From Frigoribacterium faeni (lineage in GTDB: Bacteria > Actinomycetota > Actinomycetes > Actinomycetales > Microbacteriaceae): 51,456 bases of DNA. Position 1 is the stretch's first letter. Each line of letters opens with the position of its first letter. The notes beneath the pieces were generated by a model that saw only the letters and a program-made list of their open reading frames with translations, made no database searches and was not told the DNA's origin. The stretch covers positions 1,371,465-1,422,920 of the forward strand of contig NZ_JAAOYW010000001.1 of assembly GCF_011761235.1 (NCBI RefSeq), read 5' to 3'. The position numbers and the translations under genes are program-made. This document shows, piece by piece, positions 1 to 51,456 of this stretch.

Positions 1-250
1 GGACGATGCACCCCGTCGTTTCGGGGTGCATCGTCCACTTCGGGGTGCGCGGGACGGGAGGAGGCGCGGCGGCGGAGAGGAGGGCCGCGGCGGCGGGCCG
101 GCGGGAGAATAACGCGCAGCGCTGCCGCGCGCGGGCCCGGCGGCGGCGAGGACCGGACGGAACACCCCGAAGTGGACCATGCACCCCGTCGTTTCGGGGT
201 GCATCGTCCACTTCGGGGTGCGGCGGGACGGGAGGAGGCGCGGCGGCGGG
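1..250. repeat. Tandemly arranged pair of near-identical palindromic blocks, no gene in 1-335
   Basis: Two copies of a block of about 75 bp begin at 1 and at 174. They differ by one base in the left stem and one inserted base, and both continue into the same GC-rich tail. Each block holds a palindrome with the loop TCGTTT. The first copy is cut by the window edge (arms 1-15 and 22-36). The second is complete (see the terminator at 163-220). The remainder up to 335 is GC-rich with no plausible reading frame. The block lies downstream of the minus-strand histidine kinase gene, where a terminator is expected. Confidence 0.85.
163..220. terminator. Long palindrome with doubled arms, downstream of the histidine kinase
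   Basis: The 26-bp arms at 163-188 and 195-220 are complementary except at one position and are separated by the loop TCGTTT. Within each arm the 7-mer CACCCCG (or its complement) occurs at both ends, so the element reads R-spacer-R-loop-R'-spacer'-R'. There is no T-tract. Its position 3' of the kinase gene suggests a terminator or RNA-stabilising hairpin; this function is inferred. Confidence 0.6.
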
Positions 251-335
251 ACGGCGAGGGCCGGCGGGCAGCAGGAGAAGGCGCGGCGGCGGGCCGCAGG
301 GACGGCGGGCAGCAGGAGGGGGCGCGGAGCGCGGG

Positions 336-1949
336 TCAGCCGGCGTCGGCGGGGAGGTCGACCACGAAGCGCGCCCCGCCGAGGGGCGCGGTGCCGACCC
401 GCACCGTCCCGCCGTGCACCCGCACGATCTCGGCGACGATCGCGAGGCCGAGGCCGCTGCCCCCGGCGTCGCGGTCGCGCGCCTCGTCGAGCCTGACGAA
501 CCGGTCGAAGACGCGCGCGCGGTCGACCTCGGCCACCCCGGAGCCGTCGTCGTCGACGGTGAGCACGGCACGGCCCTCGGCGGTCTCGACCAGCCCGACG
601 GCGACCGTCGTGCGGGCGTGCCGCGACGCGTTGGCGACGAGGTTCCGCACGACCTGGCCGAGCAGTCCCGCGTCGCCCCGCACCCGGGCCGGGCCGACCG
701 CGGTGGCGTCGACGGTCACGCCGGCGGTCTCGCGCAGACGCGCCGCCTCCGTGAGGACGAGGTCGTCGAGGTCGACGGGGCGGCGGGTCACCCCGAGCGC
801 TCCCTCGTCGGCGCGGGCCAGCACGAGCAGGCCCTGGACGAGGCCGGTGAGGCGCGCCTCCTCGCCGAGGACGGTGCCGGCCAGGGCCCGCCCGTCGATG
901 CTGCCGGGGTGCAGCAGCGCCACCTCCGCGTGCTGCCGGATCGTCGCGAGCGGCGTCTTGAGCTCGTGCGAGGCGTCGCCGACGAACCGCCGCTGGGCGG
1001 TCGCCGACGCGTCGAGCCGGTCGAGCATCCCGTTGAGGGTCGCCGCGAGGCGTGACACCTCGTCGCCGCCGCCCGGGTCGGCGAGACGGTGCGACAGGTT
1101 CGCCGCGGTGACCTCGGCCACCTCGCGCCGCATCGACTCGACCGGTCGCAGGGCGCGCCCGACCACGAACCAGGTCGTCACCCCCAGCACCAGGAGCGCC
1201 ACGGGCACGGCCACGCCGAGCGTGAGCAGGCTGGCCGAGGAGGCGGCCTGCGCCTCGTCGAGGGAGCGCACGGCCACGACCTGCCACCTCGTCGTCACGG
1301 TCTCGACCTCGTCCGCGGACGTCGCGTCGTCGTCGGACGAGGAGGCGTCGGCCGAGTCGTCGGACGCACCGTCGGCCGGATCGTCGGCCGAGTCGTCGGA
1401 CGCGTCGTCGGACGTGTCGTCGTCGCCCCCGCCCGACGAGCCGCCACCGCGGCCACCCGAGTCGTCGCCGGTCGCGTCGTCGTCGCCGCCCGAGGCCGAG
1501 GCCGACGCCGAGGGAGCAGGGCTCGGCGTGGTCGTCGCGACCGACTCCGCGTCGTCCGTCTCGACGACGAAGTCGTCGCCGTCGAGCGAGACCCGGCTGC
1601 CCGCGGCCGCCCCGGCGAGCTCGCGGGCGTGGCCGGCCAGGTCGTCGTCGCCTCCGGCGGCGACGAGCGAGCCGGCGGCGTCGAAGACGGCGACGAGCGA
1701 CCCGTCGGCCTCGCCCGCAACCGCCACGGCCGGCGTCGAGCCGCCGGCGAGGGCCGCGACCGCTCGGTCGACGTCGGCGGAGGCCGCCGACCGTGGGGCG
1801 TCGGCGAGCACCGCCTGCTGCACCAGGGCGAAGACGAGGGCGAACACCCCGAGTGTGAGGGCGACCGCGACGACGGCGGCCGCGGTGATGCGGACCCGCA
1901 GCGAGCCGCGGCGACCCCGGGGGCGGACACGACCGGCGTCGTCAGCCAC
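336..1949 (-). CDS. Sensor histidine kinase, HAMP type, with acidic low-complexity sensor loop
   Basis: A 537-residue membrane kinase, partner of the response regulator just upstream. A first membrane helix lies near 21-43 and a second near 238-264. HAMP follows to about 317, then the phosphoacceptor motif DASHEL with His328, N-box residues near 436-440, the G1 motif DDDGSG near 467 and G2 GSGLGL near 497. The extracytoplasmic loop is odd: about residues 141-214 are almost only Asp, Ser, Gly and Ala, which could bind cations or act as a flexible spacer. The GTG start overlaps the regulator's last 8 bases, and GGAGG lies 7-8 bases upstream, so translation is probably coupled. The ligand is unknown. 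Confidence 0.95.
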   Translation of the reverse strand: MADDAGRVRPRGRRGSLRVRITAAAVVAVALTLGVFALVFALVQQAVLADAPRSAASADVDRAVAALAGGSTPAVAVAGEADGSLVAVFDAAGSLVAAGGDDDLAGHARELAGAAAGSRVSLDGDDFVVETDDAESVATTTPSPAPSASASASGGDDDATGDDSGGRGGGSSGGGDDDTSDDASDDSADDPADGASDDSADASSSDDDATSADEVETVTTRWQVVAVRSLDEAQAASSASLLTLGVAVPVALLVLGVTTWFVVGRALRPVESMRREVAEVTAANLSHRLADPGGGDEVSRLAATLNGMLDRLDASATAQRRFVGDASHELKTPLATIRQHAEVALLHPGSIDGRALAGTVLGEEARLTGLVQGLLVLARADEGALGVTRRPVDLDDLVLTEAARLRETAGVTVDATAVGPARVRGDAGLLGQVVRNLVANASRHARTTVAVGLVETAEGRAVLTVDDDGSGVAEVDRARVFDRFVRLDEARDRDAGGSGLGLAIVAEIVRVHGGTVRVGTAPLGGARFVVDLPADAG

Positions 1950-2619
1950 CCCGCGCCTCCAGCCGGTAGCCCGCCCCGCGCAGGGTCACGATCGCCTCGC
2001 GGCCGAAGGGCCGGTCGACCTTGTTGCGCAGGTGCCGCACGTACACCTCGACGATGTTGGGGTCGCCCTCGAAGTCGTCGTTCCAGACGCCGTCGAGCAC
2101 CTCGCGCTTCGTCACGACGCTGCCGGCCCGCCGCATCAGGAACTCGAGCACCGCGAACTCGCGGCTCGTCAGCTCGATCGCCTGGTCGCCCCGGCGGACG
2201 TCGCGCGACGCGGGGTCGAGCCGCAGGTCGCCGGCCTCGAGCACGACGGGACGCTCGCGGGCCCCGCGGCGGACGAGCGCACGGAGGCGCGCCAACAGCA
2301 CCGCGAACGAGAACGGCTTGGTGAGGTAGTCGTCCGCGCCGGTGTCGAGGGCCTCGACCTGGTCCCACTCGCCGTCCTTGGCCGTGAGCATGATGACCGG
2401 CGTCCAGTCGCCTCCTTCGCGCATCGCCCGGCAGACGGCGTAGCCGCTCATGCCGGGCAGCATGATGTCGAGCACGACCACGTCGTAGCTGCCCTCGCGG
2501 GTGCGCCAGAGGGCGTCGACGCCGTCGCCCGCCACGTCGACGGCCATGCCCTCGGCCTCGAGCCCGACGCGGAGCCCCTCGGCCAGGGTCGGCTGATCCT
2601 CGACGACGAGCACGCGCAC
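1942..2619 (-). CDS. OmpR/PhoB-family response regulator
   Basis: A 225-residue two-domain regulator. The receiver domain holds the acidic pair near Glu7-Asp8, the phosphoacceptor Asp51 in VVLDIMLPG, Thr79 and Lys101. A winged-helix DNA-binding domain spans about 127-222. It is the first gene of a two-gene unit with the kinase. Upstream, at 2674-2692, the 8-mer GCTGAAGC is repeated at an 11-bp period, the classic geometry of OmpR-family sites, so autoregulation is plausible. The target genes are not evident from this window. Confidence 0.95.
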   Translation of the reverse strand: MRVLVVEDQPTLAEGLRVGLEAEGMAVDVAGDGVDALWRTREGSYDVVVLDIMLPGMSGYAVCRAMREGGDWTPVIMLTAKDGEWDQVEALDTGADDYLTKPFSFAVLLARLRALVRRGARERPVVLEAGDLRLDPASRDVRRGDQAIELTSREFAVLEFLMRRAGSVVTKREVLDGVWNDDFEGDPNIVEVYVRHLRNKVDRPFGREAIVTLRGAGYRLEARGG

Positions 2620-2673
2620 GGCAGCCCCTTCCCTGCGCGCACCCTGCCCGCGAGCCCATCCTGGCGCGGGCGC

Positions 2674-2692
2674 GCTGAAGCGGGGCTGAAGC
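2674..2692 (-). promoter_or_regulatory. Direct repeat at 11-bp period, candidate binding site for the adjacent response regulator
   Basis: GCTGAAGC occurs at 2674-2681 and again at 2685-2692 (read on the minus strand as GCTTCAGC twice). One copy per helical turn is the usual arrangement for OmpR-family dimers. It lies 55-73 bp upstream of the regulator start. Binding is inferred. Confidence 0.5.
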
Positions 2693-2725
2693 GCGGGACG
2701 GAGTGCGGGGCGCGGCGCAGCCGCC

Positions 2726-3478
2726 TTAGTGCGCCGAGTAGCCGCCGTCGACGAGGTGGTAGCTGCCCGAGATGAACGACGCCTCGGGGCTGAGCAGGAA
2801 CAGCACGAGCGCCGCGACCTCGGAGTCGGTGCCGAGGCGGCCGGAGGCGTGCTGCCCCTCGAGGTAGTGCAGCTCGTCGGTCGACATCGACGAGCGCACC
2901 AGCGGGGTGTCGATGAACCCGGGGCCGACGGCGTTCGTGCGCACGCCCTGCGAGGTGTACTCGAGCGCCGCGACCTTGGTCAGGCCGATGAGGGCGTGCT
3001 TGCTCGTCACGTAGGCCGCGTTCTTCGCGATGCCCACCGAGCCGAGCACCGAGGCCATGTTGACGACGGCTCCGCCGCCGGCCTCCACCATCGCGGGCAG
3101 CTGGAACTTCAGGCCGTAGAAGACGCCGTCGAGGTCGACCGAGCGGACCCTGTCCCACGCGGCGATGTCGTAGTCGCCGATGGTCTGCGGCGCGGCGCCG
3201 ATGCCGGCGTTGTTGACGGCGAGGTGCAGGGCTCCGTAGGTGTCCTTCGCGAAGGCGACGGCCGCCTCCGAGTCCTGCCAGGTCGCGGTGTTCTGCTCGA
3301 AGGCCGCCGCGGTGCCGCCGGCCGCCGTGATCTCGTCCACGACGGACTGCGCCGCGTCGAGCACGATGTCGGTCACGACGACCGACGCCCCGTCGGCGGC
3401 GAGCTGGCGCGAGATCTCGGCGCCGATGCCGCTCCCGCCGCCGGTGACGATCGCGGTCTTGTCGCTGAACCTGCTCAT
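2726..3478 (-). CDS. Short-chain dehydrogenase/reductase (SDR)
   Basis: A 250-residue classical SDR. The cofactor motif TGGGSGIG is at 12-19, NNAG at 89-92, catalytic Ser143, and Tyr156 with Lys160 in YVTSK. Asp37 at the end of the second strand favours NAD(H) over NADP(H). The ATG at 3478 is chosen because AGGAAGAGG precedes it; an upstream in-frame start would add 22 residues without homology. It is divergent from the MarR-MFS unit across an AT-rich dyad and may share its regulation. The substrate is unknown. Confidence 0.93.
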   Translation of the reverse strand: MSRFSDKTAIVTGGGSGIGAEISRQLAADGASVVVTDIVLDAAQSVVDEITAAGGTAAAFEQNTATWQDSEAAVAFAKDTYGALHLAVNNAGIGAAPQTIGDYDIAAWDRVRSVDLDGVFYGLKFQLPAMVEAGGGAVVNMASVLGSVGIAKNAAYVTSKHALIGLTKVAALEYTSQGVRTNAVGPGFIDTPLVRSSMSTDELHYLEGQHASGRLGTDSEVAALVLFLLSPEASFISGSYHLVDGGYSAH

Positions 3479-3582
3479 GGTGTGCCTCTTCCTGTGCGTC
3501 GTGGGGTGCTCCTCGTCGAGCCGCCCTCGACCATACGCCCGCATGCACCCACCAGCAACACCTGTCGCACATCGCGGAGATC

Positions 3583-3603
3583 ATTTACTTAGGCGAGCTA
3601 AAT
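3583..3603. promoter_or_regulatory. AT-rich dyad between SDR and MarR genes, candidate MarR operator
   Basis: In a very GC-rich background this site is AT-rich and contains TTAG-N5-CTAA (3589-3601), flanked by ATTTA and TAAAT. It sits directly upstream of the marR ribosome-binding site and in the divergent intergenic region. MarR proteins commonly bind such dyads next to their own gene. The centres of the two half-site pairs differ by 2 bp, so the exact operator is uncertain. Confidence 0.5.
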
Positions 3604-3620
3604 GTCCATACTGGGAGGCG

Positions 3621-4085
3621 ATGACCGACACCGCACCTCCCGCCCCTGCCCCCGTCCGGCGCACGGTGGCGCACGCCCAGCTCGCGACCGACGTGCGCGG
3701 CTCGGTGCTCCGCCTCGCCCGCCGCCTGCGCCAGCAGAAGGCCGACGTCGAGGTGTCGGACGCCCAGATGGCCGCGCTCGGCTACGTCTTCCAGGAGCAG
3801 CCGCTCACCATCGGCGCGCTGACCGAGCACGAGGGCGTCACTCCCCCGTCGATGAACCGCACGGTCGGCAAGCTCGTCGACGCCGGCCTGCTCAGCCGCC
3901 GGGTCGACGACGACGACCGTCGCCGCGTCGTGCTCGAGACCACGGAGGCGGGCGCCGCCTTCGTGTTCGAGACCCGACGCCGCCGCGACGAGTGGCTGGT
4001 GCCGCGGCTGGCCGCGCTCACCGCCGACGAGCGACGCACCCTGGCCGAGGCCACCGGCATCCTGCGGAAGCTGACCCGCTCGTGA
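3621..4085 (+). CDS. MarR-family transcriptional regulator
   Basis: A 154-residue regulator. The winged helix spans about residues 50-110: recognition region PPSMNRTVGKLVDAGLL, then a wing rich in Asp and Arg (DDDDRRR). The ATG at 3621 follows GGGAGG by 4 bases. Its stop overlaps the start of the MFS gene (GTGA), so the two are one translationally coupled operon. MarR-MFS pairs usually control efflux of small toxic compounds, with the ligand releasing the repressor. The ligand here is unknown. Confidence 0.93.
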   Translation: MTDTAPPAPAPVRRTVAHAQLATDVRGSVLRLARRLRQQKADVEVSDAQMAALGYVFQEQPLTIGALTEHEGVTPPSMNRTVGKLVDAGLLSRRVDDDDRRRVVLETTEAGAAFVFETRRRRDEWLVPRLAALTADERRTLAEATGILRKLTRS

Positions 4086-5470
4086 GCGCCATGTTCCGCT
4101 CGCTCGGCCTCTACAACTACCGGCTCTGGTTCGGCGGCGCGCTCGTCTCGAACACCGGCACGTGGATGCAGGCCACCGCACAGGACTGGCTGGTGCTCAC
4201 GCACCTCACCGACCACGACGCCACGGCCGTCGGCATCACGATGGCCCTGCAGTTCGCCCCGCCCATCCTGCTCGTGCCGATCACGGGGCTGATCGCCGAC
4301 CGCTTCGACCGGCGCCGCATGCTCATGGTCACGCAGGGCACCATGGCGCTGCTCGGCCTGGCGCTCGGCCTGCTCGTGCTCACCGACGTCGCGCAGCTGT
4401 GGATGGTGTGGGTCTTCGCGCTCCTGCTCGGCACCGTCAACGCGATCGACGCCCCGATCCGGCAGAGCTTCGTCTCGGAGCTCGTGCCCCCGGGCCACCT
4501 CTCGAACGCCGTCTCGCTGAACTCGGCCTCGTTCAACGGCGCGCGCCTCCTCGGCCCTGCCGTCGCCGGCGTGCTCATCGCGAGCGTCGGCACCGGCTGG
4601 GTGTTCCTGATCAACGCGGCGTCGTTCGCGGCGGTGCTGCTGTCGCTGCGCTTCATCCGTGTCTCGCAGCTGCAGCACAAGCCGCCGGTGTCGCGGGCGA
4701 AGGGGCAGATCCGCGAGGGGTTCCGCTACGTCAGGGGCCGCCCCGACCTGCTCGTCGTCTTCACGATGATCTTCGTCATCGGCACCTTCGGGCTGAACTT
4801 CCCGATCTTCACCTCGACCATGGCGAGCGTCGAGTTCGGCGTCGACGCGAGCGGCTTCGGCCTGCTGTCGTCGTGCATCGCGGTCGGCTCGCTCACGGGG
4901 GCCCTGCTCTCGGCGCGACGGGAGCGCCCGCGCATGCGGGTGCTGGTGCTGGCCGCCGCCTCCTTCGGGGTCACCTGCACCGTCGCCGCCCTCATGCCCA
5001 GCTACTGGACCTTCGCCGCCGTGCTCGTCGCCGTCGGGCTGTCGTCGATCACGCTGATGACCACGGCCAACAGCACCGTGCAGCTGTCGACCACGCCCGA
5101 GATGCGCGGGCGCGTCATGGCGCTGTACATGGCGATCTTCACCGGGGGCACGCCGCTCGGCGCCCCCGTCGTCGGCTGGGTGGCCGACACGGCCGGGCCG
5201 CGCTGGGCGATCGGCGTCGGCGCCGCCGCCGGCTTCGTCGCCGCGGGCGTGGCGGTGGTGTGGCTCGTGCGGCGGCAGCACCTGCGGGTGCGCCGGGTCG
5301 CGCCCGTCGCGGCCTCCGCCGACGCCGGGGTCGTGCGCCGGATCGCCCCGCGGCTCGTGCCGCACTTCGCCGTCGAGCACGACGGCGACGGGGGCCGGCC
5401 GGCTCGCGCGCGACGCGACGAGGCCGCGGCCGTGCTCGCCGCCGACGAGGCGGCGTCGCGCACCTCCTGA
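4082..5470 (+). CDS. MFS transporter, drug-efflux (DHA3/EntS-like) type
   Basis: A 462-residue protein with about 12 hydrophobic segments. The loop 2-3 signature ADRFDRRR is at 72-79. The opening segment (FRSLGLYNYRLWFGG) and length match the MFS_3/EntS-like exporters. The GTG at 4082 overlaps the marR stop; ATG at 4091 is an alternative giving the same frame. The C-terminal ~60 residues are a hydrophilic, Ala/Arg/Asp-rich tail. It probably exports the ligand sensed by MarR; the substrate cannot be read from the sequence. Confidence 0.93.
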   Translation: MSAMFRSLGLYNYRLWFGGALVSNTGTWMQATAQDWLVLTHLTDHDATAVGITMALQFAPPILLVPITGLIADRFDRRRMLMVTQGTMALLGLALGLLVLTDVAQLWMVWVFALLLGTVNAIDAPIRQSFVSELVPPGHLSNAVSLNSASFNGARLLGPAVAGVLIASVGTGWVFLINAASFAAVLLSLRFIRVSQLQHKPPVSRAKGQIREGFRYVRGRPDLLVVFTMIFVIGTFGLNFPIFTSTMASVEFGVDASGFGLLSSCIAVGSLTGALLSARRERPRMRVLVLAAASFGVTCTVAALMPSYWTFAAVLVAVGLSSITLMTTANSTVQLSTTPEMRGRVMALYMAIFTGGTPLGAPVVGWVADTAGPRWAIGVGAAAGFVAAGVAVVWLVRRQHLRVRRVAPVAASADAGVVRRIAPRLVPHFAVEHDGDGGRPARARRDEAAAVLAADEAASRTS

Positions 5471-5523
5471 CCCCGCCGTCGTCCGCTGGGCGCAGAGGGG
5501 TACCGCGGTCGCCCGCGGCGGCG

Positions 5524-5556
5524 TACAGTCCGCCCATGACGAGTCCTCGGGCCTGA
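5524..5556 (+). promoter_or_regulatory. -10 box followed by a six-codon leaderless ORF (MTSPRA)
   Basis: TACAGT (5524-5529) is followed after 6 nt by an ATG that opens a six-codon frame ending in TGA at 5554-5556. This is the same -10-to-start spacing seen at many real starts in the window. The next gene begins 37 nt after this stop with its own ribosome-binding site. The short frame may be a leader peptide, or the ATG may merely mark the transcription start. Confidence 0.45.
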
Positions 5557-5593
5557 TCCGGCTCGGTGCGGCCTCGTCGTGAGAGGTCCCGTC

Positions 5594-6367
5594 ATGGGCA
5601 GGTCGGCAGCATGCGGGTGGGTGGCGGTCGCCACGACCACCGCAGGAGGCGCGCTCGGCGTGGCCGCGATCGCCCGCCTCTCCGACACGGGCGCCGCCGA
5701 CGGCGTCCTCCCCTCGTTCGGCATCGACGCCGACCGTCTCGACGCGGGCCCCTTCGACATCGTCGCCGTGGCGCTCTGGCTGCTCGCGGTCGCGCTGCTC
5801 GTCGCCGGCCTCGTCGTGCTGCTCGTCGGCATCGCGGACCGCGAGCTGGGCGCCCTGCCCGAGCCGGGCGCCGCGGAGGCCGTGGAGGCCGCGGGCGTCT
5901 CGGACACGTCGATCGCCTCGGGCGTCTCGGACGAGGAGGCGCTGGTCGCCACCTCGACGCCGGGACCGTGGGCGCTCGGGCCGGCGGGCGCCTCCTTGAC
6001 CGCCGCTCGGGCCACCGCGCACCGGCACGCCGCCGTCGCACAGGCCGCCGCCCAGCGGCACGCGGCCACCGCACAGGCCGCGGCGCAGCGGCACGCGGCG
6101 TCGGCCCGCCGGGCCTCGTCGGCGGCGACCCGTCGCGCCGGGGAGCACGCGCGAGCAGTGCAGCACGCCGCCGCGACGTCGCTCGCGGCCGCGGTGACAC
6201 GCTCCGCCGCCGCACGGGCGGGCGCGGACACCGCCGCCGACCCGACCCGGCCCGCCGTGGGCGAGACGCCCGCCTCACGCCCGGTCGCCGCGACGCCCGT
6301 CGGCGCCGACCTGCCCGCGGACGCCCTCGCGACGGCCGCGACCTCCGCGCCGGCGCCCCGGGGCTGA
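5594..6367 (+). CDS. Membrane protein of unknown function with Ala/His/Gln repeats
   Basis: A 257-residue protein I do not recognise. Two hydrophobic segments (about 8-28 and 56-82) enclose a short loop. The C-terminal ~175 residues are Ala-rich and hydrophilic. Three 11-residue repeats of the form RHAAxAQAAAQ lie near residues 145-177 and would suit an amphipathic or coiled helix. The ATG at 5594 is preferred because GAGAGG precedes it by 7 bases; a GTG five codons upstream lacks such a site. The 3' end of the gene lies inside a block that is duplicated further downstream. Confidence 0.65.
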   Translation: MGRSAACGWVAVATTTAGGALGVAAIARLSDTGAADGVLPSFGIDADRLDAGPFDIVAVALWLLAVALLVAGLVVLLVGIADRELGALPEPGAAEAVEAAGVSDTSIASGVSDEEALVATSTPGPWALGPAGASLTAARATAHRHAAVAQAAAQRHAATAQAAAQRHAASARRASSAATRRAGEHARAVQHAAATSLAAAVTRSAAARAGADTAADPTRPAVGETPASRPVAATPVGADLPADALATAATSAPAPRG

Positions 6368-6638
6368 CGCCCGGCCCCATCCTCGAGTCCGAGCCTGCGC
6401 CTCCGGCGGACCGCGCTCACGGTTCTGGGACGAGCTGACGCGGGGCCCCGCGCTACCTCGTCCCGGAAGCGGCAGATCACGCCGGTCGGTGCCCCGACGC
6501 CGCCGCCCCGCGCCCCGGCATCCCGGGGCTGACGCCCGTCCTCGAGTCCGAGCCTGCGCCTCCGGCGGACCGCGCTCACCGTTCTGGGACATCCTGACGC
6601 GGGGCCCCGCGCTACCTCGTCCCCGAAGCGGCAGCTCA
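6356..6638. repeat. Duplicated intergenic block, about 115-120 bp, two copies
   Basis: A block from about 6356 to 6477 is repeated at about 6522 to 6636 with few differences. It starts within the last codons of the preceding gene (CCCCGGGGCTGACG). The 6368-6741 gap otherwise contains no gene. Copy 1 carries an intact hairpin; in copy 2 its left arm has decayed (GGGACATC instead of GGGACGAG). Confidence 0.85.
6423..6468. terminator. Hairpin inside the first duplicated block
   Basis: The 12-bp arms TTCTGGGACGAG (6423-6434) and CTCGTCCCGGAA (6457-6468) pair with one mismatch. They enclose the perfect palindrome GCGGGGCCCCGC (6440-6451). It lies 56 bp after the stop of the membrane protein gene, and no T-tract follows. 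Terminator function is inferred. Confidence 0.5.
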
Positions 6639-6741
6639 GCCGGCCGGCGGCCCGGCGGCCCGGCGGCCCGGCGCCCTGCGGCACCCCCGCCCGCGGCACC
6701 CCGCCCGCGACCCCGCCTCCCCCGTGACCTAGGCTCGCCCC

Positions 6742-7650
6742 ATGCACGAACGACGCCTCCGACCCCGCCGACCCCGAGCCGCCGCCGCCGCGCTCGCCAC
6801 GGCCGCGCTGGTCGTCGGCGCCCTCGCGGGCTGCGCCGCCGCCGCGCCGGCGGACGACACGGCCGGGGCCGCCGCGGGAGCCGGGGCGGACACCGCCGCG
6901 ACCGTCCCCGGCGACGCGGGCACCGCCTCCGGCGCGACCCTCTGGCCCGCCGGCGCGGGCTTCGACTACCAGCTCGGCGGCGCCTCCCCCGTGCCCGACG
7001 GCGTCACGGTCGTCGCGCGCGACAGCACCGACGAGCCCGCCGGCTCCGGCTTCGACATCTGCTACGTCAACGGGTTCCAGACCCAGCCGGGCGCGGTCTG
7101 GCCCGACGAGCTGCTCGTGCACCGCTCCTCCGGCGAGCTGCTCGTTGACCCCGGCTGGCCCGACGAGCACCTCTTCGACGTCTCGACGCCGGAGAACAGG
7201 GAGGCGCTGGCCGAGCTGCAGGAACCGGTGATGGAGGGCTGCGCCACGGCCGGCTTCGACGCGGTGGAGTTCGACAACCTCGACTCGTACAGCCGCTCCG
7301 AGGGCGCGCTCGACCTCGACGACGCCGTCGCCTTCGCCACGCTGCTCGTGCAGCGCACCCACGACGCGGGCCTGGCCGCGGGCCAGAAGAACACCGCCGA
7401 GCTGGAGGCGCGGGGCCGCGACGAGATCGGCTTCGACTTCGCCGTCACCGAGGAGTGCGACCGCTGGGACGAGTGCTCGACCTTCACCGACGTCTACGGC
7501 GACCACGTGCTCGACGTCGAGTACTCGGACGACCTGCGCGGCTCGTTCGACGACGTGTGCGCCCGGGCGGACACCCCGGCGAGCACGATCCTGCGCGACC
7601 GCGACCTGGTGCCCGCCGACGACGACGGCTACGAGTACGAGCGCTGCTGA
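6742..7650 (+). CDS. GH114-type glycoside hydrolase lipoprotein
   Basis: A 302-residue lipoprotein. The signal peptide ends in the lipobox LAGC with Cys31. The mature part resembles the GH114 / endo-alpha-1,4-polygalactosaminidase superfamily: it opens with a tryptophan-proline segment, has the strand ICYVNG near 106-111, and the acidic cluster FDAVEFDNLDSY (Glu176, Asp178, Asp181), followed by GQKN near 214 and TEEC near 236. It probably acts on an extracellular galactosamine-containing polysaccharide; that substrate is inferred from the family. TAGGCT ends 6 nt before the ATG with no ribosome-binding site, suggesting a leaderless transcript. Confidence 0.82.
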   Translation: MHERRLRPRRPRAAAAALATAALVVGALAGCAAAAPADDTAGAAAGAGADTAATVPGDAGTASGATLWPAGAGFDYQLGGASPVPDGVTVVARDSTDEPAGSGFDICYVNGFQTQPGAVWPDELLVHRSSGELLVDPGWPDEHLFDVSTPENREALAELQEPVMEGCATAGFDAVEFDNLDSYSRSEGALDLDDAVAFATLLVQRTHDAGLAAGQKNTAELEARGRDEIGFDFAVTEECDRWDECSTFTDVYGDHVLDVEYSDDLRGSFDDVCARADTPASTILRDRDLVPADDDGYEYERC

Positions 7651-7737
7651 GACGCGGCCTCGGCAAACGGCACCCGCAGGGCGGCCACGCCGCGGCACGA
7701 GGACGCCACGCGGCCCCGGCGAGCGGCCGCCGTGCCG

Positions 7738-8583
7738 CTACGCCTCGCGCGTGATCTCGACGGTCACGAACAGCGACGACGTGCCCGACCCCGCGTACAC
7801 CCCGCGCAGCGGCGGCACGTCGCGGTAGTCGCGCCCGTGGCCGACGACCACGTGCCGCTCGCCGATGTCGATGAGGTTCGTCGGGTCCCAGCCGTGCCAG
7901 GCGCCGCAGAACCACTCGATCCACGCGTGCGACTCGCCGGTCACGGTCTCGCGCAGCTCGGCGGACGGCTTCGGGTGCAGGTACCCGCTGACGTACCGGG
8001 CCGGGATGCCCGCCGCGCGCAGCGCCCCCACGGTCACGTGCGCGATGTCCTGGCAGACGCCGGCGCGCGCGGCCCAGCTCTCGGCGGCCGTGGTCTTCAC
8101 GTTGGTGACGCCGGGCAGGTAGCGCACCGCGCCTCCCACCTGCTCGCAGATCGCCATCGCGGCGGCGCACGGCGTGCCCGTCGCCCCGCGTGCCTCGAGC
8201 GCCAGGTCGACGAGGTCGGCGGGCGGGGCCGTCAGCGGGGTCTGCTCGAGGTGCTCGACGAACTGGGCGGTGGCGCCGGCGACGCGGGCGAGGTCGTCCC
8301 AGCCGGTGGTCGTCTCGGGGTGCAGCACCGGTCGCACCTCGACCGTCGAGGTCGCCGTCAGCGACAGCTGCCGGTGCGGCAGCAGCACCTCGAAGGCCGA
8401 GACCCGCGTGCCCCAGTAGTCGACGTACTCGTGGGTGCCGGCCGCGGGGTCGACGCGCAGGTGCGACGAGAGCACGAACTGCCCCTCGGCGTGCGCGGGC
8501 AGCATGCGCGCCTCGTTGTAGCTCGCCACCGCCTCGCCCGCGTACGAGAAGCCGGTGTGGTGCCGGATGCGCAGGCGGCTCAC
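7738..8583 (-). CDS. Transglutaminase-like cysteine peptidase family protein
   Basis: A 281-residue cytosolic protein with an N-terminal beta-rich domain (HHTGFSY, residues 8-14) and a transglutaminase core. The triad is visible as Cys177 in GVCQDIAH, His219 in ESHAWIEW and Asp233 in GWDPTN. It is the third gene of an operon with the ATP-grasp and alpha-E proteins; its GTG start overlaps the alpha-E stop (GTGA). This triad is widespread in bacteria and predicted to make or break amide bonds on a peptide, but its substrate is not established. Confidence 0.92.
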   Translation of the reverse strand: MSRLRIRHHTGFSYAGEAVASYNEARMLPAHAEGQFVLSSHLRVDPAAGTHEYVDYWGTRVSAFEVLLPHRQLSLTATSTVEVRPVLHPETTTGWDDLARVAGATAQFVEHLEQTPLTAPPADLVDLALEARGATGTPCAAAMAICEQVGGAVRYLPGVTNVKTTAAESWAARAGVCQDIAHVTVGALRAAGIPARYVSGYLHPKPSAELRETVTGESHAWIEWFCGAWHGWDPTNLIDIGERHVVVGHGRDYRDVPPLRGVYAGSGTSSLFVTVEITREA

Positions 8584-9509
8584 GAGCGCTCGCCCACCCA
8601 GGTCGGGGCCGCGCTGGTCGGGAAGTACCGCTGGCGGATCGCCTCCGAGGCCGCGCTCGTCGCCGCCTGGACGGCGTCCATCTGCGCGGGCAGGTCGTCG
8701 AGGATCTCGCCGATCGGCGTGAACTCGAGCTCGCTGCGCATCTGCCCGAGGATGCGCACGCCCCCGTCGGTCGCGATGACGCGCCCGTTCGACGGCTCGA
8801 CCTCGCGCAGGCAGGCCTCGGCGCGGCTGACCGCGAACATCACGCTGCGCGGGAACAACCGGTCGAGCAGCAGGAACTCCGCCGCGTTGCGCGCGCTCGG
8901 CACGCCCCGGTAGGTGCGCAGGTACGCCTCGTACGCGCCGCACGAGCGGAGGATCGTCGTCCACGACGGGCCCGACGCCTCGGTCAGCGTGCGCGTCGCG
9001 AGCAGCCGCGCCGTCATGTCGGCGCGCTCGATCGACCGGCCGAGGGTGAAGAACTGCCAGACCTCGTCGCGGCTCGTCGCGCTCTCGATGATGCCCACGG
9101 CGAGCGCGCTGCGCTCCCGCACCCAGGCGAAGAACTCGTGCACCTTGTCGCCGGCCACCTTGCGCGGCATCCGGGCGCGGGTGGTGTTGAGGCACTCCCA
9201 CAGCTCGGTCGAGACGATCTCGCGGGCCCGCCGGGCGTTCTCGCGGGCCGCGCCGAGCGAGTAGGCGATCGAGGCCGGGTCGTGCCGGTCGACGGCCAGC
9301 CGCGAGAGCACGTCGCCGCGGGTGAGCGCCACGTCGGAGGCGGCCTCGCTGCCCATCACCGAGAGCAGGCTGCGGCAGGCGGTGTCCTCGTCGATCCACG
9401 GGTCCTCGAGCAGCAGCTGCAGGTGCACGTCGAGGATGCGCGCCGTCCCGTCCGACCGTTCGATGTACCGACCGATCCAGAAGAGGCTCTCGGCGATGCG
9501 GCTCAGCAT
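8580..9509 (-). CDS. Alpha-E domain protein (DUF403)
   Basis: A 309-residue, largely helical protein starting MLSRIAESLFWIGRYIERSD, the hallmark of the alpha-E family. Further conserved segments are ARENARRAREIVS near 109-121 and FFTLGRSIERADM near 169. It has no obvious catalytic motif and is thought to work with the preceding ATP-grasp protein. The ATG at 9509 overlaps the end of that gene by 7 bp and follows AGGACG, so the two are translationally coupled. Confidence 0.93.
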   Translation of the reverse strand: MLSRIAESLFWIGRYIERSDGTARILDVHLQLLLEDPWIDEDTACRSLLSVMGSEAASDVALTRGDVLSRLAVDRHDPASIAYSLGAARENARRAREIVSTELWECLNTTRARMPRKVAGDKVHEFFAWVRERSALAVGIIESATSRDEVWQFFTLGRSIERADMTARLLATRTLTEASGPSWTTILRSCGAYEAYLRTYRGVPSARNAAEFLLLDRLFPRSVMFAVSRAEACLREVEPSNGRVIATDGGVRILGQMRSELEFTPIGEILDDLPAQMDAVQAATSAASEAIRQRYFPTSAAPTWVGERS

Positions 9510-11254
9510 GGTCGTCCTTCGGTCGTGGTCGTGCGCGTGCTCGGCGTCGAGGGCGCAGGAGGCGCGAGGCCGTCCCGCAGGCCGGCACCCGCCTCCTGCG
9601 TCCCCGCCTCCCGGCGGTCGCGCTGCTGCTGTTGCTGGGCCTGCTGGTCGTTGCGGGGGTCGTCCTGCGGGGCGTGGTCGGGCGTGTGGTCCGCGGCGGC
9701 GGCGGCCTCGGGCGTGATCACGGGGATCGACTGCGTCGGCGTCGTCTGCTCGGCGATCAGGGCGCTCACGTCGTGCCCTGCCCAGGCCGCCACGTCGCCG
9801 CCGACGATCCAGGTGTCCTTCGACCCGCCTCCCTGGCTGCTGTTGACGACGAGCTGCCCCTCGGGCAGCGCGACGCGGGTGAGGCCGCCGGGCAGCACCC
9901 AGACGTCGTCGCCGTCGTGCACGGCGAAGGGCCTCAGGTCGGCGTGCCGGGGCTGCAGGCCGTCGTCGACGAGCGTCGGGATGGTGCTCAGCTGCACGAC
10001 GGGCTGCGCGATCCAGCCGCGCGGGTCGCGCTGCAGGCGGGTGCGCAGCTCGTCGAGCTCGCGCCGGCTCGCGGCCGGCCCGACGACGAGGCCCTTGCCG
10101 CCCGAGCCGTCGACCGGCTTGACGACCAGCTCGTCGAGGCGGTCGAGCACCTCCTCGAGGGCGCCGGGATCCTCGAGGCGCCAGGTCCGCACGTTCGGGA
10201 GCAGCGCCTCCTCGCCCAGGTAGTACCGGATCAGCTCGGGCAGGTACGTGTAGACGAGCTTGTCGTCGGCGACGCCGTTGCCGACCGCGTTCGCGATCGT
10301 GACCGTGCCGAGGCGGGCGGCCATGAGCAGGCCGGGCGAGCCGAGCACCGAGTCGGCGCGGAACTGCAGCGGGTCGAGGAACTCGTCGTCGACCCGGCGG
10401 TAGATCACGTCGACCCGCTCGGGCCCGCCCGTCGTGCGCATGAACACGCGGCCGCCCGAGCAGTAGAGGTCGCGGCCCTCGACGAGCTCGACGCCCATCA
10501 GCCGCGCGAGCAGCGTGTGCTCGTAGTACGCCGAGTTGAACACCCCGGGTGTCAGCACGACCACCGTGGGCTCGTCGACCCCGGACGGCGCGCTCTTCTT
10601 GAGGGCCGCGAGGAGGCGGGCGGGATAGTCGCCCACGGGGCGCACCTTCATCGAGACGAACAGCTCGGGCAGCGTCTGTGCCATCACCCGCCGGTTCGAG
10701 ATCACGTAGCTGACGCCGCTCGGCACCCGCACGTTGTCCTCGAGCACGCACCAGGCGCCCGCCTCGTCGCGGATCAGGTCGATGCCGCTGACCTGGATGC
10801 GCACGCCGTTGGCCGGGTCGATGCCCGCGGCCTGCCGGTGGAAGTGGCTCGAGCTCGTGACGAGGCCCGCGGGGATCACGCCGTCGGCGACCGCCCGCTG
10901 CGGGCCGTACACGTCGGCGAGGAACGCCTCGAGCGCCTTGACGCGCTGCTTCACGCCCTTCTCCACGGCCTGCCACTCGGCGTGCTCGATCACGCGGGGC
11001 ACCGCGTCGAGGGGGAACGGGCGCTCCTCGCCGGCGAAGTCGAACGTGACGCCCTGGGCGAGGTACGAGTCGGCGAGGGCGGCGGTGCGGCCGCGCAGGT
11101 CGTCCTGCGTCATGCCCTCGAGGGTCGCGTGGATCTCCTGGTACGCCCGCCGCACGCCGCCGTCGGCACGGTCGAACATCTCGTCCCAGGCGGGCGCCGC
11201 CGACGACCCCCGGGCCGCGCTGCCGGTGGCGTAGCGGTCGAAGAGGTCTGCCAT
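9503..11254 (-). CDS. Circularly permuted ATP-grasp protein (DUF404/407 type)
   Basis: A 583-residue protein. The central part is typical of the circularly permuted ATP-grasp type-2 family: EDNVRVPSGVSYVISNRR, TPGVFNSAYYEH, VVKPVDGSGGKG and the final VNSSQGGGSKDTW. The expected reaction is ATP-dependent amide ligation through an acyl-phosphate; the substrate is unknown. The last ~90 residues are disordered and include runs of Gln. Start: TACCGT (11261-11266, minus strand) lies 6 nt before the ATG and there is no ribosome-binding site, so the operon mRNA is probably leaderless. It is the first gene of the operon with the alpha-E and transglutaminase proteins. Confidence 0.93.
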   Translation of the reverse strand: MADLFDRYATGSAARGSSAAPAWDEMFDRADGGVRRAYQEIHATLEGMTQDDLRGRTAALADSYLAQGVTFDFAGEERPFPLDAVPRVIEHAEWQAVEKGVKQRVKALEAFLADVYGPQRAVADGVIPAGLVTSSSHFHRQAAGIDPANGVRIQVSGIDLIRDEAGAWCVLEDNVRVPSGVSYVISNRRVMAQTLPELFVSMKVRPVGDYPARLLAALKKSAPSGVDEPTVVVLTPGVFNSAYYEHTLLARLMGVELVEGRDLYCSGGRVFMRTTGGPERVDVIYRRVDDEFLDPLQFRADSVLGSPGLLMAARLGTVTIANAVGNGVADDKLVYTYLPELIRYYLGEEALLPNVRTWRLEDPGALEEVLDRLDELVVKPVDGSGGKGLVVGPAASRRELDELRTRLQRDPRGWIAQPVVQLSTIPTLVDDGLQPRHADLRPFAVHDGDDVWVLPGGLTRVALPEGQLVVNSSQGGGSKDTWIVGGDVAAWAGHDVSALIAEQTTPTQSIPVITPEAAAAADHTPDHAPQDDPRNDQQAQQQQQRDRREAGTQEAGAGLRDGLAPPAPSTPSTRTTTTEGRPC

Positions 11255-11458
11255 GGCTCGACGGTAGCGACGGGGTGTTGCGACGGTGTTTCCGCGGGGT
11301 TGCGGGCGCGGTCGGGGTGGTCGGGCGGGGCCGGGAGGACCGGGCCGGGCGCAGGGCCGTCCGGGGCGCACTCGGCGGGTTCATCCGCTCGGGCGAGCCG
11401 CGGCACAGGCGTGAGGACTACCGTCGACGGCACACGTCAACGTTCCCCAGGAGGACCC

Positions 11459-11671
11459 ATGAGTTTCCGCCTCGTGCTCATCGCCATCATCGCCTTCGTG
11501 GCCTACACCTTCGGCGCCAAGGCCGGACACGGCCGCTACAAGCAGATCGCGGGCTACGCCGGCTCGTTCTGGAACGACCCGCAGGTGAAGAAGGCGCGCA
11601 AGAGCGCCAAGAAGAACGTCGCCACGGCCCGCAAGGCCGCGATCAAGAAGGCCAAGAAGGCCTCGCGCTGA
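11459..11671 (+). CDS. Small basic single-pass membrane protein
   Basis: A 70-residue protein. The N-terminal 20 residues form a membrane helix (MSFRLVLIAIIAFVAYTFGA). The remainder is cytoplasmic-looking, with a Lys/Ala-rich tail (KKARKSAKKNVATARKAAIK) of the kind that can bind nucleic acid or anionic lipid. AGGAGG lies 4-9 bases before the ATG and is one of the strongest ribosome-binding sites in the window, implying good expression. A strong hairpin follows directly. Function is unknown. Confidence 0.85.
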   Translation: MSFRLVLIAIIAFVAYTFGAKAGHGRYKQIAGYAGSFWNDPQVKKARKSAKKNVATARKAAIKKAKKASR

Positions 11672-11684
11672 TCTGAGCGCCCGT

Positions 11685-11723
11685 CGACGAGGCCCGTCCC
11701 GCTGAGCGGGGCGGGCCTCGTCG
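11685..11723. terminator. Strong GC-rich hairpin between convergent genes
   Basis: The 18-bp arms (11685-11702 and 11706-11723) pair with one G-T wobble around a TGA loop. It lies 14 bp after the stop of the small membrane protein and just before the end of the convergent hydrolase gene, so it can serve both directions. There is no T-tract. Confidence 0.8.
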
Positions 11724-11739
11724 CGTGTGCGGCACCGGG

Positions 11740-12318
11740 TCAGCGCCCGCGCTGCCCCGCCCAGCGGTCGAGGTGCTCGAAGACGCCCGCCTGCGCGGCG
11801 AGCGACCCGCGCCAGTCGTCGCCGAGCGTGAGGCCGTGGTCGGCCCCGGGCACGGTGACGACCTCGGCCCGCGTCTCGAGCCCGTCGGGCTGCCAGGACG
11901 GGTCGGCGTCGCCCGCCACCACGAGGTGCTCGGTCGCGGCCCCGCGCAGGGCCGCCCGGACGGCGGGGTCCGCGCTGAGCGGCGTCAGCCACGCCCCGGG
12001 CAGGCCCTCGCGGAGCGCCCACGGCAGGGCGAGCGTGCCGAGCGACTTGGCCACGACGACGCACGGGCCGGACGCCCCGGCTGCGCGGGCGGCCTCGCGG
12101 GCCGCGACCACCTCCTCCTCGATCAGGGGCACGTGGTCGCCCTCGCCCGAACGCGCGTCGAACGACCAGGTGACCGCCTCGACGTGCCAGCCGCGGGCCC
12201 CGAGCAGGGCCGCCGCCCAGGCGAGCAGCGGGGCGGCCACGGTGTAGCCCGCCCCCGGCAGCAGCAGGGCGACGGGCGAGCCGGGCTCACGGGCGGCGGC
12301 GAGGGTGCGCGACGACAT
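11740..12318 (-). CDS. Alpha/beta hydrolase
   Basis: A 192-residue short alpha/beta-hydrolase. It has an oxyanion-type LLPGAGY segment near 19-25, a nucleophile elbow AKSLG near 93-97 (Ala replaces the usual first Gly), Asp in AGDADPSW and His in GADHGLTL. The small size and the missing lid resemble the KANL3/Tex30-like hydrolases. Substrate is unknown. TAGGCT ends 6 nt before the ATG, as for the GH114 gene, so it is probably leaderless. Confidence 0.88.
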   Translation of the reverse strand: MSSRTLAAAREPGSPVALLLPGAGYTVAAPLLAWAAALLGARGWHVEAVTWSFDARSGEGDHVPLIEEEVVAAREAARAAGASGPCVVVAKSLGTLALPWALREGLPGAWLTPLSADPAVRAALRGAATEHLVVAGDADPSWQPDGLETRAEVVTVPGADHGLTLGDDWRGSLAAQAGVFEHLDRWAGQRGR

Positions 12319-12345
12319 GGCCCGAGCCTAGGAGGCGCGGGTCGG

Positions 12346-12966
12346 TCAGGCCGCGGGGCTGCGGCGAGTGCGCCAGCGGCGGGCGAGGTCACGGCCGTAG
12401 AGGACCGCCGCGACGTAGTGGCCGACGAGCCCCAGCAGCAGCACGAAGTAACTGACGAGGGCGAGCAGCTGGCCCAGCACGTCGAGGTCGTCGTTCGTGC
12501 CCCGCCACTGGCTGGTGAACGCCCGCCCGACCAGCAGCATCAGCAGCCCGACGAAGATCAGCGCCGTCCGCACCTTGCCGATGCGGGTCACCGGGAACGA
12601 CGCTCCCCCGAACCCGATCAGCGCGACGAGGCTGAGCACGACGTCGGGCAGCAGGATCAGCAGGAACACCGGAAGGCTGAGCAGCCCGCCCAGCCAGAAG
12701 GCGAGCACGACGACGATGACCGTGAGCCGGTCGGCCACCGGGTCGAGCCAGGCGCCGAGCTCGGACGTGGTGTGGGTGCGCCGCGCGACGAAGCCGTCGA
12801 CGAAGTCGGTGAGGAACACCACGGCGATGACGGCCATCGACCACCAGTACCGCTCGCCGACGATGAAGACGACGAAGACCGGCAGCAGCAGGAGGCGCAC
12901 GGCCGTGATCGCGTTCGGCACCGTCCGCCACTCGTCGGTGCGGAAGAGGCGGTCGACGAGCTGCAC
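12346..12966 (-). CDS. CDP-alcohol phosphatidyltransferase (PgsA-like)
   Basis: A 206-residue integral membrane enzyme with about six hydrophobic segments. The complete family signature D-x2-DG-x2-AR-x8-G-x3-D-x3-D is present as DFVDGFVARR...GAWLDPVAD. It transfers a phosphatidyl group from CDP-diacylglycerol to an alcohol; glycerol-3-phosphate is the commonest acceptor, but the alcohol cannot be fixed from the sequence. GTG at 12966 is chosen because AGGAG lies 5 bases upstream; the longer form starting at 12984 lacks such a site. Confidence 0.9.
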   Translation of the reverse strand: MQLVDRLFRTDEWRTVPNAITAVRLLLLPVFVVFIVGERYWWSMAVIAVVFLTDFVDGFVARRTHTTSELGAWLDPVADRLTVIVVVLAFWLGGLLSLPVFLLILLPDVVLSLVALIGFGGASFPVTRIGKVRTALIFVGLLMLLVGRAFTSQWRGTNDDLDVLGQLLALVSYFVLLLGLVGHYVAAVLYGRDLARRWRTRRSPAA

Positions 12967-13077
12967 GGGGGCTCCTGGGGTCACGGGGCGGGGCGGCGAC
13001 GATCGGGTTCGACGGTCTCGACGATCCTAGGCGGCGAGGCGGCGGGACCCGTCAGCGGGACCGATCGGCGGGACCCG

Positions 13078-14241
13078 TCAGTAGCCGTAGCCCTCGAGGG
13101 TGCCGGGCGAGGTGTCGCCCTCGATCCACGCGTAGCAGAGGACGTTCCGCTCGCCCTCGGCCCAGCCGTCGACGGTGGGCTGCAGGTAGGCGAACTCGAC
13201 GATCGAGTCGGCGTAGGGCAGGCCGACGAACGACTCGAACTCGGTCGTGCAGGCGCCCTCGGCGAAGGCGGCGAGGGCGTCGTCGCCGGGCCACTCGGGC
13301 TGGGTCGCGGGGACGAGCGCGAAGGTCTCGAACTCGTGCTCGTCGTCGCACGACTGCAGGTGGACGGCGCCGATGACGCCCTGGCCTTCTCCGTCGCCCG
13401 GGGCGAAGGCGAAGCAGTCGCCGTCGACCAGGTCTTCGGGGAACGTGTCGGGCTCGGCGTCGGGAACGGCCGGGGCCGGCGCGGACGGCGCGGCGCGGCC
13501 GGGGTCGTCGGCACCGCTGCCCGTGCCGGTGCCCGTGCCGGGCGACGCCGACGCGAGCTCGGCGGCGGAGTGCGCGAGGCCGACCGCGACGGTGGTGCCG
13601 CCCGCGAGCACGAGCAGGCCCGCGGCGACGAGGCCGCCGATCAGCAGGCCCCGGCGGCGACGCGGCTGCGGCGCGGGCGGCGCCTGCCACTCGGGGGCGA
13701 GGGCCATCGGCGCGGCGCCGGGTGCCGACGCGGCGTAGGCCGCCGGTGCGGCGTAGGCCGCCGGTGCGGCGTAGGCCGCCGGTGCGGCGTAGGCCGCGGG
13801 CGCGGCGTACGGCGCGGGCGCCGGGGCGCCGAAGGCGGCCGGGCCGGGGATGGCGGGAGGAGCGGAGCGGGAGGTGCGCGTGAACGCGGCGTCCGCCTCC
13901 TGCGGCCCGATCGCCTCGACCCAGCGCCAGACCGAGGCGACGACGGCGGTGGCGACGACGGGCGCGTCGGCCTGCACCGGCACGGCCAGCGACTCGCGAC
14001 GTCGGTCGCCCGGCGGGGTCTCGCCGCCCTCGTCGGCCCAGAGGCCGGCGACGAACCACGCGGCCCCGTCGTCGGCGAGGTCGAGGAACGCCCGGTGCCC
14101 GAGGCGCACGCGGACGGCGCCGCGCGGCTCGACCGAGTACGGCGACGGCAGCACGACGACCTCGGCGCCGCTCAGCTCGTGGCGCAACAGGCCGGCGAGG
14201 CGTTCGAGCTCGGCGGGGGTGGGGGTGATCGACGGCGACAC
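13078..14241 (-). CDS. Membrane-anchored Septum_form-like protein with AAPAAY repeats
   Basis: A 387-residue protein. The N-terminal ~120 residues form an unrecognised domain. Next come a Pro/Ala/Tyr linker with four AAPAAY-type repeats (about 146-170), a basic stop and a membrane helix near 195-221, and an extracytoplasmic domain from about 250. That domain has the Cys and His pattern of Septum_form proteins: DGDCFAF, LQSCDDEHEFE, ACTTEFESFVG and NVLCYAWIEG. It is possibly involved in division or the cell envelope. GTG at 14241 is chosen because AGGAG precedes it. A possible -10 (TACGAT, minus strand, 14285-14290) lies about 45 bp upstream. Confidence 0.75.
   Translation of the reverse strand: MSPSITPTPAELERLAGLLRHELSGAEVVVLPSPYSVEPRGAVRVRLGHRAFLDLADDGAAWFVAGLWADEGGETPPGDRRRESLAVPVQADAPVVATAVVASVWRWVEAIGPQEADAAFTRTSRSAPPAIPGPAAFGAPAPAPYAAPAAYAAPAAYAAPAAYAAPAAYAASAPGAAPMALAPEWQAPPAPQPRRRRGLLIGGLVAAGLLVLAGGTTVAVGLAHSAAELASASPGTGTGTGSGADDPGRAAPSAPAPAVPDAEPDTFPEDLVDGDCFAFAPGDGEGQGVIGAVHLQSCDDEHEFETFALVPATQPEWPGDDALAAFAEGACTTEFESFVGLPYADSIVEFAYLQPTVDGWAEGERNVLCYAWIEGDTSPGTLEGYGY
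13730..13802. repeat. 18-bp tandem repeat inside the Septum_form-like gene
   Basis: About four copies of the unit GCGGCGTAGGCCGCCGGT run in frame and encode AAPAAY on the minus strand. The near-identity of the copies at the DNA level points to recent slippage. Copy number probably varies among strains. Confidence 0.85.
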
Positions 14242-14336
14242 GGGCTGCTCCTGACGGCGGGCAGGGCGAGCCCGTCGGGAGGATCGTATCCCGCACCGCC
14301 GACCTCGCACAGACCTCGATCGGGGGCGGACGCACG

Positions 14337-14372
14337 ACGGCGTGCGACCTGCGTGAGCAGGACGCACGCCGT
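14337..14372. terminator. Hairpin downstream of the Old Yellow Enzyme gene
   Basis: The 16-bp arms (14337-14352 and 14357-14372) pair with one mismatch around a GTGA loop. It lies 76 bp 3' of the minus-strand oxidoreductase gene and upstream of the Septum_form-like gene, as expected for a terminator between them. It has no T-tract. Confidence 0.7.
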
Positions 14373-14447
14373 GGGCGTGACCGGTCGTGCAGCCCGGGTC
14401 GAGGGCTCAGGAGGCGCGGGTCGGCAGGCGCCGACCGGCGCCCCGGC

Positions 14448-15533
14448 TCAGCGCGAGACGGACTCGAGCGTCGGGTAGTCGGTGTAGCCGGTGGCGCCGT
14501 CCGCGTAGAAGGTGGCGGGGTTCGGCTCGTTCAGCTCGGCCTCGCGCTCCCAGCGGGCGACGAGGTCGGGGTTCGCGATGGCCAGGCGGCCCACGGCGAC
14601 GGCGTCGGCGTGGCCGTTGCCGACCAGGTCCTTCGCCTCGGCCAGGTCGGTGACCGTGCCGAAGCCGCTGTTGAGCACGACGGCCTGGCCGAAGCGACGG
14701 CGCAGACGCTGCACCAGCTCGCCGCGCGGGTCGGCGTGCAGCACGCTCATGTAGGCGAGGCCGAGCGGGGCGAGGCCGTCCATCAGCGCGTCGTAGGTCG
14801 CGGTGACGTCGTCGACGTCGGTCTCGACGACGTCCTGGATGTTGTGCATCGGCGAGATGCGGATGCCGACGCGGCCGGCGCCGATCGCGGCGGACACGGC
14901 CTCGGCGACCTCGATGCCGAGGCGGGCGCGGGCGGCGGGGCTGCCGCCGTACTCGTCGGTGCGGACGTTCGAGACGGGCGAGAGGAACTCGTGCAGCAGG
15001 TAGCCGTTGGCGCTGTGCAGCTCGACCCCGTCGAGGCCGGCCTCGAGGACGGCGCGCTTCGAGGCGGTGACGAAGTCCTGCACGGTCTGGCGCACCTCCT
15101 CGGTGGTCAGGGCGTGCGGCACCGGGTAGTCGGCCTTGCCGGACGGCACGTGCACCTGGCCGTCGATGGCGACGGCGCTCGGGCCGACGATGCGGTCGGT
15201 GCCGGTGACGTCGGTGTGCGAGACGCGACCTGCGTGCATCACCTGCATGACGATGGTGCCGCCCTTCGCGTGCACCTCGTCGGCGACGCGCTTCCAGCCC
15301 GCGACCTGCTCGTCGGTGACGATGCCGGGCTGGCCGGTGTAGCCCTTGCCCTCCTGCGTGGGGTAGGTGCCCTCGGTCACGATCATGCCGAGGGTCGCGC
15401 GCTGGCCGTAGTGCTCGACGACGACGTCGCCGGGCACGTCGCCCTCGCCGGCACGGGTGCGGGTCAGCGGAGCCATGGTGATGCGGTTCGAGAGCACGAG
15501 GTCGCCGAAGACGGCGGAGGAGAACAGGTCCAC
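14448..15533 (-). CDS. Old Yellow Enzyme-family alkene reductase (NemA-like)
   Basis: A 361-residue FMN-dependent ene-reductase, the normal length for the family. The TIM-barrel motifs are clear: APLTRTRA near 21-28, the FMN-contacting MHAGRVSH near 99-106, catalytic His173 and Asn176 with Tyr178 in ELHSANGYLLHEFLSP, and NSGFGT near the phosphate site. It reduces activated C=C bonds or nitro compounds using NAD(P)H. GTG at 15533 is chosen because GGAAGGA precedes it by 6 bases. No regulator lies next to it. Confidence 0.92.
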   Translation of the reverse strand: MDLFSSAVFGDLVLSNRITMAPLTRTRAGEGDVPGDVVVEHYGQRATLGMIVTEGTYPTQEGKGYTGQPGIVTDEQVAGWKRVADEVHAKGGTIVMQVMHAGRVSHTDVTGTDRIVGPSAVAIDGQVHVPSGKADYPVPHALTTEEVRQTVQDFVTASKRAVLEAGLDGVELHSANGYLLHEFLSPVSNVRTDEYGGSPAARARLGIEVAEAVSAAIGAGRVGIRISPMHNIQDVVETDVDDVTATYDALMDGLAPLGLAYMSVLHADPRGELVQRLRRRFGQAVVLNSGFGTVTDLAEAKDLVGNGHADAVAVGRLAIANPDLVARWEREAELNEPNPATFYADGATGYTDYPTLESVSR

Positions 15534-15685
15534 GAAGGTCCTTCCGGTGGTGGGGAGGGGGTCTTGAAGTCGGGCGACGGCCGACGATAGCCGGGTCGCC
15601 TCCGGGGCCAAGACGATCGGCCCCTCGGACATTCCTCAGGCCGGCCACCCGCGGCGGATGCACGGTCATCCATATGTCACGTATG

Positions 15686-15725
15686 TATGCTGGGTGGATC
15701 GATGGACGAGACCCGGAGGTGATCC
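15686..15725 (+). promoter_or_regulatory. Promoter -10 and full-length Shine-Dalgarno for the acyltransferase gene
   Basis: TATGCT (15686-15691) lies in a local AT-rich patch. The gene's GTG at 15726 follows directly after GGAGGTGATCC (15715-15725), an exact complement of the 16S rRNA 3' end. This is the longest Shine-Dalgarno match in the window and decides the start. A -35 box is not convincing. Confidence 0.6.
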
Positions 15726-17915
15726 GTGCGACCTGCACCTCGCTCCCCGTCGCCGCCCCCGAACGCCGCCCCGCGGTCGGAACGCACCCGCCACGACGTC
15801 CAGGCCCTCCGCGTCGTCGCCGTCGTGGCCGTCGTGCTCGAGCACGTGCTGCAGCGGCCCGCCGGCGGGTTCGTCGGCGTCGACGTGTTCTTCGTCATCT
15901 CCGGGTTCCTCATCACCGGCCACCTGCTCGCCGAGGCCGACGCGACGGGCCGGATCGCGCTCGTCTCGTTCGTCCGCCGACGCGTGCGGCGTCTCGGCCC
16001 CGCCGCCGTGGTCGTCCTCGCCGGGAGCGTCCTCGTCGGCTGGGCCGTGCTGCCCGGCGGTCGCCGGGCGTCGACGGTCGTCGACGCGGCGTGGGCCGTG
16101 CTGCTCGCGGCGAACGCCCGCTTCGTCGAGCAGGGCACCGGCTACTTCGACGCCGACACGCCTCCGTCGCCGCTGCAGCACTTCTGGTCGCTCGCCGTCG
16201 AGGAGCAGTTCTACCTCGTGCTCCCGTCGGTCCTGACGCTCCTCCTGGTCGCCCTGGTCGCCCGGGGCCTGCAGGGCCAGCTGCGTCGCTGGGCCGCCGC
16301 GGTGCTGTCCGTCGTCGTGGCCGGCTCGTTCGCGTGGGCCCTCGTGCAGACGGCGTCGTCGCCCGGCAGCGCGTACTTCTCGACCTCCACCCGAGCGTGG
16401 GAGCTCGGCGTGGGCGCCCTGCTGGCCGCAGCCCTGCCGACGGCTCCGAGGCTGCCCGACCTCCTGCGTCGCACGCTGGGCTGGCTCGGCATGGCCGTGA
16501 TCGTCGCCTCGGCGATCGTGCTCGACCCCGCGACGCCGTTCCCGGCGCCCGGGGCCCTGCTCCCCGTGGCCGGTGCCGCCCTCGTGATCGCGACGAGCGT
16601 CCCGGGGTCGCGCACGGGCGTGGCCCGGCTGGGTCTCGGCCCGGGTGCGGCGGTGGCCGCCGCCTCCTACTCGATCTACCTCTGGCACTTCCCCGTGCTG
16701 GTGCTGGCCTCGGCCGCCCTCCCCTCCGTGCACGGCACCGGGCTCGCGGCGACCGTGCTGGGCCTCACGGCCGTGCTCGCGACCGGGTCGTACCTGCTCG
16801 TCGAGCAACCCGTGCTCCGGTCGCCGTGGCTCGACGACCGCCCGACGCCGAGGACGACCCGTGCGGAGGGGTGGCGCGAGTGGCGACGGCTCCACGCGCG
16901 CCGGTACCGGAACGGCGGGCTGACCGCCCTCGTGGCGATCTCGCTGGGCCTGCTGCCCTTCGCCCTCGCCCAGCGCGCGGTCGCGCCGCTCCCTCCCGTG
17001 GCTGCCCTGACCGACCAGGCAGCGCAGGTCGACGACCCCGCGCTCGCGACCCCCGAGCGCGCCGCCCTCCGCGCCGAGGTCGAGTCGGCCCTGGCGCTCT
17101 CGACGTGGCCGGCCCTGAGCCCGAGCCTCGACGACCTGCTCGCCGCGAACAGGGCCTACGACGCGTCGGTCGATCCGCGGCAGAAGCGGCTGCTCGACTG
17201 CGCGAGCCCGGGCGGCAACCGGCCGAGCCGCGCCGACTGCACGGTCGGCGCGCCCGACGCGGCGCACCGGGCGGTGCTCGTGGGCGACTCGACGGCCGGC
17301 TTCTCGTTCCCCACCTGGGCGGCCGTCGCCGAGACGTCGACCACCTGGTCGGTCGAGGACGCGGCCCGCTCCGCGTGCCCCTACGTCGACCTCGAGATCG
17401 ACCTCGGCGAGGACATCGCCCCCTGCCGAGAGCACGTGCGGCAGGTGCAGCAGCGCCTCCTGGCCGACCCGCCCGACCGCCTGCTGGTCACCAACACCTA
17501 CGCGTGGGTCCGCGACGGCGGCGGAGCGGACGTCTCGGGCGCGCAGTGGCGCGCGCACCTGCTGCCCCTGCTCGAGCCCCTCGCGGCCGCCGGGACGCAG
17601 GTCGTCATCGTCGCCCCGCCGCCGAGCTCCGCCAACGTCAAGGAGTGCTACACGAGGACCAGCACGCCCTCCGACTGCGTCAGCACCACGCCGGGGCACT
17701 ACCGCGAGCGGGCCGCGGCCGACGAGCAGGTCGCCGAGCAGCTGGGGGGCGTCTACGTCGCGACCGAGTCGCTGTGGTGCCTCGACGCCCGGTGTCCCGC
17801 CTTCATCGGCACGACGCCCACCAAGTTCGACTTCGCGCACCTCACCCTCGCCATGGCGATCAAGGTCGCACCGGCGTTCCGCGAGGTGCTCTCGGCGGCC
17901 GGCGTCGAGCTGTAG
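15726..17915 (+). CDS. OafA/YrhL-type membrane acyltransferase with C-terminal SGNH domain
   Basis: A 729-residue fusion. Residues about 22-370 form the acyltransferase-3 membrane domain: the opening HDVQALR, GGFVGVDVFFVISGFLIT near 47-64, and FWSLAVEEQFY. After a basic linker and one more helix, the extracytoplasmic SGNH domain shows the GDS nucleophile Ser522 and the catalytic FDFAH with Asp702 and His705. Such proteins acetylate or otherwise acylate cell-surface polysaccharide or peptidoglycan: the membrane part imports the acyl group and the SGNH domain transfers it. The acceptor is unknown, and no glycan cluster surrounds it. Confidence 0.93.
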   Translation: MRPAPRSPSPPPNAAPRSERTRHDVQALRVVAVVAVVLEHVLQRPAGGFVGVDVFFVISGFLITGHLLAEADATGRIALVSFVRRRVRRLGPAAVVVLAGSVLVGWAVLPGGRRASTVVDAAWAVLLAANARFVEQGTGYFDADTPPSPLQHFWSLAVEEQFYLVLPSVLTLLLVALVARGLQGQLRRWAAAVLSVVVAGSFAWALVQTASSPGSAYFSTSTRAWELGVGALLAAALPTAPRLPDLLRRTLGWLGMAVIVASAIVLDPATPFPAPGALLPVAGAALVIATSVPGSRTGVARLGLGPGAAVAAASYSIYLWHFPVLVLASAALPSVHGTGLAATVLGLTAVLATGSYLLVEQPVLRSPWLDDRPTPRTTRAEGWREWRRLHARRYRNGGLTALVAISLGLLPFALAQRAVAPLPPVAALTDQAAQVDDPALATPERAALRAEVESALALSTWPALSPSLDDLLAANRAYDASVDPRQKRLLDCASPGGNRPSRADCTVGAPDAAHRAVLVGDSTAGFSFPTWAAVAETSTTWSVEDAARSACPYVDLEIDLGEDIAPCREHVRQVQQRLLADPPDRLLVTNTYAWVRDGGGADVSGAQWRAHLLPLLEPLAAAGTQVVIVAPPPSSANVKECYTRTSTPSDCVSTTPGHYRERAAADEQVAEQLGGVYVATESLWCLDARCPAFIGTTPTKFDFAHLTLAMAIKVAPAFREVLSAAGVEL

Positions 17916-17924
17916 CCGCGGCGG

Positions 17925-18833
17925 TCAGTCGGTGAACGCCGTGCGGACCGCCGCGACGTCGTCGCCGCCGTGCCCGCGCTCGGCCGCCGTGCCGTACAGG
18001 CCGGCGAGGGCGGTCAGCAGCGAGGTGTCGAACCCGGTGCCGTCGGCGGCCTCGTGCATGAGCGCCAGGTCCTTGCGGAGGCCGTCGAGCGCGAACTGCG
18101 CCGGGTACTCCCCCGCGATCATCGTCGCGCCCTTGAGGTGCGCGTAGGGGGTGTCGGACTGACCGCCCTCGATCGCGTCGAGGAACAGCTGCGGGTCGAG
18201 CCCGAGCGACTGCGCCAGCGAGATCGACTGGGCGGTCGCGGCCGTCACGGAGGCGATCCAGGCGTTGGCGGCGAGCTTCAGGGCCGTGCCCTGGCCGACC
18301 GTGTCGCCGGCCGCGATCGTCTTCGCGCCCATCGCGTCGAGCACGGGCCGCGCACGGGCGAGCAGGTCGGCGTCGCCGGCGGCGAGCATGACGAGCGCCC
18401 CGGTCTCGGCGGGCTTCTTCGTGCCGAGCATCATCGCCTCGACGAGGGGGACGCCGCGCTCGGCGGCCAGGTCGACCACGCGGGCGGTGTCGGCGGCGCC
18501 GATCGTGCTGGCCTGGACCCAGACCGGCCCGGCCTCGCCGGTCTCGCTCGCCTCGCCGGTCTCGGTCCGCTCGCCGGTGTCGCTCCCTGCGCCGGTCTCG
18601 GTCGCCTCGCGCAGGACGCTCAGCACGGCCTCGCCGTCGAAGAGCACCGTGACGACGACCTCGGCCCCGGCGACGGCCTCGCGGGCGGTGTCGGCGACGG
18701 TCGCCCCGTCGTCGGCGAGCGGCTCGGCCTTGGCCCGGGTGCGGTTCCACGCCGTGACGTCGTGTCCCTCGCGCAGCAGCGTCCGGACGACGCCCTGCCC
18801 CATGATCCCCGTGCCGAGTACCGCGACCTTCAT
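17925..18833 (-). CDS. NAD(P)-dependent oxidoreductase of the 3-hydroxyisobutyrate dehydrogenase family
   Basis: A 302-residue beta-hydroxyacid dehydrogenase-like protein. The Rossmann motif VLGTGIMGQG is at 5-14, followed by NRT near 30-32. The catalytic Lys186 and Asn190 lie in LKLAANAW. Residues about 78-102 are a Thr/Gly/Glu-rich insertion of ETGE repeats, unusual for the family and encoded by short DNA repeats. Such proteins oxidise 3-hydroxy acids or reduce small aldehydes; the substrate is unknown. AAGGAG precedes the ATG. A possible -10 (TACGGT, minus strand, 18912-18917) lies about 80 bp upstream. Confidence 0.88.
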   Translation of the reverse strand: MKVAVLGTGIMGQGVVRTLLREGHDVTAWNRTRAKAEPLADDGATVADTAREAVAGAEVVVTVLFDGEAVLSVLREATETGAGSDTGERTETGEASETGEAGPVWVQASTIGAADTARVVDLAAERGVPLVEAMMLGTKKPAETGALVMLAAGDADLLARARPVLDAMGAKTIAAGDTVGQGTALKLAANAWIASVTAATAQSISLAQSLGLDPQLFLDAIEGGQSDTPYAHLKGATMIAGEYPAQFALDGLRKDLALMHEAADGTGFDTSLLTALAGLYGTAAERGHGGDDVAAVRTAFTD

Positions 18834-19068
18834 GCGCCTGCTCCTTGTCGGCGGCCGGGCGTCTCGCCGGGCCGCGTCGTCGTGTGGGCGGCCTCCGGGC
18901 CGCCGCGGTCGACCGTACGCCGCGTCGCGGTGGACGTGCCCGACGGCCGTCGCGACCGTCGCCGGGACGCGGGACGCGCCTCCTCGGCTGCCCCTAGGCC
19001 CGTGGACGCGAGCATCCGGCGGGAGCCGAGGCGCGCCTCCTCGACGAGCGCAGGAGGCGCGGGCCGGG

Positions 19069-19794
19069 TCAGTCGACCTCGCCCGTGCCGAGGGGGTCGC
19101 GTCGGATCGCCCGCCGGACCCGCGCGACGACGGAGGGCGCGGGCGGCTCGTTGTAGGCGCCCGCCTGCTCCTGCCCGCTGAGGCGCTGGATCGCGGCCAT
19201 GACCTCGTCGGTCGCGTGACGACGCGCGCGGCCCGACGTGGCCTCGCCGTGGTGCGACAGGTCGATCGGCTCGCCGAACTCGACCGTGAAGCGACGGAGG
19301 CGCGGGACGGTCGTGCCGGCCGGCTGCAGCTCCTGCGTGCCGGTCAGCGCCACGGGGACGACGGGTGCGCCGCTCGTGAGCGCCAGCCAGGCGACCCCGG
19401 TGCGGCCGCGGTACAGGCGGCCGTCGAGCGAGCGGGTGCCCTCGGGGTAGATCGCGAAGGCGTGCCCCTCTGTGAGGCGGCCGAGGCCCAGGTCGAGGGC
19501 CTGCTGGGCCGCGGCCCCCGCCCCGCGCTCGACGCCGATCGCGCCGATGCCCGAGAAGAACGCGCGACGGAGCCGGCCCTTCACGCCGGTGCCGGTGAAG
19601 TACGCGTTCTTGGCGAGGAACGAGACCTCGCGGGGAGCCATCAGCGTGATGACGACGCTGTCCATGAACGAGAGGTGGTTGCTGGCGAGGATGACGGCTC
19701 CCCGACGGGGGACGTTGCGGCGACCGACGACCTTCGGGCGCCAGAGCAGCCGGACGAGGGGCACGAGCGCGGCACGGCTGAGGGAGGTGAGCAC
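19069..19794 (-). CDS. 1-acyl-sn-glycerol-3-phosphate acyltransferase family (PlsC)
   Basis: A 241-residue protein (GTG start) with the acyltransferase signatures: NHLSFMDS, giving His40 and Asp45 of HX4D, then the substrate-binding YPEGTRS near 116-122 and a PVVPVALTG segment. It attaches a second acyl chain to lysophosphatidic acid in phospholipid synthesis, or a related substrate. The start is uncertain: GTG at 19794 has CACAGT 6 nt upstream (leaderless pattern), while ATG at 19833 would add 13 residues without a ribosome-binding site. Confidence 0.88.
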   Translation of the reverse strand: MLTSLSRAALVPLVRLLWRPKVVGRRNVPRRGAVILASNHLSFMDSVVITLMAPREVSFLAKNAYFTGTGVKGRLRRAFFSGIGAIGVERGAGAAAQQALDLGLGRLTEGHAFAIYPEGTRSLDGRLYRGRTGVAWLALTSGAPVVPVALTGTQELQPAGTTVPRLRRFTVEFGEPIDLSHHGEATSGRARRHATDEVMAAIQRLSGQEQAGAYNEPPAPSVVARVRRAIRRDPLGTGEVD

Positions 19795-20069
19795 GCCTCC
19801 ACTGTGCCGGACGGTGCATGCCGGGGCGGGCATGCGGGGCGGGCGGGGGTGCTTGGTGGGCGCGCGGGGTGCGTGGTGGGCGGGCGCGCGGGGGTGCGGG
19901 GTGAGCGCGTGTGCGGGGCTGGCCCCCGGGGTTGTCCTGGTCTGCGGGGTGGCCCCCGCGGAGGCTCGACGGGTGCCCCCTGCGGGTGCCGGACGGGTGA
20001 GCGGCGACGCGGTCCGGCTCGCCCGGGACCGCCCGTTGCGGGTACGACGGGTGTCCCCCTCAGGGAGGA
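19795..20069. other. G-rich intergenic region without a gene
   Basis: The stretch from the PlsC start to the next promoter is strongly G-rich on the plus strand and made of imperfect repeats such as GGGTGCGTGGTGGGCG. No reading frame in it looks coding. I see no clear element apart from the possible -10 of the PlsC gene at 19801-19806. Confidence 0.6.
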
Positions 20070-20098
20070 TTGTGGGCCGTCAGGGCCCTCCCTATGCT
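20070..20098 (+). promoter_or_regulatory. Complete -35/-10 promoter of a leaderless gene
   Basis: TTGTGG (20070-20075) and TATGCT (20093-20098) are separated by 17 bp, the optimal sigma-70-type spacing. Six bases later the GTG start codon at 20105 coincides with the expected transcription start. It is the best-formed leaderless promoter in the window. Confidence 0.75.
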
Positions 20099-20104
20099 CA
20101 CCGC

Positions 20105-20935
20105 GTGGGGACCAGACGGGGCACAGGGGCGCAGCGGGGGCTGACGCTCGGGGACGCACGGCGGCGACGCCGGGCAGGCGGCGGCGCGGAGGCGGGCCTG
20201 GCGGTCCGTGGCGGCGTTGAGCGATCCGGGCCTGCCGACGGCCTGATCGCGGACGGCCCGTCCGAGGGACTCCTGCCGCTGCCCGCCGGAGGCGCCCCCC
20301 GCGTCGCGTGGATGCTCGCCCCCGTCTGGCACGCCGGGTTCGCGGTGCTGTCCGTGCTCGGCGCGCTGCACGCCGGGCCCGCCGGCACCTTAGCCCCCCT
20401 CACCGCGACCGTGCTCTACGGGATCGCCGGCGCCCTCTTCACGGCGGTCGCGCTGCTGCTCGTCGCCCTGCGCGTGCAGGGCACCCGAGGAGGAGCGGTG
20501 CCGCTCGTCCCGGTGCAGGCCGCGTACCTGACCACTCCCGTCGCGAGCGCGGTGCTGCTGACGGCGGCCTACGTGACGCGCGTCGGCGACGGCCCGTTCA
20601 TCGGCGGCTTCGGCGCCATGGTGGCGCTGATCGTCGGGCTGGTGCTGCTCGCGCAGCGCACGGTCGAGCTGCAGCTCGGGTCGGCCGGGCCGGTGTCCGA
20701 ACGGCGGACGCCGACGGCCCCGGTGACCGTGGTGCCCGGCGGCGCCGGTGCGGCGGGCGCGGACCGCGCCGCTGCGGGTGCTGGTGCTGGTGCGGCGAGC
20801 GCGGACCGCGCCGCCCGCCGGGCGGCCGTGGTGCCCGCCGCCGCCGTGTCGGCGGCTGTCTCGGCGGCGACGTCGGCCGCCGCGCCCGAGGCGAGCGCGT
20901 CGGACCTCGCACGTGACGGGTCGGCGCGGCTCTAG
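20105..20935 (+). CDS. Four-helix membrane protein of unknown function
   Basis: A 276-residue protein I do not recognise. The N-terminal ~65 residues are basic and hydrophilic. Four membrane helices follow (about 68-90, 99-122, 138-158 and 165-187). The C-terminal ~75 residues are Ala/Gly-rich, with the near-repeat AGADRAAAGAGAGAASADRAA. GTG at 20105 is chosen because a complete promoter ends 6 nt before it. No motif suggests a function; it could be a DUF-type actinobacterial membrane protein. Confidence 0.72.
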   Translation: MGTRRGTGAQRGLTLGDARRRRRAGGGAEAGLAVRGGVERSGPADGLIADGPSEGLLPLPAGGAPRVAWMLAPVWHAGFAVLSVLGALHAGPAGTLAPLTATVLYGIAGALFTAVALLLVALRVQGTRGGAVPLVPVQAAYLTTPVASAVLLTAAYVTRVGDGPFIGGFGAMVALIVGLVLLAQRTVELQLGSAGPVSERRTPTAPVTVVPGGAGAAGADRAAAGAGAGAASADRAARRAAVVPAAAVSAAVSAATSAAAPEASASDLARDGSARL

Positions 20936-21040
20936 CCCCGGTCGTCCTGGTCGGCCTGCCGCGCGTCGCAGACGGCGCGGGGTCGACGTCGCGACGTGCG
21001 GCACGGCGTCGACGTGGGCCTTCGCGAGCACGACCTCGTC

Positions 21041-21121
21041 GCAAATGCCGACCTCGGAGCCTGCAATACGGGCTTTTCCCCCTGTTGTGACGCGCCCCGG
21101 GGCTGATCGGTCGGCATTTGC
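21041..21121. repeat. Perfect 13-bp inverted repeat enclosing a less GC-rich segment
   Basis: GCAAATGCCGACC (21041-21053) and its exact complement (21109-21121) frame 55 bp that include GGGCTTTTCCCCC and the palindrome GCCCCGGGGC. Base composition is unlike the surroundings. It may be a structured 3' end of the recQ mRNA, or a small non-coding element. It is too short and has no target duplication that would mark it as an insertion sequence. Confidence 0.7.
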
Positions 21122-21164
21122 GGCAGCTTGCGGGCAGAGCTGTGTGGGCGCAGCTGCGAGGGCG

Positions 21165-21244
21165 GGGCTGTGCGGGCAGGGCTGTGCGGGCAGGGCTGTG
21201 CGGGCAGGGCTGTGCGGGCAGGGCTGTGCGGGCAGGGCTGTGCG
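21165..21244. repeat. 14-bp tandem repeat, five full copies plus a partial
   Basis: The unit GGGCTGTGCGGGCA repeats exactly from 21165 to 21234 and continues for 10 bp. Degenerate copies precede it from about 21121. It is a minisatellite-like array in non-coding DNA, probably produced by slippage. Confidence 0.92.
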
Positions 21245-21319
21245 TCGGCGTCGGCGTCGGCGTCGGTGTCGGCGTCGGTGTCCCCGGCAACGGCGGCTCG
21301 CCGGGGTGCTCCGCGGGCG

Positions 21320-23524
<2,205 letters not shown>

Positions 23525-23555
23525 GCGACGAGTCTAGGAGGCCGGGCCGACAGGC

Positions 23556-24509
23556 TCAGCCGACCCGCGCCTCCTCGGGGACGGGGCCTGCCCCGGGAAC
23601 GCCCGGGGAGGTGCGACGCTCGCCCGACCTGTGGAAGGCCCGGGTCACCAGCCACGCCCAGACCGGCGTGCAGACGACCGTGACGGCGAGGCCCAGCGGG
23701 CTGCCGTCGCTCGCCTCGGTGCCCGCGAACGGCGCCAGCAGCAGGAACAGCACCGTGTTGTTGAGCACGTGCCCGACGATCGCGGCCTCGAGGCCCCCGG
23801 TGCGCCAGGTCAGCCACGCCGCGGCGACCCCGAACACCGCCACGTCGAGCACGCCCCACGGGTTGTACGCGTGCGAGAGCGCGAAGGCGACCGTCGGCAC
23901 GACGATCGCGACCACGGGCCAGGCGACCCACGACCCGAGGGCCTGGGTCGCGAAGCCGCGGTAGACGTACTCCTCGCCGGAGGCCTGGAGCGGCACCAGC
24001 AGGACGATCACCAGCACCGACCAGACGAGCGTCGACGGCGGGGTGGTCACCGGCCCCGTGCGGATCGCCTGGCCCGTGAGGGGCGGCACGACGAGGTAGC
24101 TGAGGCCCACGGTCAGCGCCATGAGCACGAGCCCCGCGGGCACGGTGCGGAGCATCCAGCGCCAGCGCAGCCGGCCCGCGACGCTCGAGAGCTGCCCGGG
24201 CCGCCCGAGGCCGGCGAGCCTCGTCGCGAGCAGCACCGACGGCAGCAGGGTGGCGATCGACGACAGCGTCAGCAGCAGGACGAGCGGCTGGGAGGCGTCG
24301 AGCCGGTCGTCGCGGAGGCCCTGCGCGACCGTCGCCGCGAGCTCCTGCCCGCCGACGGCGCGGATGACCGTGTAGATCGCCAGCACCACCGCGTTCGCGA
24401 GCGCGACGTAGAGCAGCGCCCCGGCCGCCACGGCGACGAGCGGCCGCCACCACCGGTAGGTCGGCAGGGTGCGGAACAGCCGGTGGTACTCGGAGGAGGC
24501 GGGGGTCAC
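23556..24509 (-). CDS. CPBP-family intramembrane metalloprotease
   Basis: A 317-residue membrane protein with about eight hydrophobic segments. The CPBP/Abi motifs are complete: Glu179-Glu180 and Arg184 in GEEYVYRGF, His213 in FALSHAYNP, and His247 with Asn251 in HVLNN. Members cleave substrates within the membrane; in bacteria they act in bacteriocin immunity or protein maturation. GTG at 24509 has TAATCT 7 nt upstream (minus strand, 24517-24522), so it is probably leaderless. No bacteriocin gene is seen nearby. Confidence 0.92.
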   Translation of the reverse strand: MTPASSEYHRLFRTLPTYRWWRPLVAVAAGALLYVALANAVVLAIYTVIRAVGGQELAATVAQGLRDDRLDASQPLVLLLTLSSIATLLPSVLLATRLAGLGRPGQLSSVAGRLRWRWMLRTVPAGLVLMALTVGLSYLVVPPLTGQAIRTGPVTTPPSTLVWSVLVIVLLVPLQASGEEYVYRGFATQALGSWVAWPVVAIVVPTVAFALSHAYNPWGVLDVAVFGVAAAWLTWRTGGLEAAIVGHVLNNTVLFLLLAPFAGTEASDGSPLGLAVTVVCTPVWAWLVTRAFHRSGERRTSPGVPGAGPVPEEARVG

Positions 24510-24525
24510 GCCCCCGAGATTAACG

Positions 24526-24569
24526 CCCGCGGCCCGGCCGCACCTGAGCAGGTGCGACCGGGCCGCGGG
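24526..24569. terminator. 20-bp hairpin downstream of the 5'-nucleotidase gene
   Basis: The arms at 24526-24545 and 24550-24569 pair with a single mismatch around a GAGC loop. It lies 16 bp after the nucleotidase stop and immediately upstream of the CPBP promoter, so it separates the two transcripts. Confidence 0.8.
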
Positions 24570-24584
24570 GTCGTGCGGGCGGCG

Positions 24585-26927
24585 TCAGACCGTGGTCGAG
24601 TCCTCGGTCTCGGCCGTCAGGGCGCGACGACGACGGAGGCGCGTGGCCGTGAGCGCACCGGCCCCGGCCAGCATCAGCACGAGTGCTGCGAGGAGCCCGG
24701 TCGTGGCGGCGTCCGAGCCGGTGAAGGCGAGGTCGCCCCCGGCGGTGACGGTCGGGGTCGAGCCCGTGCCCGAACCGGTGCCCGCACCCGCGCCGGTGCC
24801 GGTGCCCGTGCCGGGAGCCGTGCCGCCGCCGGTGCCGGGCGCGGCCGGGTCGGACGGGTCGGACGGGTCGACCGGCTCACCCGGCACCGGCTCGACGACG
24901 ACCGGGGCCGCCGCGGCCGCGAGGACGACCGGCACGTCGATCTCGGTGCCCGTCCCGGCCACCGCGATGCGCAGCGAGCGCGTGACGGGGCCCGCCTCGG
25001 GGGCGGTGACGCCCTCGGGCACGGTGACCGTGAGCGTGGCGACACCCTGCTCGTCGAACAACGGGGTCGCCGCGGTGTCGACGGTCGAGGTCGCGACCTC
25101 GACGCCGTCGAGGGACGCGGTCACGGTGACCGGGTCGGCCTGGTCGGGCGCCGCCTGGCTCATGACGAGCGACGAGAGGTCGAGCTCGACCTGCTGGCCG
25201 GCCCCGAAGCCGCCCTCGGGCGCCTCGGTCGCCGTGACGCCCAGCGAGCGGACGGCGAAGTCCGGGGTCGGGACGAGCCCCTTCTCCGTCTGGTCGGCGA
25301 AGTAGTCGACCTGGCTCTGCAGGTCGACCTGGCCGCTGTCGGCGTGCGCGCGGCCGTTGGCGAACGCGGTGAAGCCGTCGCCGCCCGTCGCGAGGAACGA
25401 GTTCGTCGTCACCTTGTAGACGGTGTCGTCGACGAGGGGCTCGCCGTCGAGCGACGCGCTCGTGACGGCGAAGCCGCCCGTGGCCGAGGGGTCGTAGGTG
25501 TAGGCGAGGCCCTCGGACGTGCCCAGCTTGAGGAACGGACGAGCCGTGACCGTGGGCTGGTACTGCTGCCCGAGCACGGCCTTGATCTCGGCCCCGGTCA
25601 TGTCGACCACCACGAGGGTGTTGGCGAACGGCTGCACGAGGGCGACGGACCGGTAGTCGATGACCCCGCCCGTCTCGGCGTCGTAGAGCAGGTCGGTGCG
25701 GAGCCCGCCCGGGTTCATCAGCGCCAGCTGGGCGCCCTTGTCGCGCGTCGACCAGAGCTGCACGTCGGCGACGAAGTTGCCGAGGGTCGACTCGCCGCCG
25801 CGGTTCTCGGTGCTGCCGGTGAAGGCGCGGAGGAAGTCGCCGCCGATGGTGCCGACCGGGTCGTCGCCGCGCTCGTTCGCGACGGCGACCGCCCGGGACA
25901 CGATGCCCTTGATGTCGGGGTTCGGGCCGGGCGCGTAGCCGAACAGCTTCTGCTGCGGCAGCAGGGTGGCCCTCACGGTGTCGCGCGGCGCACCTACCGA
26001 GGTCGGGTCGAACGTCAGCTGGAGGTGGCCGAGGAACGCGCCGTAGCTGCCCGTCTGCACGACGGGACGCGGCACGGTGCTGTCGTCGGGCACGACCGTC
26101 GTGTTGTACGAGGCGTGCGTGTGCGCCGACAGGATCGCCGAGACGTCGGGGCTGACGCCGCGCGCGATCTCGCCGAAGGCGCTGTCGCCGCCGATCGCGG
26201 CGGGCGTGGCGTCGGCCGCGCCCTCGTGCACGAGCAGCACGATGGCGTCGGCCGCGTCGGTCGCGACGATCTCGTCGGCGGCGGCGTTGACGGCCGGCAC
26301 GATCGGGGTGAAGGTGAGGCCCGCGATGCCGTCCGGCGACACGAGCGTCGGCATCGACTCGGTCACCGCGCCGATGAAGGCGACGCGCACACCGCTCTCC
26401 GTGGTCTTGACGGCGTACGGCGGGAGCGCGTGCTCGGTGCCGCGCATGACGTTCGCGGCGACGTACGGGAACTCGCTGTTCTCGGTCACCCGGCCCAGGA
26501 GGTCGTCCTGGCCCTTGTCGAACTCGTGGTTGCCGGCCGCCGACACGTCGAGGCCGATCGAGTTGAGGGCGTCGAGGGTGGGCTCGTCGTCCTGGATGAA
26601 CGACGTGAACGTCGAGGCGCCGATGTTGTCGCCGGACGAGACGAACAGGGTGTCGGGGTTCGACGCCCGCACGGCGTCGACCGCGCCCGCGAGCGACACC
26701 GCGCCGCCGATGGTCGTGTTGCGGCCGACCCCGTCGTCGGGCTCGATGCGGCCGTGGAAGTCGTTGATGCCGACCACGTCGACGGTGAGCGGGACGGCCT
26801 GTGCGGCCGGGGCCGCGACGAGCACGCCGAGGCCGAGCGTGCTGACGGCGACGAACGAGAGGGCGGCGCGGCGTCGTCGCCGGCCTCCGCTCTCGGACTG
26901 GGGTGTGGCAGGGAGGCGGGGGCGCAT
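24585..26927 (-). CDS. Secreted 5'-nucleotidase/UDP-sugar hydrolase with sortase-like anchor
   Basis: A 780-residue exported enzyme. The basic N-terminus and a hydrophobic core ending in AAPAAQA form a signal peptide (cleavage near 44). The metallophosphatase domain shows INDFHGR, SSGDN and GNHEFDKG. The 5_nucleotid_C domain shows MNPGGLRTD and NTLVVVDMTG. After a Gly/Thr/Pro-rich linker the C-terminus has LAFTG (733-737), a membrane helix and RLRRRR: an LPXTG-like sorting signal with Ala in place of Pro. It probably dephosphorylates extracellular nucleotides at the cell wall. AGGAGA precedes the ATG. Confidence 0.93.
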   Translation of the reverse strand: MRPRLPATPQSESGGRRRRRAALSFVAVSTLGLGVLVAAPAAQAVPLTVDVVGINDFHGRIEPDDGVGRNTTIGGAVSLAGAVDAVRASNPDTLFVSSGDNIGASTFTSFIQDDEPTLDALNSIGLDVSAAGNHEFDKGQDDLLGRVTENSEFPYVAANVMRGTEHALPPYAVKTTESGVRVAFIGAVTESMPTLVSPDGIAGLTFTPIVPAVNAAADEIVATDAADAIVLLVHEGAADATPAAIGGDSAFGEIARGVSPDVSAILSAHTHASYNTTVVPDDSTVPRPVVQTGSYGAFLGHLQLTFDPTSVGAPRDTVRATLLPQQKLFGYAPGPNPDIKGIVSRAVAVANERGDDPVGTIGGDFLRAFTGSTENRGGESTLGNFVADVQLWSTRDKGAQLALMNPGGLRTDLLYDAETGGVIDYRSVALVQPFANTLVVVDMTGAEIKAVLGQQYQPTVTARPFLKLGTSEGLAYTYDPSATGGFAVTSASLDGEPLVDDTVYKVTTNSFLATGGDGFTAFANGRAHADSGQVDLQSQVDYFADQTEKGLVPTPDFAVRSLGVTATEAPEGGFGAGQQVELDLSSLVMSQAAPDQADPVTVTASLDGVEVATSTVDTAATPLFDEQGVATLTVTVPEGVTAPEAGPVTRSLRIAVAGTGTEIDVPVVLAAAAAPVVVEPVPGEPVDPSDPSDPAAPGTGGGTAPGTGTGTGAGAGTGSGTGSTPTVTAGGDLAFTGSDAATTGLLAALVLMLAGAGALTATRLRRRRALTAETEDSTTV

Positions 26928-27013
26928 GACGGGTGTGTCTCCTGTGTGCTGGGGGTCGGAGGGGCTCGAGGGGCCCCGGCGGCCTGGCCCCCGGTCGAGG
27001 GACGGCCCCCACG

Positions 27014-27042
27014 ACCATAAGATCCAGTTGGGAGTCCGACAA
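27014..27042 (-). promoter_or_regulatory. Promoter of the 5'-nucleotidase gene
   Basis: On the minus strand TTGTCG (27037-27042) and TATGGT (27014-27019) are exactly 17 bp apart. The predicted mRNA has a leader of about 80 nt, unlike the leaderless genes around it. No phosphate box or other operator is recognised. Confidence 0.65.
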
Positions 27043-27138
27043 GGCCTCCCGCCGCATCGTCATCCGTTGTTAACGCGACGGTCGTCCCCTGGGGCGACAG
27101 CTGTCGTCCTGGCCCGTGCCGCACCTCCTGGAGTCGCC

Positions 27139-28083
27139 GTGATCACCGCCGTCCTCGGCTTGCTGGCCGCCGCCTCCTACGGGTCGGCCGACTTCCTCGG
27201 CGGTCTCGCGGCCCGGCGCATCGCCCCGCTGCGGGTCACCGCCCTCGCCGCCGCGAGCGGCCTCGTGCTGCTCGCCGTGCTGCTGCTCGTCGTGCCCGGC
27301 ACCTCCTCGACGGCGGCCGTCGGCTGGGGCCTGCTCAGCGGCGTCGCGGGGGCGATCGCGCTCGCGCTGCTCTACGCGTGCCTCGCGCTCGGGCCGATGA
27401 GCGTGCTGTCGCCGCTGACGGCCGTCGTCTCGGCGGTCGTGCCGGTCGGGGTCGGCCTCGCACAGGGGTCCCGGCTGGGAGGCGCGGGCTGGGCCGGCAT
27501 CGCGCTCGCCCTCGTCGCCGTCGTGCTCGTCGGCTTCGTGCCCGACCCGTCCGCGCCGCGGCCCAGCCTGCGCGGCCTGCTCATGGCGCTCGGCGCGGGG
27601 GCGGGGATCGGCCTCGTGCTCGTGTTCCTCGACCGGACGCCGGCCGACTCGGGGCTCGTGCCGCTCGTCGCCAACCGGACCGCGAACGTGGTGCTGACCG
27701 GCGGGGCGGTGCTGGTGCTCGTGCTGGTCGGGCGGATGCGTCGGCGGGGGGCGGCGGTCTCGCCGGAGGCCGGTCGCGTCCCTCCGACCGAGGCGAGCCG
27801 AGGAGGTGCGGTGCCGGTCGACCAGGACGCCCCGCCCCTCCTCCCCCTGCGTCGCGCCCTCGCGCTGGCGCTCGCCTGCGGCGTCGCCGACAGCGGGGCG
27901 AACGTGCTGATCCTCGTCGGGCTGCGGCTCGGCGACCTCACCGTGATGAGCGTGCTGACCGCGCTCTACTCGGCGGCGACCGTCGTGCTCGCGGCCGTCG
28001 TGCTGCGCGAGCGGCTGACCCGGTCGCAGGTCGTCGGGCTCGTGCTGGCCCTGGGCGCGGCGGCGCTGCTGGCGCTCGACTGA
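27139..28083 (+). CDS. EamA/DMT-superfamily transporter
   Basis: A 314-residue protein with ten predicted membrane helices in two EamA-type halves (about 1-130 and 150-314). A hydrophilic loop of about 40 residues near 205-245 separates parts of the second half. The motif ASYGSADFLGG near the N-terminus and the final VVLRERLTRSQVVG are typical of drug/metabolite exporters. GTG at 27139 is chosen because TGGAG precedes it by 7 bases. The substrate is unknown. Confidence 0.9.
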   Translation: MITAVLGLLAAASYGSADFLGGLAARRIAPLRVTALAAASGLVLLAVLLLVVPGTSSTAAVGWGLLSGVAGAIALALLYACLALGPMSVLSPLTAVVSAVVPVGVGLAQGSRLGGAGWAGIALALVAVVLVGFVPDPSAPRPSLRGLLMALGAGAGIGLVLVFLDRTPADSGLVPLVANRTANVVLTGGAVLVLVLVGRMRRRGAAVSPEAGRVPPTEASRGGAVPVDQDAPPLLPLRRALALALACGVADSGANVLILVGLRLGDLTVMSVLTALYSAATVVLAAVVLRERLTRSQVVGLVLALGAAALLALD

Positions 28084-28124
28084 GCTGAGGGGCGGATCAG
28101 GACGGGCTGGCCGGTCGGCTCGCG

Positions 28125-28601
28125 TCAGTCCTCGACGAGGCGCTTGCCGTAGACGACCACGTCGGAGGCCTCGTAGCCGAGGCTGCCCCACGTCGCCTCC
28201 GCGGAGTCGTTGCCCGCCCGCACCATGAGCTGCACCTTGGGACAGCCGGCCTCGAGCAGCAGGCGCTCGGCCTCGGCCACGATCTGGCGGGCCCGCCCGC
28301 CGCCGCGGTGCGAGGGCGCGACGGCGATGTACCAGAGCCAGCCGCGATGGCCCTCGTGACCGGCCATGGCGGTCGCGACGACCACCTCCTCGGCCGTGCC
28401 GTCGGGGTCGGCGGTGTCGGCGGGCTCGACGGGGTCGACGGGTTCGGCGGGCTCGGTGCCGACGAGGAACATCTCGGGCTGCACGGCGAGCTTGCGCTCG
28501 ATGTCGCGGTGCGGGTCGTTCCACGGGCGGGTCAGGCCGCACTCGTGCCAGAGGGCGACGACGGCGTCGGTGTCGGCCGGACGGAAGGCGCGGATCTGCA
28601 T
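28125..28601 (-). CDS. GNAT-family N-acetyltransferase (YpeA-like)
   Basis: A 158-residue acetyltransferase. The acetyl-CoA loop is visible as SHRGGGRARQIV, the last strand as LMVRAGNDSAEATWGSLGYE, and the N-terminus (IRAFRPADTDAVVALW) matches YpeA-type proteins. A Glu/Pro/Asp-rich insertion of about 20 residues interrupts the region near 50-72. CAGCAT ends 6 nt before the ATG, a weak version of the leaderless pattern. Substrate is unknown. Confidence 0.9.
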   Translation of the reverse strand: MQIRAFRPADTDAVVALWHECGLTRPWNDPHRDIERKLAVQPEMFLVGTEPAEPVDPVEPADTADPDGTAEEVVVATAMAGHEGHRGWLWYIAVAPSHRGGGRARQIVAEAERLLLEAGCPKVQLMVRAGNDSAEATWGSLGYEASDVVVYGKRLVED

Positions 28602-28746
28602 CCCCCGATGCTGCCACGGGTGCGGACGGGGCCGGGGTGCGGCGGGTCGCCGTCGCCCGGGGCAGGTGCACTGCCGGGAGCTGCGGCGTCGGCTCAGGGG
28701 CTCCGGGCATACTGTGTCGCGTCCGTCCGCCAGAGAGGTGCCCGAT

Positions 28747-29679
28747 TTGTCCGCTGCTCCCCGTCGCCTCGCCGTGCTCGGCTCGCCGATCGCCCATTCC
28801 CTGTCGCCTGCCCTGCACCGGGCGGCCTACGCGGAGCTCGGGCTCGACTGGCAGTACGACCGCGCAGAGGTGACCTCGGGCGAGCTCGGGCAGTTCTTCG
28901 ACGAGCAGGGCCTCGACGAGCAGCGGCTCGGCCGCCGCGCCCCCGCCGCCGGGCACGACGCCCCCGCCTGGCGCGGCCTCAGCCTGACGATGCCCCTGAA
29001 GCGCGAGGTGCTCCCCCTGCTCGACACCCTGTCGCCGCTCGCGGAGTCGCTCGGCGTCGCCAACACCGTCGTCGTCGACGACGACGGCCGCCTGCACGGC
29101 CACAACACCGACGTCGACGGGATCGTCCGCACCGTCGAGGCGCACCACGACGCGCGCCCGGCCAGCGCGACGATCCTCGGGGGCGGGGCGACCGCCTCCT
29201 CGGCGATGCGCGCCGCGTGGCAGCTCGGCGCCCGGTCGTTCTCGGTGCACCTCCGCAACCCGATGCGCGCGGGCGAGCTGACGTCGCTGGCCTGCGAGCT
29301 CGGCTGCGACATCAGCGTCGCGCCGCTCACCGAGCTCGCCGCGCTCGGGCCGCTCGACTTCGTCATCAGCACGCTGCCCGGCGGCGTCGCCGACGAGCTG
29401 CCCCTGCGCCCGCGGAGCTCGTCGTCGGTGCTCTTCGACGTCGCCTACGAGCCGTGGCCGACGCAGGTCGCCTCGCGCTGGGCGGCCGACGGCGGCACCA
29501 CCTTCAGCGGGCTCGACATGCTCTTCGAGCAGGCCGTGTCGCAGGTGCGGCTGTTCACGGGACTCCCGCAGGAGGTGCGGCTCGACGACGAGGACCGCGT
29601 GCGCACCGCGATGCGCGCCGCCGTCGGCCTGCCCGCGGTCGGGTCCGTCGTCCCGGCGTCGTCGCCCGTGGGGGCCTGA
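28747..29679 (+). CDS. aroE: Shikimate dehydrogenase
   Basis: A 310-residue enzyme reducing 3-dehydroshikimate to shikimate with NADPH. Substrate residues are visible: SHSLSP-like AHSLSPALH near 16-24, catalytic Lys85 in LTMPLK, Asn106 in GVANTV and Asp122 in HNTD. The cofactor loop is LGGGATASSA, and GLDMLFEQA closes the fold. An extra segment near 55-77 is longer than usual. The start is TTG at 28747, supported by AGAGAGGTG; the -10 box TACTGT lies at 28710-28715. aroD follows after one base. Confidence 0.95.
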   Translation: MSAAPRRLAVLGSPIAHSLSPALHRAAYAELGLDWQYDRAEVTSGELGQFFDEQGLDEQRLGRRAPAAGHDAPAWRGLSLTMPLKREVLPLLDTLSPLAESLGVANTVVVDDDGRLHGHNTDVDGIVRTVEAHHDARPASATILGGGATASSAMRAAWQLGARSFSVHLRNPMRAGELTSLACELGCDISVAPLTELAALGPLDFVISTLPGGVADELPLRPRSSSSVLFDVAYEPWPTQVASRWAADGGTTFSGLDMLFEQAVSQVRLFTGLPQEVRLDDEDRVRTAMRAAVGLPAVGSVVPASSPVGA

Positions 29680-29680
29680 C

Positions 29681-30475
29681 GTGCGCCCGACGCCCCAGCC
29701 CGTCGCGCTGCGGTCGCTCGTGCTGGGCGACGGCCGGCCCGCCGTGTGCGTGCCCCTCGTGGCCCGCACCGCCTCGGCGCTCGGCGACGCGGCCGCCTCC
29801 CTGACCCGCTCCTCCTACGACCTCGTCGAGCTGCGCGTCGACCACCTGACCGCCGTCGACGACCCCGAGAAGGTGCGCGAGGCCGTCGCCGCCGTGCGCG
29901 CCGCCCTGCCCGGCGACGTGCCGGTGCTGTTCACGTTCCGCACCAAGCAGGAGGGCGGCGACCGCGACATCACGCCCGACGAGTACGGCGACCTGCTCGT
30001 CCGCACGATCCGCGACGGGGTCGTCGACGCGGTCGACGTCGAGATGTACACGCAGCCCGACGTGCTCGAGTCGGTCGTCGAGACGGCCCACCACGCCGGC
30101 GTCGCGGTCGTCATGTCGTCGCACGACTTCGCGGGCACGCCTCCCCGGGCCGAGATGCTCTCCCGCCTGCTGCAGCAGCAGGAGCACGGCGCCGACGTCG
30201 TCAAGCTCGCCGTCATGCCGTCGACCCCCGCCGACGTGCTCGCGCTGCTCGCGGCGACGGACGACTTCCGCTCGGGGGCCGGGCTCGTGCCCGCGGTCAC
30301 CATGTCGATGGGGCCGCTCGGGGCGGCGTCGCGGCTCGTCGGCGAGACGTTCGGGTCGTGCCTGACCTTCGCGGCGGCGACGGCCGACGGGGCGAGCGCA
30401 CCGGGGCAGCTCGACGCCGCGGGCGCCCGGGCCGCGCTCGAGCTGCTGCACGGGGCGACGACGGCCGAGGGGTGA
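29681..30475 (+). CDS. aroD: Type I 3-dehydroquinate dehydratase
   Basis: A 264-residue Schiff-base enzyme that converts 3-dehydroquinate to 3-dehydroshikimate, the step before AroE. Catalytic His148 lies in VMSSHDF and the imine-forming Lys175 in VVKLAVMP. ELRVDHL and FTFRTKQEGG are further family motifs. The GTG start follows the aroE stop by one base, so the two consecutive shikimate-pathway enzymes are co-translated. Most actinobacteria use type II (AroQ), so a type I enzyme is notable. Confidence 0.95.
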   Translation: MRPTPQPVALRSLVLGDGRPAVCVPLVARTASALGDAAASLTRSSYDLVELRVDHLTAVDDPEKVREAVAAVRAALPGDVPVLFTFRTKQEGGDRDITPDEYGDLLVRTIRDGVVDAVDVEMYTQPDVLESVVETAHHAGVAVVMSSHDFAGTPPRAEMLSRLLQQQEHGADVVKLAVMPSTPADVLALLAATDDFRSGAGLVPAVTMSMGPLGAASRLVGETFGSCLTFAAATADGASAPGQLDAAGARAALELLHGATTAEG

Positions 30476-30491
30476 GGCGGGGCGGCGTGCC

Positions 30492-30600
30492 GGGGGCGTG
30501 TGCCGGGCTGGTCGTGCCGGAGGGCGTGTGCCGGGCTGGTCGTGCCGGGGGCGTGTGCCGGGCTGGTCGTGCCGGGGGCGTGTGCCGGGCTGGTCGTGCC
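30492..30600. repeat. 27-28-bp tandem repeat, four copies
   Basis: Four copies begin at 30492, 30519, 30547 and 30574. The unit is GGGCGTGTGCCGGGCTGGTC plus 7-8 bases; the second copy has one extra base. It is in non-coding DNA just after aroD. Spacers between copies are absent, so it is not a CRISPR array. Confidence 0.92.
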
Positions 30601-30648
30601 GGGGGCTCCGACGGACCCGGCCCCGTGTCCCACACCGGGAAACACGAG

Positions 30649-30753
30649 CGACGGTCGTCGCTGAAAGGGACTCCAGGGCCGGGTACCCGCCGAAGTGACA
30701 CGAGGATACCGCCTGGACGGGGCCACGCGGGAGTGGTTGCGCGACGACCGTCG
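30649..30753 (+). ncRNA. Candidate structured RNA upstream of the DUF6458 gene
   Basis: CGACGGTCGTCGC (30649-30661) pairs perfectly with 30741-30753. Inside are the stem TCCAGG/CCTGGA (30672-30677 with 30712-30717), which itself encloses the palindrome CGGGTACCCG (30680-30689), and a small CCAC/GTGG hairpin (30723-30736). This multi-branched layout resembles a riboswitch or small RNA, but it matches no class I know. Strand and function are inferred. Confidence 0.4.
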
Positions 30754-30934
30754 TACCTGTACCGGCCTGCTCCGGGCCGTCGCCGGGCTGCCCCGCGACC
30801 TCACGGGGCGCCCTGCCGGTCGACGGCGGGAGGCCCGCGCCGGGGCGTCCCGAAGGTGGGGGTGACGAAGGAGGCGCGCCGTCAGTAGCGTGGCCCTCCG
30901 CGGTGGACGGTCCCCCGCTGACGAAGGAGACACC

Positions 30935-31195
30935 ATGAGCATCGGCGGCGGAATCGCCTTGATCGTGATCGGCGCGATCCTCGCGTACGCCCTGGACTTC
31001 CAGGTCGCGGGCATCGACATCCAGCTGATCGGCTACATCCTCATCGCGGCGGGCGTCCTCGTGACGATCCTCGGCATCGTCTTCGCGACGCGTCGCCGCC
31101 GCACCGTGACCGAGTCGCGCACGGCCGTCGACCCGGCCAACGGCGAGCAGGTCACGCGTCGCTCGACGCAGGACGGCGGCGGCCCGGTCGTCTGA
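30935..31195 (+). CDS. DUF6458-family small membrane protein
   Basis: An 86-residue protein beginning MSIGGGIALIVIGAILAYAL, the family hallmark. Two membrane helices (about 4-20 and 28-48) are joined by a short loop. A basic RRRR stop and a hydrophilic tail rich in Thr, Arg and Gly follow. GAAGGAGA precedes the ATG by 5 bases. The family is common in actinobacteria and its function is unknown. A strong terminator follows. Confidence 0.9.
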   Translation: MSIGGGIALIVIGAILAYALDFQVAGIDIQLIGYILIAAGVLVTILGIVFATRRRRTVTESRTAVDPANGEQVTRRSTQDGGGPVV

Positions 31196-31212
31196 CCGGT
31201 CCTCCCCCGAGA

Positions 31213-31278
31213 CGGGCGGGTCCGTCGCCGCCGGGCGCTCTCGAGCGCCCGGTCGCGACGGACCCGCCCGTTCTCTAT
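31213..31278. terminator. Two-stage hairpin with T-rich tail after the DUF6458 gene
   Basis: A perfect 16-bp outer stem (31213-31228 with 31257-31272) encloses a 9-bp inner stem CCGGGCGCT/AGCGCCCGG. The tail TTCTCTAT follows, making this the only hairpin here with a T-rich end. Its outer-stem core GGGCGGGTCCGTCG is shared with the hairpin at 47694-47759. Confidence 0.88.
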
Positions 31279-31438
31279 GTGCCGGGCCGGCCGGGCGCCA
31301 GGCGCCGGCGCCGGGCCGGCAGGGCCGGACCGGCAGGGCGCCTGTCCAGGCCGGGCTGCCGGGCCGGGCCTGGCCGCCGGGCACCTGGCCGGGCCGGGCG
31401 CTGGGCCGGCCGCCGGGCGGCCGGGCAGCCGGCCGGCG

Positions 31439-34400
31439 CTAGGCGCCGACGGTCGTGCGCAGGGTGGACGAGCCGTCGGGCAGGCGCCGCACCTCGATGC
31501 GGTCGGCGATGCGCTGCTTGAGCTCGTCGACGTGACTGACGATGCCGATGACCCGACCGGTGTCGGAGAGGCGCCCGAGCTCGGTCATGACCGCGTCGAG
31601 GGTCTCGGGGTCGAGCGAGCCGAAGCCCTCGTCGACGAACAGCGTGCCGAGCTCGAGCCCGCCGGCCTCGGCCTGCACGACGTCGGCCAGCCCGAGGGCG
31701 AGGCTCAGCGACGCGTAGAACGTCTCGCCGCCCGAGAAGCTGGCGGGGTCGCGCGTGGTGTCGGTCGCGTGGTCGCGGATCGAGAGGGCCAGGCCGACCC
31801 GACGCGACCGTGACCGCTGCTCGCGCTCGTCCGACGCCTCCAGCGCGTAGCGTCCGCTCGACATGACGCTCAGCCGGGCGCTGGCCGCGGCGACCACGTC
31901 GTCGAAGCGACGCAGCAGCACGTAGGTGCCGAGCGTCACGCCCTTGACGTTGGCCTGGCCGGTCGCGCTCGCGAGGTCGGCCATGCGGACGACGGCTCGG
32001 GCGCCGTCGGCGACCTCGGCCCCGGCCCGCTGGGCCCGGCGCAGGTCGTCGAGCGCGGACGTCGAGGCGGACGCCCTCGCGGCGCGACGCGTCGCGACGG
32101 AGGCGGCCTGCTCGAACGCGAGCTCGGCCTCGGCCAGGGCGGCCCGGGCGGCGTCGACGTCGGCGTCCTCGTCGCCGGAGAGCCCGGAGACCGCGGGGTC
32201 GGCGAGACCGGAGGTCACCACGGCCAGGTCGGCCTCGTGCCTCGTGACGCGTCGCCGCAGCGCATCGCGGTCGGCGGCCGACACGGCGGCCCCAGCTGCC
32301 GCGGCCGCATCAGCGAACCCCGACTCGGCCAGGGCGTCGGACAGCTCGTCGGCACGCTCGACCGCGGCGGAGACGGCGGCCTCGTGCGCGTCGACGGCCG
32401 CGAGGAGGCGCTCGGCGGCCTCGACACGGAGGCGTCGGCCCGCGACGAGGTCGGACACGGAGCCCGCCGAGCCCGCCAGCGCGACCTCGACCACCGCGGA
32501 GTCGTCGTCGAGACGGCGGCGTTCGCCGGTCAGCCGCTCGGCGAGCGCCGCGTGCTCGGCCACGAGGGACGCGAGCGCGGCCCGGTCGCGCTCGGTGCGG
32601 GCGTCGACCTCGACCAGGGCGCGCTCGGCGGCGGCGAGCACCTGCTCGGCGGCGACCGCGTCGTCGACCGCGACGCGGGCGGACTCGACGGCGGCCCGTG
32701 CGGCGTCGGGTCCGAGGTCGCCGAGCGAGGCCCGGGCGTCGTCGCGTCGGGCCTCGGCCGCGGAGGCGAGCTCGCCGGCACGGCGCTGGACGTCCTGGGC
32801 GGCGCGGGCCCGGGCGGCGGCGGCATCGACGTCGTCGTCCGTCGGGTGGTCGTCGGTGAGGCCCGCCGGGGCAGGGTGCTCGACGGAGCCGCAGACCGGG
32901 CAGGGGTCGCCCGTCGTGAGGTTGGTGGCCAGCTGACCGGCGACCCCGGCGATCTGGCGCAGGCGGAGCGCCGACTCCGCCTCGACCGCGGCCACCGCGT
33001 CTCGGCTGGCCCCGGCGAGCGCCGCCGCGGCCTGCTCGGCGTCGCGGTCGAGCCCGGCCGCCCGGTCGAGGGCGGCGACCCGCTGCTCGGCGATCGTCAG
33101 GGCCTGCTCGGCCGACGCGCGTCCGCCGACGCGCCGGGCCGCCGCGTCACGGTCGTCGACGAGCTGCCCCCGCGCGGCGGGCCGGGCCGCGAGCTCGGCC
33201 TCGGCGGCGCCCCGGGCGTGCTCGAGGGCGGCGATCCGTGACTCCGTCGCCTCCACGGCGGAGCGTCGGGCAGGCAGCCCGGCCTCGACGCGAGCCGTCT
33301 CGGCGAGGAGCGCGAGCTCGGACCGGAGGGCGTCCCGCTCGGCCGCGAGCGCCGAGCGCAGGGCGTCGCGCTCGGCCGCACGGGCTGCGCCGCCCGGCTC
33401 GGAAGCACTCGGCTCGGCGACCCCGGCGACCGGGTCTGAGTCGGCTGAGTCTGTGTCGGCTGCGGCTGCGTCGGCTGCGCCTGTGTCGGCTGCGGCTGCG
33501 TCGGCTGCGTCCCCGGCGGCGGCGACCCCGGCGTCGGCTGCGTCTGCGTCGGCTGCGTCGGCTGCGGCTGTATCGGGTGCGGCTGTATCGGGTGCGGCTG
33601 CGTCGGCTGCGTCCCCGGCGGCGGCGACCCCGGCGACGGAGGCCGCGCGGACGGCCCGCGCCAGCTCGTCCGCGGTCGTTCCCCGCGCCTCCTCGGCTCG
33701 TGCCGCACCGCGCGCGGCACCGGTCACGAGGTCGGCACGGGCGGCGGCGTCGAGCCTCGCGCGGTCGGCGAGCACGGCTGGCTCGGCCGCCTCGAGCTCC
33801 GCCGCCCGGGCGAGCAGCGCGGCCCGGCGCTCGAGGGCGTCGCGGACTCGACGGCGCGCGTCGAGGTCGGCCCGTCGCTCGTCGCGTCGCACGGCGAGGG
33901 CGTCGCGCGCGGCGAGGGCGGCGTCGGCCACGGCGGAGAGATCGGCGACGACGGCGTCGGGATCGGACTCGGGCCCGCCGTCGAGGCGCGTGGCCAGGTC
34001 GCGGACTGCCCGGGGCCCGGAGGTCGGCTGCGGCGGCACCAGCCCGCCGTCGCCCGACGCGGCGGCGGCTGCGGCACCGGCCGGCTCGGCGTCTCCCGGA
34101 CCCGTCAGCACGTCCGCACCCAGGGCGCCGTCGGCGTCGACGAGATCGTTCGCCCCCAGGGCGCCGCCCTCGTGAGCAACGTCAGCGACGGCGAGATGGG
34201 CGACATCGGCGGCGCGCAGCTCGTCGTCGCCGCCGACCCCTGCGGCCTCGCGCAGTCGCGCCCAGCCGAGCTCGACCGCGTGGTCGGCGGCCGCGACCGC
34301 CGTGTTGGCCGATCGGCGGGCCTCGACGAGCTGGGCCGTCGTCGCCTCGTAGATCTCGGTGCCGAAGAGGGACTGCAGCATGGTGCGCCGCTCTTCGCCC

Positions 34401-34912
34401 GTCGACCGCAGGAACGCCGCGAACTCGCCCTGCGGCAGCACGACGGTCTGGACGAACTGCTGCCGGCTGAGCCCGAGGATGCGGCCGATCTCGCCGCCGA
34501 CCTCTTGCGTGCTCGTCGAGACGACCTCGCCCGAGGTCGCGTCGGGCGAGGTCAGGCGCACCAGCGTGGCCGTCGCGTTCGCCGGGGTCGTGCCCGTGCC
34601 GCTCTTCTTCGGCCGACGCCAGGCAGGGGTGCGGCGCACCCGGTGGATGCCCGCCGCCGTCTCGAAGACGAGCTCGACGAACGGCTCGACCTCGGGTGCG
34701 GCGTGGTGGCTGCGCAGGCGGTCGCGACTCGCGCCCTCGCCGGCGAGCGAGCCGTACAGCGCGAAGACGATCGCGTCGATGACCGTCGACTTGCCGGCGC
34801 CCGTCGGCCCCTCGAGCAAGAACGTGCCGGACGCGCCGAGCTCGGCGAAGTCGACGGTGTGCTCGCCGGCGTACGGGCCGATCGCGCGGAAGGTCAGGCG
34901 GTGCAGGTTCAC
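31439..34912 (-). CDS. sbcC: DNA double-strand-break nuclease ATPase subunit SbcC
   Basis: A 1157-residue SMC-like ATPase of the SbcCD nuclease, which opens hairpins and clears blocked DNA ends. Walker A GPTGAGKS with Lys41 lies near the N-terminus. The zinc hook CPVCGS has Cys671 and Cys674 mid-protein. Near the C-terminus are the signature FSGGE and Walker B LFVDEGFGSLD. The long arms are coiled coil. About residues 420-500 are an Ala/Asp-rich low-complexity stretch, unusual in an SbcC arm. The GTG start overlaps the sbcD stop (GTGA). Confidence 0.96.
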   Translation of the reverse strand: MNLHRLTFRAIGPYAGEHTVDFAELGASGTFLLEGPTGAGKSTVIDAIVFALYGSLAGEGASRDRLRSHHAAPEVEPFVELVFETAAGIHRVRRTPAWRRPKKSGTGTTPANATATLVRLTSPDATSGEVVSTSTQEVGGEIGRILGLSRQQFVQTVVLPQGEFAAFLRSTGEERRTMLQSLFGTEIYEATTAQLVEARRSANTAVAAADHAVELGWARLREAAGVGGDDELRAADVAHLAVADVAHEGGALGANDLVDADGALGADVLTGPGDAEPAGAAAAAASGDGGLVPPQPTSGPRAVRDLATRLDGGPESDPDAVVADLSAVADAALAARDALAVRRDERRADLDARRRVRDALERRAALLARAAELEAAEPAVLADRARLDAAARADLVTGAARGAARAEEARGTTADELARAVRAASVAGVAAAGDAADAAAPDTAAPDTAAADAADADAADAGVAAAGDAADAAAADTGAADAAAADTDSADSDPVAGVAEPSASEPGGAARAAERDALRSALAAERDALRSELALLAETARVEAGLPARRSAVEATESRIAALEHARGAAEAELAARPAARGQLVDDRDAAARRVGGRASAEQALTIAEQRVAALDRAAGLDRDAEQAAAALAGASRDAVAAVEAESALRLRQIAGVAGQLATNLTTGDPCPVCGSVEHPAPAGLTDDHPTDDDVDAAAARARAAQDVQRRAGELASAAEARRDDARASLGDLGPDAARAAVESARVAVDDAVAAEQVLAAAERALVEVDARTERDRAALASLVAEHAALAERLTGERRRLDDDSAVVEVALAGSAGSVSDLVAGRRLRVEAAERLLAAVDAHEAAVSAAVERADELSDALAESGFADAAAAAGAAVSAADRDALRRRVTRHEADLAVVTSGLADPAVSGLSGDEDADVDAARAALAEAELAFEQAASVATRRAARASASTSALDDLRRAQRAGAEVADGARAVVRMADLASATGQANVKGVTLGTYVLLRRFDDVVAAASARLSVMSSGRYALEASDEREQRSRSRRVGLALSIRDHATDTTRDPASFSGGETFYASLSLALGLADVVQAEAGGLELGTLFVDEGFGSLDPETLDAVMTELGRLSDTGRVIGIVSHVDELKQRIADRIEVRRLPDGSSTLRTTVGA
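33420..33645. repeat. Short degenerate repeats inside sbcC
   Basis: Many copies of GTCGGCTGCG-like units, with two longer near-duplicate blocks that include GCGTCCCCGGCGGCGGCGAC, encode the Ala/Asp-rich segment of the SbcC arm on the minus strand. The frame is kept throughout. Slippage or unequal recombination is the likely origin. Confidence 0.8.
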
Positions 34913-36090
34913 GCGGACTCCTCGGCGGAGCGGGCGGACTCGTAGGCGTGCCGCACGACCGCGAGCTCGGTGTCGGTCGCGGCGGCGCCCGAGGCGAACG
35001 CGACGAAGTCGGCGGCCACCTCGAGCGGGTCGGTCTCGGCCGTGACGAGCCGCAGCGCCGGGGCGTCGACGGCGCCGACGGGCTCGTGCAGCACGACGAG
35101 GGCGTGCGGGAAGTGCTGCCGCACCCGGCTGTAGAGCCGCTCGGGGTGCACGGGGTCGGTGACGTGCACGCGCAGCCACGCGTCGCGCAGGGCGTCGTGA
35201 CGGCCGTCGAGCAGGTGCTCGAGCGTGTCGGTGACCTCGGCGAGGCGCCGCGGGACGGGAGCGGGCACGAGCTCGACGGTGGCGCCTCCTTCGCTGTCGA
35301 GGTCGACCAGGGCCGTCGACTTGACGTGGCCGAGCTCGCCGAACGAGAAGGCCACGGGCGACCCCGAGTAGCGGATCACCGGCCGCTCGCCCCGTGACGC
35401 CCCGATGCGCTGGGCGCCGTGCAGGTGGCCGAGGGCGACGTAGTCGACCCCGTCGAGCACCGCCGAGGGCACCGAGTCGACGCCGCCGACGCGGATGTCG
35501 CGCTCGCTCTCGCTCGCCTCGCCCCCGCTGACGAACGCGTGCGCGACGACGACCGACCGCGTGCCGGGGCGCCCGGCCAGGTCGGCCCGCACGCGCTGCA
35601 TCGCCGCGGCCACGACGGCCTCGTGCGACCGCGGCAGCGGCGGTCGCTCGCCGTCGACCGCCTCTGCCGGGGCCAGCGTGTGCCGCACGGTGTCGGGGTC
35701 GAGGTACGGCAGCCCGTAGAAGGCGACCGGCCCGTGCTCGTCGTCGACCACGACCGGCTCGTCGAGCGACTCGACGGACGCGAGCACGTGCAGCCCCGGC
35801 CGCATCAGCTCGGCGGCGAAGCCGAGCCGCACCGCGCTGTCGTGGTTGCCCGGCGTCACGACCACGACCGCGTGCTCGCTGAGCCGCCGCAGGGCCGAGC
35901 CGAGGAGGCGGACGCTGGGCACCGAGGGGACGGCCCGGTCGTACACGTCGCCCGCCACGACCACGACCTGCACCTCGCGCTCGACCACGACCTCGACGAG
36001 GTGGTCGACGAACGCGGCCTGGTGCTCGAGCAGGTCGACCCCGTGCAGGGTGCGGCCGAGGTGCCAGTCGCTGGTGTGCAGGATGCGCAC
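34909..36090 (-). CDS. sbcD: SbcD exonuclease subunit
   Basis: A 393-residue Mre11-type metallophosphoesterase. The metal-binding motifs are in order: SDWHLGR (7-13), GDVYDR near 47, TPGNHD near 80, HAF in VVAHAFVSGG, and GHLHGAQ. The capping domain and SbcC-binding region follow. GTG at 36090 has AGAGGA upstream. A likely -10 TACAGT lies on the minus strand at 36153-36158, giving a leader of about 55 nt. It heads the sbcDC operon. Confidence 0.96.
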   Translation of the reverse strand: MRILHTSDWHLGRTLHGVDLLEHQAAFVDHLVEVVVEREVQVVVVAGDVYDRAVPSVPSVRLLGSALRRLSEHAVVVVTPGNHDSAVRLGFAAELMRPGLHVLASVESLDEPVVVDDEHGPVAFYGLPYLDPDTVRHTLAPAEAVDGERPPLPRSHEAVVAAAMQRVRADLAGRPGTRSVVVAHAFVSGGEASESERDIRVGGVDSVPSAVLDGVDYVALGHLHGAQRIGASRGERPVIRYSGSPVAFSFGELGHVKSTALVDLDSEGGATVELVPAPVPRRLAEVTDTLEHLLDGRHDALRDAWLRVHVTDPVHPERLYSRVRQHFPHALVVLHEPVGAVDAPALRLVTAETDPLEVAADFVAFASGAAATDTELAVVRHAYESARSAEESA

Positions 36091-36249
36091 GGTCGTCCTC
36101 TCGTCGTGTCGGCTCGGGGTGGTCGCCCGGGCCGGGCGGGTGGGTCGCCGTCACTGTAGCGGCGGCCCCCGACACCGCGGGGCGGGCCCGTCACCGTCCC
36201 GGGGCCGTGCCCGGGCCCAGGCCCGGGCGGTTCCCGTAGCCTCGACCGC

Positions 36250-36858
36250 ATGTCCGACGCCGACGCCACCTGGGTCGAGTTCGCCGACGCCCCGAAGCAG
36301 CAGGCGTTCCTGCGCGTGATGCGCACCGCCCTGCCGGTCGCGGTGCTGCTGGGCACCGCGACCGCCTTCTTCTCGAAGTCGGGCGACTCCCCGGTCGAGC
36401 TCTTCGGCCCGATCGCGGTGCCGATCTGGTTCGTCGGCTGGAGCACCGTCGCGGCGATCACCTGGAACGTGGTGCTGCGCCTCTCGCGCCCGTTCGCGGT
36501 CGACGTGGCCGGCCGGCGCCTCCGCATCCGGGGCAGGGTCGTCGCGTTCGAGCAGGTCGACTCCGCCGAGCTGGTGCCCCTGCAGAACGACGACCGCTCC
36601 GGGCTGCTGCTGAAGTTCGGGCAGGCGAAGGGGCGCACGGCGACGGTGCTGCTGCGCGACCGCGCCGAGCCCGTGCTCGACGACGAGCGTCGTGAGCTGC
36701 TGCTCGCCGTCGTCCGCGGGTCGTCCATCGCCCGGCCGGTCAGCCCGCACGACCCGACCGGGGCGTTCGGTCGGTACAACTTCCCCGGCACGCTCGACAA
36801 GGCGGGGGCCGAGCAGGTCGTGCTGCGGCCTCCCACCCCGGGCGAGCCCGCTCCCTGA
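36250..36858 (+). CDS. Two-helix membrane protein, paralogue of the gene at 41322
   Basis: A 202-residue protein with membrane helices near 27-42 and 52-76 and a cytosolic C-terminal domain that looks PH-like (FAVDVAGRRLRIRGRVVAF). The end carries HDPTGAFGRYNFPG (167-180), almost identical to a segment in the protein encoded at 41322-41990, so the two are paralogues. Function is unknown. TAGCCT ends 7 nt before the ATG with no ribosome-binding site: probably leaderless. Confidence 0.82.
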   Translation: MSDADATWVEFADAPKQQAFLRVMRTALPVAVLLGTATAFFSKSGDSPVELFGPIAVPIWFVGWSTVAAITWNVVLRLSRPFAVDVAGRRLRIRGRVVAFEQVDSAELVPLQNDDRSGLLLKFGQAKGRTATVLLRDRAEPVLDDERRELLLAVVRGSSIARPVSPHDPTGAFGRYNFPGTLDKAGAEQVVLRPPTPGEPAP

Positions 36859-37087
36859 CCGCGCCGGCCCGCCTCGCGCCCGGCCCGGAGCCGGTCCCCG
36901 CTCGGCGCACCGCTCGGCCTACCGCTCGGTCATGCGTCGCTCCTCCACAGCGACCCCGCGGGCACCGGGCGCCCCCAGGCGGACGGGACCGGCGGGCGGT
37001 GACGACCCGCGCCTCCTACCCTGGGGTGGCGTCCTCCCGCCGAGCGACGTCGGCGTCCCCGCCGCCCGCTCCCCCGGAGGCACTCCT

Positions 37088-38245
37088 GTGACAGACCTCG
37101 ACATCCCCGCCCTGCGCGACCGCATCGAGCAGCGGCGTGAGGCGATGGTGGCCGACCTCGTGTCGTACGCGTCGCTCGAGACGCCCTCCGACGACGTCGA
37201 CCTGCTCGCCCGCGGCCTCGACTGGATCGAGCAGTGGCTCGGCCGCACGGTCGGCCCTCCCGCCGAGCGCCGCGTGCACGCCGTCGAGGGCTACGGCGAC
37301 ACCGTGACGCTCGAGTACCCGTCGCCGACCGGGTCGAGCGAGTGGGTCTCGGCGCTCTGCCACTACGACACCGTCTGGGCCGAGGGCACGCTCGCCGAGT
37401 GGCCCGTCGTCATCGACGGCGACCGCATGACGGGTCCCGGCGTCTTCGACATGAAGTCCGGGCTGATCCAGCTCGGGCACGCGCTGGCCGCCGCCGACTC
37501 GCTCGGGCTGCCCCGGCCGGGCGTGCGCCTGCTGCTCAACGGCGACGAGGAGATCGGCAGCCTCGCGTCGCGTCCCGCGATCGAGCGCGAGGTCTCCCGA
37601 GGAGGCGCGGTGCTCGTCTTCGAGTCCGCTGCCGAGGGCGCCGTCAAGACCGCCCGCAAGGGCGTGGGCATCTTCGAGGTCGAGACGTTCGGCGTCGAGG
37701 TGCACGCCGGGCTGCACCCGCGGTCGGGCGCGAGTGCGATCGACGAGATGGCGCGCGTCGTGCTCGAGCTGCACGGGGCGGCCGACATCGACGCCGGCAC
37801 CTCGCTCAACGTCGGCATCGTGCAGGGCGGCACGCGCACCAACGTGCGCGCCGGTCACGCCCGGGCGTCGGTCGACGTGCGGGTCACGTCGTCCGACGAG
37901 GCCGCCCGTGTCGAGCAGGTGCTCGCCGCCCTCGCACCGCACGACCCGCTCGCGCGCGTGCAGGTCACCGGCGGCTGGAACCGTCCGCCGATGGAGCGGA
38001 CCGAGGCGACGGCCGCGCTCTACGGACGCGCCGCGGCCGTGGCCGAACGGCTCGGCTTCGAGCTGCGCGAGGTGTCGGTCGGCGGCGCCAGCGACGGCAA
38101 CTTCGCGGCCGCGCTCGGCTGCGCCGTGCTCGACGGCGTCGGCGGGGTCGGCGGCGGCGCCCACGCCCGCCACGAGTGGATCAGCCTCGGCGGCATGGTC
38201 GAGCGCACCGAGTTCGTCGCGGCGCTGTTCGTCGAGCTGAGCTGA
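37088..38245 (+). CDS. M20-family metallopeptidase (carboxypeptidase G2-like)
   Basis: A 385-residue zinc peptidase. Metal ligands and catalysis are visible: His92 in CHYDTVW, Asp121 in GVFDMKSG, the pair Glu154-Glu155 in NGDEEIGS, Glu in LVFESA, and a late His in GAHARHEW. The dimerisation domain begins at VEVHAG. The length and motifs fit glutamate-carboxypeptidase-type M20 proteins, which release C-terminal amino acids or deacylate amino-acid conjugates. GTG at 37088 follows GGAGG. The protein appears cytosolic. Confidence 0.92.
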   Translation: MTDLDIPALRDRIEQRREAMVADLVSYASLETPSDDVDLLARGLDWIEQWLGRTVGPPAERRVHAVEGYGDTVTLEYPSPTGSSEWVSALCHYDTVWAEGTLAEWPVVIDGDRMTGPGVFDMKSGLIQLGHALAAADSLGLPRPGVRLLLNGDEEIGSLASRPAIEREVSRGGAVLVFESAAEGAVKTARKGVGIFEVETFGVEVHAGLHPRSGASAIDEMARVVLELHGAADIDAGTSLNVGIVQGGTRTNVRAGHARASVDVRVTSSDEAARVEQVLAALAPHDPLARVQVTGGWNRPPMERTEATAALYGRAAAVAERLGFELREVSVGGASDGNFAAALGCAVLDGVGGVGGGAHARHEWISLGGMVERTEFVAALFVELS

Positions 38246-38439
38246 GCTGAGGCGCGCTGAGCTAGGCCGGGGCGACGGGCCGGACGGTGCAACGGGCCGG
38301 GACCCTGCGCAGGGGCGTGACCGGATCGTGACCGGACGCGGAGGTTCGTCATCCTCGGGGAGGACGGAGCGCCTCCTCGTGCTCGCTACCGTGAGGCAGG
38401 CGCCCCGACAGGAGGGGCGCCGGGACCGAGGGGGACGCC

Positions 38440-39156
38440 ATGACCGGCCGTCGACGCACCACCACGCTGGGGGCCGCCGCCCTCGCCTCCGCCGCGCTCA
38501 TGGTGCTCACCGGGTGCGCGGGCGGCGCCGGCGACGACGTCGCGGCCGGCCCGACCGAGACCGTCGCCGTGCCGACGCCCACGGCGACGCCGGGCAGCTC
38601 GGCCTCGCCGGCCCCGACGGCGTCCGACTCGCCCGCGCCCTCGACCGCGCCGAGCGAGACGCCCGAGGCGGCGCCCGTCGTCACGATCCCGACCGACTGC
38701 ACGCAGATCGTCGACGGCGCGACCGCCGCCGCCACGTTCGGCGACCTGCCGCTCAACCCTAAGGGGATCCCCCGGCGCGACGGCACGGTCCGCGGGGCGC
38801 GCACGCCGTCCGTCCCCGAGGCCGGTGCCCAGCCGTTCCAGATCGTCGACGCGGCCGCCGAGCTCGACTGCTACTGGCGCGACCCGGAGGCCGACGTCAC
38901 CGGCATCGGGGTGTCCCTCGGGCGTCTCGACCAGCCCACCGCCGCCTCCCTGCTCGACCAGGTCGCCGCCTCCGGTGCGACGTGCCAGGAGGCGCACGGC
39001 GGCCAGCTCTGCCAGCAGCCCCTCGACGTGGCCGAGTACCCGATCGAGGCGGCGCAGACGTGGTTCGTCCGCGGCGACCTGTTCATCGCCGTGGAGCAGT
39101 TCAACGTGCCCACGAACGACCTGATCGGGTCGATGCTCACGCACCTGTCGCGCTGA
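38440..39156 (+). CDS. Lipoprotein of unknown function
   Basis: A 238-residue exported lipoprotein with lipobox LTGC (Cys26). A Ser/Thr/Pro-rich linker of about 50 residues follows. The globular part begins with TDCTQIVDGA and contains four further Cys (DCYWRD, ATCQEAHGGQLCQQP), so one or two disulfides are likely. The pattern resembles small actinobacterial lipoproteins of the DUF3558-like kind, but I cannot assign a family firmly. A G-rich ribosome-binding site precedes the ATG. Confidence 0.82.
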   Translation: MTGRRRTTTLGAAALASAALMVLTGCAGGAGDDVAAGPTETVAVPTPTATPGSSASPAPTASDSPAPSTAPSETPEAAPVVTIPTDCTQIVDGATAAATFGDLPLNPKGIPRRDGTVRGARTPSVPEAGAQPFQIVDAAAELDCYWRDPEADVTGIGVSLGRLDQPTAASLLDQVAASGATCQEAHGGQLCQQPLDVAEYPIEAAQTWFVRGDLFIAVEQFNVPTNDLIGSMLTHLSR

Positions 39157-39236
39157 GGCGCGGCGCGCGCCCGTGCCGCACGGTGCCCGTGCAGCGCGCG
39201 GTGCCCGGGCCGCGCGCCCGACCGTGCCGCACGCCC

Positions 39237-39298
39237 GACACCGTCGAGTGAACGGAACACCGAGATAGTGGGCGGTGTTCCGTTCACTCGGCGGTGTC
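39237..39298. terminator. 26-bp-arm palindrome between convergent genes, doubled-arm type
   Basis: Arms 39237-39262 and 39273-39298 pair with one mismatch around a 10-nt loop. ACACCG stands at both ends of the left arm (39238-39243 and 39257-39262). It lies between the lipoprotein gene and the convergent LLM oxidoreductase gene, as expected for a bidirectional terminator. The core GTTCCGTTCAC recurs in the palindrome at 40445-40504. Confidence 0.8.
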
Positions 39299-39329
39299 AG
39301 GAGGGGTGCGCGGCGCGCGGGCGCGGGGG

Positions 39330-40358
39330 TCAGCGCGGGGGCGCCGCCGGCGACCAGCCGAGCTCGGGGCCGAGGTGCTCGGCGAGGTCGGTGAGGATCT
39401 GCGCGTAGTCGTCGGGCTCGAGGGAGAAGGGCAACGCGAAGGCGACCTCGTCGACGGCCTGGTAGGCCGGGTCGGCGTGCAGCGCGTCCGCGATCTCGGC
39501 CGAGGTGCCGACCAGGTCGGCCGCGAAGAGCATGCCCGCCGGGCCCTGCGGCACGCCGACCCGCCCCGCCCGCGACTCGGCGTAGGCGGCGTACCGGGCC
39601 CGCTGCTCGGGCGTGGCCGAGTCGGTCGGCACGACGACGAGCCCCTGCGACACCCGCGCGGAGGCGCCCGCCGGGTGGGCGTCGCGGTACGCGTCGATCT
39701 GGGCGCGCTGGTTCACGGCGAAGTCGGTGCCGTGCTCGGCGCGGGTCACGCTCGACGTGAGCAGGTGGAACCCGTTCTCGCCCGCCCACACCGCCGACCG
39801 GGTGCTGCCGACGCCGCACCAGAGCCGGTCGACCAGGCCGGGGCTGTGCGGCTGCACGGTGTCGGAGAACTCCTCGATGCCGCGGCGGCCCGGCGACGCG
39901 CTGACGACGTCGCCCCGCACGAGGTCGCGGAGGCGCAGGAGGCGGTCGTCGCCGAGGTCCTCCTGGGCGGCGGTGTCCGGATAGATCGCGTCGCGGTACA
40001 GGTCGAAGTTCATGGGCGTGCCCGACGAGAAGCCGGGGTTCAGCCGGCCGCCGAGCAGCACGTCGACGGTGCCGAGGTCCTCGGCGAGACGGAACGGGTT
40101 CTCCGCGCCGATCGGCGTGACGGCGGTGCCGAGCTCGATGCGGCTGGTGCGCTGCGAGGCCGCGGCCATGATCGCGACCGGCGACGAGATGCCCGGCTGG
40201 AGGTGCCGGTGGCGCAGCCACGCGCTGTCGAGGCCGAGCTGCTCGCCGCGCTCGATGACGCGCAGGGTGTCCTCGTGGCCGGCGGCCGGGGACGCGGGGT
40301 CGAACGACCCGATCGTGAGGAAGCCGAGACGCTGCAGGGGGGAACCGTGGACGGGCAT
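39330..40358 (-). CDS. LLM-class flavin-dependent oxidoreductase
   Basis: A 342-residue luciferase-like monooxygenase family protein: the N-terminal strand RLGFLTIGSFDP, the RHLQPGISSP segment, ELGTAVTPIGAENPFRLAEDLGTVDVLLGGRLNPG near 76-110, and the late LVGTSAEIADAL. Such enzymes use reduced FMN or F420; which one cannot be told here. GAGACT ends 6 nt before the ATG (minus strand, 40365-40370) and no ribosome-binding site is seen, so it is likely leaderless. Confidence 0.9.
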   Translation of the reverse strand: MPVHGSPLQRLGFLTIGSFDPASPAAGHEDTLRVIERGEQLGLDSAWLRHRHLQPGISSPVAIMAAASQRTSRIELGTAVTPIGAENPFRLAEDLGTVDVLLGGRLNPGFSSGTPMNFDLYRDAIYPDTAAQEDLGDDRLLRLRDLVRGDVVSASPGRRGIEEFSDTVQPHSPGLVDRLWCGVGSTRSAVWAGENGFHLLTSSVTRAEHGTDFAVNQRAQIDAYRDAHPAGASARVSQGLVVVPTDSATPEQRARYAAYAESRAGRVGVPQGPAGMLFAADLVGTSAEIADALHADPAYQAVDEVAFALPFSLEPDDYAQILTDLAEHLGPELGWSPAAPPR

Positions 40359-40444
40359 GCCCCGAGTCTCGCAGGCGGCACGGCCTCACGGCCCGCGCCC
40401 CGCAGGCCCGGCCCGCTCCCCGCAGACCCGGCTCGCCCCCCGCA

Positions 40445-40504
40445 GAACCACGTTCCGTTCACCGAACCACGGTGCAACGGGGTTCGGTGAGCGGAACGGG
40501 GTTC
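40445..40504. terminator. 24-bp-arm palindrome, doubled-arm type
   Basis: Arms 40445-40468 and 40481-40504 pair with two mismatches around a 12-nt loop. GAACC stands at both ends of the left arm, and GGTTCGG occurs at 40481-40487 and 40500-40506. It lies 3' of the hypothetical gene ending at 40547 and 5' of the LLM gene. Confidence 0.72.
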
Positions 40505-40546
40505 GGCGCTGTGCGAGGCGGGCGCCCGACCCGGCCGCGCGGGCCG

Positions 40547-41161
40547 CTAGAGCTCCCAGTAGGGACGCGCCCGTCGGGCCGCCGCGTCCAGCTCGAGGTG
40601 GTCGAAGCGGTGCCGCGTCTCGGCGATGCCGAACTCGGGCCAGACGATCACGAGGTCGATCGGGCCGTCGGCGGGCAGCGGCCAGAGCCAGAGCGTGCTC
40701 GTCGCGGTCATGATCCGGTCGTCGCCCGACCCGCCGTGGGGCGCGAGCGACAGCACCGGGCCGACGGGCGCCTCCGTGTGGTCGCCGTCGAAGAAGTGGC
40801 CGGGCCCCGCGATCGCCGTGGCGCCGTCGGCCAGCTCGACCCCGAAGCGGAGGCCGTCGGAGGCGTCGGCCAGGCCGGGCCGGAAGCGCCCGCCCTCGAA
40901 GCGGTCGACCAGGGCGGCCCAGGCGCGGCGCCCCTGCTGCGGGTTCCGCAACACCGACTCGATCTCGAACGAGACGCCGGAGGGGTGCACCGCGACGCCC
41001 GTCACGGCGACCGCGACCTCGTCGGTGCGGGCGAGCAGGGCGGCCTCGGGGAGGCGCCCCGGCAGCCAGGCGGGCGGCGGCTGCGTCCAGGCCGGCGGCA
41101 CCCACACCTCCTCGGGCTGGTCGTCGTCGTCGGTCGGCGGCACCTCGGGGAAGAAGGACAT
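40547..41161 (-). CDS. Conserved-looking hypothetical protein
   Basis: A 204-residue cytosolic protein I do not recognise. The N-terminus is acidic then Pro/Trp-rich (DDDDQPEEVWVPPAWTQPPPAWLPG). The remainder looks like a beta-sandwich: ALLARTDEVAVAVTGVAVHPSGVSFEIESVLRNP in strand-rich pattern, then LWLWPLPADGPIDLVIVWPEFGI. ATG at 41161 is chosen because GAGGTG lies 6 bases upstream; an upstream in-frame ATG would extend it into the adjoining palindrome. Confidence 0.75.
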   Translation of the reverse strand: MSFFPEVPPTDDDDQPEEVWVPPAWTQPPPAWLPGRLPEAALLARTDEVAVAVTGVAVHPSGVSFEIESVLRNPQQGRRAWAALVDRFEGGRFRPGLADASDGLRFGVELADGATAIAGPGHFFDGDHTEAPVGPVLSLAPHGGSGDDRIMTATSTLWLWPLPADGPIDLVIVWPEFGIAETRHRFDHLELDAAARRARPYWEL

Positions 41162-41218
41162 GGCCCACCTCACCACGTCGGACGGGACGGCGCCCGAACG
41201 ACCGCCCAGGCAGCCGCT

Positions 41219-41278
41219 ACACCCCGAAAACGGCATCACACCCCGGGAAAAGGGGGTGTGATGCTGGTTTCGGGGTGT
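41219..41278. terminator. 26-bp-arm palindrome, doubled-arm type
   Basis: Arms 41219-41244 and 41253-41278 pair with two mismatches. ACACCCCG occurs at 41219-41226 and 41238-41245, framing the left arm. It lies 3' of the minus-strand gene at 41322. Sequence and design resemble the palindrome at 163-220 (CACCCCGAA and GCAT cores are shared). Confidence 0.78.
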
Positions 41279-41321
41279 GCCGCGGGATCGAGGGCGCGGC
41301 GCGCCGCTCAGGCGGCGGCGC

Positions 41322-41990
41322 TCACCACGACGCGGGCAGCGGCGCCCCGGGCGGCGGCGGCTGCTCCACGAGGGCGACGGCGTCGTCGAGCCCGACGTGG
41401 CCGGGGAAGTTGTAGCGCCCGAAGCGCCCCGTCGGGTCGTTCGACGAGGTCGGCATCGTGACGGAGGTGCGGCGCAGCGCCTCCGCGAGGACCTCCGTCG
41501 AGGTGTCGTCGAGGCGGGGGCCCCGCCGGTCGCGCAGGATGATCTCGACCCGCGCCTCCTTCGCGGTCAGGCGGAGCACGAGCACGTCCGACCGCAGGGC
41601 CGGGTCGAGCGGGACGAGCGCCCGGTCGACGTGTGCGAGCGCGAGGGTGCGCCGACCCGCGCGCAGCTCGTCGGTGTCGAGGTTCACGAAGGGCTGCGGG
41701 TAGATCGCGTTGCGGACGGCCGTCACGGCGACGAAGAGCGCCACGACGAGGGCGACGCCGAGCAGCAGGTTGCTGGGGAACGGCACGACGTCGACGAAGA
41801 AGCCGCCGGCCTGCGAGCCGAACCAGACGAGCGTCACGACGAAGAACACCGCACCGTAGCCGGCCCACCCCGACAGCCAGTCGCGCTCGCCGATCCGCAC
41901 CCAGCCCGCGGGGAACACGGCGGCGGCCCCGTCAGAGGACGAGGAGGCGGCGGGCTCGGAGGCCTCGTCGGGCGCGTCGGGATCGCTCAC
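41322..41990 (-). CDS. Two-helix membrane protein, paralogue of the gene at 36250
   Basis: A 222-residue protein with a Ser/Asp-rich N-terminus, membrane helices near 42-60 and 74-93 and a cytosolic C-terminal domain (NLDTDELRAGRRTLALAHVDRALV). NDPTGRFGRYNFPG (184-197) matches the paralogue encoded at 36250. Function is unknown. GTG at 41990 has TAGCGT 6 nt upstream; that -10 box contains the TAG stop codon of the preceding gene. This gives the gene its own leaderless transcript. Confidence 0.82.
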   Translation of the reverse strand: MSDPDAPDEASEPAASSSSDGAAAVFPAGWVRIGERDWLSGWAGYGAVFFVVTLVWFGSQAGGFFVDVVPFPSNLLLGVALVVALFVAVTAVRNAIYPQPFVNLDTDELRAGRRTLALAHVDRALVPLDPALRSDVLVLRLTAKEARVEIILRDRRGPRLDDTSTEVLAEALRRTSVTMPTSSNDPTGRFGRYNFPGHVGLDDAVALVEQPPPPGAPLPASW

Positions 41991-41999
41991 ACCACGACG

Positions 42000-42584
42000 C
42001 TAGCGCGGCGCGGCGGCGGGCGGCCCGGCGGGCAGCGCCTCCCAGACCTCTCCCCAGAGCGCCTCGAAGCGGGCGGGCGTGATCCGGCCGGCGGCGGCGT
42101 CGCGCTCGACGGCGACCAGCCGCGCGGCCGTCGCCCGGACCCGCGCGGCGTCGCCCACGACGACGAGCCCCGACGGCGTGCAGGTCGACGAGGCGGTCAG
42201 CTCGCGCACCGACCCGCGCACGCGCCGCGTGCCGAGCTCGAGCGAGGCCGCCCCCGCGACCCAGACCGCCGCGGCCGCGAGCGCGGCGACCGGCGGGGCG
42301 ACCTCCGCGGCGATCGCGACCAGCAGGCACACGGCCGCCAGGACGGCGCCGGCGGCCGGCCAGACCTGACGGACGTGCAGGAGGCGGCGGTCGGCCGGGG
42401 TCGTGCCGGGCCGGTTCACGCGCAGGGTCACCTGCTGCACGACGGTCGACCGGGCCGGCGACCGGTCGACCGAGCCCCAGACGTGGCTGCCGTCGACGGC
42501 GTCGTGCACGAGGTGCCGCACGGCGTCGGCCGGGTGCACGCCCGGGCGCGCCGCGGCGTGCGCCGCCGGGTGCTCGGCCGTCAC
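42000..42584 (-). CDS. Two-helix membrane protein of unknown function
   Basis: A 194-residue protein I do not recognise. A hydrophilic N-terminal ~70 residues precede two hydrophobic helices (about 75-93 and 96-115). A C-terminal region with RVRATAARLVAVERDAAAGRITPARFEALWGEVWEALP is likely a helical SHOCT-like short domain. The GTG start overlaps the stop of the upstream gene (GTGA), so it is the second gene of a coupled pair. Confidence 0.75.
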   Translation of the reverse strand: MTAEHPAAHAAARPGVHPADAVRHLVHDAVDGSHVWGSVDRSPARSTVVQQVTLRVNRPGTTPADRRLLHVRQVWPAAGAVLAAVCLLVAIAAEVAPPVAALAAAAVWVAGAASLELGTRRVRGSVRELTASSTCTPSGLVVVGDAARVRATAARLVAVERDAAAGRITPARFEALWGEVWEALPAGPPAAAPR

Positions 42585-43087
42585 CGCGACGCCGCCCGCC
42601 GGACCCGGCCGACCGTGACGTCGCCCGGGCACGGCACGGCCAGGAGGTCGCCCGCGCGCAGGTCGGCGGGCAGGTCGACGACGGCGACGGACGGCCCGTC
42701 GTCCTCGAGGCCGACCACGACCGCGACGTCGTGCGCCGTCGAGACGCGGCCGACGAGGCGCAGCTCGCCGAGCACGGCCGGCACGGCGCCGAGCCGGGCG
42801 TCGAGCTGCACGACGAGCGCGCCGGAGCTGTGCCGGGCCACGTGGCGCACCGCCACGACGATCGCCGTCGCGTCGTCGACGGGCGAGGGCCGCCCGCCCG
42901 AGCGGGGCAGCACGGCGGTGCCTGTGTGCACGCACGGGGTCTCGCAGAGGTCGGCGAGGCGCACGAGCGAGACGCCGTCGATGACGACGTCGTCGACGGT
43001 GGCGCGGGTGCCGAGGGGCCAGGCGTCGAGGAGGAGCGGGTCGGCGATCGAGCGCCGCATCGAGGGGAGGATGTCGGTCAGCGTCAC
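42581..43087 (-). CDS. Hypothetical cytosolic protein behind a leader ORF
   Basis: A 168-residue protein without a recognised domain. The sequence is strand-rich (ATVDDVVIDGVSLVRLADL, ATAIVVAVRHV, DVAVVVGLEDDGPSVAVVDLP) and may form a small beta-barrel. The start is inferred: GTG at 43087 is the first good start, has no ribosome-binding site, and overlaps the stop of a 22-codon upstream ORF (GTGA). It is therefore probably translated by re-initiation. The next gene is coupled in the same way. Confidence 0.72.
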   Translation of the reverse strand: MTLTDILPSMRRSIADPLLLDAWPLGTRATVDDVVIDGVSLVRLADLCETPCVHTGTAVLPRSGGRPSPVDDATAIVVAVRHVARHSSGALVVQLDARLGAVPAVLGELRLVGRVSTAHDVAVVVGLEDDGPSVAVVDLPADLRAGDLLAVPCPGDVTVGRVRRAASR

Positions 43088-43152
43088 GAGAGCGGGCGGG
43101 CCGGTCGGGGACGTCGCCGCGGCTGCCGGCCGCGGGGTGCGTGGGTGGTCAT
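43084..43152 (-). CDS. Leader ORF, 22 codons, Arg/Pro-rich
   Basis: ATG at 43152 opens a frame MTTHAPRGRQPRRRPRPARP-LS ending in TGA at 43084. The -10-like TAGGAC (43159-43164, minus strand) ends 6 nt before it, as at other leaderless starts here. Seven of the 22 residues are Arg and five Pro, which could slow ribosomes. The stop overlaps the GTG of the next gene, so it may set translation of that gene. It could be regulatory rather than a functional peptide. Confidence 0.5.
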   Translation of the reverse strand: MTTHAPRGRQPRRRPRPARPLS

Positions 43153-43197
43153 GGCTCAGTCCTACGGCCCGCGGCGGCGGGCGCCGACGGCCCTGGC

Positions 43198-43313
43198 GGG
43201 ATCCGTGCGGCACGGGCGCCGATCCTGACGGGATCCGTGCGGGCCGCCGCCCCGGCCGGCCCGGAGGTCGCTGCCCCGCCTGCGACTCAGGTCGCAACCG
43301 AGGTCCCGACCTC
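43198..43313. promoter_or_regulatory. Operator-like repeats in the divergent region before the serine hydrolase
   Basis: GGGATCCGTGCGG is repeated at 43198-43210 and 43230-43242, exactly 32 bp (three helical turns) apart. Two adjacent dyads follow: TGCGAC-TCAG-GTCGCA (43281-43296) and GAGGTC-CC-GACCTC (43300-43313). They could bind the NarL-type regulator encoded downstream or another factor. This is inferred from symmetry and spacing only. Confidence 0.4.
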
Positions 43314-43354
43314 CGCCCCCTGTGCCGCGGCGTCCGGTCCGCGAGCGTTGAGGC

Positions 43355-45481
43355 ATGACATCGACACCCCTCCCGACCGCACCGCGGACGGCCCCTCGGG
43401 CCCGCCGCCTCCTGCCCCGACTCGCCGCCGCCGCGGCCGTCGTGGCCCTCTCCGTCCCCCTCGCCGCCTGCTCGGCCGGCGCGGCCGACCCGGCCGGCGC
43501 GGCCGACCCGGCCACCGCGACCGGCGCGACCTCCCCCGCCGCCGACACCGCGCCTCCTTCGGCCCCCCAGCACCAGCCCGGCGGCCGCTCCCTCACGCAG
43601 GACGACGTGGACGCCTGGCTCGACGGCGCGGTCGGCTCGGCGCTGCAGACCACCGGCATCCCCGGGGCGACCGTCTCGGTCGTGTCGGACGGCCGGCTGC
43701 TCACGGCGCGTGGCTACGGCCTCGCCGACACCGGCACCGAGGGCTCGCCGGCCCGCCCCGTCGACCCCGAGGACACCCTGTTCCGCATCGGCTCCGTCTC
43801 GAAGGTCGTCTCGGCGACCGCGATCATGCAGCTCGTCGAGCAGGGCGAGCTCGACCTCGACGCCGACGTGCAGCAGTACCTCGACTTCGACCTCGACACC
43901 CCGAAGGGCGCCGTCACCCTGCGGCACCTGCTCACGCACACCGCCGGCTTCGAGGAGGTCATCTCCGGCCTCATCGGCACGCCCGGAAGCGAGCAGACGC
44001 TCCGCGAGGCGGTCTCGGAGGCTCCCCCGGCGCAGGTCTACGAGCCCGGCACCACGCCCGCGTACTCGAACTACGGCGCCACGCTCGCGGGGTACGTCGC
44101 CGAGCGCGTCAGCGGACGTCCGTTCGCCGAGCTGGTGCAGGACGAGGTGCTCGACCCCGCCGGCATGACCTCGTCGTCGTTCGAGCAGCCGCTGCCCGCC
44201 GACCTCGACGCCCGCCTCGCCAAGGGCTACCCGGACGACTCGAAGCCGGCGTACCCGACCGAGGTCGTGAACGCCGCCCCGGCCGGAGCGATGTCGGCCT
44301 CGGCGACCGACATGGCGCGCTTCATGCTCGCCCACCTCGGCGACCTGCCCGCCGAGCAGTCGCTGCTCGAGCCCGCCACCCTCGACGAGATGCACAGCCC
44401 CGCCCTCGACGCCGACCAGCTCGGCACGCTCGCCGTCGGCCAGCGCATGGACCTCGCGTTCTTCGACGACAGCACCCCCGGCCTGCCCGCCTTCGGCCAC
44501 GACGGCGACACGCAGGTGTTCCACAGCGCCATGCGGATGTTCCCCGACGCCGACGCGGGCATCTTCGTGTCGTTCAACGGCTCGGGCCGCGCCGCGACCG
44601 ACACCCTCGACCTGCGCACCACGGTGCTGCAGGGCTTCGCGGACCGCTACCTGCGCGAGGCGTCCGCCGACGACGACACGACCCGAGGAGGCGCTGCCCG
44701 CTCCGACGGCACCGCCGCGGCCGCCGCGATGGCCGGCGTCTACACCTCCTCCCGCTCGCCCGTCACGAACCCCGGCGCCCTGCTCGCCCTGAGCGGCCAG
44801 ACGACGATCGTCCCGCGCTCCGACGGGACCGTCGCCGTGACCCCGAAGCCGCTCGCCACCACGACCGGCGTGTACGAGCTGGTCGACGACCACCTGTGGC
44901 GCGAGGTGGGCGGCGACGCCCTGCTCGCGACGCGGACCGACGGCGAGGGCGACGACGCGACCGTGTCGGCGATCTCGTGGGGCGCCTCCTTCACGATGCT
45001 GCGGGCGCAGCCCTGGCAGGTCGCGTCGGCCGTCCTGCCGCTCGTGCTCGTCTCCGTGGCGGTGCTGCTCGTCTCGGTGGTCGCCTGGCCGACCGCGGCC
45101 CTCGTCGGCCTCGGTCGCCGCACCGGGCGCCGTGACCTCGTCGTCGCCCGACGCCCCGAGACCGGACGCCGCCGCCGCGCGCTGCTGCTCTCGCGCCTCG
45201 GCCAGGTCGCCACGCTGCTCGCGCTCGTCGGCTGGGGCATCACGGCCGTGCAGGCCATGGCGTTCCAGGACGTGTCGGCAGGGTCGCTCCGCGTGCTGCA
45301 GGTGCTGCAGCTGGCCGGCGTGGTCGCGATCGTGCCCGCCGCCGTCGCCGTCGTGCAGGCCGTCCGCGAGCGTCGGGGCTGGGCCTCGGTGACCGGACGC
45401 GTGCTCGTCGTCGCCGCCCTCGTCGCCCTGGCCGTGTTCGCGGTCACGTGGCGTCTGCTCTCCCCGAGCGTGAGCTTCTGA
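43355..45481 (+). CDS. Membrane-anchored serine hydrolase, beta-lactamase/PBP4-like family
   Basis: A 708-residue exported protein. Lipobox LAAC (Cys39) ends the signal peptide. The beta-lactamase-type domain spans about 80-430: Ser147-x-x-Lys150 in GSVSK, Tyr237-Ser-Asn239 in AYSNY, and the third motif His382-Asp-Gly. A linker domain then leads to four membrane helices in the last ~160 residues. Periplasmic S12 peptidases such as ClbP also end in membrane helices, but here both ends are anchored. The substrate is unknown; a D-amino-acid peptide is plausible. GAGCGT ends 6 nt before the ATG. A two-component system follows. Confidence 0.9.
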   Translation: MTSTPLPTAPRTAPRARRLLPRLAAAAAVVALSVPLAACSAGAADPAGAADPATATGATSPAADTAPPSAPQHQPGGRSLTQDDVDAWLDGAVGSALQTTGIPGATVSVVSDGRLLTARGYGLADTGTEGSPARPVDPEDTLFRIGSVSKVVSATAIMQLVEQGELDLDADVQQYLDFDLDTPKGAVTLRHLLTHTAGFEEVISGLIGTPGSEQTLREAVSEAPPAQVYEPGTTPAYSNYGATLAGYVAERVSGRPFAELVQDEVLDPAGMTSSSFEQPLPADLDARLAKGYPDDSKPAYPTEVVNAAPAGAMSASATDMARFMLAHLGDLPAEQSLLEPATLDEMHSPALDADQLGTLAVGQRMDLAFFDDSTPGLPAFGHDGDTQVFHSAMRMFPDADAGIFVSFNGSGRAATDTLDLRTTVLQGFADRYLREASADDDTTRGGAARSDGTAAAAAMAGVYTSSRSPVTNPGALLALSGQTTIVPRSDGTVAVTPKPLATTTGVYELVDDHLWREVGGDALLATRTDGEGDDATVSAISWGASFTMLRAQPWQVASAVLPLVLVSVAVLLVSVVAWPTAALVGLGRRTGRRDLVVARRPETGRRRRALLLSRLGQVATLLALVGWGITAVQAMAFQDVSAGSLRVLQVLQLAGVVAIVPAAVAVVQAVRERRGWASVTGRVLVVAALVALAVFAVTWRLLSPSVSF

Positions 45482-45546
45482 TGCGCCGTCCACAGGGCGG
45501 GACGCCCCGCGACCGCGACGACGCCGGCACCTGGCATGCTCGGGAC

Positions 45547-46926
45547 GTGACCTCCTCTCCCTCCCTCTCCGCGCAGCACGAGAGCCGCTCCGCGCAGCAC
45601 GAGAGCACGGTGCCGGGCGCCGCCGCGACACGACGGGCGCTCGCCCGGCTCGGCGTGCGCAGCCCCCTCGGGCGCGACGTGGTCCTGGCCGCGGTCTGGA
45701 CGGTCGTCACCGTCGCGCTGCTCGCCTCGCTGGTGGGGGCAGGCGAGTTCCTCGGGGCGTCGCGCAGCATCCCTGCGGCGCAGATCACGGTCGTGCTCGT
45801 GCTCGCCGTCGTGCAGTGCCTGCCGCTCGCGCTGCGACGGCGCTGGCCGGCGGCGACGCTCCTGGCGATCAGCGTGGTGCAGGCCGGCCTGCTGGCCGTG
45901 CTGCCCACGGGCCTCGCGCTCTGGACGGCGGCGCCCGTCGTCGCCGCGTACACGGTCGGCTCGCTGCTGACCACGCGCCGCACCGTCGGGGTCGTGCTCG
46001 TCGCGATCGCGGTCGAGAGCGTCGGCGCCGTCGTCGGCGCGACGGCCGTCGCCAAGCAGGCGCTCGGCGCGCAGGGCGGGCTCGGCGGCCTGGGCGGGAT
46101 CGACGCCCCGGGCACGAGCGTGGTCGTCGAGGCGCTCGCGCTGGTCGCGACGGCCGTCCTCGTCAACGGGATCAGCGCCTCCGTCGGCTCGTGGGTCGCC
46201 CTGCGACGTCGGCACGAGAGCGACAGCCGGGCACGGGCCGCCGAGTCGGTCGAGCACCAGGCGACGCTGACCCGGTCGGCCGTGGCCGCCGAGCGCACCC
46301 GCATGGCCCGCGAGCTGCACGACATCGCCGCGCACCACCTCACCGGGCTCGTCGTGCAGGCGGGCGCCGCCGAGCGCCTCGTCGACGTCGACCCCGAGCG
46401 CGCGAAGCAGTCGCTGCGCAGCGTCCGCTCGCAGGGCCGCGAGACGCTCGACTCGCTGCGGTCGATCGTGGGCATCCTGCGCGAGACCGGCGACGGAGCC
46501 GACGGCACGGCCCCCGTGCCCGGGCTGCGCGACGTCGGAGAGCTCGTCGCCGCGGCCCGCACGGCCGGCACCGCCGTCGACGAACAGGTCGACGGCGAGC
46601 TGCCCTCGCTGGCGCCGCTCGCCGACGTCACCGCCTACCGCACCGTGCAGGAGGCGCTGGCCAACGCCCGCAGGCACGCCCCCGACGCCCCGGTGCAGCT
46701 GACCACGACCGCCCGGCCGGGCCGGCTCGTGCTCGTCGTCGAGAACGAGGTGCCGTCCCGGCCCGCGAGCTCGGCCCCGGCGGGCTACGGCCTCGTCGGG
46801 ATGCGCGAGCGCGCGGCGCTCGTCGGCGGGCTGCTCGAGGCCGGCCCGACCGGCACGGGCACCTGGCGGGTGCGGCTCGAGCTGCCGGTCGAGGCCGAGC
46901 GCGTCGTGGGCGGGAGCGCCTCGTGA
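45547..46926 (+). CDS. NarL-type sensor histidine kinase
   Basis: A 459-residue kinase. The N-terminus carries a duplicated AQHES motif (9-13 and 16-20). About five to six membrane helices lie between 44 and 220. The HisKA_3 dimerisation domain has His258 in RELHDIAAHH. The ATPase domain shows QEALANARRHA and GYGLVGMRER. There is no large sensor domain, so it probably senses within the membrane. GTG at 45547 has CATGCT 6 nt upstream (leaderless). Its stop overlaps the next gene's start (GTGA). Confidence 0.93.
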   Translation: MTSSPSLSAQHESRSAQHESTVPGAAATRRALARLGVRSPLGRDVVLAAVWTVVTVALLASLVGAGEFLGASRSIPAAQITVVLVLAVVQCLPLALRRRWPAATLLAISVVQAGLLAVLPTGLALWTAAPVVAAYTVGSLLTTRRTVGVVLVAIAVESVGAVVGATAVAKQALGAQGGLGGLGGIDAPGTSVVVEALALVATAVLVNGISASVGSWVALRRRHESDSRARAAESVEHQATLTRSAVAAERTRMARELHDIAAHHLTGLVVQAGAAERLVDVDPERAKQSLRSVRSQGRETLDSLRSIVGILRETGDGADGTAPVPGLRDVGELVAAARTAGTAVDEQVDGELPSLAPLADVTAYRTVQEALANARRHAPDAPVQLTTTARPGRLVLVVENEVPSRPASSAPAGYGLVGMRERAALVGGLLEAGPTGTGTWRVRLELPVEAERVVGGSAS

Positions 46927-47684
46927 TCCGGGTCGTGCTCGTCGACGACCAGTCGATCGTGCGGGCCGGGTTCCGCATCGTCCTCGAGACCGCAGGAGGC
47001 GTCGAGGTCGTCGGCGAGGCCTCCGGCGGCCGCGAGGCGGTCGAGGTCGTGCGGCGCACCCGTCCCGACGTGGTCGTGATGGACGTCCGCATGCCCGGCG
47101 GCGACGGCATCGAGGCGACGCGCGTGATCACGAGCGAGGCGGCGGGCGACGGCGGCTTCGGCGGGGGCGACGGCGACGGCGCTGGGGGCGCAGGCGGCGC
47201 GGGCGCAGGCGGTGCGGGCGCCGGCGGGGCCGCGGGCGCGGCCGCGTCGGACGGCCCGCGCGGCCCCGCCGTGCTCGTCGCCACGACGTTCGACCTCGAC
47301 GAGTACGTCTTCGGCGCCCTCGAGGCCGGGGCGAGCGGCTTCGTGCTCAAGGACGCCGAGCCCGACGAGTTCGTCGCCGCGGTGCGAGCGCTCGCGTCGG
47401 GCCGCGCCGCGATCGACGGCGCGACCACCCGCCGGGTCATCGCGGAGTTCACGCGACGGCGGGCCGCCTCCTCGTCCGGGGCCTCGGTCGACGTGCTCAC
47501 GCCCCGCGAGCAGGAGATCGTGCGGCTGCTCGGCGAGGGCCTGTCGAACGACGAGATCGGCGAGCGGCTCGTCATCGAGACGAGCACCGTGAAGTCGCAC
47601 CTGACGCGGGTGATGACCAAGCTCGACACCCGTGACCGGCTGCAGACCGTCGTCTGGGGCTACCGCTCGGGCCTGCTGCGCTGA
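46923..47684 (+). CDS. NarL/FixJ-family response regulator with Gly/Ala insertion in the receiver
   Basis: A 253-residue regulator, co-translated with the kinase. Receiver: Asp8-Asp9, phosphoacceptor Asp54 in VVMDVRMPG, Thr121 and Lys143 in VLKD. A LuxR-type helix-turn-helix lies at about 188-248 (LTPREQEIVRLLGEGLSNDE). Residues about 72-115 are a Gly/Ala/Asp insertion between helix 3 and strand 4, where NarL proteins have only a short loop; the normal length would be near 210. The conserved residues remain, so the protein should fold. Targets are unknown, perhaps the upstream serine hydrolase. Confidence 0.93.
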   Translation: MIRVVLVDDQSIVRAGFRIVLETAGGVEVVGEASGGREAVEVVRRTRPDVVVMDVRMPGGDGIEATRVITSEAAGDGGFGGGDGDGAGGAGGAGAGGAGAGGAAGAAASDGPRGPAVLVATTFDLDEYVFGALEAGASGFVLKDAEPDEFVAAVRALASGRAAIDGATTRRVIAEFTRRRAASSSGASVDVLTPREQEIVRLLGEGLSNDEIGERLVIETSTVKSHLTRVMTKLDTRDRLQTVVWGYRSGLLR

Positions 47685-47693
47685 CGCCCCGGC

Positions 47694-47759
47694 AGGGCGG
47701 GCGGGTCCGTCGCCGACGGTCCGTCGCGACCGCCCGCCCCCGACGGACCCGCCCGCCCT
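47694..47759. terminator. Perfect 19-bp hairpin after the NarL-type regulator
   Basis: Arms 47694-47712 and 47741-47759 are perfectly complementary. The 28-nt interior contains a second GGTCCGTCG (47718-47726), a repeat of 47704-47712, so alternative pairings are possible. The core GGGCGGGTCCGTCG is shared with the terminator at 31213. Confidence 0.85.
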
Positions 47760-47795
47760 CGGGCACCGTCAGGGGCAGGGGCCGATGATGGCCCG

Positions 47796-48248
47796 ATGAA
47801 CGACGCCATCGTCACGCCCCTCGGCTTCTCGCACGTGCGCCTCACGGTCACGGACATCCACCGCAGCAAGGCCTTCTACGAGCAGCTGTTCGGGATGCCC
47901 CCGGGCAGCGACTTCAGCGACCAGATCGACGACCCGACCGTCCACGACGACCCGCAGCGCACCTACGGCGGCTGCTCGTTCACGTTCGGCGGGCAGACGC
48001 TCGGGCTGCGGCCGGTCGCGCCGGCCGGCGACCGCTTCGACCCGGACAGGGTCGGCCTCGACCACCTGAGCCTGCGCGTCGGCTCCGTCGACGAGCTGTA
48101 CGAGGCCGCCGAGCGGCTGGAGGCGGCGGGCATCGAGCACGGCGAGGTCACCGACCTGCCCGCCTTCGGCCTCGTGGTGCTCTCGCTGCAGGACCCGGAC
48201 GACGTCAACCTCGAGCTCGCCGCTGCCCGCCCCGGCGGCCGCGCCTAG
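47796..48248 (+). CDS. Glyoxalase/VOC-superfamily protein
   Basis: A 150-residue protein with two paired beta-alpha-beta-beta-beta modules. It begins GFSHVRLTVTDIHRSKAFYEQLFG; the second module contains VGLDHLSLRVGSVDELYEAAERLEAAG and ends VLSLQDPDDVNLELA. His and Glu ligands typical of metal-binding VOC proteins are present (His in FSHV and LDHL, Glu in LELA). Function could be dioxygenase, lyase or resistance; it cannot be fixed. GATGAT ends 6 nt before the ATG, a weak leaderless pattern. Confidence 0.88.
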   Translation: MNDAIVTPLGFSHVRLTVTDIHRSKAFYEQLFGMPPGSDFSDQIDDPTVHDDPQRTYGGCSFTFGGQTLGLRPVAPAGDRFDPDRVGLDHLSLRVGSVDELYEAAERLEAAGIEHGEVTDLPAFGLVVLSLQDPDDVNLELAAARPGGRA

Positions 48249-48306
48249 CCCGCGCCCGCACCTAGCCCGCGCCCGCGCCTGGGCCGCGGTTCGGCCGCCG
48301 AGCGAC

Positions 48307-48367
48307 GCTCAGGTGTCGCGACGCGGGCGCTCGCCTCGCTCGAGACCCCACGACGCGTCACCTGAGC
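48307..48367. terminator. Imperfect 17-bp hairpin after the VOC gene
   Basis: The left arm starts GCTCAGGTG at 48307 and the right arm ends CACCTGAGC at 48367; inward pairing continues to about 17 bp with two mismatches. GCGACG stands at 48302-48307 and 48318-48323, a weaker version of the doubled-arm design. It lies 58 bp after the VOC stop. Confidence 0.6.
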
Positions 48368-48437
48368 ACGGCTCGACGTCGACTCGTGCGCCGGCACCCG
48401 GATGCGCGACGGCCGCGATGAGCCGTACGCTCCGACC

Positions 48438-49610
48438 ATGACACCGAGGTCCGCCCGCCCGCGCCCGCGCCCCGGCCGGTCGACGCCGCCCGTCGCCGCC
48501 GCCACAGCCGCCGCAGCCGTCGCCGCCGTGCTCGCCCTGGTGCTGGGCGGGTGCACCTCGTCGACCGGCGCCTCCTCGTCCGAGGCGACCGGCGCCTCCT
48601 CGTCCGACGCGACGTCGAACGGCAGCACCGACGGCACCGGCCCCGCCGACGACGCGGACGCCACCCGGGCCGACGCCGCCGCTCCGGCCTTCGACGTCAC
48701 GGGCTTCGTGCTCGAGGGAGCCGCCCCCGACGTCGTCGACGCGAGCGCCGCCTCCCTCGACGTGCTCGCCGTCGACGGCGTGCTGCTCGCGCCCGACGGG
48801 GCCGGCGTCGGCAGCCCGTCGTCCGAGGCCGAGGCGCAGCGCGACGCGGCGCACGCCCGCGGGCTCCAGGCGCAGCTGCTCGTGAGCAACTACGACGAGC
48901 GGCTCGGCGACTTCAGCGGCCCGCTGGCGACCGCCCTGCTGGCGAGCCCCGAGAACAGGTCCGTCGTCGTCGCCGACCTCGCCGCCGACGTCACGGTCGG
49001 CGGCTGGGACTCGCTGATGATCGACCTCGAGGGGCTCTCGGCCGACGACTCGGCGGGGCTCACCGCCCTCGTCGCCGAGCTGCGCGCCGCCATCGGCCCC
49101 GACGTGCGGCTCGACGTCGCGCTGCAGGCGTCCACCACGGTCGAGGGGTGGGCCGAGCTCGGCTACGACGTGCCGGCGCTGGCCGCGTCGGTCGACCACC
49201 TCACGCTGATGGCCTACGACCAGCACGGCCCCTGGGAGCCCGACGACCCCGGCCCCGTCGGCTCCCTCGACTGGACGATCGACTCCCTCGCGGCCCTCGC
49301 CGAGCTCGCGCCCACCGACCAGATCGTGCTCGGCGTCGCGGGCTACGGCTACCGCTGGGGCGGCGACGAGCCCGCCGGGCAGCTGTCGGACGAGGAGGCG
49401 CGCGACCGTGTCGAGGACGCCGGCGGATCCGCTCGCTGGGACTCCCGGGCCGCCGAGCAGACGGCGTCGCTCGACGGCGGCGAGGTGCTCTGGTGGTCGG
49501 ACGCCCGCTCGCTCGACACCCGCGTCTCGCTCGCCCGCGGGCTCGGGCTCGCCGGGGTCGCCGTCTGGTCGCTCGACCTCAGCGACCCCGTCGAGGTCGA
49601 CGCGGACTAG
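48438..49610 (+). CDS. GH18-like glycosyl hydrolase lipoprotein
   Basis: A 390-residue exported lipoprotein (lipobox LGGC, Cys39). After an Asp/Ser/Ala-rich linker the domain follows the GH18 fold of spore-cortex and chitinase-like enzymes: LLVSNYDE, then the catalytic-strand segment WDSLMIDLEG with Asp196 and acid Glu198, MAYDQHGPW near 255, GVAGYGYRW, and the last strand GVAVWSLDL. It probably cleaves beta-1,4-linked GlcNAc-containing polymer or binds it; the classical DGxDxDxE is only partly kept. TACGCT ends 6 nt before the ATG: leaderless. Confidence 0.85.
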   Translation: MTPRSARPRPRPGRSTPPVAAATAAAAVAAVLALVLGGCTSSTGASSSEATGASSSDATSNGSTDGTGPADDADATRADAAAPAFDVTGFVLEGAAPDVVDASAASLDVLAVDGVLLAPDGAGVGSPSSEAEAQRDAAHARGLQAQLLVSNYDERLGDFSGPLATALLASPENRSVVVADLAADVTVGGWDSLMIDLEGLSADDSAGLTALVAELRAAIGPDVRLDVALQASTTVEGWAELGYDVPALAASVDHLTLMAYDQHGPWEPDDPGPVGSLDWTIDSLAALAELAPTDQIVLGVAGYGYRWGGDEPAGQLSDEEARDRVEDAGGSARWDSRAAEQTASLDGGEVLWWSDARSLDTRVSLARGLGLAGVAVWSLDLSDPVEVDAD

Positions 49611-49675
49611 GGCCGGGAGCGGCGCGCCGCGCCGCGCGCGGCCCGGCGCGCCCGGCTCGCGCGGCCCTCGTCCGC

Positions 49676-49745
49676 CGAGGGCGGGTCTTCCGGGCCGAGG
49701 GCGGGTCGCCGCGCACCCGCCCTCGCCCCGGAACACCCGCCCTCG
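49676..49745. terminator. 31-bp-arm palindrome, the clearest doubled-arm example
   Basis: Arms 49676-49706 and 49715-49745 pair with two mismatches around an 8-nt loop. CGAGGGCGGGT occurs twice in the left arm (49676-49686 and 49696-49706) and its complement twice in the right arm. It lies 65 bp after the GH18-like gene. Confidence 0.82.
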
Positions 49746-49803
49746 ACCCCTCCACGCACCCGCTCACGCACCCGCTGTGGCCGACGCCGCTACCGTGGCC
49801 CGC

Positions 49804-51255
49804 ATGCACCCGAGCACGCCGAACACCCCCGACACCCCGAACGACCCGAACACGCCCGACGCCCCGAGCACCCCGAGCACCCCGACCGACCCCGCCCGCG
49901 CCTGGACCGAGCACGTCGTGTGGTGGCACGTCTACCCCCTCGGGTTCGGCGGGGCGGACACGACCGGGGCGGACCGCTCGCCGGCACCGCGCCTCCTCGA
50001 TCTCGTGCCGTGGCTCGACCACCTGCTCGCGCTGGGCGCGAACGGCCTCGCGCTCGGCCCCGTCTTCGCGTCGTCGACGCACGGCTACGACACGATCGAC
50101 TGGTTCACCGTCGACCCGCGCCTCGGCACCGACGACGACCTCGCGACGCTCATCGACGCCGCCCACGCGAAGGGCGTGCGGGTGATGCTCGACGGAGTGT
50201 TCAACCACGTCGGCCCCGAGTTCCCGGCCCTGCGGGAGGCGCGGGCCGACCCGTCGTCGCCGGCCGCCTCCCTGTTCCGTCGCGACGAGCAGGGCGAGCT
50301 GGCGACGTTCGAGGGGCACGGCGGGCTGATCGCGCTCGACCACTCGTCGCCCGAGGTGGTGCGCACCGTCGCCGACGTGCTCGTGCACTGGGCCGAGCGC
50401 GGCGCCGACGCCTGGCGCCTCGACGCCGCCTACGCGGTGCCGTCGTCGTTCTGGGCCCAGGTGCTGCCCCCGCTGCGCGAGCGGCACCCCGACGTGTGGG
50501 TGGTCGGCGAGGTGCTGCACGGCGACTACGTCGCGGCCGTCCGCGAGGGAGGCCTCGACAGCGTCACCCAGTACGAGCTCTGGCAGGGCACCTGGCACAG
50601 CCTGCAGGACGTCAACCTGCACGAGCTGGCCTGGGCCCTCACCCGGCACGACGAGTTCCTCGACGCGTTCGTGCCGCTGACCTTCGTCGGCAACCACGAC
50701 GTGACCCGCATCGCCAGCCAGATCGACGACGAGCGCCACCACGCCCACGCCGTCGTGCTGCTCTTCGTGCTCGGCGGGGTGCCGAGCGTCTACTACGGCG
50801 ACGAGCTCGGGCTGAGGGCCGTCAAGGAGGAGCGGGTCGGCGGAGACGACGCGGTGCGTCCCGCCTTCCCTCGCTGGTCGGGCGACGACGTCGTGTCGCT
50901 CGTGGCCGGCGCCGACCCCGCCGTCCTGGCGCTGCACCAGGAGCTGGTCGGCCTCCGTCGCCGTCACCCGTGGCTGCACTCGGCGCGCACCCGCACGGTG
51001 TCGGTGGCGAACGAGTCGCTCGTGCTCGAGGTGCGGGGCGCGGGGGCCGGCTCGGGCCCGGACTCGGACTCGGGCTCGGGCTCGGGCTCGGACGAGGTGC
51101 TCGTCGTCGTGCTGAACCTCGGCGACGAGCCGCTGCGCGTCGCCGACCCTGCCCCCGCGGCCGACGGGTGGGTGGCCGGTCGTGACGCCGGGCTCGACGG
51201 CGACGTGCTCGTCGTCGGCGCGCACGGCTGGGCCGTCGTCGCCCCGCGTCGCTGA
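49804..51255 (+). CDS. GH13 alpha-amylase family hydrolase
   Basis: A 483-residue cytosolic enzyme. After a Pro/Thr/Asn/Asp-rich N-terminal tail the (beta/alpha)8 barrel shows all four GH13 regions: DGVFNH, the nucleophile Asp207 in AWRLDAAYA, acid/base Glu236 in VVGEVLHG, and Asp299 in FVGNHD. It is short for an amylase and lacks a long domain B, resembling trehalose-synthase/cyclomaltodextrinase-like or oligosaccharide hydrolases. The C-terminal domain contains a Ser/Gly/Asp-rich insertion near 419-432. Specificity is unknown. TACCGT ends 7 nt before the ATG: leaderless. Confidence 0.93.
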   Translation: MHPSTPNTPDTPNDPNTPDAPSTPSTPTDPARAWTEHVVWWHVYPLGFGGADTTGADRSPAPRLLDLVPWLDHLLALGANGLALGPVFASSTHGYDTIDWFTVDPRLGTDDDLATLIDAAHAKGVRVMLDGVFNHVGPEFPALREARADPSSPAASLFRRDEQGELATFEGHGGLIALDHSSPEVVRTVADVLVHWAERGADAWRLDAAYAVPSSFWAQVLPPLRERHPDVWVVGEVLHGDYVAAVREGGLDSVTQYELWQGTWHSLQDVNLHELAWALTRHDEFLDAFVPLTFVGNHDVTRIASQIDDERHHAHAVVLLFVLGGVPSVYYGDELGLRAVKEERVGGDDAVRPAFPRWSGDDVVSLVAGADPAVLALHQELVGLRRRHPWLHSARTRTVSVANESLVLEVRGAGAGSGPDSDSGSGSGSDEVLVVVLNLGDEPLRVADPAPAADGWVAGRDAGLDGDVLVVGAHGWAVVAPRR

Positions 51256-51332
51256 CCGCCCCTCCCCTCCCCGCTGACCGCTGGCGCCCCTCCCCTCCCG
51301 CGCTGAGCGCCGGCTCCCTCCCCCCGCACCCC

Positions 51333-51456
51333 GGAGTGGGGGGGGGGGGGCCCCCCCCCCCGGGGGGGGGGGGCCCCCCGGGGGGGGGGGGGCGGCCCCC
51401 CCCCCCCCCCCCCCGCCCGCGGGGGGGGCGCCCCGCCGCGGGGGGGGCGGGGGGGC
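51333..51456. other. G/C homopolymer tract at the end of the window
   Basis: Runs of more than ten G alternate with runs of C to the last base, with almost no other base. No biological feature is visible. This is most likely read error or low-coverage assembly at a contig end. Confidence 0.85.

Follow-up and report, generated by a model that had tools for sequence, protein, structure and literature searches.

Known palindromic repeats and hairpins

Many bacteria carry short palindromic repeats, of which the best understood depend on RAYT transposases. MITEs are short, non-autonomous elements with terminal inverted repeats that occur in many copies. The palindromes described here are likewise short and non-autonomous, with inverted-repeat ends and many copies, but they differ from MITEs in having no parent transposon with these ends in the scanned regions, no evident target duplication and arms separated only by a loop. 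Rho-independent terminators form strong hairpins 3′ of genes, many of them in convergent gaps. Our elements are also strong hairpins downstream of genes, many in convergent gaps, but they have no T run where scanned, carry a short word (R) doubled at a fixed spacing and belong to repeat families.

REPINs, in the part of the literature drawn on here, are inverted doublets of REP sequences that are moved by RAYT transposases (PMC3116915). Like REPINs, the present elements are extragenic, dispersed inverted doublets of near-fixed length that form one hairpin, show compensatory changes and have the doublet as their unit; the inverted, hairpin-forming doublet and the high copy number outside genes that characterize REPs and REPINs are both found. 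Unlike REPINs as covered in that part of the source, they occur in genomes with no Y1 transposase (0/16), lack a GTAG foot, and have halves that are not clearly palindromic as far as inspected and that carry a direct repeat at 19–20 bp (PMC3116915). In the 8 bp just outside each of 208 ends (104 elements), GTAG and CTAC occur 0 times, CGTC 15 times and GACG 10 times. CGTC-tagged REPs, which have no dedicated transposase, have stems of 8–9 bp in the portion of the report used here; Proteobacteria and other phyla are named there, and the string “actinobacter” is absent from its main text (PMC3733652). On that portion of the report, they share with our elements short palindromic repeats, dimers and no known associated transposase gene, but the stems here are 26–33 bp and CGTC lies near only 15/208 ends (PMC3733652). 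In literature outside subscription papers, no description of the present repeats was recognised.

Doubled words in the palindromes of the window

The window is the whole stretch of Frigoribacterium DNA analysed (51,456 nt). The initial annotation reported five long palindromes in it, and all five are present at its coordinates, with its R words and with arms that mismatch at two positions or fewer, while its interpretation of them is only partly supported. A constancy absent from that annotation is that R returns within the arm at offset 19 in the palindromes at 163, 39237, 40445 and 41219, and at offset 20 in the one at 49676. Element 1 (163..220; strand is unassigned here and in the elements below) belongs to family C and carries R = CACCCCG at 163-169 (R1), 182-188 (R2), 195-201 (R2′) and 214-220 (R1′), with the loop TCGTTT at 189-194. 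A second family C copy lies at 1..47, with its left arm cut at base 1, its loop at 16-21 and a complete right arm at 22-47. It had been taken for a truncated copy at 1-36, but the cut is an assembly gap and not biology, as nine N’s directly precede window base 1 (L069:1742-1750, window base 1 being L069:1751). The elements appear to disturb assembly, and copy numbers in draft genomes may therefore be too low.

Element 2 (39237..39298), of family D, sits in a convergent gap and has R = ACACCGCC at 39238-39243, 39257-39262, 39273-39278 and 39292-39297, with the loop at 39263-39272. Element 3 (40445..40504), of family A, has R = GAACCACG at 40445-40449, 40464-40468, 40481-40485 and 40500-40504, and R position 6 is A in both left-arm copies and C in both right-arm copies. 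Element 4 (41219..41278) combines R = ACACCCCG (41219-41226, 41238-41245, 41252-41259 and 41271-41278) with another spacer. Element 5 (49676..49745), of family B, is 70 bp long and carries R = CGAGGGCGGGT at 49676-49686, 49696-49706, 49715-49725 and 49735-49745. An additional palindrome at 31212..31271, also in a convergent gap, is a candidate member, with a 6-bp direct repeat of the GGGCGGG type at offset 19 in both arms. The two sites previously listed as weaker relatives show no convincing version of the design: offsets of 22 and 15 are the best at 48307, where no run exceeds 4, and at 47694 the arms differ, with offset 14 in one and 19 in the other. The statement that all elements lie downstream of genes holds in that each is 3′ of at least one gene, but three of them (40445, 41219 and 49676) are also 31–87 bp 5′ of a predicted start codon. 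No Rfam family matches the window at the gathering threshold.

Comparison with chance was made by counting palindromes with arms of at least 22 bases in which both arms carry a direct repeat, 5 bp or longer, at offset 19 or 20, against the same arms with their paired columns shuffled. In the window, 5/5 palindromes have such a repeat (163, 31212, 39237, 41219 and 49676; the one at 40445 scores just too low for the finder, and the G/C run at 51338 is excluded), compared to a shuffled mean of 0.08 and maximum of 2. Evenly spaced samples (20 x 20 kb), picked without regard to the elements, give 2/5 against 0.06 in the same genome, 5/12 against 0.11 in the genus and 0/3 against 0.01 in other genomes of the family and order. 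Two 400-kb regions around dnaA, element-rich and selected for synteny, give 22/30 and 16/30 against 0.30 and 0.31. In the Frigoribacterium samples, terminal repeats are commoner than in matched random palindromes, so that the claim survives the comparison proposed for refuting it.

Families, shared geometry and spread

The palindromes belong to families of dispersed repeats. Family B matches at least 30 places in this genome over at least 66 of 70 bases (40 of 129 candidates scored), and a 60-genome search counting both strands, with 15 candidates scored per genome, returned 30, 32, 2, 3, 14, 0, 3, 9, 38, 0, 0, 0, 30, 0, 0 and 0 matches in the same-genus genomes G000 to G015. For the 19-bp class, a covariance model with two 27-nt arms around a 6-nt loop matches 16/16 Frigoribacterium genomes, including 115 matches at 59 places in G008, a single-contig chromosome. 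It also matches 11/199 sampled Microbacteriaceae genomes from 5/85 genera, clearly in 3. Several R words are present together in one genome, and one gap can be filled by an array of several elements. Among 36 B copies from several genomes, only 2–3 outer bases are common before the flanks diverge, which gives the copies sharp ends; several have an identical loop, and no target duplication is evident in the flanks by inspection. Called-gene interiors contain 0/106 class-19 elements and 1/85 of a second element set.

The consensus arm of the 19-bp class is RMACCNNN-11 nt-RMACCNNN, in which the N letters vary between families, yet mostly match between the R copies. A stretch, GGAACACC, is common to family B and the 19-bp class. 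Fifteen diverse elements, all selected as 60 bp, align without gaps and contain 102 two-sided changes, with arm pairing of 92.3%, a value that is high partly due to this selection. Across the two 400-kb regions, arm matches occur as inverted pairs in 48/51 and 20/21 cases with only 3 and 1 unpaired arms, and the reversed sequence gives 0 matches. Agreement between R1 and R2 was measured in 47 distinct arms from 35 elements that were selected with the model rather than for this agreement. R positions 3–5 are invariant; position 1 agrees with 20 in 43/47 arms (shuffled mean 32.2), position 2 with 21 in 45/47 (29.2) and position 6 with 25 in 39/47 (19.5), values reached by 0/1000 shuffles, while agreement at positions 7 and 8 is weaker (reached by 28/1000 and 13/1000). 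Joint changes of R1 and R2 within one arm were seen 6 times, compared to 0, 2, 0, 0 and 0 at control offsets, although 115 between-arm R differences show no coordination, and independence would yield about 6.9 double mismatches before letter agreement is required.

Origin of the elements

The elements could be bidirectional terminators, or hairpins protecting mRNA 3′ ends, that were multiplied by duplication with the doubled R as a by-product, an explanation we find doubtful but worth weighing. It accords with placement: the 106 class-19 elements comprise 55 in convergent, 41 in tandem and 9 in divergent gaps and 1 unplaced (a set drawn partly from searches and with several elements per gap), compared to 69 convergent, 208 tandem and 100 divergent among 377 background gaps of at least 80 bp, and the nearest stop codon in convergent gaps is at a median of 36 bp. 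The predicted full hairpins are also very stable. However, a pattern scan of window positions 38300-51000, a range that leaves element 1 outside, found 0 terminators with a T run (shuffles 0.7). Sense-strand mismatches in one-direction gaps comprise 19 G-T and 26 A-C, and this lack of a G-U preference counts toward pairing at the DNA level. In the second element set (n=85), 7 of 9 divergent-gap elements are B copies, single gaps hold whole arrays, and the fixed 19-bp offset and identity of R1 and R2 are left unexplained. The related suggestion of switchable terminators, or bistable RNA switches acting through alternative R:R′ pairing, is possible on paper, but we rejected it as scarcely credible: in 10/10 folds (five elements on both strands) the alternative pairing is about 24–37 kcal/mol weaker than the full hairpin.

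If the elements were instead bound by a chromosome-organising or regulatory protein that recognises both R copies of an arm, this would fit the near-identical composition of R1 and R2 (in elements selected for the repeat) and the clustering near the origin, where 39/47 separate gaps (p 2.8e-6) and 14/15 of the B places listed fall in the near half of one chromosome. We nevertheless consider this role improbable, as several R words coexist within a genome, the spacers vary in sequence yet keep their complementarity between arms, and the element content of gaps differs between species. Less probable again is neutral hairpin-templated slippage, in which R-S-R near R′ is completed to a palindrome by template switching back through R. 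An arm near G008:C1:1011235 has grown to 5.6 tandem 20-bp units and R1 and R2 sometimes change jointly in one arm, both in favour of slippage, but this process cannot alone explain why near-identical copies sharing a loop are dispersed, or why several genera have a common geometry and RMACC core.

On balance, the palindromes probably constitute a REPIN-like, non-autonomous mobile repeat superfamily with doubled sites and a putative trans-acting mover. Of the three suggestions in the initial annotation, that of a mobile palindromic repeat family and its products agrees best with the data, since many near-identical copies lie in unrelated contexts and orthologous gaps vary in whether they hold an element; the movement, the enzyme and the use of R as its binding site are what we infer from these patterns. 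The moving unit would be the whole 60-bp palindrome (70 bp in family B) and not the single arm. Each arm would present two directly oriented copies of one short recognition word, 19–20 bp apart, which makes four sites per element (R-S-R-loop-R′-S′-R′). A trans-acting recombinase or transposase may recognise these sites or the DNA hairpin, and a protein-binding role might thus belong to the sites through which this candidate mover acts. New families would originate from a change of R in all four copies, followed by spread. The elements persist mainly in convergent and downstream gaps and, in the one chromosome measured, mainly near the origin.

Several movers and carriers were considered and rejected. 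The RAYT-type Y1 tyrosine transposase (PF01797) and the IS110 DEDD transposase (PF01548) are each found in 0/16 genus genomes, compared to 5/14 and 4/14 in control rings. Among 20 flanking proteins, 0 match a recombinase family and 2 match nothing, which discounts a neighbouring recombinase gene, and no longer transposon with these arms as ends occurs in the two 400-kb regions. No plasmid or phage match was obtained for the D type, and the single plasmid match to B (77% of the query) lies inside a Streptomyces peptide synthetase gene and is judged to be chance. A tentative extension of the mobile-repeat reading, which we hold as possible but short of probable, is that these tiny mobile palindromes form one lineage spanning 3 or more, perhaps 5, of the 85 Microbacteriaceae genera sampled. 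Their recombinase would belong to neither the Y1 nor the IS110 family and would recognise an 8-bp word at four sites in every element, spaced rigidly at 19 bp; the specificity of a family would change once all four words had been rewritten in concert. If a genus-wide RAYT-free superfamily with rigid four-site geometry and matching words is indeed present, it would offer another way to spread such repeats, with a clear search signature.

Two species (median protein identity 92.7%) were compared. At 158 orthologous gaps, the finder placed elements in both species at 4 and in one only at 3 and 6, a patchy occurrence. A clean empty site with both flanks conserved was not found among these, gap DNA of the two species is for the most part unalignable, and the three-gene region of the window is disrupted in relatives. 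One gap still holds a remnant in the species that lacks the element, which points to deletion. The gap at G000:C2:1016545 was scored as “one only”, but the other species carries a diverged element, and some other absences may therefore be decayed copies or assembly faults. The flanks of 21 D copies share 10-mers in 144/210 pairs (0.69) compared to 0.22 in control gaps, an excess suggesting that larger segments may move or that the target gaps may be alike.

Architecture of the doubled repeats

The window, 51,456 bases long, lies at the very end of a 1.42-Mb contig in a 3.20-Mb genome, and its sequence contains all five palindromes described in the initial annotation (at 163, 39237, 40445, 41219 and 49676), in which a word, R, is repeated within each arm. 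R returns at an offset of 19 in four of these and of 20 in the palindrome at 49676. Against controls in which the arm columns were shuffled while the palindrome was preserved, scoring repeats of ≥5 bp at offset 19 or 20 in both arms, such repeats exceed chance in the Frigoribacterium samples. The repeat was present in 5/5 window palindromes (a count that includes one at 31212 and lacks 40445, which lies slightly below the finder threshold), 2/5 and 5/12 in even samples of the same genome and of the genus, and 22/30 and 16/30 in two regions surrounding dnaA. A mainly Curtobacterium locus set gave 3/20 and genomes from elsewhere in the family and order 0/3, with shuffled means of 0.01–0.31 across all sets. 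Offset-19 agreement was two-peaked among 211 palindromic 60-bp windows, partly loci obtained by search, with 106 in the upper group (class-19 elements).

The consensus arm reads R-M-A-C-C-N-N-N, 11 nt, R-M-A-C-C-N-N-N, with mostly G at position 13 and C at position 16 of the arm; it is based on 104 of 142 elements, all selected for the offset-19 repeat, in which ACC was required in register in both arms. Arms of 27 nt around a loop of nearly 6 nt are common to families C (CACCCCG), D (ACACCGCC) and A (GAACCACG), among others. The 70-bp family B (CGAGGGCGGGT) occupies at least 30 places. In 35 elements chosen instead by covariance model, the two copies of R in an arm (R1 and R2) agree more often than in any of 1000 shuffles for positions 1, 2 and 6, and the excess is weaker for positions 7 and 8. 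The two arms differ least at ACC and in the core, and more at the loop end and within parts of the spacer. One B element (G008:C1:1011219-1011346; L183:2219-2346) has one arm cut down to one R, the opposite arm having expanded to 5.6 perfect 20-bp tandem units.

Taxonomic and chromosomal distribution

The covariance model, whose E-values are rough, matched 16/16 genus genomes and 4/44 other relatives (22 matches in G019, 1–4 in the other three). Across a family sample it matched 11/199 genomes (four of this genus) and 5/85 genera, two of which have only one matching genome, with 1–2 matches. On inspection, loci of two other genera (L270, L334 and L335) carried the offset-19 repeat; it was approximate in L333 and not clear in L336 and L337. 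Four Curtobacterium loci carry an unrelated word, GGTGCGA, at the same offset. Among the candidates scored, strong family-B matches were mainly in G000, G001, G004, G008 and G012. Since several searches scored limited numbers of candidates, copy numbers are lower bounds.

With genes called by our own simple codon model, 106 class-19 elements, partly gathered by search and with several per gap, comprised 55 in convergent gaps, 41 in tandem ones and 9 in divergent ones (one unplaced); 377 background gaps were 69 convergent, 208 tandem and 100 divergent. The measurement of origin bias covers one genome, the single-contig chromosome G008, where 59 class-19 places represent 47 separate gaps. Of these gaps 39 lie in the half nearer the origin (p = 2.8e-6), which also holds 14/15 of the B places listed. 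Only 2/59 class-19 places lie in the terminus-side third (1.02–2.23 Mb). B places in G000, whose contigs are unordered, are consistent with this bias; G000 C1:1-890000 contained no B match covering most of the query.

Probable copying and turnover

The arms occur almost exclusively as inverted pairs, resembling the REP halves of REPINs (PMC3116915). The spacer is mostly paired between arms despite the raised mismatch in parts of it, and because this pairing persists through sequence drift, it is the entire palindrome that matters or that is copied. Mismatches on the sense strand show no preference for G-U (19) over A-C (26), so RNA pairing is seemingly not the constraint. The loop is often identical among dispersed copies, which argues for the complete element as the unit of copying. 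R is a putative binding site for a trans-acting recombinase or transposase; the Y1 (RAYT-type) and IS110 families were found in 0/16 genus genomes. Coordinated changes of R1 and R2 within one arm numbered six, compared with 0, 2, 0, 0 and 0 at control offsets and 115 uncoordinated differences, although element selection slightly favours coordinated changes. The coordinated changes could reflect either selection acting on the two sites as a pair or slippage from one site to the other.

Between G000 and G008, 263 reciprocal best genes in 400 kb around dnaA yielded 158 orthologous gaps, of which, by the finder, 145 lacked elements, 4 had them in both genomes, 3 in G000 only and 6 in G008 only; in one of the three, alignment reveals a diverged element in G008 too. 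The luciferase gap holds a D element in the window, an A-like element in L103, a remnant in L106 and no element in L104, L105, L107 and L110. No precise insertion was caught in these gap comparisons. Flanks of D copies are more alike than those of random gaps. The gene at 39330-40358 shares 91–95% identity with Frigoribacterium sequences and 93% with two named Frondihabitans, which puts the genome in Frigoribacterium or very close to it.

Probable assembly artefacts and other repeats

Long G and C runs start within or next to elements of the CACCCCG family, close to contig ends or gaps of Ns (window 51292-51455; L002:1-900; L054:1240-1375; L069:1670-1750). They look like sequencing or assembly failure at hairpins, probably arising from poly-G reads, and the runs at the window end are therefore probably not real sequence. 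Curtobacterium and Frigoribacterium loci (many in L112-L129; also L198, L208 and L209) repeatedly contain a second family of intergenic palindromes, GGACGGGAGGCGCGGTGCCAG-like, whose loop has 0–5 bases and which has no 19-bp repeat; this family may represent the usual terminators of those loci. The sole window tRNA found by ARAGORN is a tRNA-Gly (gcc) gene at 43095-43175. At L001:950-1800 (G000:C2:941.5-942.4 kb), two convergent genes are separated by tandem copies of a ~430-bp unit that carries one C and one A element together with a GGAGGCGCGG palindrome and a (CACCCCGAAG)n run.
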